Below, in pieces: positions 1 through 64,000 of a stretch of 64,000 bases of DNA. The position numbers were made by a program, and so were the translations under genes. The stretch comes from Halichondria panicea (lineage: Eukaryota > Porifera > Demospongiae > Suberitida > Halichondriidae): the NCBI RefSeq assembly GCF_963675165.1, contig NC_087381.1, positions 2,480,001 to 2,544,000 of the forward strand, given 5' to 3'. The stretch's first letter is position 1; each line of letters starts with the position of its first letter. Under the pieces are notes generated by a model that saw nothing but the letters and a program-made list of their open reading frames with translations, ran no database searches and had not been told where the DNA came from.

Positions 1-127
1 CCTCACTCTATATGGTATACTTTTAGTTTCATTTGGAAATCATATAGATCTATAGCTATACTTGCGCCATGCCATAATATTATAGCTATAGTGGATACAG
101 TGAAATTGGACACATGGTAATTAAGCC

Positions 128-1668
128 ATGAAGTGCAAGTACAGAGTGAGATGGTTCTATTCCAAAGGAGCACTACTTGTTCTGTTCTGGTTACTGCTTA
201 TCACCTTTGTCATCACATCAATGCTCAAAGTTTTTCCGAGTCCTTCCACAACATTAACAAATGATTTATACACTTGGATGTATGGTGTTTTATTAATTCT
301 GTCGCTTTTGGTTGGGCCACTGGCAGGATGGCTGGCTGATGCTAAGTTTGGAAACTATAAAGTAGTAAGATTTGGTGTATGGCTTTATTTCTGGCTACTG
401 TTCATAATTGCTTCTATTACTTAATTGCAGACAACACTTTGGCCCTGAGATTATTATTGTTTGTGATATACATTTTGTTTATTGCAGGATGTGTTAGTTC
501 TTTTTTGGTATTGTTTCAACTGGGTACATGGATCAGTCGCCTGATGAGCTAGATGCTTCAAGCTCCAGCATTAGCAGTTATATCACTTGGTTTGCTTGTA
601 GTGGTATATTGGGAGCCTATTGTAGCAATTTCTTATCTACTTTGAAGTTGTTTTGCTTGCAGGATGTTTCATGGTACTCTAACTACCAACAGGTTTGGAG
701 CTTGCTTCTTGTTCTGTCTTTAAGCTGTGTTCTTATTTTGGATTTTTGTCTCTCCCGAAAATGGATAATAATTGAACCAAAGTCACCAAACTCTCTCAGA
801 ACCATCTAATATACCAAGTTCTCAAGTTTGCAGCCAAGCATAAAGCTCTCCTCAATCACAGTGCTCTCACATACTGGGAGGAAGACATTCCTTCAAGAAT
901 GGACCTGGGAAAGTCAAGATATGGTGGTCCATTCACTACAGAGAAAGTTGAAGATGTAAAGACTATGTTTCGTATTTTCCTGGTAGGCTTGTCATTAATG
1001 GTGATTGGCTTGTCTATTTCCTTGCATCCAGGCTATTTAATATGCCCAGGGGTCTGAACATATGTAATTCACATAATTATAGTGAGATCATTTTCATATA
1101 ATTTGAATTTATGTTTCATAGTTTGGACTTTATTGCACGAGTTTCTAATATTTCCGCTGCTTAGAGTCAGGTTTCAAAGTATTTTAAAGAGGATATAGGA
1201 ATTGCTTCATTTCTTTTTGTTGTCGTTAGTTTGATATGCCTGATTCTGAAGCTCATTAATTATCACTTTGAAGGAAGTTTGATAGCAATAGATTGGACTG
1301 TTCTTGTACTTTACGGATCAATGCAAGGATTGCTTTCTCAAACTTTTTTCACTTCAGCAGTTGAATTTATTGTTCTCAATCACCATACAGCATGAGAGGT
1401 CTGCTTACAGCATGTTTAGTTATTTTGTCTTCCATACTCAGTTCTGGTACAACTTTTTTATTGGAGAAATATACTTGTCAGGCAAGTTGGTGTTTTCCTG
1501 TGTCTTGGTGTGTAAAAGTAACTCTAAGCAGTATTGGACTAATCTTTTACTGTGTTGTGGCTCGTCAGTACAAGAGAATAGTGAGGGGAGATGGTTATTT
1601 TGCACAGACAATTGTGGAAGAAGTTTACGATCGTTATATCACTCCAAGAGACGTACAACTAGACTAGT
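128..1668 (+). pseudogene. POT-like transporter pseudogene, group A (copy 1)
   Basis: Intronless relic of the [17 protein letters not shown] transporter family. The first 98 codons are open and include the loop motif [13 protein letters not shown] one-base deletion in the T run of the segment corresponding to TM3 (near 385) then shifts the frame. Downstream, an insertion near 550 splits the conserved [10 protein letters not shown] motif and a 5-base insertion near 808 breaks the IIYQVLKF motif. The C-terminal motif [13 protein letters not shown] is still readable at about 1600-1640. It is almost identical to the copies at 33562 and 56358, including their shared 9-base in-frame deletion after YLIA, so these three form a recent sub-lineage. 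It lies on the 5' side of the readable hydroxylase exons, probably in an intron of that gene. Confidence 0.85.
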
Positions 1669-1800
1669 GACAGACTGTAACATGTATATACAGTACTTTG
1701 GTATTACAACTTTAGCAGTCATTAGTATTATCATAGTTAGTGCATGTATACTCTTTGCTGATCATGATTAGATTTGTGTATGTGCGCATGTTTTTAAGAG

Positions 1801-1846
1801 GTGTTCAGGGAGAAAATATCGCACTTGGACAGCTAGGTGCTTGCTG
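1801..1846 (+). pseudogene. Relic of the hydroxylase exon VFAEKIS...LVLA
   Basis: A degraded copy of the exon at 7013-7070, still followed by a GTGAGT donor-like sequence. It follows transporter copy 1 just as the real exon follows the transporter at 4391, which marks the duplication unit. Confidence 0.7.
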
Positions 1847-2342
1847 GTGAGTATTATTTTTTAGTCAGTATACTATGCTGTTATCTGTGAAACCAGCATG
1901 TATTCTGACTGTGTTGCTTTAATTTGTTAATTCGTGTGTACACTGATGAAGTTGTTATAACCGAGTTACTTCATCTCATTATAGTATAATTTCATGTGTA
2001 GTCTACCAGAGCTTCAAGATTATGCCTAGAGCTGTGGTATGCATAATGAATTAAGTATTATACATGTATATCTACCATACGGCCATGCATGTAGTAGTAC
2101 TGTAGCTTGTGTAGTACGTAGCCTCTAGTATTATTTAGTCGGTCAATATATATGCTGTGTGTACATTGTACAGAGCATAACTGCATTGGCTACGAGTTAT
2201 ATCCATAATGATAAAGCCATGGCTTTGTGTACAGGGCTCATTAAATTTCAAGATTGCATAATTATTAAGGGTATAAATTATATACTAGTCAGATTGAGAG
2301 CACTATAATAATTATCATACTATTATTTTCATCTCCCCAAAG

Positions 2343-5300
2343 AACTCTCATGCTTACGTCAACGCCTCCTTCTGTGCCAAGGTGGGGGAGGGCTCAGTGA
2401 TAAAGGCCACGCCCACCATCATCTACAGCGGACTCACCAACAAACCAGTGTGTCTATATCTGTCTCATATGTCATAGTTATGCGATTACTAATACACATA
2501 CTCAACATTTTTCAGGTTTTAATGACGGCTCTCTGTGATTACTTGGTGGATAAAGATTTCTCTGATCCGGCCACCCTTAAAGGTGTGCTCTATTTCTTTA
2601 CATAAGTACAACTTCTCCCTTGTGGTTGAGTTCCTACAAATTTATAATGCTCTCTTTTAATCATTGATTGCTTTTAATTTGTTAACATGTCGTACCTAAC
2701 AGCAATTCTTGATCACTAATTTCCTTCCTTGTTTTCAGATGCTGTGGACATCCTGAGCAGTTTAGTCTTGCAGGACACACCTCTTTCTGCCTCGTCTGAG
2801 TACAGAATGAGCCTGGCAACAACACTGTTCTACAAGGTATAATATGTAATATTCATTTGGCGATAACATTTTTATGATGATATGTATATGCATGGTTACT
2901 CAGAGCGTTGACTCTTTAGTGTAAGTGTATATGTAGTACGTACTTTACATTCCCCTAGCTCAGAAAATTGTAACACACACACACACACATACATCTAGTT
3001 CATCGTTTGTATCCTCCCAAAGCCGCTCCCCCCTTCCCTCCAGTCAGTGGTTGTCCCACCCACCAGAGCTGTGTCAAGAGGCAAACAGCTGTTTTCTAGT
3101 ATACCCTCCGAATATCCGATAACACAACCGCTGACAAAACTGACCGCTAAGTTACAGGTTAGAAATAATATTATAATGTCACTTATTTAGTTGAGTCTAT
3201 GATATAATTAACATCTCGGTAAATGCATTGGAGATGTGATTTGTGCAGGCCGGCCAGCTGGGATATACAAATACATTATACAAACTGGGCAGAATAAGAA
3301 TTATAATTTTTGTCTAATACAATTATGTATGTGCCCTGCTTGATTAATCCTTAACCTAGTATCAGGAGCAAATGAGTAGATGAAGCTATGCATAGTATTG
3401 CGGAATCAGTATTGTAACTTGTTTGTAATGTGCTAAGTGCTCTGTACATAACGCGTTTGACTAAATAATTATAAGTACAATGAAATGTCAGCACTTAATT
3501 AGCGGTGTGACATAATTATAATTACGGCAATATTTGTACACCAGGACAATCAAATCCGCGTAGTAAGACACTCTATCTACTCATGTGCTCTTGATAGTAC
3601 ACACATGTTGTGTAGTGTGAAAGTTGCCAGCTGTGCACGCATGTCACCCCCTTATACAGGCGTCAGGTGAGGCCCAGTATATCAGTGACTGTCCTGTCCT
3701 ACCCAAAGAACTAGCCGCTGCTTTCGTCCTAACCACTATGGCACGTTAGCACATCCAGTGTATATCCTGTATTGATAACATCTTTTTTATACTTAGGGCA
3801 ATGCTGAGATAATATCAATTGACTGCTCCACTGCTAAGGTATGTCTATTATTTTTATGCCCTCTCGTTTGATGCAATTTCTATATCTGTACTATTCTAGA
3901 AACTGCCTGGCTTTGTCAAGATGCTCACATCAAAAGATATTCCCGGTGATAACAACTTCATGTCTGATCGAGATGCTGAGATCCCTGAAGAAGTAATTAA
4001 GTGATACAATAATTATTCATTTCGTATAATAATGCATGGGGAGGTTTATTAAGACACAACGAAGAATGAGGTTAGCACCTCCGTGTTTAAAGGTCCTTTG
4101 ACATGTACCATGTAAGCATATTAAGTAATTCCATCTACAGCACTTTTTAGGTAAGATAATCACACGAAGAAGTTATAATGTTGAACTTCCAATAATTGAT
4201 TGTTCAGAAGCAATTGATGAATTGATACTTTTGTGAATCAGTCAGAAATGCAGCCCGACTTTGCATACTTTTAGTTTAGATCATTTTTGAGAACCAACCA
4301 CCAAAGTACACATATAGCCGCTTGTGTCAATACCACAGATTGTATATATAGTTAATACGGCAAAGTTGAGCGTATGGTTTTAGCTAAGCCATGAAGTGCA
4401 AGTACAGAGTGAGATGGTTCTATTCTAAAGGAGCACTACTTGTTCTGTTCTGGTTTCTGCTTATCACCTTTGTCATCATATCAATGTTCAGAATTTTGCC
4501 TCCTCCAATAACACTTTCAGCAAGTTCTTATTGGGTGCCTGATGTTTTGTTACTTCTGTCAGTGTTGACGGTGCCACTAACAGGATGGCTGGCTGACGCA
4601 AAGTTTGGAAACTATAAAGTAGTAAGATTTGGTGTATTGCTTTTATTCCTTGCTACTGTTTTTAATTGCTTCTATTACTTAATTGAACCATTAAATTTTG
4701 TAGTTAACGTTTTGGTTCTGAAATGGTTTGTGTTTGTGATAAACGGTTTGTTTTTGGTAGGATGTGTTGGTTGCTCTTTAGTATTATTTCAACTGGGTAT
4801 GGATCAGATGCCTGATGCTTCAAGCTCCAGCATTTGCAGCTTTATCACTTGGTTTTCATGTAGTGGTGTATTGGGAGCCTATTTAAGCAATGTTTTATAT
4901 AATCTGAAGGTAGATTGCTTGGATGTTTCATTGCGTACCAACTACCAACAGGTTTGGAGCTTACTTCTTGTTCTATCTTTAAGCTGTGTTCTTATTTCGG
5001 ATTTTTGTCTCTCCAAAAATTGGCTAATAATTGAACCAAAGTCACCGAACTCTCTCAAAATTATCTACCAAGTTCTCAAGTTTGCAGCCAAGCACAAAGC
5101 TCCCCTCAATCGTAGTGCTCTCACATACTGGGAGGAAAATGTACCTTCAAGAATGGACCTCGGAAAGTCGAGATATGGTGGTCCATTCACTACAGAGCAA
5201 GTTGAAGATGTAAAAACTATGTTTCGTATTTTCTTTGTAGGTGTATCATTAATGGTGATTGGCTTGGCTATTTCTTTGCATCCAGACGTTGTATTGATGC

Positions 5301-8300
5301 CCAGTGGTCTGAACTTATGTAATTCGCAAATCGTGAGATTTGTTTCATATGATGAGACTTTATTTTTCATACTTTGGACTTTATTTCATGAGTTTCTAAT
5401 ATTTCCACTGCTTAGAGACAGGCTTCCAAGTATTCTAAAGAGAATAGGAATTGCTGCATTTCTTTTGTTTGCTGTGAGTTTGATATGCCTGATTCTGAAG
5501 CTCATTAATTATCACTTTGAAGGAAGTTTGATAGCAATTGATCAGACTGTTCCTATACTTTACAAATCAATGCAAGGATTGCTTTCTCAAACTTTTGTCA
5601 CTTCAACAGTTGAATTTCTTTGTTCCCAATCACCATACAGCATGAGAGGTCTGCTTACAGCATGTATAACTATCTTAGGTATCTTTTCCTCAATGCTTGG
5701 TTTTGGTACAAGGTTTTTTTTGGAGAAATACACTTGTGACACAAGCTTGTGTTTTCCTATTTCTTGGTGTGTGGAAGTAACTCTAAGCAGTATTGGACTA
5801 ATCTTTTACTGTGTTGTGGCTCGTCGGTACAAGAGAAGAGTGAGGGGAGATGGTTATTTTGCACAGACAATTGTGGAAGAAGTTTATGATCGTTATCTCA
5901 CTCCTAGAGACAACTAGTGACAGAATGTATATTATATATATAGCTATACGTATAGTACAGAATTGTATATAGAAGGTTTAGATGTTTAGATAATTAAATG
6001 TTGTATAGCCGGGAAATGTTTGTGAGGTGGCAAAATTTTGTTTTTTCGAGGGCAGAGCAGTGCCAAGATTAAAACTCCCACGCACCAGCATTCACATGCA
6101 AAGCTACTGGTGGGTGTGGATTCCTTGCAAATATTAAAACCCACCAACATTTCTGCTGAGGGCTCTGGAGCCAAATAGTGAAAATTTGCACCCATGAAAA
6201 TTTCCCGCTCTACAGTAGTTAATAATGATAAGATCTACATGGAAACTACAAGAAAAGTGCCTCAGAAGAGGTATATACAGTAGACTCTCGTTAATCCGGC
6301 CATCTTAATTTGTGGCAGTGCAGCTTGGCCAGAATAGCGAGGTGGCTGTATTTCTAATGACTAATTTTGCGGTTCTGTCTCGAGGATAACGAAGGATATG
6401 GATCATTCTACTCTCTAATCCAATTTTATCTGCCAAACCACACCCAAAACGTCTTACCTGGCTGTAACAAACGTATAAAATACCTAGTTTGGGGTAGCCA
6501 GTGCTGGCCAGTATATACGGAATAGCGAGTGGCCGCATTTTCAGGGCGAGTTTTGTGCAGTAAACATACATCTAGCTAGCAAACTGTGCCAAACCAAATT
6601 GCCGGTATATCGAGGTGGCCGTACTTCAGAGAGCCGGAATAGCGAGAGTCTACTGTACTATGAGACTTAGTATACCTACAACTTACTTATATTATAGTAT
6701 CCTATTAGCCAAGCCTCGAGGGAAAGGTTTGCGCATGCGCACAGTATGTAAATGAATAAAATCAGATGTTTTGTCGGTGTCCATGTGGTTTAGAAGCCCT
6801 CAGGCACTCGTAGTACCCTCGTTATGCTCAGGATATACTAAAGCAATACACCTTTGGGCTTCTAAATCCCATGCACAGACACCTCTAAAACATATTATGA
6901 TATTTTGGTTAGTATATATAATAATTATGCTAAGTTAAATAATCATGCTAAAATTGTACTTGACAGTCGTTTTACTGATTAAATTGTGCACTAATACGTA
7001 TACTTTTAACAGGTGTTTGCGGAGAAAATATCGCAATATGCTGGTCAACCTGTTGCTCTGGTACTTGCTGGTGAGTATATCTGTATGAAACTGGCATCAT
7101 GCACCTGTGTTGTCTTTGTTGCTTCTTACATGCACGTAAAATCTACAAACCTGCAAAGGACTATATACATGTACTTTTAGGATTGTGTGGTTCACTCTTG
7201 CCTTCTTAATATTGCATGTGTTATATACAATACATGCATGCATGCACGTGTCCATCAAAAATTATGAATAGTGAAGCGTGTTAATTTGTTATAGAAAGGC
7301 TGCCGTATACAAACGATATAATCATAGAGGTGATACAGTAACTATAATTATGTTCACACATTAACCATCCAGGCCGAGTAACACATGCAACCATGCACCC
7401 CCTTCTGTATATAGACACACAGGAGCATGCTGATAGGATTGCTTGTGCTGTGGAGGTCACTCACAAGACTCTGGGGCCACCCATACTCACTCTGGAGGAA
7501 GCCATTCAGAGACAGTCTTTCTTCTCCAGTCCTCGCAGAACCGAGCGGAAAGTGGGAGACACTGAAGGTGTTAAAAATGCAACAGTGTCGAGTATACCAG
7601 TGCCTATAATTTACCTCTATAAGTGTACTAATTATGGTAGTGCATATAATTATGTCTGTTTGTATTTGTTAAGCATTAAAAAATGACTCTCAGAGTTTCA
7701 AGCACTTGAATACATTCAAGAAGTTGCAATTTATCGCTTATTAAAATGACTTGTGTATATAGCTGCCATGTCTGGTGCTGATCACGTGATCACGGGCAAA
7801 GTGGAACTCGGCTCTCAATACCATTACCACATGGAGACACACACAGCCGTCGTTATTCCGGATGAGGGTGGGTTTAAAGTCCAATCTGCCACTCAATGGG
7901 TCGACAGAGTACAAGCCGCTGTTGCTATGGTGATGAACATCCCAGCAAGCTCTGTAGATGTATCAGTGAAGAGGATAGGAGGTGCTTACGGTGCCAAGAC
8001 CACCCGTCCCAATCTGGTAGCTGCAGCTTGTGCACTCGGTGCTTCAGTTACTGGGAGGTAAAATTGGCAAATCAATGCAGTCACTGTGGCTTTAATACTA
8101 AATGCTATAGCATTGAGAATGGCCCCAAAAGTTTTGTGATCAATTATGGCATGGGTGTTGTATAACTGGTTATTAAACGCCATGGATAGACTTATTAATA
8201 AATAAATTATAGCTGTTAGGAGATTATTACCTATATACAGCATGCATACAGAGAAGTGCTTTTTAACATGCAATCCAATGGTGACATTTTGAATTTGAAC

Positions 8301-11300
8301 AAAGACAACCAACGGCTACAACAAAGTGATGGTAACATTAAGAGGGCCATTCTTAGACTTAAAAATCTGACAAATGCTTATTTTCTTGTTTTAAATGAGA
8401 TTCTATATTAATATCCAGGCCTCATGCAGTTTAATTCGTTTGTTGAGCATTTTTAGCTGATCGTAATTATTTTCTCTTTACGGAATAAATCTTACACTAT
8501 TATATGTAACTGTCAACATGCACCGCTTGTACACAGGCCAGTGCGTATGTACATGGATCTTGAGACGAACATGAAGGCCATCGGGAAGAGATTCCCGTAC
8601 ATGGTTAGGTACAAACTAGGCAGCACTAAAGAAGGAGTCATCACGGCTATAGATGTTGAGATATTTGCTGACTGCGGTGTTGCCCCTAATGAGAATGCTA
8701 TATCTGTAGTGAGAGACTTCATTGACAATGGTACGCCGCGAGTTTGTCTCTAGTAGTATGTTTACAGTACACTGTTAAAAATGTGGTGCTATTGTAACAC
8801 CCAAAAGTGGGGTAAAACCATTGTACCAAATATGGCACTCATATATGGAGTTATTACAGCACCAGATTTTAGTGTTATTAAAACACTCATTTTGGAGTTG
8901 TAACAGCATGAAAATGTGCTGTACTTGCACTTTCTTGGAGTTACTGCAACTCCAAACTGTGTGTAACTTTTACAACTACACCTACAATGGTGTTATTAAA
9001 GCACTGGGGATGGGTGCTGCTGTTACTACAGGTACAGTTGTCATTGCTACTCTTCATGCAAAGCATAAAATATTGCATGCATGCTTATTGCACTTCTCGA
9101 TAAGCTCATGCACTTGACTTAAATGACGTAACATAATTATAGCATGTGTATAATGATATGCATCACGATAGCATACAATAAAAGTATGAAGATATGTATA
9201 CCTATAACCTCATAAAGTGTTTAATAACTACGACCACAATACACTTAGGCAGTTCGGGACCTTAAAAATAAAAAATAAAAGGATGCCATGCAGACATGCA
9301 CGTGGGTACTAAAATGTCAAAAACATAGTACAAGAGTTTCATAGAATGAATCTACTTCATACACTTCTTTCTCTACGATGACGAAGTAGTTCATTGATCC
9401 AGATTCAATAGCACTTTTTCTACCTTGAACGAACGTTGCATGTCATCCACCTGCATGTATATATTATGATGGGATAAGGATGGGGCTCACAAAAACAGTA
9501 GGCAGTGATATAAGTGAGTAGGAGACAATTATTCAAATAAGCCGAAAGCCTAACACTTTAACAACTGTTGTCACCTCTTCCAAATATCCAGTGTGCATGC
9601 ATTACTGTGTATAATTATATATGTATGATGACAGGGTTATTCTCGTTATAATAAGCATATACCCCCCCACACAGGATGAATTCAAGGGCAACAGAAGAAT
9701 CTGTTCTCAAGTATCAAGTATTTGTAACTGTTTATGCATTACATACGTGGAGCAGCAGCTTGACAAATATCATTTGTACTGCATCCTTCTTCTTACAGTA
9801 TTATCTTCAGAACTGAATAAAAAAAAATGTATGTTTGAAGATATGGGTTTCTATTTACCATTAGATTGTGACTGCACCAGTGACTGCATAGTCTTCGACC
9901 AGCTCCTGTAGCTTAACATTGTTCTCCTTTGTTCGAATTCTTTCCAATTTACCTCAAAAGTAAATCTATAGGTATCTTTTCCTGTAATTTCAAAAAATTC
10001 TATTACTACTGCAAACATTTACAGCTATATGCTTGAACACAATAATGATTAATAGTGAACTTACATAGACATAATCGGTCAGTGGTGGATAGAAGGTAAG
10101 TATATACGCACATCTGTAACTGCTGGTCGATCATATCACTCCTGATAGCACCTTTGTTACGCTTTGTTTTTGGACTATTCCTTTTAAAGAGCAGTGGTTT
10201 ATCTTTGGACAGATATTGAATCTCAATTTGCGACGCATATTCTTTAACCTCGTTTAAATAGCTCGACTCCATGAACCCTGCATGAAAAGAGTACCTATAG
10301 CTCTTACGATGCGATAATTTTGTAAGAAACAACCATTATCTTGTTGTCATTGGAAATTAATTTAACAATAATCGGAAGACAAAAATTATAATTATGATGA
10401 TTTGTATGCAAATGTAGATACGTGCGAAAAACCAGTCTGACAGGAAAGTGTTCCTAACGCTCAACATACATCTAACTGACGGACACGTACCCACAAAGCC
10501 CAACATATCAGACTGACAGACAAGTGCCCACAAAGCCCAACATATCAGACTGACGGACAGCTGCCCACAAAGCCCAACATATCAGACTGACGGACAGCTG
10601 CCCACAAAGCCCAGCATATCAGACGGACGGACAGCTGCCCACAAAGCCCAACATATCAGACTGACGGACAGCTGCCCACAAAGCCCAACAAGAATTATTA
10701 TATAGTTACAATTATAGTAGTGAGTAGTAGACTTGCAGTCTGTCTATGTCAAGCTTTTTAGCACAACAATGGTTTTGCAGCAACTTACTCTATAGTTCCG
10801 AGTCAAAGCAGTGTGCCATCTTGCAGTGTAGTACATCTAGCAACTTAGTCCATGTAGTACCAGAGCACAGTACAGAGCTAGAGTAGGCCTGGCGCCTTTG
10901 TACAGTTAAGGTGCACGCAGCTGTGTGCAGAGACTCTCATGCAGGCAGCTGTCTATCACAAGGTTCACGTGAGATCAGTGCTGCACGTCTACCACCCACG
11001 ATTTTGTTTTGTTTATGTAGTCTTGGCTACCCACCACGCATTTGAGTCTGTGCTCATCAATTAATTATGATCACATCATCAGTGTATGCCCTTGCATGGA
11101 AGAGGGGAGGGGTGGGAGCAAAGTAAGAGTTAAATTTGCAGGGCAACTGTACGAGTAGAAAGAACACACTATAAGCCAGCTACTTTGCTAAATACAGGAT
11201 GTATGATTTTTCAGACGATTGAATTGTTAATAATAATTATTGTTGGGCATTAATTTGTCCGTTAGCGTGACATGCACATAGTCTAGACCTCAATAGATGT

Positions 11301-14300
11301 TGCAACTTCAAACACATAGTTTTACAGTAACTAATAATGATAACTAGTACTGGTTCATCACATAAGTTATAAATACTGAATAGCTAAAATATTGCCGGTA
11401 CACTTGAAAAGTGCACTAATTTTTTCTTGGAAAGTTCCTCACAGGGCCAATTGTTCCGTCATCAGTACAAGTGTGCTGCTTCACCCCTGTATACATAATT
11501 ACGCATGTGATTAGAATTTATACTGAATAAGTATAATAAATAAGGTGACTATAATTATAATCTACTTGCATGCTTGAATATAAAGGTATAATAATTATAC
11601 CAGATTCAACTATTTTAATGGAACGGGTTTGTTACTATATAAGCAACTATTTATTTACACATGCAACTACACGAATCATTATAGACTGGCCTTGATTTGC
11701 ATGCAGGTGATTTGTAGAGGTGCTTACATTGCACCATGTATAGTGCTACAATCACACAATTCTTATTTGAGTAACACCATCTGGTGTATAGTTAGAGTAA
11801 TATGATTTTAACAACTAGGTAAGTGCATGCACAACACTGTTTAAAGTGTTCCACAAGCACTTATAAGTGTATAATAGCACCCTTTATTGTTCTAGTAACA
11901 CGTAGCAGTTACGACTGCACTCTTAGTGTTGTGATAGCACCATTAGGTGAGTGTTGGCATAGCACTTTGGGTGCTATTGTAACTACCCATTTTTAACAGT
12001 GTATATATACATATGAATGTACGTGCTCTTTGTTATAATTATTGTTGTGGTATATATGGACTGCTAGTATACATAATTATGTGTTGTATACCTTGTTGCT
12101 TACATTGTATCCCAATTAAAAGGTATCTCACTCCTTAGCGTACTACGTTCCCAATTGGAAGATTGCTACACAGCCATGCAAAACAAACACACCCGCCAAC
12201 GTCTTCTGCAGGTCACCAGGTAATAATGCATGCATGTGTACTCAACTGCATGTGAGGTATACTGCGTGTGAGGTATACATGCAATGAAATTTAAGTTACA
12301 GTACATATACATCAAACATTCTTTAATGGCATATTGCATAATAATTATAATAGTATTACTATTATAGTGCACAGTGTGCAAAATAATTACAGGTGGCCAC
12401 TGGCCAATTTTCGTGCACTGATGCAATTAACAAATTGCCAGCAAATGATCAGCCAGTGCATCCGATCAATCGTTTTGGGTGTGTGCTTCCTCGCACGCGC
12501 AGAACAGTTTGCACAAACGTGTTAAAAATTGCTAGATCGTGAGATTATTATACTTAACAGTTCAAGAGATGTATCAAGACGAGTATTTATAGTGTTATGT
12601 AATTGTTACATTCTCTTTAGGTACTCTACCGAGTATCTTTATGATGGAGACCATGATAGACCACCTCGCCACCTCATTGGGCATGGACGTCGAGGTTGTC
12701 AAGGTAGCCAATCTATACAAGAATGGTCACATGACTCTTGTCGGGAAGGAGCTGACTAACTGTAACATGTCGAGAATCTGGGAACGTGAGTTTTAATGTA
12801 TTTACGACTGTACGTAGAATAAGTTTATGTGAATTGGTATCAGTGAAACAATATTCTCTTGACATGTTATAGTGCGAACACATCTTTCAATTTATTCAGA
12901 GCTGTACCAATCTGCTGAAGTTGACAGAAGAAAGAAAGAGATTTCTGAATACAACAAGGTGCTTGACAGCTAGCTTGTTGTGTTAACTTTTTGTTGTAAA
13001 ACATCATTTACATGCACGATGATGTCATAATTGTTTCACATATACACTGTACAGACGAGTCGGTGGTACAAGCGTGGACTGAACATGATGCCACTGAAGT
13101 ACACTATCAACTGGGCGGAGGCCACACCCTATTACGTGACAGTCAACATTTACGCTGAGGATGGCACAGTGGCCATAGCTCACGGTGGTGTGGAGATGGG
13201 CCAGGGGATAAACACCAAGGCAATTAAGACCTTGTGTGCAGTATAGTATATAGACACTAACATGTATACAACTGCAAAAAGTTTGTATTACATGTGCACA
13301 TAAAGGCTTGATTTTATCATTTCTCCGGCGACATAATTATTGATTGTGTAGTCAACTGTTTGAGCCAAGTACTAGATAACTCAGCCGTACAATTACAGCA
13401 TATCAATTGGAATACGTCTATTGGATAATTTACCTGCATGCTCCCTCCTCTGATAGGTAGCCCAGGTGGCATCAAAGGTGTTGGGTGTTCCCTTGGAGAA
13501 GATACGCATCAAGCCTACGGACTCCATGCTCAATCCCAATGGCATATGGAGTGGAGCCAGCACCACCAGTGAACTGAACTGTCTGGTGAGCCAAACATAA
13601 AAATCATACTGTTGAGCCTTCAAAAATTGACCTCTGAGACTTAGCCAATCACTTACGTTCACACTGGCTCTTATATTCACTTTTGTGGCATGTGCAGGGG
13701 ACCATAAATGCTTGCAAAGAGCTGAATAGTCGCATTGACAGTATCAGAGAGCAGATTCCCGGACTGGAATGGGAGGACCTTATACAGATGGCCAGCAGTG
13801 CTGGGGTCAACCTATCAGCAAGGGCATTGTCAGTAATGTCTGTATAATTATCATGCATGCCCACATAATTATATGTACAATGCATGCATGTAGCTATAGT
13901 AGGCTCTAAGTATAATATAAGAGATTGAGTGTGTTGGCAAGAATGGCGCTAACGAGTTAATTCCAGTCTAACGTTTGCACTCAAGTATTGTCTCCTGATA
14001 AGTATGATAGAAAAAAGTATTACTGTATAATTATAAAGTACCTGACTGAGCTTTTAATAGCGTGATCACGAAATACTTAATCTAATCGTGTCTTTATACC
14101 TGCAGTGTGTCTGAATCTTGTGACGGCAAGTTCAATTACGTTTGCTGGGGTAGTACAGTAACGGAGGTGGGCGTGGACGTGCTGACGGGGGAGACGAGGG
14201 TGGAGAGGGTGGACATCCTCTATGACTGTGGGGACAGGTAGGGGAATAGGAGGAGCTTATATTCACATTTATTTATGGATGAATGTATTGAGATGAGTAT

Positions 14301-15730
14301 AATATATGGAACTTGTATAATATCTTCATGTACTTATGCAATGTATACATGTACATTCAAGCAAGTATAGTCACCAAATGCACACTACTTTCTCCGTCAT
14401 TAACTTTATAGGCACAATGCATGTGTCATGGTACAATGTTGTATCTATATACTCCCGGGGATCATGTATTTATTGGTCATCTCATTTATGCATATACAGC
14501 CTGAACCCAGAGATAGACATTGGTCAAGTGGAGGGTGCGTTTGTGATGGGTCTGGGCTACTGGCTCTCTGAGAAGATTGTCTACAATAAGGAGACAGGAC
14601 AACTGCTAACTCACAACACTTGGGTAAGTCTATATATACAGCTTAGCTGCTACTAATAATAATTATAGTACACGCGGCAACTAACGTTTTGTGTCCTACA
14701 TTTACAAGAGTACTTTGACACTGTCGAACACATCCTACGCATAATTAACAGAGATTGATATTTTAGCGAAAGTCATTCGGCATAATTATAAGTTAATCAG
14801 GCATTACGAGCTTTTAATTGTAATTATTTTCTGAATAAGGTTTGACATGATTATGGTGTGTGCATGCATGACTGTGCTGTTTTTCACTTTTCACTTTGCA
14901 ATATTTACAGGAGTACAAGCCCCCCTCTCACAAAGACATCCCCATTGATTTTAGAGTTGAACTGCTCAAGGATGCAACTAATCCATTCGGAGTGCTCGGA
15001 TCCAAAGGTATAAGTTACAGTCACGTATACTGTCTATTGTGGTTGGGGTCTAAATTATGCTTCGGATCCATATATAGACTATCCTCAAATATAAAGTTGC
15101 CTATTATAAACAGAGCCAATGCAGTACTTTAATGTGTACACTACATGACTGTGTTGTTCCTCTAGCTAATGTTCGTAATAATTATATCGTGAGACAGGCT
15201 GCATACGTAGTTCCTTTGCTTAAATGGTCTGTCTATCTATATAGCTATATAATATACTTGTACTTGGTACATGCACACACACACAGCTGCTGGCGAGCCT
15301 CCTCAGTGTATGAGCTGCTCCGCACTGTTTGCAGTCAAGAGAGCTATTGAGAGTGCTCGAGCAGACGCTGGAATCAGCACACATTTCACACTAGGTGTGA
15401 TATAGTATACTGCATGGACATATAATAGGCACTTTATGCAGGGGAGGGAGGTGTATGCAAATGTTAGTTGGTTATAATTATTGTTAAGATCCACTCTGCA
15501 TGTGATTGCTATATGATTAGACCTCTCTTGACTATAGTCTTAGCCACATTTTCATGTAACTTATACACATGCAGTATCGTATCCCCCTTAATCTGTCTAC
15601 CATGTATTACAATAGTGCATTGATATCTGATTTATCTGACCATCTGTTATTTTCAGATGGACCTGCCACAGTGGAGAATATTCAACAAGCTTGTTTAACA
15701 TCAACAGAACAGTTGAGTATAATAAACTGA
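2343..15730 (+). CDS. Aldehyde oxidase/xanthine dehydrogenase-like molybdenum hydroxylase, 3' part (multi-exon)
   Basis: Cytosolic molybdo-flavoenzyme family that oxidises aldehydes or N-heterocycles. Readable exons (approximate): 2343-2447, 2516-2582, 2739-2836, 2999-3157, 3660-3759, 3797-3838, 3900-3992, 7013-7070, 7415-7567, 7763-8057, 8537-8730, 12139-12219, 12621-12785, 12900-12958, 13055-13219, 13457-13585, 13698-13832, 14106-14237, 14500-14623, 14911-15007, 15287-15394, 15657-15730 (TGA). They total about 875 codons: the end of the FAD domain (NSHAYVNA) and the whole molybdopterin domain. Family motifs seen are [73 protein letters not shown] and the catalytic-Glu segment GEPP. The usual GGGFGGKE(T) reads GGAYGAKT, so the purine-binding Glu of true xanthine dehydrogenases appears replaced by Thr, which favours an aldehyde-oxidase-like specificity. 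The exon at 3660 reads into an in-frame TAG at 3747-3749 with no canonical splice I can find to avoid it. The 13219/13457 junction needs a GC-AG intron. The join between the exons at 13698 and 14106 is uncertain in phase. The N-terminal Fe-S domains are outside the window. Confidence 0.88.
4391..5917 (+). CDS. POT/PTR-like membrane transporter, group A, intact, nested in hydroxylase intron
   Basis: 508 codons, no introns, about 12 predicted hydrophobic segments. Placement in the proton-dependent oligopeptide transporter/PTR part of the major facilitator superfamily rests on three matches: the TM2-TM3 loop [17 protein letters not shown], the [10 protein letters not shown] segment (equivalent to the FGADQF-type motif), and [14 protein letters not shown] (equivalent to the SQAPxSMRG motif late in the fold). 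The long central cytoplasmic loop contains [18 protein letters not shown] and [14 protein letters not shown]. The C-tail ends [13 protein letters not shown]. The ExxER proton-coupling motif expected in TM1 is not visible; [11 protein letters not shown] stands there. The gene lies wholly inside the 3993-7012 intron of the molybdenum hydroxylase on the same strand. The start ATG is conserved in every group A copy. The substrate is unknown. Confidence 0.85.
   Translation: MKCKYRVRWFYSKGALLVLFWFLLITFVIISMFRILPPPITLSASSYWVPDVLLLLSVLTVPLTGWLADAKFGNYKVVRFGVLLLFLATVFNCFYYLIEPLNFVVNVLVLKWFVFVINGLFLVGCVGCSLVLFQLGMDQMPDASSSSICSFITWFSCSGVLGAYLSNVLYNLKVDCLDVSLRTNYQQVWSLLLVLSLSCVLISDFCLSKNWLIIEPKSPNSLKIIYQVLKFAAKHKAPLNRSALTYWEENVPSRMDLGKSRYGGPFTTEQVEDVKTMFRIFFVGVSLMVIGLAISLHPDVVLMPSGLNLCNSQIVRFVSYDETLFFILWTLFHEFLIFPLLRDRLPSILKRIGIAAFLLFAVSLICLILKLINYHFEGSLIAIDQTVPILYKSMQGLLSQTFVTSTVEFLCSQSPYSMRGLLTACITILGIFSSMLGFGTRFFLEKYTCDTSLCFPISWCVEVTLSSIGLIFYCVVARRYKRRVRGDGYFAQTIVEEVYDRYLTPRDN
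6004..6213. mobile_element. MITE, family with GTATAGCGGGAAATTTTCG termini
   Basis: About 210 bp with inverted ends of the type TATAGC(C/G)GGGAAAT ... AAAATTTCCCGCT. A second, better preserved copy in the opposite orientation is at 60264-60512. Interior segments match between the two (the CTGGTGGGTGTGG region and the GAGGGCTCTGGAGCC region). No coding capacity. Confidence 0.7.
6278..6655. mobile_element. MITE with CAGTAGACTCTCG termini, TA target
   Basis: 378 bp. It begins CAGTAGACTCTCG and ends CGAGAGTCTACTG, flanked by TA on both sides (6276-6277 and 6656-6657), which is a Tc1/mariner/pogo-like signature. A right-end fragment of the same family is at about 37236-37262. It sits in the hydroxylase intron downstream of the nested transporter. 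Confidence 0.75.
9861..10332 (-). CDS. Possible - strand coding blocks inside the TIR element (unrecognised)
   Basis: Two blocks read like protein on the - strand. About 10330 to 10080 is open and rich in charged residues ([11 protein letters not shown]), with splice-like borders. About 9950 to 9861 reads [20 protein letters not shown] and then ends at TAA. They could be exons of a degenerate transposon gene. I do not recognise the family and the splice structure is not established. Confidence 0.25.
10505..10690. repeat. 37-bp tandem repeat, five units
   Basis: Unit TATCAGACTGACGGACAGCT followed by 17 more bases (GCCCACAAAGCCCAACA), starting at 10505, 10542, 10579, 10616 and 10653 with few mismatches. 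A degenerate unit lies just upstream (10440-10504). The repeats abut without spacers, so this is a minisatellite and not a CRISPR array. Confidence 0.9.
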
Positions 15731-17172
15731 CTGATATAGAGAATGGTATATGCTATAATTATATTGCAGTTAATGTAGCCTAAATTTTATATAATTATTT
15801 TGTAATTAATGGTTGACTTGAAATGTGTATAATAATTATTTATAGCTATATACTGCTACAATAATTATTATATCTAGCAAATAGTAATCCTTGAGATAAA
15901 TCACTGAGATCTCCATGCATGTTATCCCACACTTGTCTTTAGCATAAAGAAATGTACCGGTATGTGCTTTATTTTGAGATAAGGATTATCTATAAGCTCT
16001 CTAAACAAAATCTTGAGTTCTGACATGAACAACAATTTAGACTCATAATAACAGTTTTTGATTGCGTAACCATAATCTTGTGTTGAATGTCATATCCCAT
16101 TTCACTTACAGTTTATTTTACGGTTTATTTTACAGTTTATTTTACAAGATCTTCATTTCCGTTTGTTTGTGTGAAAGACAAGTCATCAGTTTTATTTGCA
16201 AAATTATTGTTTGTTATCACAGTTTATTATGCAAAATCTTCATTTCCGTTGGTTCGTGTGAAAGAAAAGTCATCTCATTTCACAGTTTTATTACCCTGTG
16301 CATGCGTGTATGTGTGGAAGCGTTTGGGAAAACTAGACAATTTCATGGACCACTTCAACTGTGATAAAACAGTAGTTGAACGCTATATTTATACTAGAAA
16401 CTTGTATAGGCGATCCTCGAAAGCCATCAAAACTATGTTTTGCCTCGATCGTTGGCTTTCTTCAATCATTCCCTATATAGTATATCAGGAGCATAATTAT
16501 GAGGGGATGGAGCGTCTAATTACTACGCGGATTCTGTATCGTCTATTTTATAGCTGGATCTATATATATGCCATGTCAATGCAAGTGCTGCTAACATTAT
16601 TCATTGATATTCAGGATCAACCAGGTTATCAGATACACATGTACAGAGCACTTAACACGTTACAAACGAAATGTGGTGAATCCTGCTATAAGAGCCTCCC
16701 TAAGTGAGGAGAGAGCTGGACAGATTGTTAAGAAGTAGTTAGCTGCTGAGTTTGGAGGTGGCATCGCCGGGTGCAGCATTGGTGTTTCTAAGAACTTATA
16801 TCTTGAAGCGTCTACTTCAAGGCCCGCGTAAGAAGACAGATTCTGAAATTTGATCTGACCTCTGACCTCTGACTTCTGCATGCCACTGATTGTTTGCATT
16901 CTGCCAAAATAATAAAACACGGAAAATCCGTAAAATTAACAATGTGGTGTGGTATGCCAAAAATTAATGACAAGTCATCCCATTTCAATTTAATGTTTAA
17001 AATCATTCATTTCCGTTTGTTTGTGTGAAAGGTCAATTTCACAGTTTATTTGCAAACTTAAGTCACTGGCCATGATCTAATGATCGTTACTGCAAATACA
17101 AAAAAACCGTATAGATACAGAAGTGATAATTATGGAGATAGTTTAAGTATGGCGAGATGTGTGCATGAATCA
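15731..17172. other. Intergenic region with imperfect short repeats
   Basis: No gene I can support. Three imperfect copies of a segment containing CTTCATTTCCGTTTGTTTGTGTGAAAG-like sequence occur near 16145, 16228 and 17003, with CAGTTTATTTTA repeats at 16106-16145. An open frame covers 16087-16707 on the + strand, but it arises from these repeats and has no recognisable domain. Confidence 0.5.
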
Positions 17173-18999
17173 CTATAGATCTATATCTGTGTATTTGTGT
17201 GAGTCTTTGACATGATCCAGTAAATCAGACAAGGATTCAAATGTTGGCCTTGTCCAAGGATCTAGTTTCCAGCAATCCAGCATAAGTGTGTAAAATTTCC
17301 CTAAGCAGTTATGTGGGCGTGGCATGTGGGTTCCTGAGCATATGTGTTGTTCTGCTTCTTCAATCGTTAGTCCAGGATAAGGATCTGTGCCATTTGCAAT
17401 GACCTGCCATAGAAGAATCCCATATGCCCACACATCGGTTTTAAGGCAGAATCGGTGCTCTTTAAGAACTTCAGGAGCACACCATTTAACTCTTAGTTTA
17501 AAGGTATTTTCAGCCATAAACTCTTCATTATAATTCTGCAGGACCACAGCTGAGCTGAAATCATTGATTTTGCATTTTAAATTTTCTCCAACTAAAACGT
17601 TATCTACTCTAATGCGTCGATGAATGCAGAGATTTTCCTGAAGATACTCAAGTCCATTCGCAAGTTGCTTTCCAACAAATACTTGTTGATGCAGCAGCAA
17701 AGGGCTATTGTTTCGTAGGTAGTTCTCTAGGTTTCCATTTGACATGTATTCCAATACCATGTACACATGTTCACCTGTTGTTGTTGCATCCACCATCCTT
17801 ACAAGATTGGAATGCACGAGTTTCTTTAAAATGTGTATCTCAGCAAGAATTTCAGCTGGTGAGGCACCTGCTACTGGTCTCTTAATTGCGATTTCAATAC
17901 TATTGTACTTTCCTTTCCAAATTTCGGTGTTTTTTTTACCTCTGTGAATTATTTCAGTCTTTTCTAACTGTTGTTCATCTACGGCTGGTGAACTAATTGC
18001 AGAGGGTAAATGATAAAGCCTGCTTAAATTAAATTTTAGTTCGTCATACTTAGATTCAAACTCTTCTGTCAATTTCTCTAGCTGGCCGTTTACTTTTGTT
18101 TCTTCCTCTTTCACTTGTTTTTGAATCTCTTCGTCTCTCTCTTTTATCAACTTGTGAAGTGCTTCATCCTTTTCCATTAGCTGTTGGCTATGTTGTTCAA
18201 GCATCTTCTCAAATTGTTCATCTTTTTCTGCAATTAAGTCATAAAGTTGCAATTCCTTATTTTGTAGTTCGTCTTCAAAAAATTCTACCAGAAAGGCAAT
18301 GTGTATTTGCCAATTATTTTGGTGATGTTCTGCCAAGTCTTTTCTGAGCATTGATTTAGAGCAGCCAGCGTAACTAAAATCACATTTGATTTCATGTAAT
18401 GAACACTCAACCAAGTGATCTTCTAAATTGATTTGTTTGATAGCATTCGCTCCACAGTTGTTAGGACACTGAATCGAAAGCTCGGGGCACACATTCTTAT
18501 GCTCTCCATTGATGAATTCTTGTTTATCTTGTTTGTTGCAGTGATTACAAACGACCAGCCGTTGAGGGCAGAAAAAGTTCAAGTGCTCAGTTAATTCCTT
18601 CTTGTCCAATCTTTCTCCACATCCATTCGTACAAGTGGTAATAACGTATTCACAATCGCCAGTAAGAACATCGATATGAGCAGCTCCTGCTTTCAGTTCC
18701 CCAGTCCACAAGCAACCATTGCTAGTAAATGGGCACTTAATATCCAGTTCAATTATTTTTCCCCATTTTTTTCTGTTGAGAATAGCAGCAACATCCTTAT
18801 CGTTGCAATCTGGGCAAGTATAATTGATATCACCAGTATAAGGATCTTCTTCTATTATACAAGAGGCGCAAAAAGTACTTCCACAGCATTCGATCATCAT
18901 AGGCTTCCTAAATACTTGCTTGCAGTGGCCACAGATGTAATCTTTTGTTGGAGGATCTATGAAGTCCCATTCGTACAGAAAGAGCTTTGTTTCATCCAT
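17173..18999 (-). CDS. RING-TRAF zinc finger-coiled coil-pseudokinase protein (gene 1)
   Basis: 608 codons, no introns. In order: a RING-like finger at residues 23-65 (C23, C26, C38/C39, C44, C47, C62, C65; the usual RING His position is Thr42), TRAF-type zinc fingers at about 86-235 (repeated CxNGCG and HLxxxC units), a coiled coil at about 240-325 rich in E, K, Q and L, then a tyrosine-kinase-like domain at about 350-595. In the kinase, the beta3 Lys (AIKRP, K373) and the APE motif (508-510) are present. The HRD catalytic loop is HRR (460-462), so the catalytic Asp is missing, and DFG reads DFS (480-482). It is therefore probably a pseudokinase adaptor, likely in ubiquitin/TRAF-type signalling in the cytosol. 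It is divergently transcribed from the paralogue at 19199 across a 199-bp gap. Confidence 0.85.
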   Translation of the reverse strand: MDETKLFLYEWDFIDPPTKDYICGHCKQVFRKPMMIECCGSTFCASCIIEEDPYTGDINYTCPDCNDKDVAAILNRKKWGKIIELDIKCPFTSNGCLWTGELKAGAAHIDVLTGDCEYVITTCTNGCGERLDKKELTEHLNFFCPQRLVVCNHCNKQDKQEFINGEHKNVCPELSIQCPNNCGANAIKQINLEDHLVECSLHEIKCDFSYAGCSKSMLRKDLAEHHQNNWQIHIAFLVEFFEDELQNKELQLYDLIAEKDEQFEKMLEQHSQQLMEKDEALHKLIKERDEEIQKQVKEEETKVNGQLEKLTEEFESKYDELKFNLSRLYHLPSAISSPAVDEQQLEKTEIIHRGKKNTEIWKGKYNSIEIAIKRPVAGASPAEILAEIHILKKLVHSNLVRMVDATTTGEHVYMVLEYMSNGNLENYLRNNSPLLLHQQVFVGKQLANGLEYLQENLCIHRRIRVDNVLVGENLKCKINDFSSAVVLQNYNEEFMAENTFKLRVKWCAPEVLKEHRFCLKTDVWAYGILLWQVIANGTDPYPGLTIEEAEQHICSGTHMPRPHNCLGKFYTLMLDCWKLDPWTRPTFESLSDLLDHVKDSHKYTDIDL

Positions 19000-19198
19000 A
19001 CTGATATAACAACTTCTGAATAGCAGCAGGCTAGCAGGAAAAGTTGAATTTGAACTAGTTTGTGTTATTTATATAGTGCAACAGTGCATGCACATTGCAC
19101 ATATCAGAATTAATCAATCTACACTTCCAGGTGCCAATTTCTATATAAACAGCTGCATGTTATGATTATGTGCACAAAACTCAGTGTTATAAAGTTGC
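19000..19198. promoter_or_regulatory. Bidirectional promoter region between two paralogous genes
   Basis: The 199-bp gap between divergent ATGs. A TATA-like box CTATATAAAC lies at 19141-19150, about 50 bp before the + strand ATG. On the - strand CTATATAAAT lies at about 19067-19076, roughly 70 bp before that ATG. Both are at distances compatible with short 5' UTRs. Inferred from position only. Confidence 0.5.
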
Positions 19199-21220
19199 AT
19201 GCAGCTAAAGACTCTAGCTGCTATGGCAAGTTATGATCAGAGAAACGTGTTCGATCTACACCAGTATCAGTGGTCTTTTATTGATAATCCACTAACAGAA
19301 GACGATTTGTGCAGTCGATGTGGTAAAATCCTCAAGGAACCAATGCTAACTGAATGCTGCGGAACACATCTCTGTAGAACATGTGCTGAGCCTGACTTCA
19401 TTGAAGGAAAACTTAATGAATGCCCTGGTTGTAATCAGCCGTCTGTTACATGCATCCTAGATAGACCAAAATGGAAGAATATTCTTTGTTTAAAAGTGAA
19501 ATGCCCAATGAAAGAAAGAGGGTGCCAGTGGAATGGAGACATTCAAAGCATCCACGATCACCTGACTGTGGACTGCAAGTATATGGATTTCGAGTGCAGC
19601 AATGGATGTGGCGAGAGTCTTGAAAGACATGAGATCGCTGATCATCTAGAAAATGCTTGCCCCAAACGCTCTGTGGCATGCCAGCATTGCAATCAAGTGG
19701 GTGCTTTAGAGAACATCGTTGGTGATCATATCTTAATCTGCTTTGAATATATTATTACTTGCCCAAATGGTTGTGGAGAGCAAATGAAGCAGTCCTGGTA
19801 CTATAATCAACATTCAGAAGATTGTACCCACTTGATTGTACCATGTCCCTTCAATTTCGTTGATTGTAGTGCTCTATTTCAGAGAAGGTTGATGCCCCAA
19901 CACCTTATAGAAGACAATCAAAAGCATGCTCATCTTCAGTCAAAATTCATCTGCAGCAAATTAGAAAAGATAAATAACGAATTTCTTCAGCAGATGGAAG
20001 TAAGTGAAAGGCTATACAAATACTATCAAGAGGTGAGTAAAATGAATACTGATGAAATGAGGGAGTCAATTGAGCAACAGATAGAACGTACTACTTCAAG
20101 ACGTGCGCAAAAGATTGAAAATAGTAGAAAAAAATCAATTCAGAGAATTGTCAATTGTGAGAATAGATTTGAACAAACACATAAGCATCTGGAAAGCACA
20201 GTGAAAACGTTGTTCACGAAAGCACCCAATACACTGTGGGAAATAAACTACAACGTGATTCAGTTCGAAAGTAAACTGTATTCTGGTCAATTCAGTGAAT
20301 TATGGACAGGACTACATCATCGAAAGCATCAAGTTGCTATCAAAAAACATAAAACGGGTTCAATGACGCCATCAAAATTCCTTCAAGAAGCGTACATGCT
20401 GAGCACTCTACATCACTACAATATTCTGACACTCCGTGGTGTAGGCACAAGCCAAGAGCCTCTCCTTATTGTCACTGAATATTTGATTCATGGTAATTTG
20501 ATCAACTTTTTTAGTAGCACGAAGAAGGAAAACTTTAGTGTTGGCCTGAAAATGATTGAACAAGTGGCATCTGGAATGGCTTATCTTGAGCGTGTGAATT
20601 GTATTCATAGACGTATTACGTCTCGTTCAATCTTAATTGGCGACAAATTCCATTGCAAGATAGGAAGTTTCTCGTTAGCTCGAAGGTTGAAAGAAGGTGA
20701 ATTTGAATATAAAATTCCACAAGGAGAGAGAGTACCTATCAAATGGTCTGCACCTGAGGTTCTTTCCGAAAATATATATTCCATGAAATCTGATATTTGG
20801 TCGTTTGGAATTTTACAGTATGAGATTATGAGCCACCATACTCTTAAAATGTCTAATTCAAATCTCATAAATACAGAATACAATTTGAACTGTCCTGAGG
20901 ATTGTCAAGAGGAACATTATAAACTCATAGTTCAATGTTGGAGTGGGAACCCTGATTTGAGACCTTCTATCAGCATGTTTTTAAATTTACACACTGCAAT
21001 TTATAGCGTTGCTGACGTAGACAAATTGGCTGAGAATAAAAAAGTTGATTCCAGCTTAGATCTAAATAATGAAGAACTTTATGTGGATGTAGGATCAGAC
21101 CCACGAGAAGACAACAGCCAGAAACAAGGCCCCAAGGAAACTCCTTTTGACGAGGAAGACCCTTGTGATGACCTGAGCGCTATTGACGAGGAAGAAATTT
21201 ATGAGAAATTTACCTTTTAA
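19199..21220 (+). CDS. RING-TRAF zinc finger-coiled coil-pseudokinase protein (gene 2)
   Basis: 673 codons from the first ATG; Met9 is an equally plausible start. RING finger at 38-78 with an intact His (CCGTHLCRTC). TRAF-type zinc fingers at about 100-240 (SNGCGESLERHE, PNGCGEQ). Coiled coil at about 250-340. Kinase-like domain at about 350-600 with beta3 Lys K382 (VAIKKH) and SAPE at 517-520. The catalytic loop is HRR (470-472), the catalytic-loop Asn is Ser477, and DFG is SFS (490-492), so it is more degenerate than its neighbour and almost certainly catalytically dead. An acidic tail (about 611-673) carries two Tyr motifs, LYVDV and IYEKF, that could be phosphorylation or docking sites. 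It is a clear paralogue of the divergent gene to its left, and the tail is absent from that gene. Role inferred: signalling scaffold. Confidence 0.85.
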   Translation: MQLKTLAAMASYDQRNVFDLHQYQWSFIDNPLTEDDLCSRCGKILKEPMLTECCGTHLCRTCAEPDFIEGKLNECPGCNQPSVTCILDRPKWKNILCLKVKCPMKERGCQWNGDIQSIHDHLTVDCKYMDFECSNGCGESLERHEIADHLENACPKRSVACQHCNQVGALENIVGDHILICFEYIITCPNGCGEQMKQSWYYNQHSEDCTHLIVPCPFNFVDCSALFQRRLMPQHLIEDNQKHAHLQSKFICSKLEKINNEFLQQMEVSERLYKYYQEVSKMNTDEMRESIEQQIERTTSRRAQKIENSRKKSIQRIVNCENRFEQTHKHLESTVKTLFTKAPNTLWEINYNVIQFESKLYSGQFSELWTGLHHRKHQVAIKKHKTGSMTPSKFLQEAYMLSTLHHYNILTLRGVGTSQEPLLIVTEYLIHGNLINFFSSTKKENFSVGLKMIEQVASGMAYLERVNCIHRRITSRSILIGDKFHCKIGSFSLARRLKEGEFEYKIPQGERVPIKWSAPEVLSENIYSMKSDIWSFGILQYEIMSHHTLKMSNSNLINTEYNLNCPEDCQEEHYKLIVQCWSGNPDLRPSISMFLNLHTAIYSVADVDKLAENKKVDSSLDLNNEELYVDVGSDPREDNSQKQGPKETPFDEEDPCDDLSAIDEEEIYEKFTF

Positions 21221-22162
21221 TGTTCTGGAAAATCCCAAGGACGGCATCTATATTAGTCTTATAAGTTCTTACCAGATAATTGTTTCACAACAGGAAAGAT
21301 TGAGTAAACTTTATAGTAAATTTAATTGATGCCGTACATAGCTGTGTCCAGTCCAGGGACAGTCCACTCTGTAGTATATCTGCATGTCTATACGTACAGA
21401 ATATATTTAGCATACTAACAAATCGACACTAAGGTGGTGGGTGATGGCCGTGACGGTAATCGCTTCGCAGAACAGAGGTGGCAACTGCACATGCAGTTGA
21501 CTCTTTTAAAAATGAAAAAAGTTCTAATAAACAGAAGTATAATAATTATGCATGGTTTGAGCACTTAGTGCAACTTTAATGTTTAACATTCATGATGTGG
21601 CAATATCCCCCCATTTCCTCAAGGGGAAAAAAGGGGGGGTTTGGTAAACTGTGGGGCCACTCCCTCACTGTGCTAACATTCATACCGCTGCATGCCTGAA
21701 CAGCAATTTTTTAAGCCTTATGCTGATGATTGCTTTGGCCGCTTGGCCATACCACATTCATTATAATTTTATCCTTAATAATTATAATTTTATGCTTAAT
21801 AATCACGTATACTCTAATCTGACAGCGATCACGCCCGAAGGCGGAGAAGTATATATTATGGTAATATATAAGCGTTAATAACAACATTTTCAAACCATGC
21901 TATATAGAATTAAGGGTGGGAAGGGAGGGAAAGACTTTGCAGCTGACAACTGAATATGTTTCTTCTTGTAATGGAGCTAGCAGTAGCTATAGTGCACAAT
22001 AATTGTCATTATGTGCAACACATGATCCCTATACCTGGCCTTGCATTTGACCACAATTATGCTGCTAAACAGGAAGTAGCCCCATCTGATGTTAAATGCA
22101 TGCCTTTAACTAGAGTCTAATATCATTATTTTAGCTCTGTTAAAAGACTTCTAACAGAAAGG
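21221..22162. other. Intergenic, no gene seen
   Basis: AT-rich DNA with a C/G-rich patch at about 21605-21640 and several ATAATTAT-type words. I see no supported gene or RNA. Confidence 0.5.
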
Positions 22163-23640
22163 ATGAGGTACAAGTTGCGATATTTCTACTCAAAGGGAAC
22201 TTTTCTAGTTCTTGTGTAGAGAATGCTTATAACATCAACATCGACTTTCCTATTTCTTATGCTCACCAAATCAGGAGGTATCCATTGGCAAACCAATAAG
22301 GACCCAAATTTCTTCTGATACCGATGATTGCATTTTTCCCCATAGCAGGCTGGCTAGCTGATGTACAGTATGGAAACTTCAAGGTGTTTAGGTTCGGTGT
22401 ACTGCTATTATTTGTTTCAACGGTAATGACCTGTATTTTTCTGATAATTAAAGAAGAGGGAGTTCATCCGACTGTTACTAGGGTTGCTACAACTGCAGCT
22501 GTGTTAGGTGCTTATCTTGGAGTTAGTGCATGCATATATAGTAACAGCTCTTCAGCTATAGGCTTGGATCAGATGCCAGATGCTTCGTCTGCATGACAAC
22601 ATTATAAGTTTTATAAAGTGGTTCATTTTTTCAGCTCTCTTCGATGAATGGAGCAGTGAAGTAATCATAAGAAGTACAAAAGTATGTACTTCTGTAGATC
22701 CTGACAATAAATTCAAGTCTCTACCCAGTGTTTGCTATGAGCATTCTGTGCTATAGTATATTTCTTTTAGCCCTCAAATGGCTAATAATTGAACCAAAGT
22801 CACCTCAGTCCCTCAACATCATCTATACCAAGTGCTCAAGTTTGCAGCCAAGCACAAAGCTCCCCTCAATCGCAGTGCTCTCACATACTGGGAGGAAGAC
22901 ATACCTTCAAGAAGGACTTTGGAAAGTCGAGATATGGTGGTCCATTCACTACAGAACAAGTTGAAGATGTGAAAACATTCTTCAAGCTTATTGTTATCCA
23001 AATACCATTATTTATTGTCTCATTGTCATTTCGGAAATTATTTGTACATATTAATCACCAACCATTAACCTCCTCTGTCGACATATTATATGCACTGCTT
23101 CACTTATTAGTCTCTTCACTTATCACCCATGTGTCTGTGCAATGTTAGTAACGCTTATCTCAGAATTTATAGTCTATCCTCATTAAAATGGAACCACCAA
23201 GTATCCTGAAACAGATTGGATTTGCTTGCTTCATCATTGTGAATTGTGATAGCATGGAATATTGAGTGCAGAAGTTGTGAGCTATTTCCATGATATACAA
23301 TTGAAATAGCTAGTTCAATTATTGGTAGTCTTGTTCATATTTCCTTCTAGACAAATACTGTTCTGTTGTTTGTTTGTGCATAATCTCTATATAACATAGT
23401 TTATTGGCGGGATTTGCATTATTACTTCACGCCTCATCATTAGGCCTTGGTAAAGTTTTCTTCCATGCCACGATGAAGTTTTGCAACAAATGCTATTTTC
23501 ATCAGCCATGGTAGCAATCACTTTGTTTTGGTACTGTCTCCTGGCTCGCTGGTACAAGAGGAGAGTTAGAGACAAGGAATACAATGCACACAGAGTGGTG
23601 GAGGAGGTCTATGATCGATACCTTTCCAACGACATGTATA
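22163..23640 (+). pseudogene. POT-like transporter pseudogene, group B (copy 3)
   Basis: Relic of the group B transporter. The start is near intact (MRYKLRYFYSKGTFLVL), but the next Trp codon is TAG. Later there are frameshifts around 22320, 22590 (DQMPDASS split), 22830, 22912 and 23185. The stop region has lost one base, so the C-terminal frame runs past the normal end after DRYLSNDMY. The central loop is still recognisable at 22840-22975. The closest relative is the intact gene at 27221. Confidence 0.85.
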
Positions 23641-23889
23641 CTGAACAACTAAGATATAATTATAACAGAGCAACCTCGTATAAGTATATGGGTCATAAAC
23701 TGTTTCTTTACATAATTATTATGATAGTCATTATTAGCTTTATTTGTCTTTAAGTACATACATGCACTGTGTGGTTTCATTTTCAATCAAGATTATTACA
23801 GCCAATCTTTCCCTCCTCTGGCTTGCGCCCTCAGGCTCGATTGGTTTACTGCTATAAGTACCTATATATAATAAAATATGTATCGATCT

Positions 23890-24358
23890 TATGGCAAGCG
23901 GAGTGGTTCAAAAATAGAAAGCACAAAACGTACTGTTATTATGCCTAAAAACGTAAGTGTTTCATTATACTTCTACGTCTCCTGCAACGTAATGTTATTT
24001 ATTATAAACGTACGTGGTTTTTCATACAAAAACGTACGTGCCAGGTTATATATATATCTGAAACACCTAGCAAGTGACAGAGAGACTTGCACAAAAAGCG
24101 TAGCTGGCTAATTATTACATTAATACGTCTCCAAGAATAGGTTTTTGCGTAAAATGAAACGCGTATGTTTATAACAAAATACGTACGTTTATAATAAACA
24201 CCTTACGTTGCAGGAAGACATAATAGCGGTATAATGAAACACGTAAGTTTTAGGTATCTATAGAAAACAGGTATGTTTTTAGCCAACACACGTAGGTTTT
24301 AAGGTATAATAACAGTACGTTTTGTGCTTTCTATTTTTGAACCACTCCGCTTGCCATA
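23890..24358. mobile_element. 469-bp MITE with 53-bp perfect TIRs and CGATCT target duplication
   Basis: Termini TATGGCAAGCGG ... CCGCTTGCCATA. The inverted repeats 23890-23942 and 24306-24358 match base for base. The flanking 6-bp direct repeat CGATCT is at 23884-23889 and 24359-24364. The paralogous region near 28952 has a single CGATCT and no insert, which is an empty site. The interior is full of ACGTAAG/ACGTACG words in both orientations. No coding capacity. Confidence 0.92.
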
Positions 24359-24869
24359 CGATCTCGTCCTCCACACTGTCCAATTGTGTATTAGTACAAC
24401 CAGTAGGTTGTACAAATAGGATTGACAGTGCAGTTGTGTGTGTTTTCAATTATTGCACACATTTTGACTTGTGTTTAGACTGCTCTATTTCTGCAGGGAA
24501 ATTAAGGCCACATCAAGAAACTAACTGGATAGATAGCTTAGTTAGCCTTTTATCTGTATACATGTGTGATATTATAGTCTATGAATATTCTCATGCAATA
24601 CTATTGATATTTGAAAAATTGCCCTATTTTCATTTCACCATGTTTTGTCTGACTGACTAAATATAAGTAAGTTAGTAAGTAAGTAACATTCTTGGAAAGC
24701 ATTTCCTCCTTGTACAGACATGTTCAGAAGATTCTAGATACAGCCTCTAGTCGACTAGAACCCGGACCATGGGTGTTTTTCAAAATTGCATTCGCTTCCA
24801 AGAGGCAGATGACCTTTCAGGCTCCACATTTCTTACCTACGGAATTCCGCCATCTTTAAATGACTGCCA

Positions 24870-25378
24870 CTGCTAAATCTATTCTAATGATTATTGAAGA
24901 CAGATATCATAGAGGCTTCAGGTTCATTACAGCTATGCGCCGGGCAGGAAGCCGGCTCAGAGGCTGCGATCCATGCCATGAGATCCATCTTTTCTGGGGA
25001 AGAATGTGAGGCGGTACTCCTAGTTGATGCTAAAAATGCCTTCAATACTCTGAATCGCCAAGCCACGCTTCACAACATTCGCATTATCTGTCCTGCTTTT
25101 TCAACCATTCTCATCAACACCTATCGGTCCCTCAAACTACTCCTGCAAGGTGGTGAGCACTTACTCTCGGAGGAAGGCACCACACAGGGAGACCCTTTAG
25201 CAATGGCTATGTATGCTCTGGGCATGTGCATATATCCACTCATTACTCAACTGTGCGGCCCTGCTCGACAAGTTTGGTTTGCCGATGATGCAACTGCAGC
25301 CACTGCTAAATCTATTCTAATGATATTGAAGACAGATATCATAGAGGCTTCAGGTTCATTACAGCTATGCGCCGGGCA
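24870..25378 (+). repeat. Direct repeat of ~75 bp inside the non-LTR element
   Basis: The segment coding TAKSILMI...KTDIIEASGSLQLCAG appears at about 24870-24945 and 25304-25378 with one indel. Its two halves belong to different places of the reverse transcriptase. The repeat therefore looks like the junction of a former tandem duplication of the ~430-bp piece between them. Confidence 0.75.
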
Positions 25379-26864
25379 TTTCCATCAAGGAAATCAAGAA
25401 GTGGTGGGACACACTAGTCTCGTCTGGTGGAGCCTTCGGCTATGACCTGGCTGATTGTCAAAGAAGAGTTTTACGACAAAGCTATGGACACTTTCAAAAC
25501 AACTGGCATTGGGATCTCTGTAAATGGAAAACGACACTTAGGTGCAGCCATCGGAAAGCGGTCATTTGGAAGAATATGTTACCATAAAGGTAGAAGAATG
25601 GGTTGACCAAGTTCATCGTCTCTCAACCATAGCCAAAACACAGCCCCATGCGCAGCGGCATATGCAGCCTATACCCATGGCCTGACTAGTAGATGGACTT
25701 ATTTCCTTCGGACCATACCCGACATCAATCACATCCTACAACCCCTGGAGGAAGCAATACATCAGGTCTTCCTTCCCGCTCTAATTATAACGGGTCAACC
25801 AACGTTCAGTCTCAAAGTAAGAGAAGTGCTGTCTCTACCAGTATGCTTAAGTGGTCTAGGCATCTCAATTCCATCAAAATCTGCATCCAGTGAATTCTCA
25901 ACATCAGAAAAAGTAACAGCCCCCCTAGTGACACTTATCACTGATCAAGAGCCCTGCTACAATGTAGACTATGAGAAACTGAAGGAGATCAAAGCCAAGA
26001 TAAGATCTGACAAAGCCCAGAATCAGACTTCTAGACTAACAGATCTAAAGAAAGACCCTCATTAAAGCGTGCACTCGACCTTGCTGAGGAGAAAGGAGCC
26101 TCAACATGGCTCACAGTACTCCCAATTGAAGAGTATGGATTTGCTCTGCACAAGGGGCCTTTTGTGATGCTTTGTCCCTCCGCTATGCGTGGCACATTCC
26201 TCATCAGCCAGAGACTTGTGCTTGTGGGAAGTCTTTTGATGTGAACCACGCAATGATTTGCCCTAAAGGTGGCTTTCCTATTATTCGCCACAATGAAGTA
26301 AGAGACATAACAGCTGACCTGCTTACGGAGATCTGCCATGATGTTGAATTAGAGCCAACGCTGCAACCGCTCACCGGTGAAAGGCTATCTCACCGCACAG
26401 CAAACACAGAAGATGGAGCAAGGCTGGATGTTAAAGCCCGTGGGTTTTGGGACAGGATGCAATGTGCATTTTTTGACATTAGGGTTTTTTACCCCAACGC
26501 ACAAAGTAATCGCTCAGCCCAGTTATCCACAGCATACAACAAACACGAATCAGAAAAAAGACGCGTATATGGCCACAGAGTCAGGGATATATAATATGGC
26601 TCATTCTCTCCCTTGGTATTCTCCTCAACTGGAGGTATGGGCAAAGAAGCCAAGATTGTGTTCAAGAGGATAGCATCACTCGTGTCTGTTAAGAGGAACA
26701 CCCCGTCTCCAAAGCGATTAATTGGATTCGCTGCAGGCTCTCTTTTTCGCTCTTAAGATCATCACTTCACTATGCATTCGTGGCACACGCTCCCACACCC
26801 ACAATGCGCTGAAGAACAGTGACATTTCAATTGAGCTGGCTCTTAGCGAGAGCCACCTCAATTA
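24870..26864 (+). mobile_element. Degenerate non-LTR retrotransposon with zinc/endonuclease-like C-terminus
   Basis: Broken reverse transcriptase. Blocks read VLLVDAKNAFNTLNRQ (about 25018), EGTTQGDPLA (25180) and the catalytic box WFADDA (about 25277). Further downstream are the C-terminal block CACGKSF-H-CPKGG-RHNEVRD (about 26218-26310) and EP...DGARLDV...FFDIRVF (26350-26490). That order (a C-C-H-C knuckle followed by a PD-(D/E)xK-like core) is typical of site-specific elements such as R2-type ones with a restriction-like endonuclease. Many frameshifts and stops. The 5' part is missing. The C-terminal text SDISIELALSESHLN ends near 26864. A ~75-bp segment occurs twice (24870-24945 and 25304-25378). 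Confidence 0.75.
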
Positions 26865-27220
26865 ACAGTTGACAGTGTACTTACATGTGTTTCTCACTAC
26901 TTTACTATTTTTACAACTAGTCTACATGCTTGCCCTCTTGTAATTTCTTGTTTCTTCGCTTTTTCGCGCTTTTCTTTTCCTGGAAATCCTAGCAACGTTC
27001 ACATTGCAAATGTTTTTTTAGTTTGATATCATTATACAGAATAACAGAAGCTTGTGTAGACTAATAATTGTGATAGATATTCCCACATGCATTCATACGC
27101 ACAATTGATACTTGTTTACATGGAAATAGAAAGTGATAAAGGTCAAAATGAGAAAGTTTATATAGAGTATATAGCTAGCTAGCTAGATCATTAATTTTAC
27201 ACTTATTCAAAGAAAAAAAG

Positions 27221-28717
27221 ATGAAGTACAAGCTGCGATATTTCTACTCAAAAGGAGCTTTTCTAGTTCTTGTGTGGATGATGCTTATTACATCAGCAAT
27301 GAATTTCTTATTTCGTATGCTCAACAATTCATGGACGAGAATCAAAACCTATCATTCCTACAATGATCAAACACTTTTGTTACCAATGATTGCCTTTATC
27401 CCCATAGCGGGCTGGCTAGCTGATGTACGGTATGGAAACTTCAAGGTGTTTAGGTTCGGTGTACTACTATTATTTATCTCAACAGTATTGACATGTATTT
27501 GTTTGATTATAAGAGTTCATCCGACTGTTACTATGGTTGCTACAACTGCAGCTGTGTTAGTTGCATATCTTGGAGTTAGTGCATGCGCAGTAACAGCTCT
27601 TCAGCTAGGCTTGGATCAGATGCCAGATGCTTCGTCTGACAACATTATAAGTTTAATTGAGTGGTTCATTTTCTCAGCTATCTTTGGTGTATGGATTAGT
27701 GATATTATCCTAAACAGTACAATATCCTGTGCTCTCGTAGATCCTGATAATGATTTTATTTTCTTTAGTCTCTACCCAGTGCTTGCTATGAGCATTCTGT
27801 GCTGTAGTATTTTTCTCTTAGCCCCAAAATGGCTAATAATTGAACTAAAATCACCTCAGTCTCTCAAAATCATCTACCAAGTTCTCAAGTTTGCTGCCAA
27901 GCACAAAGCTCCCCTCAATCGCAGTGCTCTCACATACTGGGAGGAAGACATACCTTCAAGAACGGACCTGGGAAAGTCGAGATACGGTGGTCCATTCACT
28001 ACAGAGCAAGTTGAAGATGTGAAAACGTTCTTCAAGATTATCGTTATCCAAATACCACTGTTTTTTGTCTCATTATCAATTCGCAAATTACGTGTATATC
28101 TTGATTCCCAACGATTCCTATCTATCAACAGATGCACTGCTTCACTTATTAGTTTCACTTATCACCCGTGTGTCTGTGCAATGTTAGTAACGCTTATCTC
28201 AGAATTTATAGTTTATCCTCTAGTTAAAATGGAACCTCCAAGTATCCTCAAACAGATTGGATTTGCTTGTTTCATCATTGTGGCATCAAATATAGGATTA
28301 TTGAGTGCAGAAGTTGTGAGCTATTTCCATGATATACAAATTTGGATTGAAGTAGGTAGTTCAATAATTGGCGGTCTCGTTAACTTATCCTTTTTGACGA
28401 ACAGTATTTTGTTGTTTGCTTGTGCGCAATCTCCATATAACATGCGTGGTCTATTGGCGGGATTTGCATTATTACTTCATGCCTCATCATTAGCCCTTGG
28501 TGAAGTTTTCTTCCGTATCACGATGAAGTTTTGCAACAAATGCTACAACTATATAATATATTCATCAGTCATGGTAGCGATTACTTTGTTTGGATTCATC
28601 CTGTACTGCCTCCTGGCTCGCTGGTACAAGAGGAGAGTTAGAGACGAGGAATACAATGCACACAGAGTGGTGGAGGAGGTCTATGATCGATACCTTTCCA
28701 ACGATATGTATCACTGA
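27221..28717 (+). CDS. POT/PTR-like membrane transporter, group B, intact
   Basis: 498 codons, no introns, with about 12 hydrophobic segments. It is the only intact group B member here. Landmarks: N-terminus MKYKLRYFYSKGAFLVL, loop GWLADVRYGNFKVFRFG, LGLDQMPDAS, a central cytoplasmic loop with [18 protein letters not shown] and [29 protein letters not shown], and tail RRVRDEEYNAHRVVEEVYDR. It differs from group A over most membrane segments, yet the ~70-codon central loop is nearly identical even at the DNA level. Upstream is a TAGCTAGCTAGCTAG run at 27172-27186. Substrate unknown; function inferred from the POT family. Confidence 0.85.
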   Translation: MKYKLRYFYSKGAFLVLVWMMLITSAMNFLFRMLNNSWTRIKTYHSYNDQTLLLPMIAFIPIAGWLADVRYGNFKVFRFGVLLLFISTVLTCICLIIRVHPTVTMVATTAAVLVAYLGVSACAVTALQLGLDQMPDASSDNIISLIEWFIFSAIFGVWISDIILNSTISCALVDPDNDFIFFSLYPVLAMSILCCSIFLLAPKWLIIELKSPQSLKIIYQVLKFAAKHKAPLNRSALTYWEEDIPSRTDLGKSRYGGPFTTEQVEDVKTFFKIIVIQIPLFFVSLSIRKLRVYLDSQRFLSINRCTASLISFTYHPCVCAMLVTLISEFIVYPLVKMEPPSILKQIGFACFIIVASNIGLLSAEVVSYFHDIQIWIEVGSSIIGGLVNLSFLTNSILLFACAQSPYNMRGLLAGFALLLHASSLALGEVFFRITMKFCNKCYNYIIYSSVMVAITLFGFILYCLLARWYKRRVRDEEYNAHRVVEEVYDRYLSNDMYH

Positions 28718-29133
28718 ACAATACAACTAAGATATATTTATAACAGAGCAACCTCGTATACGTATATGAATTAATGTAATAAATTTTTTTCTTCACATAT
28801 TATGATAGTCATTATTAGCTTTATTTGTCTTTAAGTACATACATACAGTCATGCACTGTTTGGTTTCATTTTCAATCAAGATTATTACAGCCAATCTTTC
28901 CCTCCTCTGGGTTGCGCCCTCAGGCTCGATGGGATAAGTACTATATATCTATGTATCGATCTCATCCTCCAATTGAGGTTATAATTATACAGGTGGTTGA
29001 ATAACAAAAAAGCTGTGTAATTGTGATCAATTAATGCTTAATTGTTTACATGGAAAGTGATAATGTCAACAGAACATGTTAGAAAGTTTAGAGTATATAG
29101 CTAGCTAGATCATTAATTTACAAAGAGAAAAAG

Positions 29134-29849
29134 GTGAAGTACAAGCTGCGATATTTCTACTCAAAGGGAGCTTTTCTAGTTCTTGTGTGAATAATGCTTA
29201 TTACATCAGCAATGAATTTCTTATTTCGTATGCTCAACAATTATTCATGGAGAATCAAAACCTATATCATTCCTACAATGATCAAACACTTCTTCTGATA
29301 CCGACGATTGCCTTCATTCCCATATCAGGCGGGCTAGCTGATGTACAGTATGGAAACTTCAAGGTGTTTAGGTTTGGTGCAGTACTATTATTTGTCTCAG
29401 GGTATTGACCTGCATTTGTTTGGTAATTCAAATGGAGGGAATTCATCCGACTGTGGCTATGGTTGCTACAACTGCAGCTGTGTTAGTAACATACCTTGAA
29501 ATTAGTGCATGCGCAGTAACAGCTCTTCAGCTAGGCTTGGATCAGATGCCAGATGCTTCGCCTGACAACATCATAAGTTTTATTAAATGGCTCATTTTCT
29601 CAGCTCTATTTGGTGTATGGATTAGTGACACTATCCAGTATCTTGTGCTTTCGTAGATCCTGATAATGATTTCATTTTCTTTAGTCTCTCTCTACCGGGT
29701 GTTTGCTATGAGCATTCCGTGCTGTAGTATTTTTCTTTTAGCCCCAAAATGGCTAATAATTGAACCAAAATCACCTCAGTCCCTCAAAATCATCTACCAA
29801 GTTCTCAAGTTTGCAGTCAAGCACAAAGTTCCCCCCAATCACATTCTAT
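29134..29849 (+). pseudogene. Truncated POT-like pseudogene, group B (copy 5)
   Basis: The ATG has become GTG and the early Trp codon is TGA. There are frameshifts near 29400 and 29640. The relic keeps LGLDQMPDAS and ends within the central loop (VLKFAVKHKVPPNH). It then joins sequence that lies upstream of other group A genes, next to the MITE at 29853. It probably arose by unequal recombination. Confidence 0.85.
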
Positions 29850-29852
29850 ATA

Positions 29853-30013
29853 CCATATAGCTGGTTATTTTTTTCGATTTATAGAGCATCACACGAAAAT
29901 GAAATTATTGCACTGCAATAAGTTCAACATCACTATAATTATTGAGCTGTACGAATATTAAAAATACGCAAATGGTAGTTCATACAAAATAATTTGAAAA
30001 TTACGCTATACGG
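29853..30013. mobile_element. MITE, CCGTATAGCGGG family (copy)
   Basis: Ends TA-CCATATAGCTGG ... CGCTATACGG-TA. Interior GATTTATAGAGCATC and ATTATTGAGCTGTACGAA are shared with the copies at 45572-45748 and about 48950-49105. Confidence 0.7.
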
Positions 30014-30520
30014 TACTAAGAAAAGGACGAAAATATAGGTGCAGTCAGACGATAAGACAGTTATCATGCACCTCTGTGTTGAAAAGCCCTTTCCCATGTT
30101 AAGTGACATACATTTACGTAGCACTTTTGTTAGTATTCTAATTAGATAAAAAGGTTCTTGGGACAACAATTCTATCGATTATTCGGAAGCAATTGAGGAA
30201 GCACTTGAGAAGCTTGTGAAACATAAAAACGTGGTTACTGCATGTAGCTATAGGTGCAAACTTTTAGTTTCATTTGAGAATATCGTATGCATGATGATGT
30301 AGCTGCAGCCATGCTTGTGTTGATGCCACAGATTATAACTTTCAATAATTGATTGTTTAGAAGCACTTGATGAATTAATTTTGATTGTAAAGCATTCAGA
30401 AATGCAGCCCTACTGTGGACATACTTTCAGTTTCATTTGAGAACTCACAATCATATAAATGTAGCTACTTGTGTCAATGCAACAGATTGTAGTGAATACG
30501 TCAAAGTTGAAGATTTAACC
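30014..30520 (+). other. Upstream region of the 30521 transporter, shared with other units
   Basis: No gene. The sequence is homologous to 45750-46188 upstream of the 46189 transporter, and recurring phrases such as ACTTTTAGTTTCATTTGAGAA and TGTGTCAATGCAACAGATTGTA precede most group A copies. It may hold the family promoter. Confidence 0.6.
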
Positions 30521-32038
30521 ATGAAGTGCAAGTACAGAGTGAGATGGTTCTATTCTAAAGGAGCACTACTTGTTCTGCTCTGGTTTCTGCTTGTTACGTT
30601 TGTCATCGTATCAATGAAGAGAATCTTGCCTTCCATAAAATATTCAACAGGTGTCTTTTGGGTATACGGTGTTTTATTGCTTCTATCAATTTTGACAGTG
30701 CCACTAACAGGGTGGCTGGCTGACGCAAAGTTTGGAAACTATAAAGTAGTAAGATTTGGTGTATGGCTTTTATTCCTTGCTACTGTTTTTAATTGCTTTT
30801 ATAGTTTAATTGTACCATTTGTAGGTAATGTTTTGGTTCTGAGATCATTTGTGTTTGTTATATACAGTTTGTTTTTGGTAGGAGGTGTTGGTTGCTCTTT
30901 AGTATTGTTTCAACTGGGTATGGATCAGATGCCTGATGCTTCAAGCTCCAGCATTAGCAGCTTTATCACTTGGTTTGTATATTGTGGTATATTGGGAAGC
31001 TATTTAAGCGATGTTTTATATACTCTGAAGGTAGACTGTTTGGATGTTTTATTGGGTACCAACTACCAACAGGTTTGGAGTTTGCTTCTTGTTCTATCTA
31101 TAAGCTGTGCTCTTATTTCGGATTTTTGTCTCTCCAAAAATTGGCTAATAATTGAACCAAAGTCACCAAACTCCCTCAGAACCATCTACCAAGTTCTCAA
31201 GTTTGCAGCCAAGCACAAAGCTCCCCTCAATCGCAGTGCTCTCACATACTGGGAGGAAGACATTCCTTCAAGAATGGACCTGGGAAAGTCGAGATATGGT
31301 GGTCCATTCACTACAGAGCAAGTTGAAGATGTAAAGACTATGTTTCGTATTTTCCTGGTAGGCTTGTCAATAACACTGATTAGTTTGTCTAGTTCCTTTT
31401 ATCCAGACGTTGTATTGATACCCAGTGGTCTGAACTTATGTAGTGCGCATATAGTGAGATTTTTTTCATATAGTGAGGCTTTATGTTTCATACTTTGGAC
31501 TTTATTTCATGAGTTTCTACTATTTCCACTGCTTAGAGACAGGCTTCCAAGTATTCTAAAGAGAATAGGAATTGCTTCATTTCTTTTGTTTGCTGTGAGT
31601 TTAATATGCTTGATTCTAAAGCTCATTAATTATCACTTTGAAGGAGATTTGATAGCAATTGATTGGACTGTTCTTATACTTTACAAATCAATGCAAGGAT
31701 TGATTACTCAAACTTTTGCCACTTCAGCACTTGAATTTATTTGTTCCCAATCACCGTACAGTATGAGAGGTCTGCTTACAGCATGTATAGCCATATTCAC
31801 TTTTCTGTCCTTTAGTGTCGGTTATGGTACAAGGTTATTATTGAAGAAATACACTTGTGAGGCAAGCTGGTATTTTCCAATTTCTTGGTGTGTGAAAGTA
31901 ACTCTAAGCAGTACTGGACTAATCCTTTACTGTGTTGTGGCTCGTCGGTACAAGAGAAGAGTGAGGGGAGATGGTTATTTTGCACAGACAATTGTGGAAG
32001 AAGTTTACGATCGTTATCTCACTCCAAGAGACAACTAG
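30521..32038 (+). CDS. POT/PTR-like membrane transporter, group A, intact
   Basis: 505 codons from the ATG conserved in all group A copies. An in-frame ATG at 30437 would add 28 residues, but that stretch matches untranslated upstream sequence of other units, so I prefer 30521. It carries the family landmarks [43 protein letters not shown] and [14 protein letters not shown], with tail DRYLTPRDN. It is followed by a decayed hydroxylase exon (32187), as expected for the duplicated unit. Probable multi-pass plasma or endolysosomal membrane carrier; substrate unknown. Confidence 0.85.
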   Translation: MKCKYRVRWFYSKGALLVLLWFLLVTFVIVSMKRILPSIKYSTGVFWVYGVLLLLSILTVPLTGWLADAKFGNYKVVRFGVWLLFLATVFNCFYSLIVPFVGNVLVLRSFVFVIYSLFLVGGVGCSLVLFQLGMDQMPDASSSSISSFITWFVYCGILGSYLSDVLYTLKVDCLDVLLGTNYQQVWSLLLVLSISCALISDFCLSKNWLIIEPKSPNSLRTIYQVLKFAAKHKAPLNRSALTYWEEDIPSRMDLGKSRYGGPFTTEQVEDVKTMFRIFLVGLSITLISLSSSFYPDVVLIPSGLNLCSAHIVRFFSYSEALCFILWTLFHEFLLFPLLRDRLPSILKRIGIASFLLFAVSLICLILKLINYHFEGDLIAIDWTVLILYKSMQGLITQTFATSALEFICSQSPYSMRGLLTACIAIFTFLSFSVGYGTRLLLKKYTCEASWYFPISWCVKVTLSSTGLILYCVVARRYKRRVRGDGYFAQTIVEEVYDRYLTPRDN

Positions 32039-32186
32039 CTATTAACAGACTGTAACATGTATATAATTATAGTATTTTGGTATTACAACTTTAGCAGTCA
32101 TTACTATTATCATAGTTAGTATGTATATTCACTCATTGCTTTGCTGATCATGATTAGATTTGTGTATGTGCGCATGTTTTTAAGAA

Positions 32187-32230
32187 GTATTCGGGGTGAA
32201 AATATCGCACTCGGACAGGTGCTTGCTGGC
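32187..32230 (+). pseudogene. Relic of the hydroxylase exon VFAEKIS
   Basis: Decayed match to 7013-7070 (GAAAATATCGCAC and GTGCTTGCTGG), downstream of the transporter at 30521. Confidence 0.6.
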
Positions 32231-33561
32231 GAGTAGTATTTTTAGCCAGTATACTATACTGTTATCTGTGAAACCAGCATGTATTCCGACTGTGTTGCTT
32301 TAATTTATTAATTCATGTGTACACCGATGAAGTTGTATTATAACCGAGTTACTTCATTTCATATATATAGTTTCATCAGCTCGCAAAGAACGATACTTTT
32401 CTTTATAGGATTGTGTGGTTCACCATACTGTATAGCAGGTATAAGGTTTTGAAAATGAGGCAATTGAACTATTATTGTCGATTTTAAACGTCGACGATCA
32501 TGGTGCATGGCATTACTTATCACGTGGGATATAATAATATACTGGGACTGAGTAGTAGACTATAGTGAGCTATCAATTTGTAAGAAGAGAGACTCTGCAT
32601 TACAATACAAAAGCCCAAGAATTAATTTCGTATCAGCAAACTATACAAACGACAGAACCAGAACCAAACGACAGAACCATGCAACAACAACTGAAAAGGG
32701 TAATGAATGGACAACTCGAATAATCCAGAACAATCCGAAGAGGAAGGATGCACGATAAATCGGAAACCAAGGAAAAACTGTGATCACACAACATCATAAA
32801 TGTGGTATAACAAGTGTAATAAATACATAACAAAACACATCAGGATAGAATAGGATAGGTCAAGATAGATCACGTACAGCACATCATGAACAATCACGCT
32901 CTCGCCAGTACACACCAACAGCCTATTCTGATTCAAACTTTGAAAAAATCTTCAAGCCTAATCATGTGCTGAGATCCATGAAGTAGTGATAATACTGAGT
33001 GCATGGGAAAGGTTTATGGTTAGCATACATATTGAACCACATCAAAGAAAGAGAAAGATAACACCACCTTTGTGTTGAAAGGTTCTTTGGGAAACTTCCC
33101 AGTATATAGATCTACTAAGTGAATTTGATGTGGCTATTATAATAATAGCACTTTCAAATTGGGGAAATTTCGCTTGTGAATCAATTGATTAAATGCACAT
33201 GCATGCAGGCTAATGAATTTTAATGAGGCTCATCATTCATACCGTTAGCAAGAAAGATATAAAATTTGTTCCGTTTTATCGAGGTTTGATAATCAATAAT
33301 ACACCCAACACAACACTCGTTTTTACACCGTCAATAAGAAAGTTAGACCTTATGTTGAAAGCCTTTCCAAAGCCTTTTGGAAAACCTTCCAATGCTGATA
33401 CAGCACTAGGTGAATACATGTGTGAATCATTGGAATTGCTGCCTCACTCTATATGGCATACTTTTAGTTTCATTTGGAAATCATATAGATCTATAGCTAT
33501 ACTTGCGCCATGCCATAATATAGCTATAGTGGATACAGTGAAATTGGACACATGGTAAGCC
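32231..33561. other. Spacer between transporter units; duplicated with 50460-51061
   Basis: No gene supported. From about 32955 to 33540 it is nearly identical to 50468-51060, including a weak relic of the hydroxylase exon text CTGAGATCC. This shows a segmental duplication that also carried the following transporter copy. Confidence 0.7.
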
Positions 33562-35084
33562 ATGAAGTGCAAGTACAGAGTGAGATGGTTCTATTCCAAA
33601 GGAGCACTACTTGGTTCTGTTCTGGTTTCTACTTATCACCTTTGTCATCACATCAATGGTCAAAGTTTTTCCGAGTCCTTCCACAACAGATTTATACACT
33701 TGGGTGTATGTTTTTTTTTATTAATTCTGTCGCTTTTGGTTGGGCCACTGGCAGGATGGCTGGCTGATGCTAAGTTTGGAAACTATAAAGTAGTAAGATT
33801 TGGTGTATGGCTTTTATTTCTTGCTACTGTTCTTAATTGCTTCTATTTACTTAATTGCAGACAACACTTTGGCCCTGAGATTATTTTTGTTTGTGATATA
33901 CATTTTGTTTATTGTAGGATGTGTTAGTTCCTTTTTGGTATTGTTTTAACTGGGTATGGATCAGTTGCCTGATGCTTCAAGCTCCAGCATTAGCAGCTAT
34001 ATCACTTGGTTTGCTTGTAGTGGTATATTGGGAGCCTATTATGGCAATTTCTTATATACTTTGAAATTGTTCTGCTTGCAGGATGTTTTATGGTACTCAA
34101 ACTATCAACAGGTTTGGAGCTTGCTTCTTGTTGTGTCTTTAAGCTGTGTTCTTATTTCGGATTTTTGTCTCTCCCGAAAATGGCTAATAATTGAACCAAA
34201 GTCACCAAACTCTCTCAGAACCATCTACCAAGTTCTCAAGTTTGCAAAAAAGCACAAAGCTCCCCTCAATCGCAGTGCTCTCACATACTGGGAGGAAGAC
34301 ATTCCTTCAAGAATGGACCTGGGAAAGTCGAGATATGGTGGTCCATTCACTACAGAGCAAGTTGAAGATGTAAAGACTATGTTTCGTATTTTCCTTGTAT
34401 AGGCTTGTCATTAATGGTGATTGGCTTGCCTATTTCTTTGCATCCACACTATTTTGATATGCCCAGTGGTCTGAACATATGTAATTCACATAATTATAAT
34501 GAAATCATTTTCATATAATTTGAATTTATGTTTCATAGTTTGGACTTTATTGCACGAGTTTTTAATATTTCCGCTGCCTTAGAGACAGGCTTCCAAGTAT
34601 TTTAAAAAGGATAGGAATTGCTTCATTTCTTTTTGTTGTCATTAGTTTGATATGCTTGATTCTGAGCCTCATTAATTATCACTTTGAAGGAGGTTTGATA
34701 GCAATTGATTGGACCGTTTTTGCACTTTACGGATCAATGCAAGGATTGATTACTCAAACTTTTGCCACTTCAGCACTTGAATTTATTTGTTCCCAATCAC
34801 CATACAGCATGAGAGGTCTTCTCACAGCATGTATAGCGGTCTTAGTTTCTTTATCCTCCGTATTTGGTTTTGGTACAAGGTTATTATTGGAGAAATACAC
34901 TTGTGAGGCAAGCTGCTGTTTTCCTGTTTCTTGGTGTGTGAAAGTAACTCTAAGCAGTATTGGACTAATCTTTTACTGTGTTGTGGCTTGTCGGTACAAG
35001 AGAAGAGTGAGGGGAGATGGTTATTTTGCACAGACAATTGTGGAAGAAGTTTACGATCGTTATCTCACTCCAAGAGACAGTTAG
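33562..35084 (+). pseudogene. POT-like transporter pseudogene, group A (copy 7)
   Basis: The full length is recognisable, with the original start and stop regions. Lesions include an extra G near 33613, an extra T near 33846, CAA to TAA at about 33949, an extra base near 34400 and another near 34580. The middle (33956-34402) and the 3' part (34647-35084) are open and close to functional copies. It shares the deletion after YLIA with copies 1 and 13. Confidence 0.85.
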
Positions 35085-35244
35085 CTAGTGACAGACTGTA
35101 ACATGTATAATATACTTTTTTGGTTATAGTATTTTGGTCAGCTAATTATGCCAACTTTAGCAATCACATAGTGCATGCATGTATACTCGTTGCTTTGCTG
35201 ACATGATGATTTGTGTATACATGACATGTGCATGCTTTTAAGAC

Positions 35245-35316
35245 GTGTTGTTTGCAGAGAAAATATTGCGCTGTATATATGCTGGCCAACCTATTGCCTT
35301 GGACAGGTGTTTGCTG
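35245..35316 (+). pseudogene. Well-preserved relic of the hydroxylase exon VFAEKIS...GQPVAL
   Basis: Reads VLFAEKILRC, then AGQPIAL, and is still followed by GTGAGT. It is the best preserved copy of the exon at 7013-7070 outside the gene, directly downstream of transporter copy 7. Confidence 0.75.
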
Positions 35317-37506
35317 GTGAGTCAGTATCCTATAAATTATGTTTAGCAGTCACTAGGAGAAAAGAATGCAATAATTATGTTGGTCAATCTATATAGCTGT
35401 TGTCCTAGTTGGTGTTTGCTGGTGAGTTGTCTGTATGAAACCAGCATGCATTTGACTGTGTTGCTTTTGTTAATACATGACTTGTATGAAGTAACTTCAA
35501 ATCATAGTAGTATAAAATTATACTAGATACATAAGCTTGCAAAGAACGGATTGTGCATGTGGTTTACCATACCATATAGCAGGTAGCATATATGAATGAT
35601 TTGATGATCATGGTGCTTCGTGTTATTTATGACGTGGGATACGATATACTGGGACTGAGTAGTAAATTAGTGAACTAATCAATTTTTATGAAGAGAGACT
35701 CTGCCTTTACATATAATACAAAGTCCAAGAATTAAGTATAATTATGGTCAATGCGACTCCACTCAATGATATCCCCTATAGTGTTGTACCAGTAGAACAC
35801 ATCTACAATATTTTTTATTCACTGTTTTTGTTTTTGGATACAAGGTTGTAGGTTACAGGTAACTGGTTGTATAGGGGTATAGCATGCTCGAGATATAACC
35901 TATTACTTTATACGTCAAGTTAACAGCAATATCCTTTCAAATTTCCTATTAAATCACTTATTATTCCCTCCAAAGCACAACATAAATCTCATGTTATCGC
36001 ATGCACAAGTAACATCGAACTATATAAAATAGCCACATGACACCAAAGAGATAGTTAACCACCAGTACTTCCATCAGGCCCATATGTTTATACTAGACAA
36101 TGGATGACCTGTATTTCCAAAACTTGCATGCCTGTTATATTCTCATAGAGCAATGCTGAGAAATGATTGCTCCACTGCTATAGGTATGTGTGTCTATATA
36201 TTTTACCCTCTCATTAATTTTGCATAATTTCTGTCTCCATGCACTTAATATTATTCTAGAAACTGCCTTGCTTTGTCAAGTACATCAAAAGATGTTCCCG
36301 GAGAGAACAACTTATGTCTGATCGAGATACTGAGATCCCTAGAGAAGTAAGTAAGTAAGGATGTAAAACTCATTTTTTCTATGCATGGTAGGACACTGAT
36401 CAAATTGTTGACACAAATTACAAATTCAGTTTCCTGAAATTCCATTGTTTATCAGGATAATTATCTCTTTAAGATAAACCCTCACGCAGATCATTTTAAT
36501 ACAATGGAACATAGATTATGCTGGCATAATTTTGAGCATCATAATTATAGACACATATATTTTGGCGAGAATTATGCTGGCATAATAATGGGAACCTTTA
36601 TAAACAATTTAGAACAATTATAGGCAGATTTTGAAAATACAGGTCAGTCAAGTCAATAGTATGAACATATGTAGTCCTGATGGGAGTATACTGGGTAGCT
36701 CATACAAATTGGTGGATAATTATCTCCTTAATTAGCATGGCATCATTCTATATAGCGTTTAATGAGTGATCCTGCTCTGCGTCATGCAGGCATCCCAACA
36801 ACAGCCGATACCAGCACCCAGACGTCATTTGACAAGAGATAGGTAGGAACCTTAACCATGAATCGAACTAATTAACTAAATTATGTCTTATGTTATTTGT
36901 GTGATTATTATTTACGCATACATGTATTCCTTTGTTTGGTGCCCGCTGCATCATCATATTTCCAACTCTCAGAATAATTTTTATATGCTTAACTTAGAGT
37001 TTGTCATGCAGTAGACTTGGAAGTAAAACTATGCACTGGTAGTCTAACACTGTATTTCAATGATCAGCAACAAAGTAATACCGATCTATAATCCAAACCC
37101 ATGCAGTTAAACTAAAGAGCAACCAGCATTTGGAAAGCATAATGACATTATCCTCGAGACAGAACGGCAAAATTCTTCATTGAGGTATTTTTTGAAATGC
37201 AGCTATCAGCCAAGCGCTGCACTGTCCTAAGGGTTGCCGGTAGATTAGCGAGAGTCTACTGTAGATATGCACTGAAACAAACGAATGTACTCATCTAATT
37301 TCATCTTTGCAGTAGCCAGTGTAGCAATCAAAACGATAAAGGAGGGTGCTCCAGCTGATCTCTAACCCGTCTGCAATAATAGAAAAGTACTTGAGGACAC
37401 AAATGGATTATTGTAAAACTGATATATAAAACATCAGACTCACCACAACATAACTTAAAAACCCCGGAGATAAGATTGAATAAAGGTCGCCATTAACAAC
37501 ACAAAG
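35317..37506. other. Spacer with hydroxylase exon relics and repeat pieces
   Basis: Holds the exon relics at 36152-36345 and a MITE right end at about 37236-37262. The paired words AATTATGCTGGCATAAT near 36515 and 36570 are also found near 48605 and 48650. A splice-bordered block at about 36790-36841 reads QQQPIPAPRR but cannot be tied to a gene. Confidence 0.5.
36152..36345 (+). pseudogene. Relics of two consecutive hydroxylase exons with their intron
   Basis: 36152-36183 matches the exon at 3797-3838 and 36261-36345 matches the exon at 3900-3992 (GATGTTCCCGGAGAGAACAA, TGTCTGATCGAGAT), with an intron of similar length between them. They precede the transporter at 38229, as the real exons precede the transporter at 4391. 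Confidence 0.8.
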
Positions 37507-37915
37507 ATGGACTCGATTGTGAAGATTAATGTCTTTGTGCTACTGACAATCACACTCTATGGTGGTGGTCTATCCTTTGTGGTGTGGAATCTACATATAT
37601 ATGCCAAAGTGTGAGTCTAAAGACTGACGATTTAATGACAGAATTTCACAGTCTAAAGATCGAGAATCAGAACCAAAACACTGAATTGCAAAGTCTGAAG
37701 TCTGAGAATGCAAATCTACAGAACCAAATCACTCAACTGCAAGATATTGTCGGAACTAATCCAAACCCCTATCACTTGAGTGACGAAGCCACGGTGATGG
37801 ACACACTAAAGCGACTAACTCGACAATCTCGCTCCTCTCAAAATGCTAAAGAAGGCCCTCAGGGAATTCATGGAGAGCCTGGAGTCAAAGGACACATTGG
37901 CTATCCTGGCTATAA
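37507..37915 (+). pseudogene. Broken secreted coiled-coil/collagen-like gene fragment
   Basis: An ATG at 37507 opens a signal-peptide-like segment (MDSIVKINVFVLLTITLYGG). The body continues in another frame from about 37584: a heptad-rich coiled coil (SLKIENQNQNTELQSLKSEN), then a short collagen stretch of about seven Gly-X-Y triplets (GPQGIHGEPGVKGHIGYPG). The collagen stops abruptly at an AT-rich junction. A one-base frame change separates the signal peptide from the body. It is probably the 5' fragment of a short collagen/C1q-like gene trapped in the transporter array. It could alternatively be a first exon with a downstream part elsewhere. Confidence 0.55.
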
Positions 37916-38228
37916 TTATATGACGTTGCGTACACCGCTTAAATTAGGTTTAAGGCAATCTTTGGTAAAATATACCAAATTGCACATACACATTATCAAA
38001 GAGAAAGTTAGGCCCTGTGTCACATACATAACATTGTATATATAGGCCAATAATTGATGCATCACTTGGTGAATACGCTCGTGAATCACTGATTAATTTT
38101 GGCAATTCAGTAAGCCCCACTTTTAGCTTCAAATAACAGTCATCTATATAGTAACGGTGTCAATGCCACAGAAGATTGTAGTACGTGGATCGATATAATC
38201 ATAGTGATATTGAAAGTACAGTTTAGCC

Positions 38229-39764
38229 ATGCAGTGCAAGTACAGAGTGAGGTGGTTCTATTCCAAAGGAGCTCTACTTGTTCTGTTCTGGATTCTAATT
38301 ATCACCTTTGTCATCACATCAATGCTCAAAATTCTACTTTTCAAGGAATATTCAACGGATATCTATTGGATGTACGGTGTTTTAGTTCTTCTGTCAATTT
38401 TGGTTGCACCACTGGCAGGATGGCTGGCTGATGCAAAGTTTGGAAACTACAAAGTAGTAAAATTTGGTATATGGACTTTATTTCTTGTTGCTGTTCTTAT
38501 TTGCTTCTATTACTTAATTGCACCATTTGTAGGCGACACTTTGGTTTTGAGGTTGCTTCTTTTTGTGATATACGTTTTGTGTATGGCAGGAGGTATTGGT
38601 TGCTCTTTATTACTGTTCCAACTGGGTATGGATCAGATGCCTGATGCTTCAAGCTCCAGCATTAGCAGCTATATCACTTGGTTTGCTTGTAGTGGTATAT
38701 TGGGAGCATATTTTAGCAATTTCTTATATACTTTGAAGTTGTTCTGCTTGCAGGATGTTTCATGGTACTCCAACTACCAACAGGTTTGGAGCTTGCTTCT
38801 TGTTCTGTCTTTAAGCTGTGTTCTTATTTCGGATTTTTGTCTCTCTCGAAAGTGGCTAATAATTGAACCAAAGTCACCAAACTCTCTCAAAACCATCTAC
38901 CAAGTTCTCAAGTTTGCAGCCAAGCACAAAGCTCCCCTCAATTGCAGTGCTCTCACATACTGGGAGGAAGACATTCCTTCAAGAATGGACCTGGGAAAGT
39001 CGAGATATGGTGGTCCATTCACTACAGAGCAAGTTGAAGATGTAAAGACTATGTTTCGTATTCTCTTAGTAGGTTTTCCGTTAGTATTGATTGGTTCGCC
39101 ATTTTTCTTGTATCCAGGAATGGATATATTGAAGCCCTATGGTTTTAATTTATGTAGTGCAAAAGTAGTGAAACTATTTTCATATGACGAAGTTTGGTGT
39201 TTCATAGTTTGGACGTTAGTGCACGAGTTTGTAATCTTTCCACTGTTTAGAGACAGGCTTCCAAGTATTCTAAAGAGGATAGGAATTGCTTCATTTCTTT
39301 CTGCATCTGTGAGTTTGATATGCTTGATTCTCAGCCTCATTAATTATCACTTTGAAGGAGGTTTGATAGCAATTGATTGGACCATTTCTGTACTTTACAG
39401 ATCAATGCAAGGATTGATTGCTCAAACTCTCGTCTCTTCAGCAATAGAATTTATTTGTTCCCAATCACCATACGGTATGAGAGGTCTACTTTCTGCATAT
39501 GTTGTCATCTTGGCTCCTCTGTCTGCCGTGTTTGGTTCTGGTATGTCGTTTTTATTAAAAATATATACTTATAAGGCATGCTGCTGTTTTCCTGTTTCTT
39601 GGTGTGTAAAAGTAACTCTATGCACTATTGGACTAATCTTTTACTGTGTTGTGGCTCGTCGGTACAAGAAAAGAGTGAGGGGAGATGGTTATTTTGCACA
39701 GGCAATTGTGGAAGAAGTTTACGATCGTTATCTCACTGTAAACAAAACTATTGACAAAATGTAA
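38229..39764 (+). CDS. POT/PTR-like membrane transporter, group A, intact
   Basis: 511 codons, starting [17 protein letters not shown]. All family landmarks are present: [25 protein letters not shown], a central loop with [16 protein letters not shown], and CSQSPYGMRGLLSA. It differs from the other intact group A proteins in the tail (RYLTVNKTIDKM) and over the later membrane segments, for example the loop before TM8 (YPGMDILKPYGFNLC). It is preceded by relic hydroxylase exons (36152) and followed by a weak exon relic near 39829. Substrate unknown. Confidence 0.85.
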   Translation: MQCKYRVRWFYSKGALLVLFWILIITFVITSMLKILLFKEYSTDIYWMYGVLVLLSILVAPLAGWLADAKFGNYKVVKFGIWTLFLVAVLICFYYLIAPFVGDTLVLRLLLFVIYVLCMAGGIGCSLLLFQLGMDQMPDASSSSISSYITWFACSGILGAYFSNFLYTLKLFCLQDVSWYSNYQQVWSLLLVLSLSCVLISDFCLSRKWLIIEPKSPNSLKTIYQVLKFAAKHKAPLNCSALTYWEEDIPSRMDLGKSRYGGPFTTEQVEDVKTMFRILLVGFPLVLIGSPFFLYPGMDILKPYGFNLCSAKVVKLFSYDEVWCFIVWTLVHEFVIFPLFRDRLPSILKRIGIASFLSASVSLICLILSLINYHFEGGLIAIDWTISVLYRSMQGLIAQTLVSSAIEFICSQSPYGMRGLLSAYVVILAPLSAVFGSGMSFLLKIYTYKACCCFPVSWCVKVTLCTIGLIFYCVVARRYKKRVRGDGYFAQAIVEEVYDRYLTVNKTIDKM

Positions 39765-40422
39765 TTATACTATAGTCGGTCTCTTAGTTGTTTTACGGAT
39801 TAAATGTGTGTATGCATGTACTTTAACAGGTGCATGTACATGCTTGTAGTGAACATAACGTATCGTAAAATGCTGATAAATTTAATGTGTTGCCTTAATT
39901 GGGTGGTTGCCGGTGATCTAGTATATATATCTATCTGAATCATGTATCACCTGTGTTGCTTTTGTTACGTCATGCCTTCACTTATAATATAAATTTCTCC
40001 AGCTCAAGATGTTTTGATTATTTAGTTCACCCTACATTATTTCAAGTATGTTTGCGTATTGTATACAGCCATGCATGAATGTGTCGATTATGTCTGCATG
40101 ATCAAGATATCCATGGTGACGCTGATTCTGAGATCCTTTGACCATTTTGTATGTGAGGAGGTTTTAAATTATTAGGACACATCAAAGTTTGCGCATTTAT
40201 GTTGAAATACCAATCACATATAAAAGCGAATTTCATAATTAAAAGGCTTACTTTGTTATTCAGAAGCACTTGGTGAATATTCTGGTTATTCAGAAATGCA
40301 GCTGTATTGTCTGCACTATAGATACTTCTTAGTTTTAGTTTCATAAATGCCCACATAAATGTAGTTGCTCGTGTCAATGTAGATTGTAACGAATACGGAA
40401 AAGTTGAACGCATAGTTTAGCC
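39765..40422. other. Spacer between transporter units
   Basis: No gene. It contains a very weak relic of the hydroxylase exon near 39829 and the CTGAGATCC relic near 40128. The upstream phrases common to group A units are at 40320-40420. Confidence 0.5.
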
Positions 40423-41942
40423 ATGAAGTGCAAGTACAGAGTGAGGTGGTTCTATTCCAAAGGAGCCCTACTTGTTCTGTTCTGGACTCTAATTATCATC
40501 TTTGTCATCATATCAATCGCGAATGTTTTTCCTTCCATAAAAAAGTCTTATTGGGTGTACATTATTTTTTATTTCTATCAATTTTGGCTGCACCACTGGC
40601 AGGATGGCTGGCTGATGCAAAGTTTGGAAACTATAAAGTAGTAAGATTTGGTGTGTGGCTTTTATTCGTATCCGCTGTTTTTAATTGCTTCTATTATCTA
40701 ATTGTACCATTTTTCGGTAACACTTTGGTCTTGAGATGGTTTGTATTTGTGATATACGTTGTGTTTATGATAGGAGGTGCTGGCTGCTCTTTAGCATTGT
40801 TTCAACTTGGTATGGATCAGATGCCTGACGCTTCAAGCTCAAGCATTAGCAGTTTTATCACTTGGTTTGTTTGTAGTGCTATATTGGGAGCCTATTTTGG
40901 CAATTTTTTAATTGCTTTATTGGTGTTTTGCTTGGATATTTCGCTGCATTCCAACTATCAACAGATTTGGAGCTTGCTTGTTGTTCTGTCTTTAAGCTGT
41001 GTTCTTATTTCGGATTTTTGTCTCTCCAAAAATTGGCTGATAATTGAACCAAAGTCACCAAGCTCCCTCAAAACCATCTACCAAGTGCTCAAGTTTGCAG
41101 CCAAGCATAAAACTCCCCTTAATTGCAGTGCTCTCACATACTGGGAGGAAGACATACCTTCAAGAATGGACCTGGGAAAGTCGAGATATGGTGGTCCATT
41201 CACTACAGAGCAAGTTGAAGATGTAAAAACTGTATTTCGTATTTTCTTGGTAAGTTTGTCAATAACGGTGATTGGTTTATCCATTTCGAATTCATTGCAT
41301 CCAGGTTTAGATAAGTTGATACCCAGTGATTTGAACTTATGTAATGCACAAATAGTGAAGTTATTTTCATATAATGAGAGTTTTTGTTTCATACTTTGGA
41401 CTTTAGTGCACGAGTTTCTAATCTTTCCACTACTTAGAGACAGGCTTCCTAGTATTCTAAAGAGGATAGGAATTGCTTCATTTCTTTCTGCTTTAGTGAC
41501 TTTGATATGCTTGATTCTGAAGCTCATTAATTATCACTTTGAAGGAGGTTTGATAGCAATTGATTGGACTGTTTCTGTACTTTACGGATCAATGCAAGGA
41601 TTGATTGCTCAAACTTTTTCCACTTCAACAGTTGAATTTATTTGTTCCCAATCACCATACAGCATGAGAGGTCTGCTTACAGCATGTATAGCCATCTCAG
41701 TTCTTTTGTCTTTCATACACAGTTCTGGTACAACATTTTTATTGAAGAAATATTATACTTGTGAGGCAAGCTTGTGTTTTCCTGTTTCTTGGTGTGTGAA
41801 AGTAACTCTAAGCAGTATTGGACTAATCTTTTACTGTGTTGTGGCTCGTCAGTACAAGAGAAGAGTGAGGGGAGATGGTTATTTTGCACAGACAATTGTG
41901 GAAGAAGTTTACGATCGTTATCTCACTCCAAGAGACAACTAG
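40423..41942 (+). pseudogene. POT-like transporter, group A, with a single one-base frameshift
   Basis: Open over the whole length except for one shift: codons 1-48 are in the first frame, then from GVLLLLSIL-equivalent codons onward the frame is +2. Comparison with other copies places the lesion in the T run 40565-40570, where one T is missing. The remaining ~455 codons are open through DRYLTPRDN. This could be a very recent pseudogene, an allele, or a sequencing error in a homopolymer. Confidence 0.8.
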
Positions 41943-42092
41943 CTATTAACAGACTGTAACATGCATATAATTATAGTATTTGGTATTACAACTTTAGCAG
42001 TCATTACTATTATCATATAGTTAGTGCATGTATACTCACTCGTTGCTTTGCTGATCATGATTAGATTTGTGTATGTGCGCATGTTTTTAAGA

Positions 42093-42138
42093 AGTGTTCG
42101 GGGAGAAAATATCGCACTTGGACAGCTAGGTGCTTGAT
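42093..42138 (+). pseudogene. Relic of the hydroxylase exon VFAEKIS
   Basis: GTGTTCGGGGAGAAAATATC matches the start of the exon at 7013, downstream of the 40423 copy. Confidence 0.6.
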
Positions 42139-42584
42139 GGTGCATGAGTACTATGCTGTTATCTGTGAAACCAGCATAATTATGATGAAGTTGTAGTATA
42201 ACAGAGTTACTTCATCTCATAGTATAATTTCATCAGCTCACAAAGAACGGTATTTTTATTTATTGGATTGTGTGTACCGTATAGCAGCTAGGTACTGCCC
42301 TTTGCAGCTCAATTGGAAGTAAATTAAAAACAAAAAAACCCTTGAGATAAGTGTAACAGTAAACCACAATACTATATATGGAGCAAGGACAAAATTTGGG
42401 AACAATAGTGTAAGACCAGTTTAATTTGTTGTTGTAGTTTTTTCACGCTATTTGGTGTAACTCATAATTATTAGCTCACGTGAAGTTTTAGTAAATAGTA
42501 AAATGCAAAAAATCACTTGAGATAAGTGTTTACCTGATGCTGAACCAGTCTCCAATTCTCTGCCACATAACTCCTCTTGATAAG

Positions 42585-42727
42585 CAGTGGTGTCGGAAAG
42601 GGGGGGAGGCTCCAGGGGCTGGAGCCCCCATCTTTCTAGGCTAGATGACTTGTCAAGCTGCACTATGTAGATAGCCGCACTTAAAAAACTAGATCCCCTC
42701 ATTGAGAAATTGCTTCGTATGCCACTG
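42585..42727. mobile_element. Small hAT-like MITE, 5-bp target duplication
   Basis: 143 bp with CAGTGG ... CCACTG ends, flanked by ATAAG on both sides (42580-42584 and 42728-42732). The interior has a GGCTCCAGGGGCTGGAGCCC palindrome. No coding capacity. Confidence 0.6.
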
Positions 42728-42986
42728 ATAAGGGTTTCCTGGTTACCCAACCAGTAGTTTATTGAATGTTTAGGTTAACTTATAAATCTATATATATCCA
42801 CATGAATCTTCTGTTTCAAAATTTAAACGTTTTTATTTTATTTTATTTTATAATAATTCAGCATATAGCATAGGATATACACAATTAGCTAGTATAGCTA
42901 TAGATGTAAAGTGCATCCTAAAGAATGTGTACAGAAATATTTAAACACACTGACAAGCAGTAACAATATCTTCTATATTGTGCGTA

Positions 42987-43349
42987 CTAACAAAGTTTGT
43001 TCCATAAAGTTACAGCATGTGGGAAGAATGAGTATTGGTACATTGATGTTTGAAATCTAATTGGTACCAGGGAAAGACCATTAACTGAACGGCTATTGTA
43101 GACAATCTCTCTTCTTTCAACCGGTGGGTTGGGAAAGTCTATCATGTCATGTAAAATTTTGTACAAGTGGCACATTCTTGCAACTACTCTTCTTGTCTCC
43201 AGACTTGTAAGGCCAGATGCTGACAGCAGTTCTCCCTGCTTTAGATCCCACTGACCCAGACACACTCTCATGGCAAATCTCTGTACTTTTTCCAGGTTTT
43301 CTATATCTCTTCTATAGTGGGGACTCCATACTTCTGAAGCATATTCCAT
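42987..43349 (-). mobile_element. LINE 3' fragment (C-terminal end of a non-LTR reverse transcriptase ORF)
   Basis: The - strand reads YASEVWSPHYRRDIENLEKV, then RFAMRVCLG, LETRRVVARMCHLYKILH and finally FFPHAVTLWNKLC before a stop. This is the typical C-terminal region of CR1/Jockey-type LINEs. Its internal end (43349) abuts the truncated transporter at about 43367, so the LINE marks the break point. Confidence 0.75.
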
Positions 43350-43366
43350 ATATGTGGCCTGGTACA

Positions 43367-44366
43367 GTATCTTGTGCTTTCGTGGATCCTGATAATGATT
43401 TTATTTTCTTTAGTCTCTATACCCAGTGCTTGCTATGAGCATTCTGTGCTGTAGTATTTTTCTTTTAGCCCCAAAATGGCTAATAATTGAACCGAAATCA
43501 CCTCAGTCCCTCAAAATCATCTACCAAGTTCTAAAGTTTGCTGCCAAGCACAAAGCTCCTCTCAATCGCAGTGCTCTCACATACTGGGAGGAAGACATAC
43601 TTTCAAGAATGGACCTGGGAAAGTCGAGATTTGGTGAACCATTCACTACAGAGCAGGTTGAAGATGTGAAAACGTTCTTTAAGATTATCGTTATCCAAAT
43701 ACCACTGTTTTTTGTCTCATTATCAATTCGCAAATTACGTGTATATCTTGATTCCCAACCATTACCATCTATCGACAAATGCACTGCTTCACTTATTAGT
43801 CTCACATATCACCCGTGTGTCTGTGCAATGTTAGTAACGCTTATCTCAGAATTTATAGTTTATCCTCTAGTTAAAATGGAACCACCAAGTATCCTAAAAC
43901 AGATTGGATTTGCTTGTTTCATCATTGTGGCATCAAATATAGGAATATTGAGTGCAGAAGTTGTGAGCTATTTCCATGATATACAAATTTGGATTGAAGT
44001 AGGTAGTTCAATAATTGGCGGTCTCGTTAACTTATCCTTTTTGACGAACAGTATTTTGTTGTTTGCTTGTGCGCAATCTCCATATAACATGCGTGGTCTA
44101 TTGGCAGGATTTGCATTATTACTTCATGCTTCATCATTTTAGCCCTTGGTGAAGTTTTCTTCCGTATCACGATGAAGTTTTGCGACAAATGCTACAACTA
44201 TATACTATATTCATCAGTCATGGTAGCGATTACTTTGTTTGGATTCATCCTGTACTGCCTCCTGGCTCGCTGGTACAAGAGGAGAGTTAGAGACGAGGAA
44301 TACAATGTACACAGAGTGGTGGAGGAGGTCTATGATCGATACCTTTCCAACGACATGTATCACTGA
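43367..44366 (+). pseudogene. 5'-truncated POT-like pseudogene, group B (copy 10)
   Basis: Begins at the codons equivalent to VDPDNDFIFF, after the LINE fragment, so about 170 N-terminal codons are missing. It is open from 43426 to about 44136, where two extra T bases (SSFL region) shift the frame, then open to DRYLSNDMYH. The sequence is close to the intact gene at 27221. Confidence 0.85.
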
Positions 44367-44888
44367 ACAATACAACTAAGATAACAGAGCAACCTAGTAT
44401 ACGTACATGTATTCATAAACTTTTTTCTTCACATATGATAGTCATTATTAGCTTTATTTGTCTCTTAGTACGTACAGTCATGCACTATGTGGTTTCATTT
44501 TACCTCTATGTATCCATCTTGTCTTCCACACTGTCCAATTGTGTATAATTATCATCCGACTAGAAAAACATTTGCAATGTGACTAGGATTGGCCGGGGGA
44601 ACCACCAAAAAGCGTGAAAACAAGAAATCAGACGAGAGCATAACTCCAATCCGTTACTGTTATAATTGTACATATAATTTTAGTAGGATTATAATGATCA
44701 CATTAAAAGGTGGTTCATAGGACAACAACTTCAAAATTGAAGCAATTGAGGAAGCACTTGACACTTAAGCTTAGTGTGCGAACATGGTACATTTAGTTTC
44801 ATTTGATGAGAACCCACAATCATATACACATATATATAGCTGCATGTGTCGACTGATGGTGTTGAATACGGCAAAATTAACAATCTTA

Positions 44889-45045
44889 TGGGACAATGCC
44901 GAGGTAATATTAATTAGCTCCACGGCCTAAAGTAGGTGTATATTTCTGATATGACATCTCTTCTCTGTTTGAAAAAAAGATGTGTTCCTGGAGAGAATAA
45001 CTTCATGTGTCTGACTAGGATACTGTATCCCTAAAAAATAAGTAA
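44889..45045 (+). pseudogene. Decayed relics of two hydroxylase exons
   Basis: GACAATGCCGAGGTAATATT matches the exon at 3797, and GATGTGTTCCTGGAGAGAA with ACTTCATGTGTCTGA matches the exon at 3900, in the same order and spacing. Confidence 0.65.
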
Positions 45046-45263
45046 GGATTAATTATTCATTTTTATGTGATTAGGGCACATCAAAAAACCAGAGAAAGTT
45101 TCCATATATGGAAAGACCAATCAAATTTTATGTTGAAAAGGGTTGATTTTGTTATTAAGAAGCACCTGGTGAATCCCTTGTTATTCATAAATGCAGCTGT
45201 TAGTCTGAATCATAATACTTTTAGTTTCATGTCAACCCACATACATGTAGTTGTGGTGAATGG

Positions 45264-45319
45264 TAGCCTCGAATCCAGGCCGATTAGTATTTTAATCAGC
45301 CGGCCTGGATTCGAGGCTA
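45264..45319. repeat. Perfect-stem hairpin element TAGCCTCGAATCCAGGCCG
   Basis: A 19-base arm and its reverse complement separated by ~17 bases. A related hairpin with arms GCTAGCCTCGATTTCAGGCC is at 59406-59460. Probably a tiny foldback element family. Confidence 0.7.
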
Positions 45320-45571
45320 GGTGAATGATGGCCTATATACCGTATAGCGGGTATATTTCGAGGGTATTAACTTTCGCAGAGTGACCGTTAGAAAGGTTTT
45401 TGCGGATTTATTTTTCGCGGAATAGCAGCCTTTCTGAAGCATGATTAATTATATAATTATGTACGTACCAAAAGCAAATATGAGACAGTAGCTAATTATT
45501 TTAATGCACATGGATGCGCGATAGACTGTACACTCGTTATGATAAAAACCGACCATCACACATTCTATATA

Positions 45572-45748
45572 CCGTATAGCGGGTTATTTTCGCATATTTA
45601 GATTTATAGAGCATCCACACGAAAATAAAATTATTGCACGTATATAAGGTTCAACATCACTATAATTATTGAGCTGTACGAATTTTTTAAATAAGCAAAT
45701 GGTAGTTCATACAAATTTGCACTAATGAAAATTACCCGCTATATACGG
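45572..45748. mobile_element. MITE, CCGTATAGCGGG family
   Basis: Ends CCGTATAGCGGGTTATTTTC ... ACCCGCTATATACGG, flanked by TA. It is the best copy of the family also seen at 29853 and 48950. Its tips are shared with the longer family at 60264. Confidence 0.75.
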
Positions 45749-46188
45749 TACTAATCAGTCTGGCGATAAGAAAGTTAGCATGCACCTCTGTGTTGAAAGG
45801 CCCTTTGAAATGACGTACGTAGCACTTTCGTGAGCATAAAAAGGTTCATGGGACAACAATTCTATTGATTATTCAGAAGCAATTGAGGAAGCACTTGAGA
45901 CGCTTGTGAACCTTTCAAAAATGTAGTTACGGCATGTGTGCAAACTTTTAGTTTCATTTGAGAACTCACAATCATATACATGTAGCTGCAGCCATGCTTG
46001 TGTCAATGACACAGATTAATTAACTTCGATTGTTTTAGAAGCACTTGATGAATATTTGCTTGTAAAGCATTCAGAAATGCAGCCCTACTGTGTGCGTGCT
46101 AAGTTTCATGTGAGAAGTCAATAAATGTAGCTGCTTGTGTCAATGCAACAGATTGTAGTGAATTCGAATTTGAACGTATGGTTCAACC

Positions 46189-47691
46189 ATGAAGTGCAAG
46201 TACAGAATGAGGTGGTTCTATTCCAAAGGAGCACTACTTGTTCTGTTCTGGTTACTGCTTGTTACATTTGTTATCATATCAATGATGAGTGTCTTGCCTT
46301 CAACAGATGGCTACTGGGTATACGGTGTTTCATTGCTTCTGTCAATTTTGACGGTGCCACTAACAGGATGGCTGGCTGACGCAAAGTTTGGAAACTATAA
46401 AGTAGTAAGATTTGGTGTATGGCTTTTATTCCTTGCTACTGTTTTTAATTGCTTCTATCACTTAATTGCACCGTTTGTAGGTAACGCTTTGGTTCTGAAA
46501 TCGTTTTTGTTTCTGATTAACGTTTTTTTCATTGTAGGATGTGTTAGTTGCTCTTTAGTATTGTTTCAACTGGGTATGGATCAGATGCCTGATGCTTCAA
46601 GCTCCAGCATTTGCAGCTTTATCACTTGGTTTTCATGTAGTGGTGTATTGGGAGCCTATTTAAGCAATGTTTTATATACTCTGAAGGTAGACTGCTTGGA
46701 TGTTTCATTGCGTACCAACTACCAACAGGTTTGGAGCTTGCTTCTTGTTCTGTCTTTAAGCTGTATTCTTATTTCGGATTTTTGTCTCTCCAAAAATTGG
46801 CTAATAATTGAACCAAAGTCACCAAACTCCCTCAAAACCATCTACCAAGTTCTCAAGTTTGCAGCCAAGCACAAAGCCCCCCTCAATCGCAGTGCTCTCA
46901 CATACTGGGAGGAAGACATACCTTCAAGAGTTGACTTGGGAAAGTTGAGATATGGTGGTCCATTCACTACAGAGCAAGTTGAAGATGTAAAGACTATGTT
47001 TCGTATTTTCCTGGTAGGCTTGTCATTAATGGTGACTGGCTTGTCTACCTTGCATCCACACTATATCGATATACCCAGTGGTCTGAACAAATGTAATTCA
47101 CAAATAGTGAGATCATTTTCATATAATGTGAGTTTATGTTTTATACTTTGGACTTTATTGCACGAGTTTCTAATATTTCCGCTGCTTAGAGACAGGCTTC
47201 CAAGTATTTTAAAAAGGATAGGAATTGCTTCATTTCTTTTTGTTGCCGTTAGTTTGATATGCCTGATTCTGAGCCTCATTAATTATCACTTTGAAGGAGG
47301 TTTGATAGCAATTGATTGGACCGTTTTTGCACTTTACGGATCAATGCAAGGATTGATTACTCAAACTTTTGCCACTTCAGCACTTGAATTTCTTTGTTCC
47401 CAATCACCATACAGCATGAGAGGTCTTCTCACAGCATGTATAGCGGTCTTAGTTATTTTGTCTTCCATATTCAGTTCTGGTACAACCTTTTTATTGGAGA
47501 AATACACTTGTGAGGCAAGTTGTTGTTTTCCTATTTCTTGGTGTGTGGAAGTAACTCTAAGCAGTATTGGACTAATCTTTTACTGTGTTGTGGCTCGTCG
47601 GTACAAGAGAAGAGTGAGGGGAGATGGTTATTTTGCACAGACAATTGTGGAAGAAGTTTACGATCGTTATCTCACTGCAAGAGACAACTAG
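46189..47691 (+). CDS. POT/PTR-like membrane transporter, group A, intact
   Basis: 500 codons, starting [17 protein letters not shown]. Landmarks: [34 protein letters not shown], a central loop with WEEDIPSRVDLGKLRYGG, and [14 protein letters not shown]; the tail is DRYLTARDN. It is closest to the gene at 4391 in the TM4-TM6 region ([16 protein letters not shown]) but resembles copy 7 later on, suggesting a mosaic made by gene conversion. A hydroxylase exon relic follows at 47827. Substrate unknown. Confidence 0.85.
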   Translation: MKCKYRMRWFYSKGALLVLFWLLLVTFVIISMMSVLPSTDGYWVYGVSLLLSILTVPLTGWLADAKFGNYKVVRFGVWLLFLATVFNCFYHLIAPFVGNALVLKSFLFLINVFFIVGCVSCSLVLFQLGMDQMPDASSSSICSFITWFSCSGVLGAYLSNVLYTLKVDCLDVSLRTNYQQVWSLLLVLSLSCILISDFCLSKNWLIIEPKSPNSLKTIYQVLKFAAKHKAPLNRSALTYWEEDIPSRVDLGKLRYGGPFTTEQVEDVKTMFRIFLVGLSLMVTGLSTLHPHYIDIPSGLNKCNSQIVRSFSYNVSLCFILWTLLHEFLIFPLLRDRLPSILKRIGIASFLFVAVSLICLILSLINYHFEGGLIAIDWTVFALYGSMQGLITQTFATSALEFLCSQSPYSMRGLLTACIAVLVILSSIFSSGTTFLLEKYTCEASCCFPISWCVEVTLSSIGLIFYCVVARRYKRRVRGDGYFAQTIVEEVYDRYLTARDN

Positions 47692-47826
47692 CTAGAGACA
47701 GACTGTAACATGTATAATTATATGGTATTACAACTTTAGCAGTCATTACTATATTATCATAGCTAGTGCATGTATATACTCACTTGTTGCTTTACTTTAT
47801 ATTTGTGTATGTACATGTTTTTAAGA

Positions 47827-47872
47827 GGTGTTCGAGGAGAAAATATCCCACTTGAACAGATAGGTGCTTGCT
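47827..47872 (+). pseudogene. Relic of the hydroxylase exon VFAEKIS
   Basis: GGTGTTCGAGGAGAAAATAT matches the exon at 7013 and is followed by GTGAGT after GCTTGCTG. Confidence 0.65.
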
Positions 47873-49282
47873 GGTGAGTAGTATACTATGCTGTTATCTG
47901 TTAAACCAGCATGTATTTCAACCGTGTTGTTAATTCGTGTGTACACTGATGAAGTTGTAGTATAACCGAGTTACTTTATCTCATAGTTTCATCAGCTCGC
48001 AAAGAATGGCACTTTTCTTTATAGGATTGTGTGGTTCACTATTATTGGCTGATTTAAAATTTTAAACTTGACGATAGCATAGCATAGCATTATTTATCAC
48101 GTGGGATACTATATACTGGGAAATGGTTATCAAACGGGATACCATTCTTTTCTCCTTAGCTTAAATCTGTATTTTATGTGGAGTGTGGCCGCAACTTCAT
48201 GCATTGCCTACTGATGTGGCCGGGACTGAGTAGTAGACTGTAGTGAGCTAATTAATTTGTAGGAAGGAGACTCTGCATTACAATACAAAAGCCCAAGAAT
48301 TAAGTTCGTATATGTATAATTTTTATGGTCCAAGCGACTCCACTCAACGATTCCCCCTCCTTTTCTATAGTATCGTAATCAGTAGAACACATGCATGCAT
48401 GCATCCACAAATTATTGCTATTCTTGTTGGGTATAGGGTAGGACAGTCATGGATATGCTGGGCCTCACCAGATCCTAGGGGGACATGTACAATTTTCACA
48501 CTGCAACAAATTGCCTGGTGCATGGTGGCCACTATGCACCAGGCAACTTTCAGGCACTGATTTGTTGCCTGCACTGTTATAAGCAACCAGTTAGGGGTTG
48601 GTAGATTATGCTGGTATAATTTTTGTCATAATAGGCACATTTTTTGGTAAGAATTATGCTGGCATAATGGGCACCTTTAGAATTATGAGAATTAGGTTTG
48701 GAGGTTAATTATCTCCTTGGCATTCTAGATAGAGTCATGCATGTGTGGCCATTATTTATAGTTCGATGTTACTTGTGCGACAACATGGAGTTTATGTTGT
48801 GATTTCTTATGGAGGAATAATGAGGAATGGATATTTGAGTTGAAAAGAATAATGCTGCTAACATGAGCTTAATTTTTTTAATGCACATGCATGCACAGTA
48901 GATTTAACACTCGTTATGACAAAACAGCGACCATCACATTTCTATCATAATTTATAGCGGATTATTTTCGTATGATAGAAAGTGTATTTCGTTTTGTAGA
49001 ATTGCACTGCAATTGGTTCAACGTCACTATATTGAGCTGTACAAATATTAAATGAGTATCAGTTCATACACAAATTTGCACCAATGAAAACTACCCACTA
49101 TACGGTACTAAGAAAATAGCACTTTCATGAGTATTCATCACTGTTAAAAAGGTTTATAGAAGTTCTTCATTATATTGATTTATTTGGAAGCAATTGAGGA
49201 AGCACTTCACGCTTGTGAATCATACCTACTGTGCAAACATTTAGTTTCATTTGAGAAAACCCACAATCTTATATTAATTATC
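47873..49282. other. Spacer with repeats; no gene
   Basis: Includes a decayed CCGTATAGCGGG-type MITE at about 48950-49105, an inverted word pair TTGCCTGGTGCATGGTGGCC at 48510-48547, and AATTATGCTGGCATAAT repeats near 48605-48665. Confidence 0.5.
48950..49105. mobile_element. Decayed MITE, CCGTATAGCGGG family
   Basis: Left TTTATAGCGGATTATTTTCG and right ACCCACTATACGG tips, with the ATTGAGCTGTACAAA interior shared with the copies at 29853 and 45572. Confidence 0.6.
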
Positions 49283-49792
49283 TAAAAGGAGCCCTACTTG
49301 TTCTGTTCTGGTTTCTGCTTATTATCTTTGTCATCGTATCAATGATGAGTGTCTTGCTAATTGCTTTTATAGTTTAATTGCACCGTTTGTAGATAGTGCT
49401 TTGGTTCTGAAATCGTTAATTTTGTGTTTGTGATCTAAAAAAAAAATTAAATTAAATTAGTATTGTTTCAACTGGGTGTGGATCAGATGCCTGATGCTTC
49501 AAGCTTCAGCATTAGCAGCTTTATCACTTGGTTTGTATGTTGTGGTATATCGGGAACCTATGCGGTGTTTTATATACTCTAAAGGCTTATACTGTTTGAA
49601 TGACTCTTTGGTACATGCACTGTTTGGATGTTTCATTGTATTCCAACTACCAACAGGTTTGGAGCTTGCTTCTTGTTAAGCTGTGCTCTTATTTCGGATT
49701 TTTGCCTCTCTACTAATAATTGAACAAAAGTCACCAAACTCTCTCAAACCAAACTCCATCTACCATGTTCTCAAGTTTGCAGCCAAGCACAA
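49283..49792 (+). pseudogene. Heavily decayed POT-like pseudogene, group A (copy 12)
   Basis: Only pieces remain. [19 protein letters not shown] is readable at about 49285-49341. The DQMPDASS motif is at about 49480. The segment around [10 protein letters not shown] is at about 49645 and the VLKFAAKH segment ends it. Several internal deletions and an A-rich insertion (49437-49460) are present. Confidence 0.8.
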
Positions 49793-51061
49793 CATGTGTT
49801 ATTATAATTATACCGTATGACTGGAAAGTTTGGTGGGTGTTTTAATTTGGCCATTACATCCTCATATTTAATGCAGTTCTCGATCTTTAAACTGGCCCAG
49901 TTATAATTATACTGCATGTATACACTGTATCCAGCTATAACTGTATCCAGCTATTATAACGTCCATGTTTTTCGCATAATCGTGATAGTTCTTTTGTTGT
50001 CAAACTGTCTGTATAATTATAGGACGTCATAGCTTACATATATAATTAGTAACTGCATCGAAACCATGCATATACTGTCTAGTAAATTTACCACAGGAAC
50101 CATGTCACTATAAAAGCAATGATTTGAAGTATTGAAGTATTGGGTGGAGGGTGGGCTCCGGTCAAAAAGGTCACTTTACCCCAGTGCAACATGCCATATT
50201 ATACGTACTGCTCTTCCTTTGATCTCAGAGGTCAAAAGGCAACACAGTATACACATTCACAAGATGAAAAATAACTGAGTCAAATTCATTTTTCTGCAGT
50301 TGTGCTCTAATTATAGCATCAAACAGTCAGTTAGTAAATACTCTTTCAACAGCTGCTGATGATGGCTGCATGCATGTACTGTACTAGCAACACAATACAA
50401 TTTGCCACTAGTGAGAAAATTGCTAGAATGCTCACATTTAAGGATGTTCTGGATCTTCATGCGTATAATCATGTGCTGAGATCCATGAAGTAGTGATAAT
50501 ACTGAGTGCATGGGAAAGGTTTATGGTTAGCATACATATTGAACCACATCAAAGAAAGAGAAAGATAACACCACCACCTTTGTGTTGAAAAAGGTTCTTT
50601 GGGAAACTTCCCAGTATACTAAGTGAATTTGATGTAGCTATTATAATAATAGCACTTTTCAAATTGGGGAAATTTCGCTTGTGAATCAATTGATTTTCAA
50701 TGCATAATTATATGCATGCAGGCTAATGAATTTTAATGAGGCTCATCATTCAATATATACCATTAGCAAGAAATATATAAAATTTGTTCCGTTTTATCGA
50801 GGTTTGATAATCAATAATACACACAACACAACACTCGTTTTTACACCGTCAATAAGAAAGTTAGACCTTATGTTGAAAGCCTTTCCAAAGCCTTTTGGAA
50901 ACCTTCAAATGCAGATACAGCACTAGGTGAATACATGTGTGAATCATTGGAATTGCTGCCTCACTCTATATGGCATACTTTTAGTTTCATTTGGAAATCA
51001 TATAAATCTATAGCTATATACTTGTGCCATGCCATAATATATAGCTATAGTGGATACAGTG
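49793..51061. other. Spacer; right half duplicated with 32955-33540
   Basis: No gene. From 50468 on it is the 5' flank of transporter copy 13, interrupted at 51062 by the LTR element. Confidence 0.6.
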
Positions 51062-51351
51062 TGTGGTGAACTAGAACATTCTGTGACTGGGTTAATTAAG
51101 AACTAGAACATTCCGTGGTAAAGGACCAGAACTTTATGTGTTAAGAACCTTCCAGAGGTTCAGTATTCTAGAACTTTGTGGGTGTTGTAGAACAATCTAG
51201 ATCTTTGGTGCATGTGTCTGTATAAAATAGCTAGAGAAGGAGTTATGTTCAGTTCTGTTCTCATGTTAAAGTTATAGAAGACTCCTATTTACTTGGATCG
51301 TGTTCTGTTTAAGTCAACTGCGAGCCTTGGCGCAGCCGGGGGCTCATGACA
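51062..51351 (+). repeat. 5' LTR
   Basis: 290 bp. TATA-like TATAAAATAG is at 51221-51230. The word GAACTAGAACATTC(T/C)GTG occurs twice near the 5' end (about 51068 and 51101). Confidence 0.93.
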
Positions 51352-51353
51352 AT

Positions 51354-51371
51354 TGGTGGCAGCGGTGGGAT
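51354..51371 (+). other. Primer binding site, tRNA-Leu type
   Basis: TGGTGGCAGCGGTGGGAT is complementary to the 3' end (with CCA) of animal tRNA-Leu, two bases after the LTR. The tRNA match is from memory of tRNA-Leu sequences. Confidence 0.8.
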
Positions 51372-51429
51372 AGTCGAAGACAGTGGTTTTTCGAGACCCA
51401 CAAATTTGAGAAGCGAATGGTAGATCTGT

Positions 51430-54400
51430 ATGTCGGTGACAAGGACTGGCAGAATCTACAACCTAGGAGAATCGGCGAACGAAACAGAACAAGACGTGGA
51501 GAGTGACCAAGCTGTAATAACGATGGCAGAGACAGGAACTGGAGTGACTGAACTTCTACAGATGCTGCTGAAAGATCGCCGGAGCCGTGACGAGGCAGAA
51601 ACGGAAAGGGCCAGAGCAAGAGAAGAAGAGAACAGACAACGAGAGCGAGAACGAGCAGAAGAACAGGAACGTAGAGAGAGAGAAAGTGAACAAAGAATGC
51701 AAATGATGCAAAGTCAGGTGGAGATGATGAGAAACTGGATGGACCTAAATCAGAGTCGAGAGGAGATCAAGGCGAAACGAGCGGAAGATCTACGACATTT
51801 GAACCTAGCCAAACTCACGGAAAAAAAAGACATTGAGGCATACTTGACTACGTTTGAGCGACTGATGACAGCCTTTGAAGTGAAAGAAGAGCACTGGGCC
51901 CATAAGTTAGCGCCACAACTTATGGGGAGAGCCCAGCAGGCCTTTGCTGCAATGGATGTAGAGAAAGCTAAGAACTATGAGGACGTGAAAAGAGCTATAC
52001 TGCAACGCTATGATATTAGCGAAGAAACGTACCGCAAACGCTTCCGAACTACGAAGAAGGCCGAAGGGGAGGCGTACCTGGAGCTCGCAACAAAACTGAG
52101 AGACCTCCTGGAGAAATGGACAGCAGGCTGCACCACGATGGAAGCACTCAAGGAGAAAATTGTAGTGGAGCAACTGATGGAGGGGATGCCTAGAGACCTG
52201 AGAATTTGGTTGGGCGACCGAAAGCCCACTACCGGAGAAGAAGCGGGAAGACTGGCCGACAGCTATGTTCCTAAGGAGTTACCGCCACGAGAGACTCGTC
52301 GGCCCAGCAGTGAGAGCGGAGCAACCAAAACGTGCCACTACTGCAAGATAAAGGGCCATATTGCCAAAGACTGTAGGAAGGCTATGGCTGATCGAAGGAC
52401 AGAGAAGGGACGGAGGGAGGCCAACAAAACAAAGATGGAATGGAACAAAATCAAATGCTACAACTGCCAAGAGACCGGACATATTGCCGCAAATTGCCCT
52501 AGCAAGTCAAATCTATTCACAGAAGAAACTGAATTGGTGTACATGAATGAGGACAAGTTGGAGAAGAAAATCAACCCCCAGATTACACGATCCGGCACAG
52601 TGGAGGGAAAAGCAGTAGACGAGATTGTCCTTGACACCGGTTGTGCCCGTTCGATGGTGAGAAGTGATCTGCTACCACAGAAGAAGCAACTAGGACGAGT
52701 TCGCATCCGATGTGCTCACGGAGACGTTCGAGAATATCCACTCGTAAGTGTAGAAATTGGCCTCGGAGAAGGAAGACACCAAATCGAAGCAGCAATTTCA
52801 AAGACCCTCCCAGTACCAGTGCTACTCGGACGAGATGTGGCAGGCCTACTCGAAATGTTACAGAATAAGGAAGGGACAGTTCGGACTGAAGAAGCCCTTG
52901 CCGTAATGACCAGAGCCCAGGCCAAGAAAAACGAAGAAGAAAGAGTGGAACTGGAGAAGATACAACAACAGGAGGGAAGCAAACAGCCTACTACCACGTC
53001 CGACACATCCACTGATGAGATGCCTGATGACCAAGTGGCCAAGATGGTTCCAAACACTCCCAACACTCCTGATGACCAACAAGCCGAGATGCTAACGGAC
53101 TTGGACGTAACCGATGACCAAATTGCTGAGATGCCAATTGGCGCAGAGATGGACCCAGATCTTTTTCTCGAAGTAAAGAAACACCAGCAACTAACTAGGA
53201 GAGAGAAGAGGCAGCAGAGGCGTGAAGTGGCTCAAAACAAGCAGACACACCCCTTGGACCTGTCCCCCATTGAGTTGCGACGAATGCAGCAAGAAGATGT
53301 CACGCTTAAAGGTATTCGAGAAGCAATGAACGGTGCTACTGGAGCCAGCAAGATGGTCTTTCACGAAGAAAATGGACTGATTTACCGTCAATGGATCTCA
53401 CCCCATGGCGAAGACAGCAGCCCGATACAGCAGTTGGTGCTACCAGAGTCGTGCCGTAGCCTAGTGATGTCCCTTGCTCACCATATTCCAATGGCCGGCC
53501 ACATGGGGCAGCGAAAGACCGTAGAACGGATTCTCCAGCAGTTCTATTGGCCGACAGTATTCGAAGATGTGAAGAAGCTATGCCAATCGTGCGAAGAGTG
53601 TCAGAGGACATCAAAGGGGAAAAAGCAGCGTGTACCAATGATTCCCCTACCCATCATTCGAGAGCCGTTTGAACGTATTGCTATGGATATCGTGGGTCCT
53701 CTTCCTCGTAGCCGCACGGGAAACCGCTACATCCTGGTGATTTGCGACTATAGTACAAGGTACCCAGAAGCTGTCCCCCTACGAACCATAGATGCTGAGC
53801 ACGTAGCCAAGGAGCTGATAATGTTTTTCTCAAGAGTAGGCATACCCCGAGAGATCCTGACTGATCAAGGAGCTAATTTCACATCTGGATTGCTAGCAGA
53901 GCTCTACCGCTTGTTGAAGATACAGCCGATCCAGACCAGCCCTTACCACCCTCAAACGGACGGATTAGTAGAACGTTTCAATCAAACCTTGAAGTCCATG
54001 CTTCGCAAAACCGCCAATGAAGAAGGAAAAGACTGGGACCAACTAATTCCGTATTTGCTGTTTGCCTACCGTGAAGTACCCCAGTCATCAACCGGATTTT
54101 CTCCCTTCGAACTAATGTATGGAAGGCAGGTGCGAGGACCTCTTGATGTGCTCAAAGAATCGTGGGAATCTAGCAAGAAATCTACAGAGAGTGTCGTTTC
54201 TTATGTCCTGACGATTCAAGAAAAACTCGCCAAGATGTCGGAGCTAGCTTGTGAGAATCTGAAGAAGGCCCAAACAACCCAAAAGAAGTGGTATGATCGA
54301 AATGCACGAGAGAGGCAGCTGCAGGTAGAGGACAACGTACTAGTCCTTCTACCTTCCTCGACCAACAAACTCCTAGCGAAGTGGCAAGGTCCCTACCCCG

Positions 54401-56046
54401 TGAAGAAAGTGATTTCACCGGTGACATATGAAGTGGACATGTTCGATCACAAGAAGCGGAGAAGAGTCTTCCACATCAACATGTTGCGAAAGTGGAATAC
54501 CCCCACGATCCCAAACCTCTTGGCGGAGGAAGAGAGAGGAGAATTAACGGATGAACTCCCGTTGTGGAAAGAAAGTGACGGTATCACAAAGAAGATTGTC
54601 ATGGACAAGCGACTGGAAGAGACCCAACAGTATGACCTCCGTCAGCTAACCAACGAATTCGTAGAAGCTATGCGAGACACCCCAGGACGGACAGCAATCA
54701 TTGAGCACGACATTGAAACCGGAACGGCACGCCCAATCAGGTTGCCTCCTTACCGCTTACCTCATGCCTATCGAGAGACAGTGAAGAAAGAAATTGCGGA
54801 AATGCTAGAACATGGAGTGATCGAGCCTTTGACAAGTGAATGGTCAGCCCCTATTGTATTGGTGAAGAAGAAAGATGGTACTATGCGATTCTGCGTTGAC
54901 TATCGACGTCTAAATGGAGTTTCTGAGGCAGATGCATACCCAATGCCCTGCATTGACGAGATGATCGACAGACTAGGCCAAGCTAAGTACATCACCACTT
55001 TGGATCTGACAAAAGGATACTGGCAGGTACCCCTCACCAAGAAAGCCCAGACGAAGACGGCATTTGTAACCCCTTTTGGTCTTTATCACTTCAATGTTAT
55101 GCCATTTGGCTTGCAAGGCGCACCGGCAACTTTCCAGAGGCTAATGGACCGGGTACTGCAAGGACTGGAAGAATATGCTGCAGCATACCTAGATGATGTT
55201 GTAATCTACAGCTCCAATTGGAAGGACCACCTCTACCATTTACGTCAGGTGCTGGAGCGGATCCAAGATGCCGGCCTAACCATGAAGCTCAGCAAATGTC
55301 AGTTTGGGATGGCCCACTGTATATACCTAGGCCATGTCGTTGGGAGTGGAGTGGTGAAACCAGAGGAAACAAAACTAGAGACAATGATGGAATTTCCAAG
55401 ACCAAAAACGAAAAAAGAAGTGCGTTGTTTCCTTGGATTAACTGGATATTACAGGAGGTTTATCCCGGATTTCGCCTCCATTGCCACCCCCCTGTCCGAC
55501 CTCACCCGGAAGAATTTACCCTCAACAGTAATATGGACACCAGCTTGTGAGACAGCATTCCAGACCCTGAAGAAGCAGATGTTGTCACAGCCGATATTGC
55601 ACAATCCAGACTTTTCGAGAGCCTTTGTCCTCCAAACCGATGCATCCCAGCGAGGTGTAGGGGCAGTCCTCAGCCAAACTGATGGGGATGGCGCTGAACA
55701 CCCAGTAGGATATTTTAGCCGAAAACTCCTTAACCGAGAAGAACACTACTCGACCGTGGAGAAGGAGTGCCTAGCAATTAAACTCGCTGTTGAAGCTTTC
55801 CGAGTCTACCTCCTAGGACGACCCTTTGTAATCCAGACGGACCATCACTCCCTGGAATGGATGGAGCGAATGAAAGAGAACAACAATCGTCTCATCCGAT
55901 GGAGCCTGGCCTTGCAACCATTCAACTTTTCTGTCCGCTATCGGAAGGGCAAAGACAACCAAAACGCAGACGCCCTCTCCCGATTGCCTATTTCTCACCC
56001 CGACATGAATGTCGCAGGAGAAGGGGAGAGGAATGTGGTGAACTAG
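51430..56046 (+). CDS. Gag-pol polyprotein of the LTR element (gag-PR-INT-RT-RNase H)
   Basis: 1538 codons in one frame. Gag has a charged coiled N-terminus and two CCHC knuckles (CHYCKIKGHIAKDC near residue 302, CYNCQETGHIAANC near 343). Protease has DTGCARSMV near 402. Integrase follows directly: HHCC finger (about 680-725), catalytic AMDIVGP (D near 752), LTDQGANF (D near 811), VERFNQT (E near 847, D-35-E spacing), and a GPYP module near 984. Only after that comes reverse transcriptase (about 1100-1280, box YLDDVVIY near 1252) and RNase H (TDAS near 1403, QTDHHSLEW near 1462). The RT and INT sequences are Ty3/gypsy-like although the order is that of Ty1/copia. The last codons read into the 3' LTR, which supplies the TAG. 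The coding region is visibly more GC-rich than its surroundings. Confidence 0.93.
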   Translation: MSVTRTGRIYNLGESANETEQDVESDQAVITMAETGTGVTELLQMLLKDRRSRDEAETERARAREEENRQRERERAEEQERRERESEQRMQMMQSQVEMMRNWMDLNQSREEIKAKRAEDLRHLNLAKLTEKKDIEAYLTTFERLMTAFEVKEEHWAHKLAPQLMGRAQQAFAAMDVEKAKNYEDVKRAILQRYDISEETYRKRFRTTKKAEGEAYLELATKLRDLLEKWTAGCTTMEALKEKIVVEQLMEGMPRDLRIWLGDRKPTTGEEAGRLADSYVPKELPPRETRRPSSESGATKTCHYCKIKGHIAKDCRKAMADRRTEKGRREANKTKMEWNKIKCYNCQETGHIAANCPSKSNLFTEETELVYMNEDKLEKKINPQITRSGTVEGKAVDEIVLDTGCARSMVRSDLLPQKKQLGRVRIRCAHGDVREYPLVSVEIGLGEGRHQIEAAISKTLPVPVLLGRDVAGLLEMLQNKEGTVRTEEALAVMTRAQAKKNEEERVELEKIQQQEGSKQPTTTSDTSTDEMPDDQVAKMVPNTPNTPDDQQAEMLTDLDVTDDQIAEMPIGAEMDPDLFLEVKKHQQLTRREKRQQRREVAQNKQTHPLDLSPIELRRMQQEDVTLKGIREAMNGATGASKMVFHEENGLIYRQWISPHGEDSSPIQQLVLPESCRSLVMSLAHHIPMAGHMGQRKTVERILQQFYWPTVFEDVKKLCQSCEECQRTSKGKKQRVPMIPLPIIREPFERIAMDIVGPLPRSRTGNRYILVICDYSTRYPEAVPLRTIDAEHVAKELIMFFSRVGIPREILTDQGANFTSGLLAELYRLLKIQPIQTSPYHPQTDGLVERFNQTLKSMLRKTANEEGKDWDQLIPYLLFAYREVPQSSTGFSPFELMYGRQVRGPLDVLKESWESSKKSTESVVSYVLTIQEKLAKMSELACENLKKAQTTQKKWYDRNARERQLQVEDNVLVLLPSSTNKLLAKWQGPYPVKKVISPVTYEVDMFDHKKRRRVFHINMLRKWNTPTIPNLLAEEERGELTDELPLWKESDGITKKIVMDKRLEETQQYDLRQLTNEFVEAMRDTPGRTAIIEHDIETGTARPIRLPPYRLPHAYRETVKKEIAEMLEHGVIEPLTSEWSAPIVLVKKKDGTMRFCVDYRRLNGVSEADAYPMPCIDEMIDRLGQAKYITTLDLTKGYWQVPLTKKAQTKTAFVTPFGLYHFNVMPFGLQGAPATFQRLMDRVLQGLEEYAAAYLDDVVIYSSNWKDHLYHLRQVLERIQDAGLTMKLSKCQFGMAHCIYLGHVVGSGVVKPEETKLETMMEFPRPKTKKEVRCFLGLTGYYRRFIPDFASIATPLSDLTRKNLPSTVIWTPACETAFQTLKKQMLSQPILHNPDFSRAFVLQTDASQRGVGAVLSQTDGDGAEHPVGYFSRKLLNREEHYSTVEKECLAIKLAVEAFRVYLLGRPFVIQTDHHSLEWMERMKENNNRLIRWSLALQPFNFSVRYRKGKDNQNADALSRLPISHPDMNVAGEGERNVVN
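56016..56033 (+). other. Polypurine tract
   Basis: AGGAGAAGGGGAGAGGAA is all purine and ends exactly at the 3' LTR boundary; it also encodes the last residues of the polyprotein. Confidence 0.85.
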
Positions 56047-56323
56047 AACATTCTGTGACTGGGTTAATTAAGAACTAGAACATTCCGTGGTAAAGGACCA
56101 GAACTTTATGTGTTAAGAACCTTCCAGAGGTTCAGTATTCTAGAACTTTGTGGGTGTTGTAGAACAATCTAGATCTTTGGTGCATGTGTCTGTATAAAAT
56201 AGCTAGAGAAGGAGTTATGTTCAGTTCTGTTCTCATGTTAAAGTTATAGAAGACTCCTATTTACTTGGATCGTGTTCTGTTTAAGTCAACTGCGAGCCTT
56301 GGCGCAGCCGGGGGCTCATGACA
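56034..56323 (+). repeat. 3' LTR
   Basis: 290 bp, no difference from the 5' LTR found on reading. It carries the stop codon of the polyprotein (56044-56046). Confidence 0.93.
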
Positions 56324-56357
56324 CAGTGAAATTGTGAAATTGGACACATGGTAAGCC

Positions 56358-56841
56358 ATGAAGTGCAAGTACAGAGTGAGATGGTTCTATTCCAAAGGAG
56401 CACTACTTGTTCTGTTCTGGATTCTAATTATCACCTTTGTCATCACATCAATGTTCACAGTTTTTCCGAGTCCTTCCACAACATTAACAAACAATTTATA
56501 CACTTGGGTATATGGTGTTTTATTAATTCTGTCGCTTTTGGTTGGGCCACTGGCAGGATGGCTGGCTGATGCTAAGTTTGGAAACTATAAAGTAGTAAGA
56601 TTTGGTGTATGGCTTTTATTTCTGGCTACTGTTCTTAATTGCTTCTATTACTTAATTGCAGACAACACTTTGGTCCTGATATTATTTTTGTTTGTGATAT
56701 ATACTTTATTGCAGGATGTGTTAGTTCCTTTTTGGTATTGTTTCAACTGGGTATGGATCAGTTGCCTGATGCTTCAAGCTCCAGCATTAGCAGTTATATC
56801 ACTTGGTTTGCTTGTAGTGGTATATTGGGAGCATATTTTTG
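56358..56841 (+). pseudogene. 3'-truncated POT-like pseudogene, group A (copy 13)
   Basis: Starts normally ([20 protein letters not shown]) and is open to about 56700, where a small deletion shifts the frame. The DQLPDASSSS segment is still readable in another frame to 56841, after which unrelated sequence begins. Copies 1 and 7 are its closest relatives. The LTR element sits directly upstream. Confidence 0.85.
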
Positions 56842-56968
56842 AGTCATGCATGGGTTATCACACTAAATCATTGGACTCATCCCATCAGTATAGTAAGATA
56901 GACGTAATTATACTACCCTATAATGTATCAAAAGAGAACTCAAATTTAATCAGTTATATAGCTGTCTC

Positions 56969-57724
56969 CAGGAGCGGATCCAGGAAAAATGAAAGGGGGG
57001 GCTAGTAGAGAGGGGCGAAGCCCCGTACGAGGGTGGCGGAGCCACCCAGGGGGTGGGTGTGGGAGGGGGAGCATCCCCCTCCCGCCTCGCCGGAGGCGAA
57101 ATTTTTGCTTTTTTACAATTTGCTCACACTTTTACCTTTGAACTGTCATATTAATAAGTGAATACTGAATATGAAAAAGTTAATCAAAAAACTCGTTCTA
57201 ATCAACAAAAGGATGTATACTGTAGATGTTACATCTACATTCATGCACTCTTGGTACTACATGAAAGAATCACAATGCCTACCCAGACTGCACTGAGAGT
57301 GAGAGGAGGTAAGGCTGGTTCCTTGCAACTAGCTGAAAAAGTCTGAGATCTGCTCCATGTTGCAGCTCAATAGCATGCACAATAGCCTCCTTCACAAGGC
57401 CTAGGAAGAGAGGCCTGGGATATGATCGAGGCTACAAACATTGCACAAGGAGCTGACTCAGCAACAGCAATAGTTGACCTATGCACTTTTAGCTAGCTAG
57501 TATAGTATGTACTTCCAGCTAGCTAGCCTACATCCTTTATACTCTCAGTAGCTAGACTTGGCTGTTGTCTAGCATCTCTTAAGTCAGTGAGTCTACATGC
57601 AGATGCATAAGTAACAAGGTTGGTGGCAAAATTGTTGTAACCTCAGACTAGCAATACATAGGTAGTTTTTTCAAAAGGGGGGGGGGGCTTCAGCCCCTCA
57701 AAATCACCCCTGGATCCGCCCCTG
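56969..57724. mobile_element. hAT-like non-autonomous element, CAGGGGCGGATCCAGG ends
   Basis: 756 bp. Begins CAGGAGCGGATCCAGG and ends CCTGGATCCGCCCCTG. A 5-bp direct repeat GTCTC flanks it (56964-56968 and 57725-57729). GC-rich, GGGGG-containing subterminal parts contrast with an AT-rich core. No transposase seen. Confidence 0.75.
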
Positions 57725-57779
57725 GTCTCTACCGAGGGCAGTTCTATATGTATTCCCCGAGGCCATTTACAACTGAGTA

Positions 57780-58007
57780 CAGTTGAGCCTCGGTTATCCG
57801 AACACCTTTGTCCCCGGGCCCATTCGGGTAAGTGAAATATTCGGATAATCAAAAGCTGGCTTTTTGCCAGCCACGTGGGCAATTTCCTACTGCGCATGCT
57901 CAGATTGCACTATGCTCTAGCATTCGGATAATCGAGGATTCGGATAACCGGGATTCGGATAATCGAGGATTCGGATAACCGGGATTCGGATAACCGAGGC
58001 TCAACTG
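57780..58007. mobile_element. Pogo-like MITE with internal TTCGGATAA array
   Basis: 228 bp with TIRs CAGTTGAGCCTCGGTTATCC ... GGATAACCGAGGCTCAACTG, flanked by TA. The right half repeats ATTCGGATAA(T/C)CG five times in a row. Confidence 0.85.
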
Positions 58008-58410
58008 TAGTAGTAAACACTCTTTGATCCCTGCCGTGCATGCACTCTGCACATTTTGTGTGCGTGTGCTTCACTTGACAAACCACATTTACTTTCAACA
58101 CCCGCACATTTTTGTGCTTTCCATGCACAGATTTTGTCTCGGTAGTCTTCTTTAAATTAAAACAGAGGGTTCTTAAAGGGTGGAGGGAGGGATTCTGGCT
58201 GACCACAGCCAATGTACCCTAGGGTATATGAATGTACACCATGGGATTTGTACCCTGAAGAACTCTGAGAGTTTCAATGCATGGATATTCCTTAGTGTCA
58301 GAGCACATCATGGTATACATGAGTATTATGTTTGCATATTGTATATACATGCAGCTATGCATGTGTCGATTATGTCTGATCGATGCTGAAATCCCTTGAA
58401 AAATATGTTA

Positions 58411-58807
58411 CCGTATATCTTCTAATTTATCGGACAGCAAAAAATAATTATTTTGGAAATTGTCCGGGTATAATTGGAACAGATTTTTATAGAGCATGCA
58501 AAGTGTCCGGAATAGTTAGAACAAGCAAGCAGCTGCATGCGAGCTAGCTAAGTTTAATAGAACAGTGTGCGACTGAATAGTTGCACTAGCTATCTAAAAC
58601 TAGCTACTCAAAGCTATCTAACTGCAGCACTCTAAGTCTTACTTGCCGTCTATGGAATGAAACTCAACTTTTCAAGGGTATTGTCCGGATATTTAGAACA
58701 AATGTAATATTAAAGCACTGGAGTGTCCGTTGTATTAGAACAACGAAAATTGCCCAAAAGAGTGTCCGGGGTAATTAGAAGTGTCCGATAAATTAGAAGA
58801 TATACGG
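58411..58807. mobile_element. MITE with CCGTATATCTTCTAATTTATC ends
   Basis: 397 bp with a near-perfect inverted terminal repeat of ~26 bp, flanked by TA. The interior has degenerate repeats of GTCCGG(A/G)TA and TTAGAAC. Confidence 0.8.
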
Positions 58808-58931
58808 TATATCCATTTTGTATGCGTGAAGGTTTATTAAAACACATCAAAGCTAAAGTTCACACATTTATGTTGAAAGACCAATCACATAATATGCAGA
58901 CACACACACAGTCAGCTTCACCGTATCCCTC

Positions 58932-59001
58932 GTGCGGCTACGCCTCGAGGCCTAATTATACAAATTCATAATCATAATTATGCCTCGAGGCGTAGCCGCA
59001 C
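58932..59001. repeat. Hairpin with 20-base perfect arms
   Basis: Arm GTGCGGCTACGCCTCGAGGC and its reverse complement surround an AT-rich loop containing ATAATTAT. It may be a foldback element. Confidence 0.75.
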
Positions 59002-59040
59002 AAGGCATAATTATTATGTGTAGATCTACATGTATAATTT

Positions 59041-59059
59041 ATGTGTGTGTGTTATGTGT

Positions 59060-59114
<55 letters not shown>
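59041..59114. repeat. (TG)n microsatellite
   Basis: Nearly pure TG dinucleotide run with a few C or A interruptions at its start. Confidence 0.95.
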
Positions 59115-59116
<2 letters not shown>

Positions 59117-59405
59117 TGTTCCAGCTGTAACTGCTCAACGGTTGCAATGCGACAAAAGCTAACAGCTTCTATAGGCTTCTAGCCACGTTCTCTTGGATTT
59201 TGATTCGTGGATTAGCAAACTAAAGCTTCTTCTCGAGTTATGGCTAGTTTGACTCACATTGAAGGCTGTTGCAGTCTCTTCAGAATCTTTCATAGCATCA
59301 TCTGTCCGCACAAACTTTCTATTTCAACATATGAGTTAGCCTTGCACTAAAGCGCTAGCTTTTTGTTAGCTACAATGCTCAGAAAATAATTATATGCTAG
59401 CTCTA

Positions 59406-59460
59406 GCTAGCCTCGATTTCAGGCCGCTTGAACAAGGCGCGGCCTGGAATCGAGGCTAGC
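59406..59460. repeat. Hairpin GCTAGCCTCGATTTCAGGCC, relative of 45264
   Basis: The two arms are inverted complements with one mismatch around a ~13-base loop. Same sequence family as the hairpin at 45264-45319. Confidence 0.7.
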
Positions 59461-60943
59461 AGTAGCCATTTGTGAAATTGATCTCTTTGGACACACCCTT
59501 TAATTATTCCTGTGGATGTAATGCGCATGCGCATTAATCCCCACGTGTGAGAAAATAATATCCAAAATAATATCCAAGATCCAGATCCTCCTGGCAGAAT
59601 CATCTTTGTCTTGAGGGCCTGGTAAGCCATAAAACACTACCATAATAACAATATATAGATAACAATATGCATGTACATAGGTCTTTTCTTCTTAGATATT
59701 ATATACACTGAACTACAGATCCTGGAAGAATCAACTTCTTAAGGTCCTGGTAAGCCACATAATACAACAATAGATGCATGTAAATAAGTCTGTTCTTCTC
59801 AGTGACTTTATATAGATAAGTTAACTTTAATATAAAATTCATTATAGAAACTAATATAACACTCTAATACTTTTGAGCGAAAGCAAAAACATGGCGAGAG
59901 GCATTAGCACAACGCCAGCTTGAACGCTAGTTGTATGTATGTATGTTGTGGTGATTATATATGTACTGAGAAAGCACACTCATTATACTCACATCTTGGA
60001 TTGTCATTATACACTTTTGCAACATTAAATTGCAGTGTGCTTCATTTAAACTTACGCATTATCGGATCAAAACATAATCCTTGAGTCCTTGCGAACCTTA
60101 CACTTTGGGCCAACTAACAAGCTGTCATTCTGCAGTCATACAAAAAAATGCATTCAATCTAGTTTAATGGATTGCATAAATCTCCGTACTTTGTTCCAGT
60201 CCTCCTCCCCCGACTGAGTGGCCTCAAAGATCGTGTCAGAGACTCCGGGGAAGCAATCATATACTGTATAGCGGGAAATTTCCGTGGGTGCAAAATGTTC
60301 GCTATCTGGCTCCCAGAGCCATCAGCAGAAATTTTCGTGGATTCTAATATTAGCGTTTCAATGCCAGTAAACCACACCCACCAATAGCTTTGCATGCATG
60401 TGAAATACTGGTGAGTGGGAGTTTATCCCAGTTTTAATTTTCGCGTTAACTATACTCTGCCCTCGGAAAACGAGAAATTTTGCAGCCCACGAAAATTTCC
60501 CGCTATACGGTAAACATTAAGCTCAGGTTAACGTTTACTCATCAGTATAGTGCTGAGAGAAGTACAAGAGCTTTGACCAGATGTTACTGCTATGTGTCCA
60601 AACTAATTCCAAGTGACCAATTCTATACAAGCATGTGAAGTTAGTACTTAATTAGTGAATAGTGAATCATTCGGCAACGAATTCCGACTTTGATGTTAGC
60701 AATGCCTGTTTAGAGAGCTATATATAATTTGAGTTTTAGCTCTTTCGATACATTAGGGTAGTATAATTATACCATCTTGAAACTCATACGACATCTTCCC
60801 ATATTATTGGATGTATATATAAAAGCACTTGGTGAATAGTGAATCATTCAGTAATGCATCCCTACTTCAAAAAACAAATTTTGAGAGCCTATTATAATAT
60901 TATTATTATAGGTGCTTGTGTAAGGTTTCAGTTGAAATTATAT
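59461..60943. other. Spacer upstream of transporter copy 14
   Basis: No gene. Two related words AAGATCC...CTGGTAAGCCA (about 59576-59628 and 59717-59756) form an imperfect duplication. Also present are the MITE at 60264-60512 and shared group A upstream phrases at about 60815-60860. Confidence 0.5.
60264..60512. mobile_element. MITE, GTATAGCGGGAAATTTTCG family
   Basis: About 250 bp with inverted ends GTATAGCGGGAAATTTCCG ... CGAAAATTTCCCGCTATACG, next to TA. It is the better copy of the family at 6004-6213, in the opposite orientation. Confidence 0.75.
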
Positions 60944-62484
60944 ATGAAGTGCAAGTACAAGAGTGAAGTGGATCTATTCCAAAGGAGCACTACCGTTCTG
61001 GTTTCTTCTTATCATCTCATAAATCATCAATAATGATTGTTTTGCCTTCCATAAAATATTCAGCAAGTTCTTATTGGTTGTATGCTGTTTCGTTACTTCT
61101 GTTAATGTTATAGCTGCACCACTGGCAGGATGGCTGGCTGACGCAAAGTTTGGAAACTATACAGTAGTAAGATTTGGTGTATGGCTTTTATTCCTTGCTA
61201 CTGTTTTTAATTGCTTCTATCACTTAATTGCACCGTTTGTAGGTAACGCTTTGGTTCTGAGATCGTTTGTGTTTGTGATATACGTTTTGTATTTGGTAGG
61301 AGGTGTTGGTTGCTCTTTAGTATTGTTTTAACTGGGCATAGATCAAATTCCTGATGCTTCAAGCTCCAGCATTAGCAGTTATATCACTTGGTTTCATTGT
61401 AGTGGTGTATAGGGAGCATATTTTAGTTGTTAGTATTGAAAGTAGACTGTTTGGATGTTTCATCGCATTCCAACTATAATTATACCAACAGGTTTGGAGT
61501 TTGCTTCTTGTTCTGTCTTTAAGCTGTGTTCTTATTTCGGATTTTTGTCTCTCTCAAAAGTGGCTAATAATTGAACCAAAGTCACCAAACTCTCTCAAAA
61601 CCATCTACCAAGTTCTCAAGTTTGCAGCCAAACACAAAGCTCCCCTCAATCGCAGTGCTCTCACATACTTTGAGGAAGACATTCCTTAATTCAAGAATGG
61701 ACCTGAGAAAGTCGAGATATGGTGGGTGGTCCATTCACTACAGAGCAGGTTGAAGACGTGAAGACCGTGTTTCGTATTCTCTTACTTTATAATTATGCCA
61801 TCAGTGATGATTGTTTTCTCTTTTTCTTGTATCCAAGGATTGATATAATTATTGATGCCCAGTGATCTGAACTTATGTAGTAAAAATAGTGAACATATTT
61901 TCATATAACGAAGTTGGAATTTCATACTTTGGACTTTATTTGCATGAGTTTCTGATATTTCTGCTGCTTAGAGATAGGCTTCCAAGTATTCTAAAGAAGA
62001 TAGGAATTGCTTCATTTCTTTCTGCTTTTGTAAGTTTGATATGCTTGATTCTGAAGCTCATTAATTATTATCACTTTGAAGGAGGTTTGATAGCAATTGA
62101 TTGGACTGTTTCTGTACTTTACAAATCAATGCAAGGATTGATTGCTCAAAGTGTTGCCACTTCTGCAATTGCGTTTATTTGTTCCCAATCACCATACAGT
62201 ATGAGGGGTTCTTACAGCATATATGGCCATTTTTGCTCCCCTGCATGGCTGTCGTTTTTGGTTTTGGTACACAAGTGTTTTATTGGAGAAATACACTTGT
62301 GAGGCAAGTTGGTGTTTTCCTATTTCCTGGTGTGTAAAAGTAACTCTAAGCAGTATTGGACTAATCTTTTACTGTGTCATGGCTCGTTGGTACAAGAGAA
62401 GAGTGAGGGGAGATGGTTATTTTGCACAGACAGACAATTGTGGAAGAAGTTTACGATCGTTATCTCACTCCAAGAGATAGTTAG
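60944..62484 (+). pseudogene. POT-like transporter pseudogene, group A (copy 14)
   Basis: Full length but with many lesions: an altered N-terminus, in-frame stops (for example near 61328 and 61411) and at least three micro-insertions of ATAATTAT-type sequence (61477-61484, 61789-61796, 61855-61862). It ends PRDS-TAG in the usual place. The loop [10 protein letters not shown], the central loop and [10 protein letters not shown] remain readable. Confidence 0.85.
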
Positions 62485-62797
62485 TAACCAACTAATCGAC
62501 TATGTCAGTTTAGTGAATGTAGTCACGTGACTCCCGTGGTTAATAATTATGTTTAACATCGCTATGTAATAGTACGTGCTATAGTCATCTTAGAAAGTTT
62601 GTCCAGATCATGTACATTTATATTAGCAGGTGTTTACCAAGATATAAACAATCTGACTACAATTATTTGGCCGTGGATTGTCTCATTAATGTTTTGTGCA
62701 TGTCTCGTACGTATACGTGATTATAGTGTAGTGTGTTTTAACTTCACGGTCTATAATTTGTACTCAGTTACCATTGATTTATGAAATGCTGTGAGCA

Positions 62798-62968
62798 GTG
62801 GAACCTCTGTTAACAACTACCTCCGAATAAAGGCCAGCTGCTATATAACGGCCAGGCACCCAGGTCCCAGTTTGTGTACAAAACAACCTCTCAACAAAGG
62901 CCACCTCTGTATAAAGGCCAAAACATTGTTCCCCAAAGGTGTCCGTTATAGAGGGATTCCTCTGTAAT
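62798..62968. mobile_element. Tigger/pogo-like MITE
   Basis: Left end CAGTGGAACCTCTGTTAACA; right end GTGTCCGTTATAGAGGGATT CCTCTG is its imperfect inverted copy. The interior repeats AAAGGCCA and AACAACCTC. Confidence 0.6.
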
Positions 62969-63828
62969 TCCAATAATAATTTTTTATTGACTGCTCCATA
63001 GCTTATAATTATGCATGCTCTCTGATTTAGAATACTGAAATGTTCTATAAAAATTAATTGCCTGGCTGCATGTGCTCACATCAAACATGCAGACAAAAGC
63101 TAACTTGGATGCTGAGATCCTTTGCATGGGAAAATCTCTAATACGTGATGATGCAACAATATCTTTGGTGAAATATCGCTGGTGAATCAATGGATGCAAT
63201 AATATATATACTGCATTGCATGCATCAAAGAAAGAGCACTGAGTCTTTATTGTTGTAAGCATTAGTCAACTTTCGAATTGACGATTCAGAAGCCCTTGAT
63301 GAATACATTTGTGAATCATCAATCATCGGCAATGCAGCCCTTAAAGTACTTCGCATACTTTTAGTTTCATTTGAATAATTGTGTCAATATAGCCAAAAAG
63401 TGCAGCATGCATGTACAAAGTGAAGATAACAGCAAAAAACTACTCAAAAATTTGCATATGTTCATGACATTGTAGATCGTTTGTGTTTGTGATATACTGA
63501 AATGGTGATAGACCAGAGTGTAGCACTCATATCAGCTAAGGTATAGGGTATAAATATTGCAACAAGAGTTATAATTAAACAGATCTCACAATTGGAGCAA
63601 TGTATATAAAAAGCACACACACAATAATTATAACAACAACAATTAATGCATATAATTATGTCTATTGCGTTCAATTCAGTGCAAAAGTCCTACACATAGC
63701 TATATACAGTCAGTCACTCGTAGATCACCGGGTCTGCATGTAAAGAAAGTACTATACATGAATTCCCGTTTTATTATGAACTAGCATAATTATGCAATCT
63801 AGTCTATACACAAGCTTGTATGTCAATA
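62969..63828. other. Spacer with a faint transporter relic
   Basis: About 63395-63500 keeps small matches to group A transporters (AAGTGCAGCATGCATGTACAA for the start, and GATCGTTTGTGTTTGTGATA of TM4). A decayed hydroxylase exon phrase lies at about 63103-63125. Nothing functional seen. Confidence 0.55.
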
Positions 63829-63999
63829 CTAGCATAATAATGATGTTGGCCAGTCACTGTACAGTGGATCGATACTAATTACTTTTTGTTTTAAGTACTG
63901 GCATATTTTGGTAGCCATCTCTTCCTTCCCCAGATCCAATAATATCCTAATCAGTGCTCCGAAGGTTGCTTCGCTGGGTTCGTGACCCCTCCAGATCAA
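63829..63999 (-). CDS. C-terminal exon of a probable death-domain protein (partial)
   Basis: The - strand is open from the window edge to a TAG at 63829-63831, about 56 codons. It reads WRGHEPSEATFGALIRILLD, then LGKEEMATKICQYLKQ, then a short tail SDWPTSLLC. The pattern W-x(7)-T-F/W-x2-L-I-x-L-L-x-L-G-x3-A-x-K-I matches the last two or three helices of death domains, as found in apoptosis and innate-immune adaptors. The rest of the gene lies to the right of the window. The exon start is not visible. Confidence 0.55.
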   Translation of the reverse strand: MIWRGHEPSEATFGALIRILLDLGKEEMATKICQYLKQKVISIDPLYSDWPTSLLC

Positions 64000-64000
64000 C

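Follow-up and report, generated by a model that had tools for sequence, protein, structure and literature searches.

How does a gene that lies within an intron of another gene come to have relatives in a tandem array outside it? A window of 64,000 nucleotides from the demosponge Halichondria panicea, to which all coordinates below refer, raises this question. It holds an aldehyde oxidase/xanthine dehydrogenase-type Mo-hydroxylase gene, a transporter gene nested in one of its introns, and further transporter copies of two groups, A and B.

The host gene and its nested transporter

The host gene (2340-15395, + strand) was modelled by eye with 21 exons in the window, and by this model its 5' part lies beyond the left edge. 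Joined by eye, the exons encode an 834-residue protein that is collinear with residues 408-1245 of the aldehyde oxidase 7px0 (E 2e-167) and also with xanthine dehydrogenases. The collinear similarity spans the C-terminal FAD part and the Mo domain, which places the protein in the AO/XDH family; the N-terminal 2Fe-2S domains would fall left of the window, and the model describes the in-window part. Three + strand exons, placed by the by-eye model and the 7px0 alignment, are central here: exon A (3797-3838), exon B (3900-3992), the last before the nested gene, and exon C (7013-7070). Exon borders in the match tests were approximate (B taken as 3901-3996, C as 7013-7066, and the first exons off by at most ~15 bases). 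The donor after the host exon at 3660-3744 (C|GT) is in phase 1 by eye, and exon A requires phase 0. This off-phase junction (3660-3797) adjoins the left edge of the copied block described below (3759) and may be due to an error in the sequence, a non-standard splice site or a damaged host gene.

The stretches of protein that exons B and C encode adjoin each other, in order, in the alignment to 7px0, and the whole of U1, an intact single-exon SLC15A4-related gene on the host strand (4391-5917), lies between them. The transporter is thus nested in the B-C intron, and the preliminary description of this locus had placed it correctly. A profile of six transporter proteins from the window matches structures of SLC15A4 (E 2.2e-12) and of SLC15A3 (E 1.6e-6). 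Two sets of three transporter proteins were searched against Pfam, one of them to E 10, and none was assigned a family. The ExxER proton-coupling motif of the first helix, which we take to be a hallmark of the SLC15/POT family, is absent by eye from the start of the six aligned proteins. Since this motif is missing, with the Pfam result standing beside it, the genes are named SLC15A4-related and not working POT transporters: they resemble SLC15A4, a peptide/histidine transporter of the POT family, by profile, and differ from it in matching no Pfam family and lacking ExxER. Searches of viral contigs and of genome contigs for relatives of the transporter gave no match, and Rfam returned 0 matches at the gathering score.

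A head-to-tail array of transporter copies

Besides U1, group A comprises U0 upstream (128-1662) and U2 to U8 downstream (30521-62484), with group B copies interspersed. All matches to the transporter unit are on the + strand, which makes this a head-to-tail tandem array. Intact genes are found at 30521-32038 (U2), 38229-39764 (U4) and 46189-47691 (U6). U3 (33562-35084) is broken, U5 (40423-41942) carries a frame shift near its start, U7 (56358-56841) is partial and U8 (60944-62484) is heavily broken. U0, also broken, has eight frame-breaking indels. Open frames are therefore those of U1, U2, U4, U6 and one group B gene (27221-28717), and U0, U3, U8 and the start of U5 have lost theirs. Pairwise dN/dS among eight A units ranges from 0.42 to 0.64 (NG86, 28 pairs, broken copies included). 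U0 and the exon C relic that follows it (together 128-1854) stand to the left of the first visible host exon; should the host gene extend leftward, U0 would lie in another of its introns.

Other features share the window. A Gypsy-type LTR element (about 51049-56323, borders approximate) with LTRs 98% identical lies between U7 and its 5' flank (50453 on), and has a 1538-residue open frame in which, by Pfam positions, integrase precedes reverse transcriptase. Two neighbouring long open frames, at 17173-18999 (- strand) and 19199-21220 (+ strand), each encode TRAF-type zinc fingers together with a protein kinase domain.

Relics of host exons A and B upstream of the copies

Exon B, and exons A and B with their intron, were compared with eight 5' flanks against 200 dinucleotide shuffles each. 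Exon B beats all 200 shuffles at five of the eight (U3, U4, U6, U7 and U8), and its score is reached by 18 shuffles for U5, 4 for the stretch after U8 and 67 for U2. For exons A and B together, no shuffle reaches the score at U3, U4, U6 or U7, compared with 4 at U8, 3 at U5, 1 after U8 and 168 at U2; the 5' flank of U2 thus carries no relic by either measure.

The best-preserved relic lies upstream of U4 (36110-36546, + strand), where exons A and B and their introns align with 3759-4197 (blastn, E 1.3e-29). Identity reaches 31 of 34 aligned bases in exon A and 82 of 90 in exon B, and both exons contain frame-breaking deletions. The exons of this relic are 91% identical to the host and its introns 64-82%, as expected if constraint acted on the host side only. 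A relic of both exons also precedes U6 (44892-45041, + strand; 0/200). These two sites had been listed before, as 36152-36345 and 44889-45045, and both hold (by the blastn match and by 0/200 shuffles, respectively). Two further + strand relics of exon B, each at 0/200, were missing from that list: its 3' half upstream of U3 (32941-32989) and a relic upstream of U7 (50420-50496).

The three sites previously offered as weaker traces fared less evenly. Upstream of U8, a weak exon B relic (58370-58405, + strand; 0/200 for exon B, 4/200 for A and B) stands, although the score at 58375 (106) only ties the highest of 60 shuffles in the array-wide test below. The sites near 40128 and 63110 are borderline and as sequence matches only suggestive. 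The first, a possible exon B relic upstream of U5 (40099-40138, + strand; exon B 18/200, A and B 3/200), has an A and B match (39984-40119) that overlaps the 3' flank of U4. The second, after U8, gives 1/200 for A and B and 4/200 for exon B (matches at 63003-63085). Traces of the transporter's 5' flank also occur near the right edge of the window (63266-63367).

Relics of host exon C downstream of the copies

Exon C, alone and with 15-bp margins, was compared with ten 3' flanks against 200 shuffles each. With margins, no shuffle reaches the observed score at five of the seven group A flanks (U0, U2, U3, U5 and U6), and none of the three group B flanks passes (41, 42 and 182 of 200); U4 and U8 give 37 and 32. 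The exon alone gives 0, 1, 0, 6, 0, 1 and 163 of 200 for U0, U2, U3, U4, U5, U6 and U8, and 114, 183 and 161 for group B. U8 accordingly has no exon C relic. All five previously proposed copies of this exon, at 1801, 32187, 35245, 42093 and 47827, are borne out, with 0/200 in each when margins are included and 0, 1, 0, 0 and 1 of 200 without. These + strand relics span 1786-1854 (U0), 32172-32211 (U2), 35230-35322 (U3, the fullest), 42079-42146 (U5) and 47815-47884 (U6).

U4 is weak in the short exon C tests, and its relic is seen in a longer alignment. Its 3' flank (39765-40090, + strand) aligns to 6943-7257, carrying exon C and host intron as far as the equivalent of 7257, and a wider alignment covers host 6872-7257 (E 1.3e-12). 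Beyond exon C, the match to the host exceeds 100 shuffles to ~7195 in U2 and to ~7175 in U3, U4 follows the host to 7257, and in U0, U5 and U6 the host match there does not rise above shuffles. Further past exon C, U2, U3 and U6 have other sequence in common, which points to one origin of those units.

Of the in-window host exons, only those bordering the transporter match the array

All 21 in-window host exons were compared, against 60 shuffles, with 14 non-unit segments that total 22,987 bases and include the 3' flank of U0; host exons further left lie beyond the reach of this test. Exons A, B and C exceed the shuffled maximum in one, four and three segments, respectively, the last being those of U3, U5 and U0, and the other 18 do so in none. 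At this stricter level exon C of U6 and U2 and exon A of U4 fall below the shuffled maximum. Controls with reverse-complement and reversed queries score 42-92, which is background; forward queries score 106-478 for exons A and B (U3-U8 and after U8) and 110-173 for exon C (five clear flanks). That the array matches only A, B and C argues against duplication of the whole gene, and the sequence matches make it more likely that a piece of the host carrying the nested transporter was copied.

Host exons clearly flank the copy on both sides, in host order, in U3, U4 and U6. In U0, whose 5' side is off the window, and in U2, U5 and U7, one side alone is clear, as it is, weakly, in U8. Exon C is followed by A/B in the U2-U3 and U3-U4 spacers, and by a borderline B in the U4-U5 spacer, as in head-to-tail copies. 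Exon order is thus kept, as had been claimed.

The companion claim, that intron spacing is conserved, did not hold. Exon B lies 398 bp before the ATG in the nested copy, and ~576 in U3, 1882 in U4, 284 in U5 (borderline relic), 1151 in U6 and 2538 in U8 (weak relic), a range of ~0.3 to 2.5 kb. On the other side, 1095 bp separate stop and exon C in the nested copy, compared with 78-164 in six others (U0 and U2-U6; 138 in U0). The ~0.9 kb of extra DNA in the nested copy (5953-6869, + strand) consists of a terminal-inverted-repeat element (6276-6657) with 33-nt arms at 85%, a foldback (6778-6877) and other repeat. Sequence related to part of this extra DNA occurs at other places in the window, such as 60256-60549. 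In the six other units that keep an exon C relic there is no room for the extra DNA. On the simplest reading, these elements entered the nested copy after copying.

Group B transporters

Group B comprises the intact gene at 27221-28717 (+ strand) and further copies near 22166-23732, 29040-29845 and 43362-44501. No secure relic was found in its three 3' flanks (the 29040 copy not included) or its four 5' flanks. In the latter, 1, 57, 57 and 45 of 100 shuffles reach the score of exon B and 12, 35, 53 and 20 that of A and B, the 5' flank of the 22 kb copy being borderline for exon B alone (1/100). Apart from codons 211-277, synonymous sites have reached saturation between the two groups (pS 0.72-0.81); U5 is out of frame near its start in the transporter alignment, which inflates the front part of its A-B synonymous comparisons. 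The absence of relics from group B was considered as evidence that nesting followed the A/B split, and rejected, because at such saturation relics that old are not expected to be visible. The nested gene had been called the seed of a multi-gene family: the relics uphold this for subfamily A, and the claim does not extend to the whole family, group B being too diverged and without a secure relic.

Common sequence of the intact B gene and U2 extends from ~160-175 bp before the ATG to ~115 bp past the stop (27046-28833 against 30359-32153, 59% overall, ends uncertain). In U2 it stops ~33 bp short of the exon C relic. This suggests that the gene may have come into a short intron as a piece of DNA bearing flanks of its own.

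Within the coding region, an island of ~200 bp at codons 211-277 (for example 5021-5221 and 27809-28026) is ~91-93% identical between U1 and three B copies. Five A proteins compared with the B gene at 27221 give dS of 0.20-0.32 here, and synonymous sites on either side are saturated. This looks like gene conversion, because protein-level constraint alone would not lower dS. In addition, a ~5 kb block with group B and A units is present twice, at 27717-32644 and 43362-48322 (77.9% identical).

Exchange among the units

Two trees were compared, one from the host-derived 3' flank of seven units (U0-U6; unrooted, with U4 on a long branch) and one from the coding sequences of eight A units and three B copies; U7 and the B copy at 29040 are in neither. 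Rows of the flank alignment began 11 bases inside the stop of U3 and a few bases after that of U0. The flank tree separates U0, U2, U3, U5 and U6 from the nested copy and U4 (97/97), and rejects a U1+U2 grouping (p-AU 0.0017) and a U0+U3 grouping (p-AU 0.0013). The coding tree recovers both of these (96/98 and 100/100, respectively) and rejects the five-unit flank group (p-AU 0.0107). The tested groups were named after the trees had been seen, which makes these p-values somewhat generous. Because the two trees conflict, the units have evidently exchanged sequence, and synonymous dating is unreliable. From these alignments, the units are best read as mosaics formed by conversion or unequal exchange.

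The nested copy does not branch deepest among the coding sequences, where it groups with U2, and the data neither favour nor reject a tree that unites the other seven A units to the exclusion of U1 (p-AU 0.079). The present nested copy need not be the unchanged ancestor.

Among A units dS is 0.10-0.30. As a clock it had to be discarded, since dS and flank divergence disagree in both directions (0.16 against 0.43 for U1-U2, 0.28 against 0.08 for U2-U5). With the trees also in conflict, the earlier view that the history is directly readable and datable from synonymous sites cannot be kept. Flank distances from the nested copy to the array (K 0.33-0.43) overlap the range given by the same aligner for unrelated DNA (5-95%, 0.34-0.61), so that their size is unreliable; homology itself is secure from the E-values.

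Origin of subfamily A

Host exons on both sides of the copies, in host order and limited to the three bordering exons of 21, are best explained by descent from an intronic copy. Subfamily A outside the host very probably arose in this way, copied out together with exons A, B and C. An intronless transporter gene would have come to sit in the host intron between exons B and C. In one or two transfer events, a segment that comprised exons A and B, the transporter and exon C (at minimum what corresponds to 3759-7257, less the later insertions) would then have been copied at the DNA level downstream, on the same strand, among group B genes; the nearest such downstream copy now, U2, starts ~25 kb further on. 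The copied segment would have multiplied head to tail through unequal exchange, and the host exons, useless in the copies, would have decayed there while constraint kept them in the host. Conversion or unequal crossing over would later have moved sequence among the copies, the nested one included, and the nested intron would have grown through mobile elements. The relics, their limitation to three of 21 exons, their decay, order and strand and the tree conflict are observed; the direction, mechanism, number of transfers, late entry of the insertions and timing belong to the reconstruction. Several observations count against outward copying: U2 has no 5' relic and U8 no 3' relic; in U0, U5 and U6 the host match past exon C does not rise above shuffles; U1 does not branch deepest among the coding sequences; the flank distances are unreliable in size; and one group B 5' flank gives a borderline value with exon B.

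Other histories were weighed against this one. Whole-gene duplication is a common route, and the host with its nested transporter could have been duplicated entire, the second host then losing its other exons while the surviving piece was amplified. The 5' exons of the host fall outside the window, and so could an end of the array with more exons, given the 5'-flank traces near its right edge. We nonetheless consider this unlikely, as the 18 exons away from the transporter match nothing above shuffles and the three adjoining it match in several units. Marginally less probable again is an older array from which one unit moved into the host intron, with the relics being host fragments returned by recombination between nested gene and array. 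It would sit well with the conflict between flank and coding trees, by which nested and array coding sequences have exchanged, and with the presence of the deeply diverged group B among the array units. Insertion alone, however, leaves no host exons in the array; exons from both sides would have to be carried into several units, and a single initial copy outward is the simpler account of the relics. If the relics entered a single unit by recombination, this history is not fully separable from the preferred one.

That the relics are chance or low-complexity matches, a doubt to which the borderline sites near 40128 and 63110 lend something, is barely credible for the set as a whole and is refuted for the strong relics by E-values down to 1.3e-29, by 0/200 shuffles at five 5' and five 3' flanks, and by the strand and exon controls; for these, the earlier proposal stands against the objection of random matches.

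The nested gene and the array might still form one exchanging unit, a tentative idea that we rate below even chances. Conversion would keep the coding sequences alike while the host-derived flanks drift; the host would serve as a protected reservoir, its exons as tags of copying events, and U0 may sit in an upstream intron of the same host.

Comparison with known systems and implications

Parts of this picture are known elsewhere and appear unusually clear here. As far as the cited accounts describe it, one close parallel is the int22h repeat of human F8 intron 22, a 9.5-10 kb repeat inside the intron that carries F8A on the strand opposite to F8 and exists in three near-identical copies (F8A1-3; PMC7725122, PMC3211038). 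There too, a single-exon nested gene has copies with flanking DNA outside the host on the same chromosome, and these recombine with one another. The sponge locus differs, on that description, in that host exons from both sides were carried, the gene lies on the host strand, and the copies form a diverged tandem array. The LRRTM genes in alpha-catenin (CTNNA) genes, in the account cited, likewise are intronless genes in a host intron that multiplied together with their hosts, there complete hosts and presumably by whole-genome duplication, with lrrtm4 presumably having lost its host (PMC3933685); here the piece of the host is small and the multiplication local and tandem. The Sdic cluster of Drosophila melanogaster (AnnX/Cdic), as presented in PMC3395120, resembles this locus as a tandem family beside its parental genes that carries partial exon sequence of a neighbouring gene. 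Sdic itself is chimeric, exon sequence of AnnX having been turned into part of its promoter, and that account involves no nested gene; in the sponge, the relics are without known use and the gene is nested. Partial gene duplicates in general are treated in the review PMC3449122. No description of the present case was found in the open-access literature searched, a result of little bearing on other journals. The new element here is pairs of host-exon fossils that flank copies in a tandem array, together with signs that these copies and the nested one have exchanged sequence.

In the cases compared, so far as the cited accounts go, a nested gene multiplied along with either its entire host or nothing but intronic DNA. 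At this locus, host exons on both sides mark the copies as probable DNA-level descendants of the nested gene, and these exon fossils give a direction to the family history that the coding sequences hide through exchange. Looking for such fossils in other genomes could serve as a general way of testing where tandem families originated.
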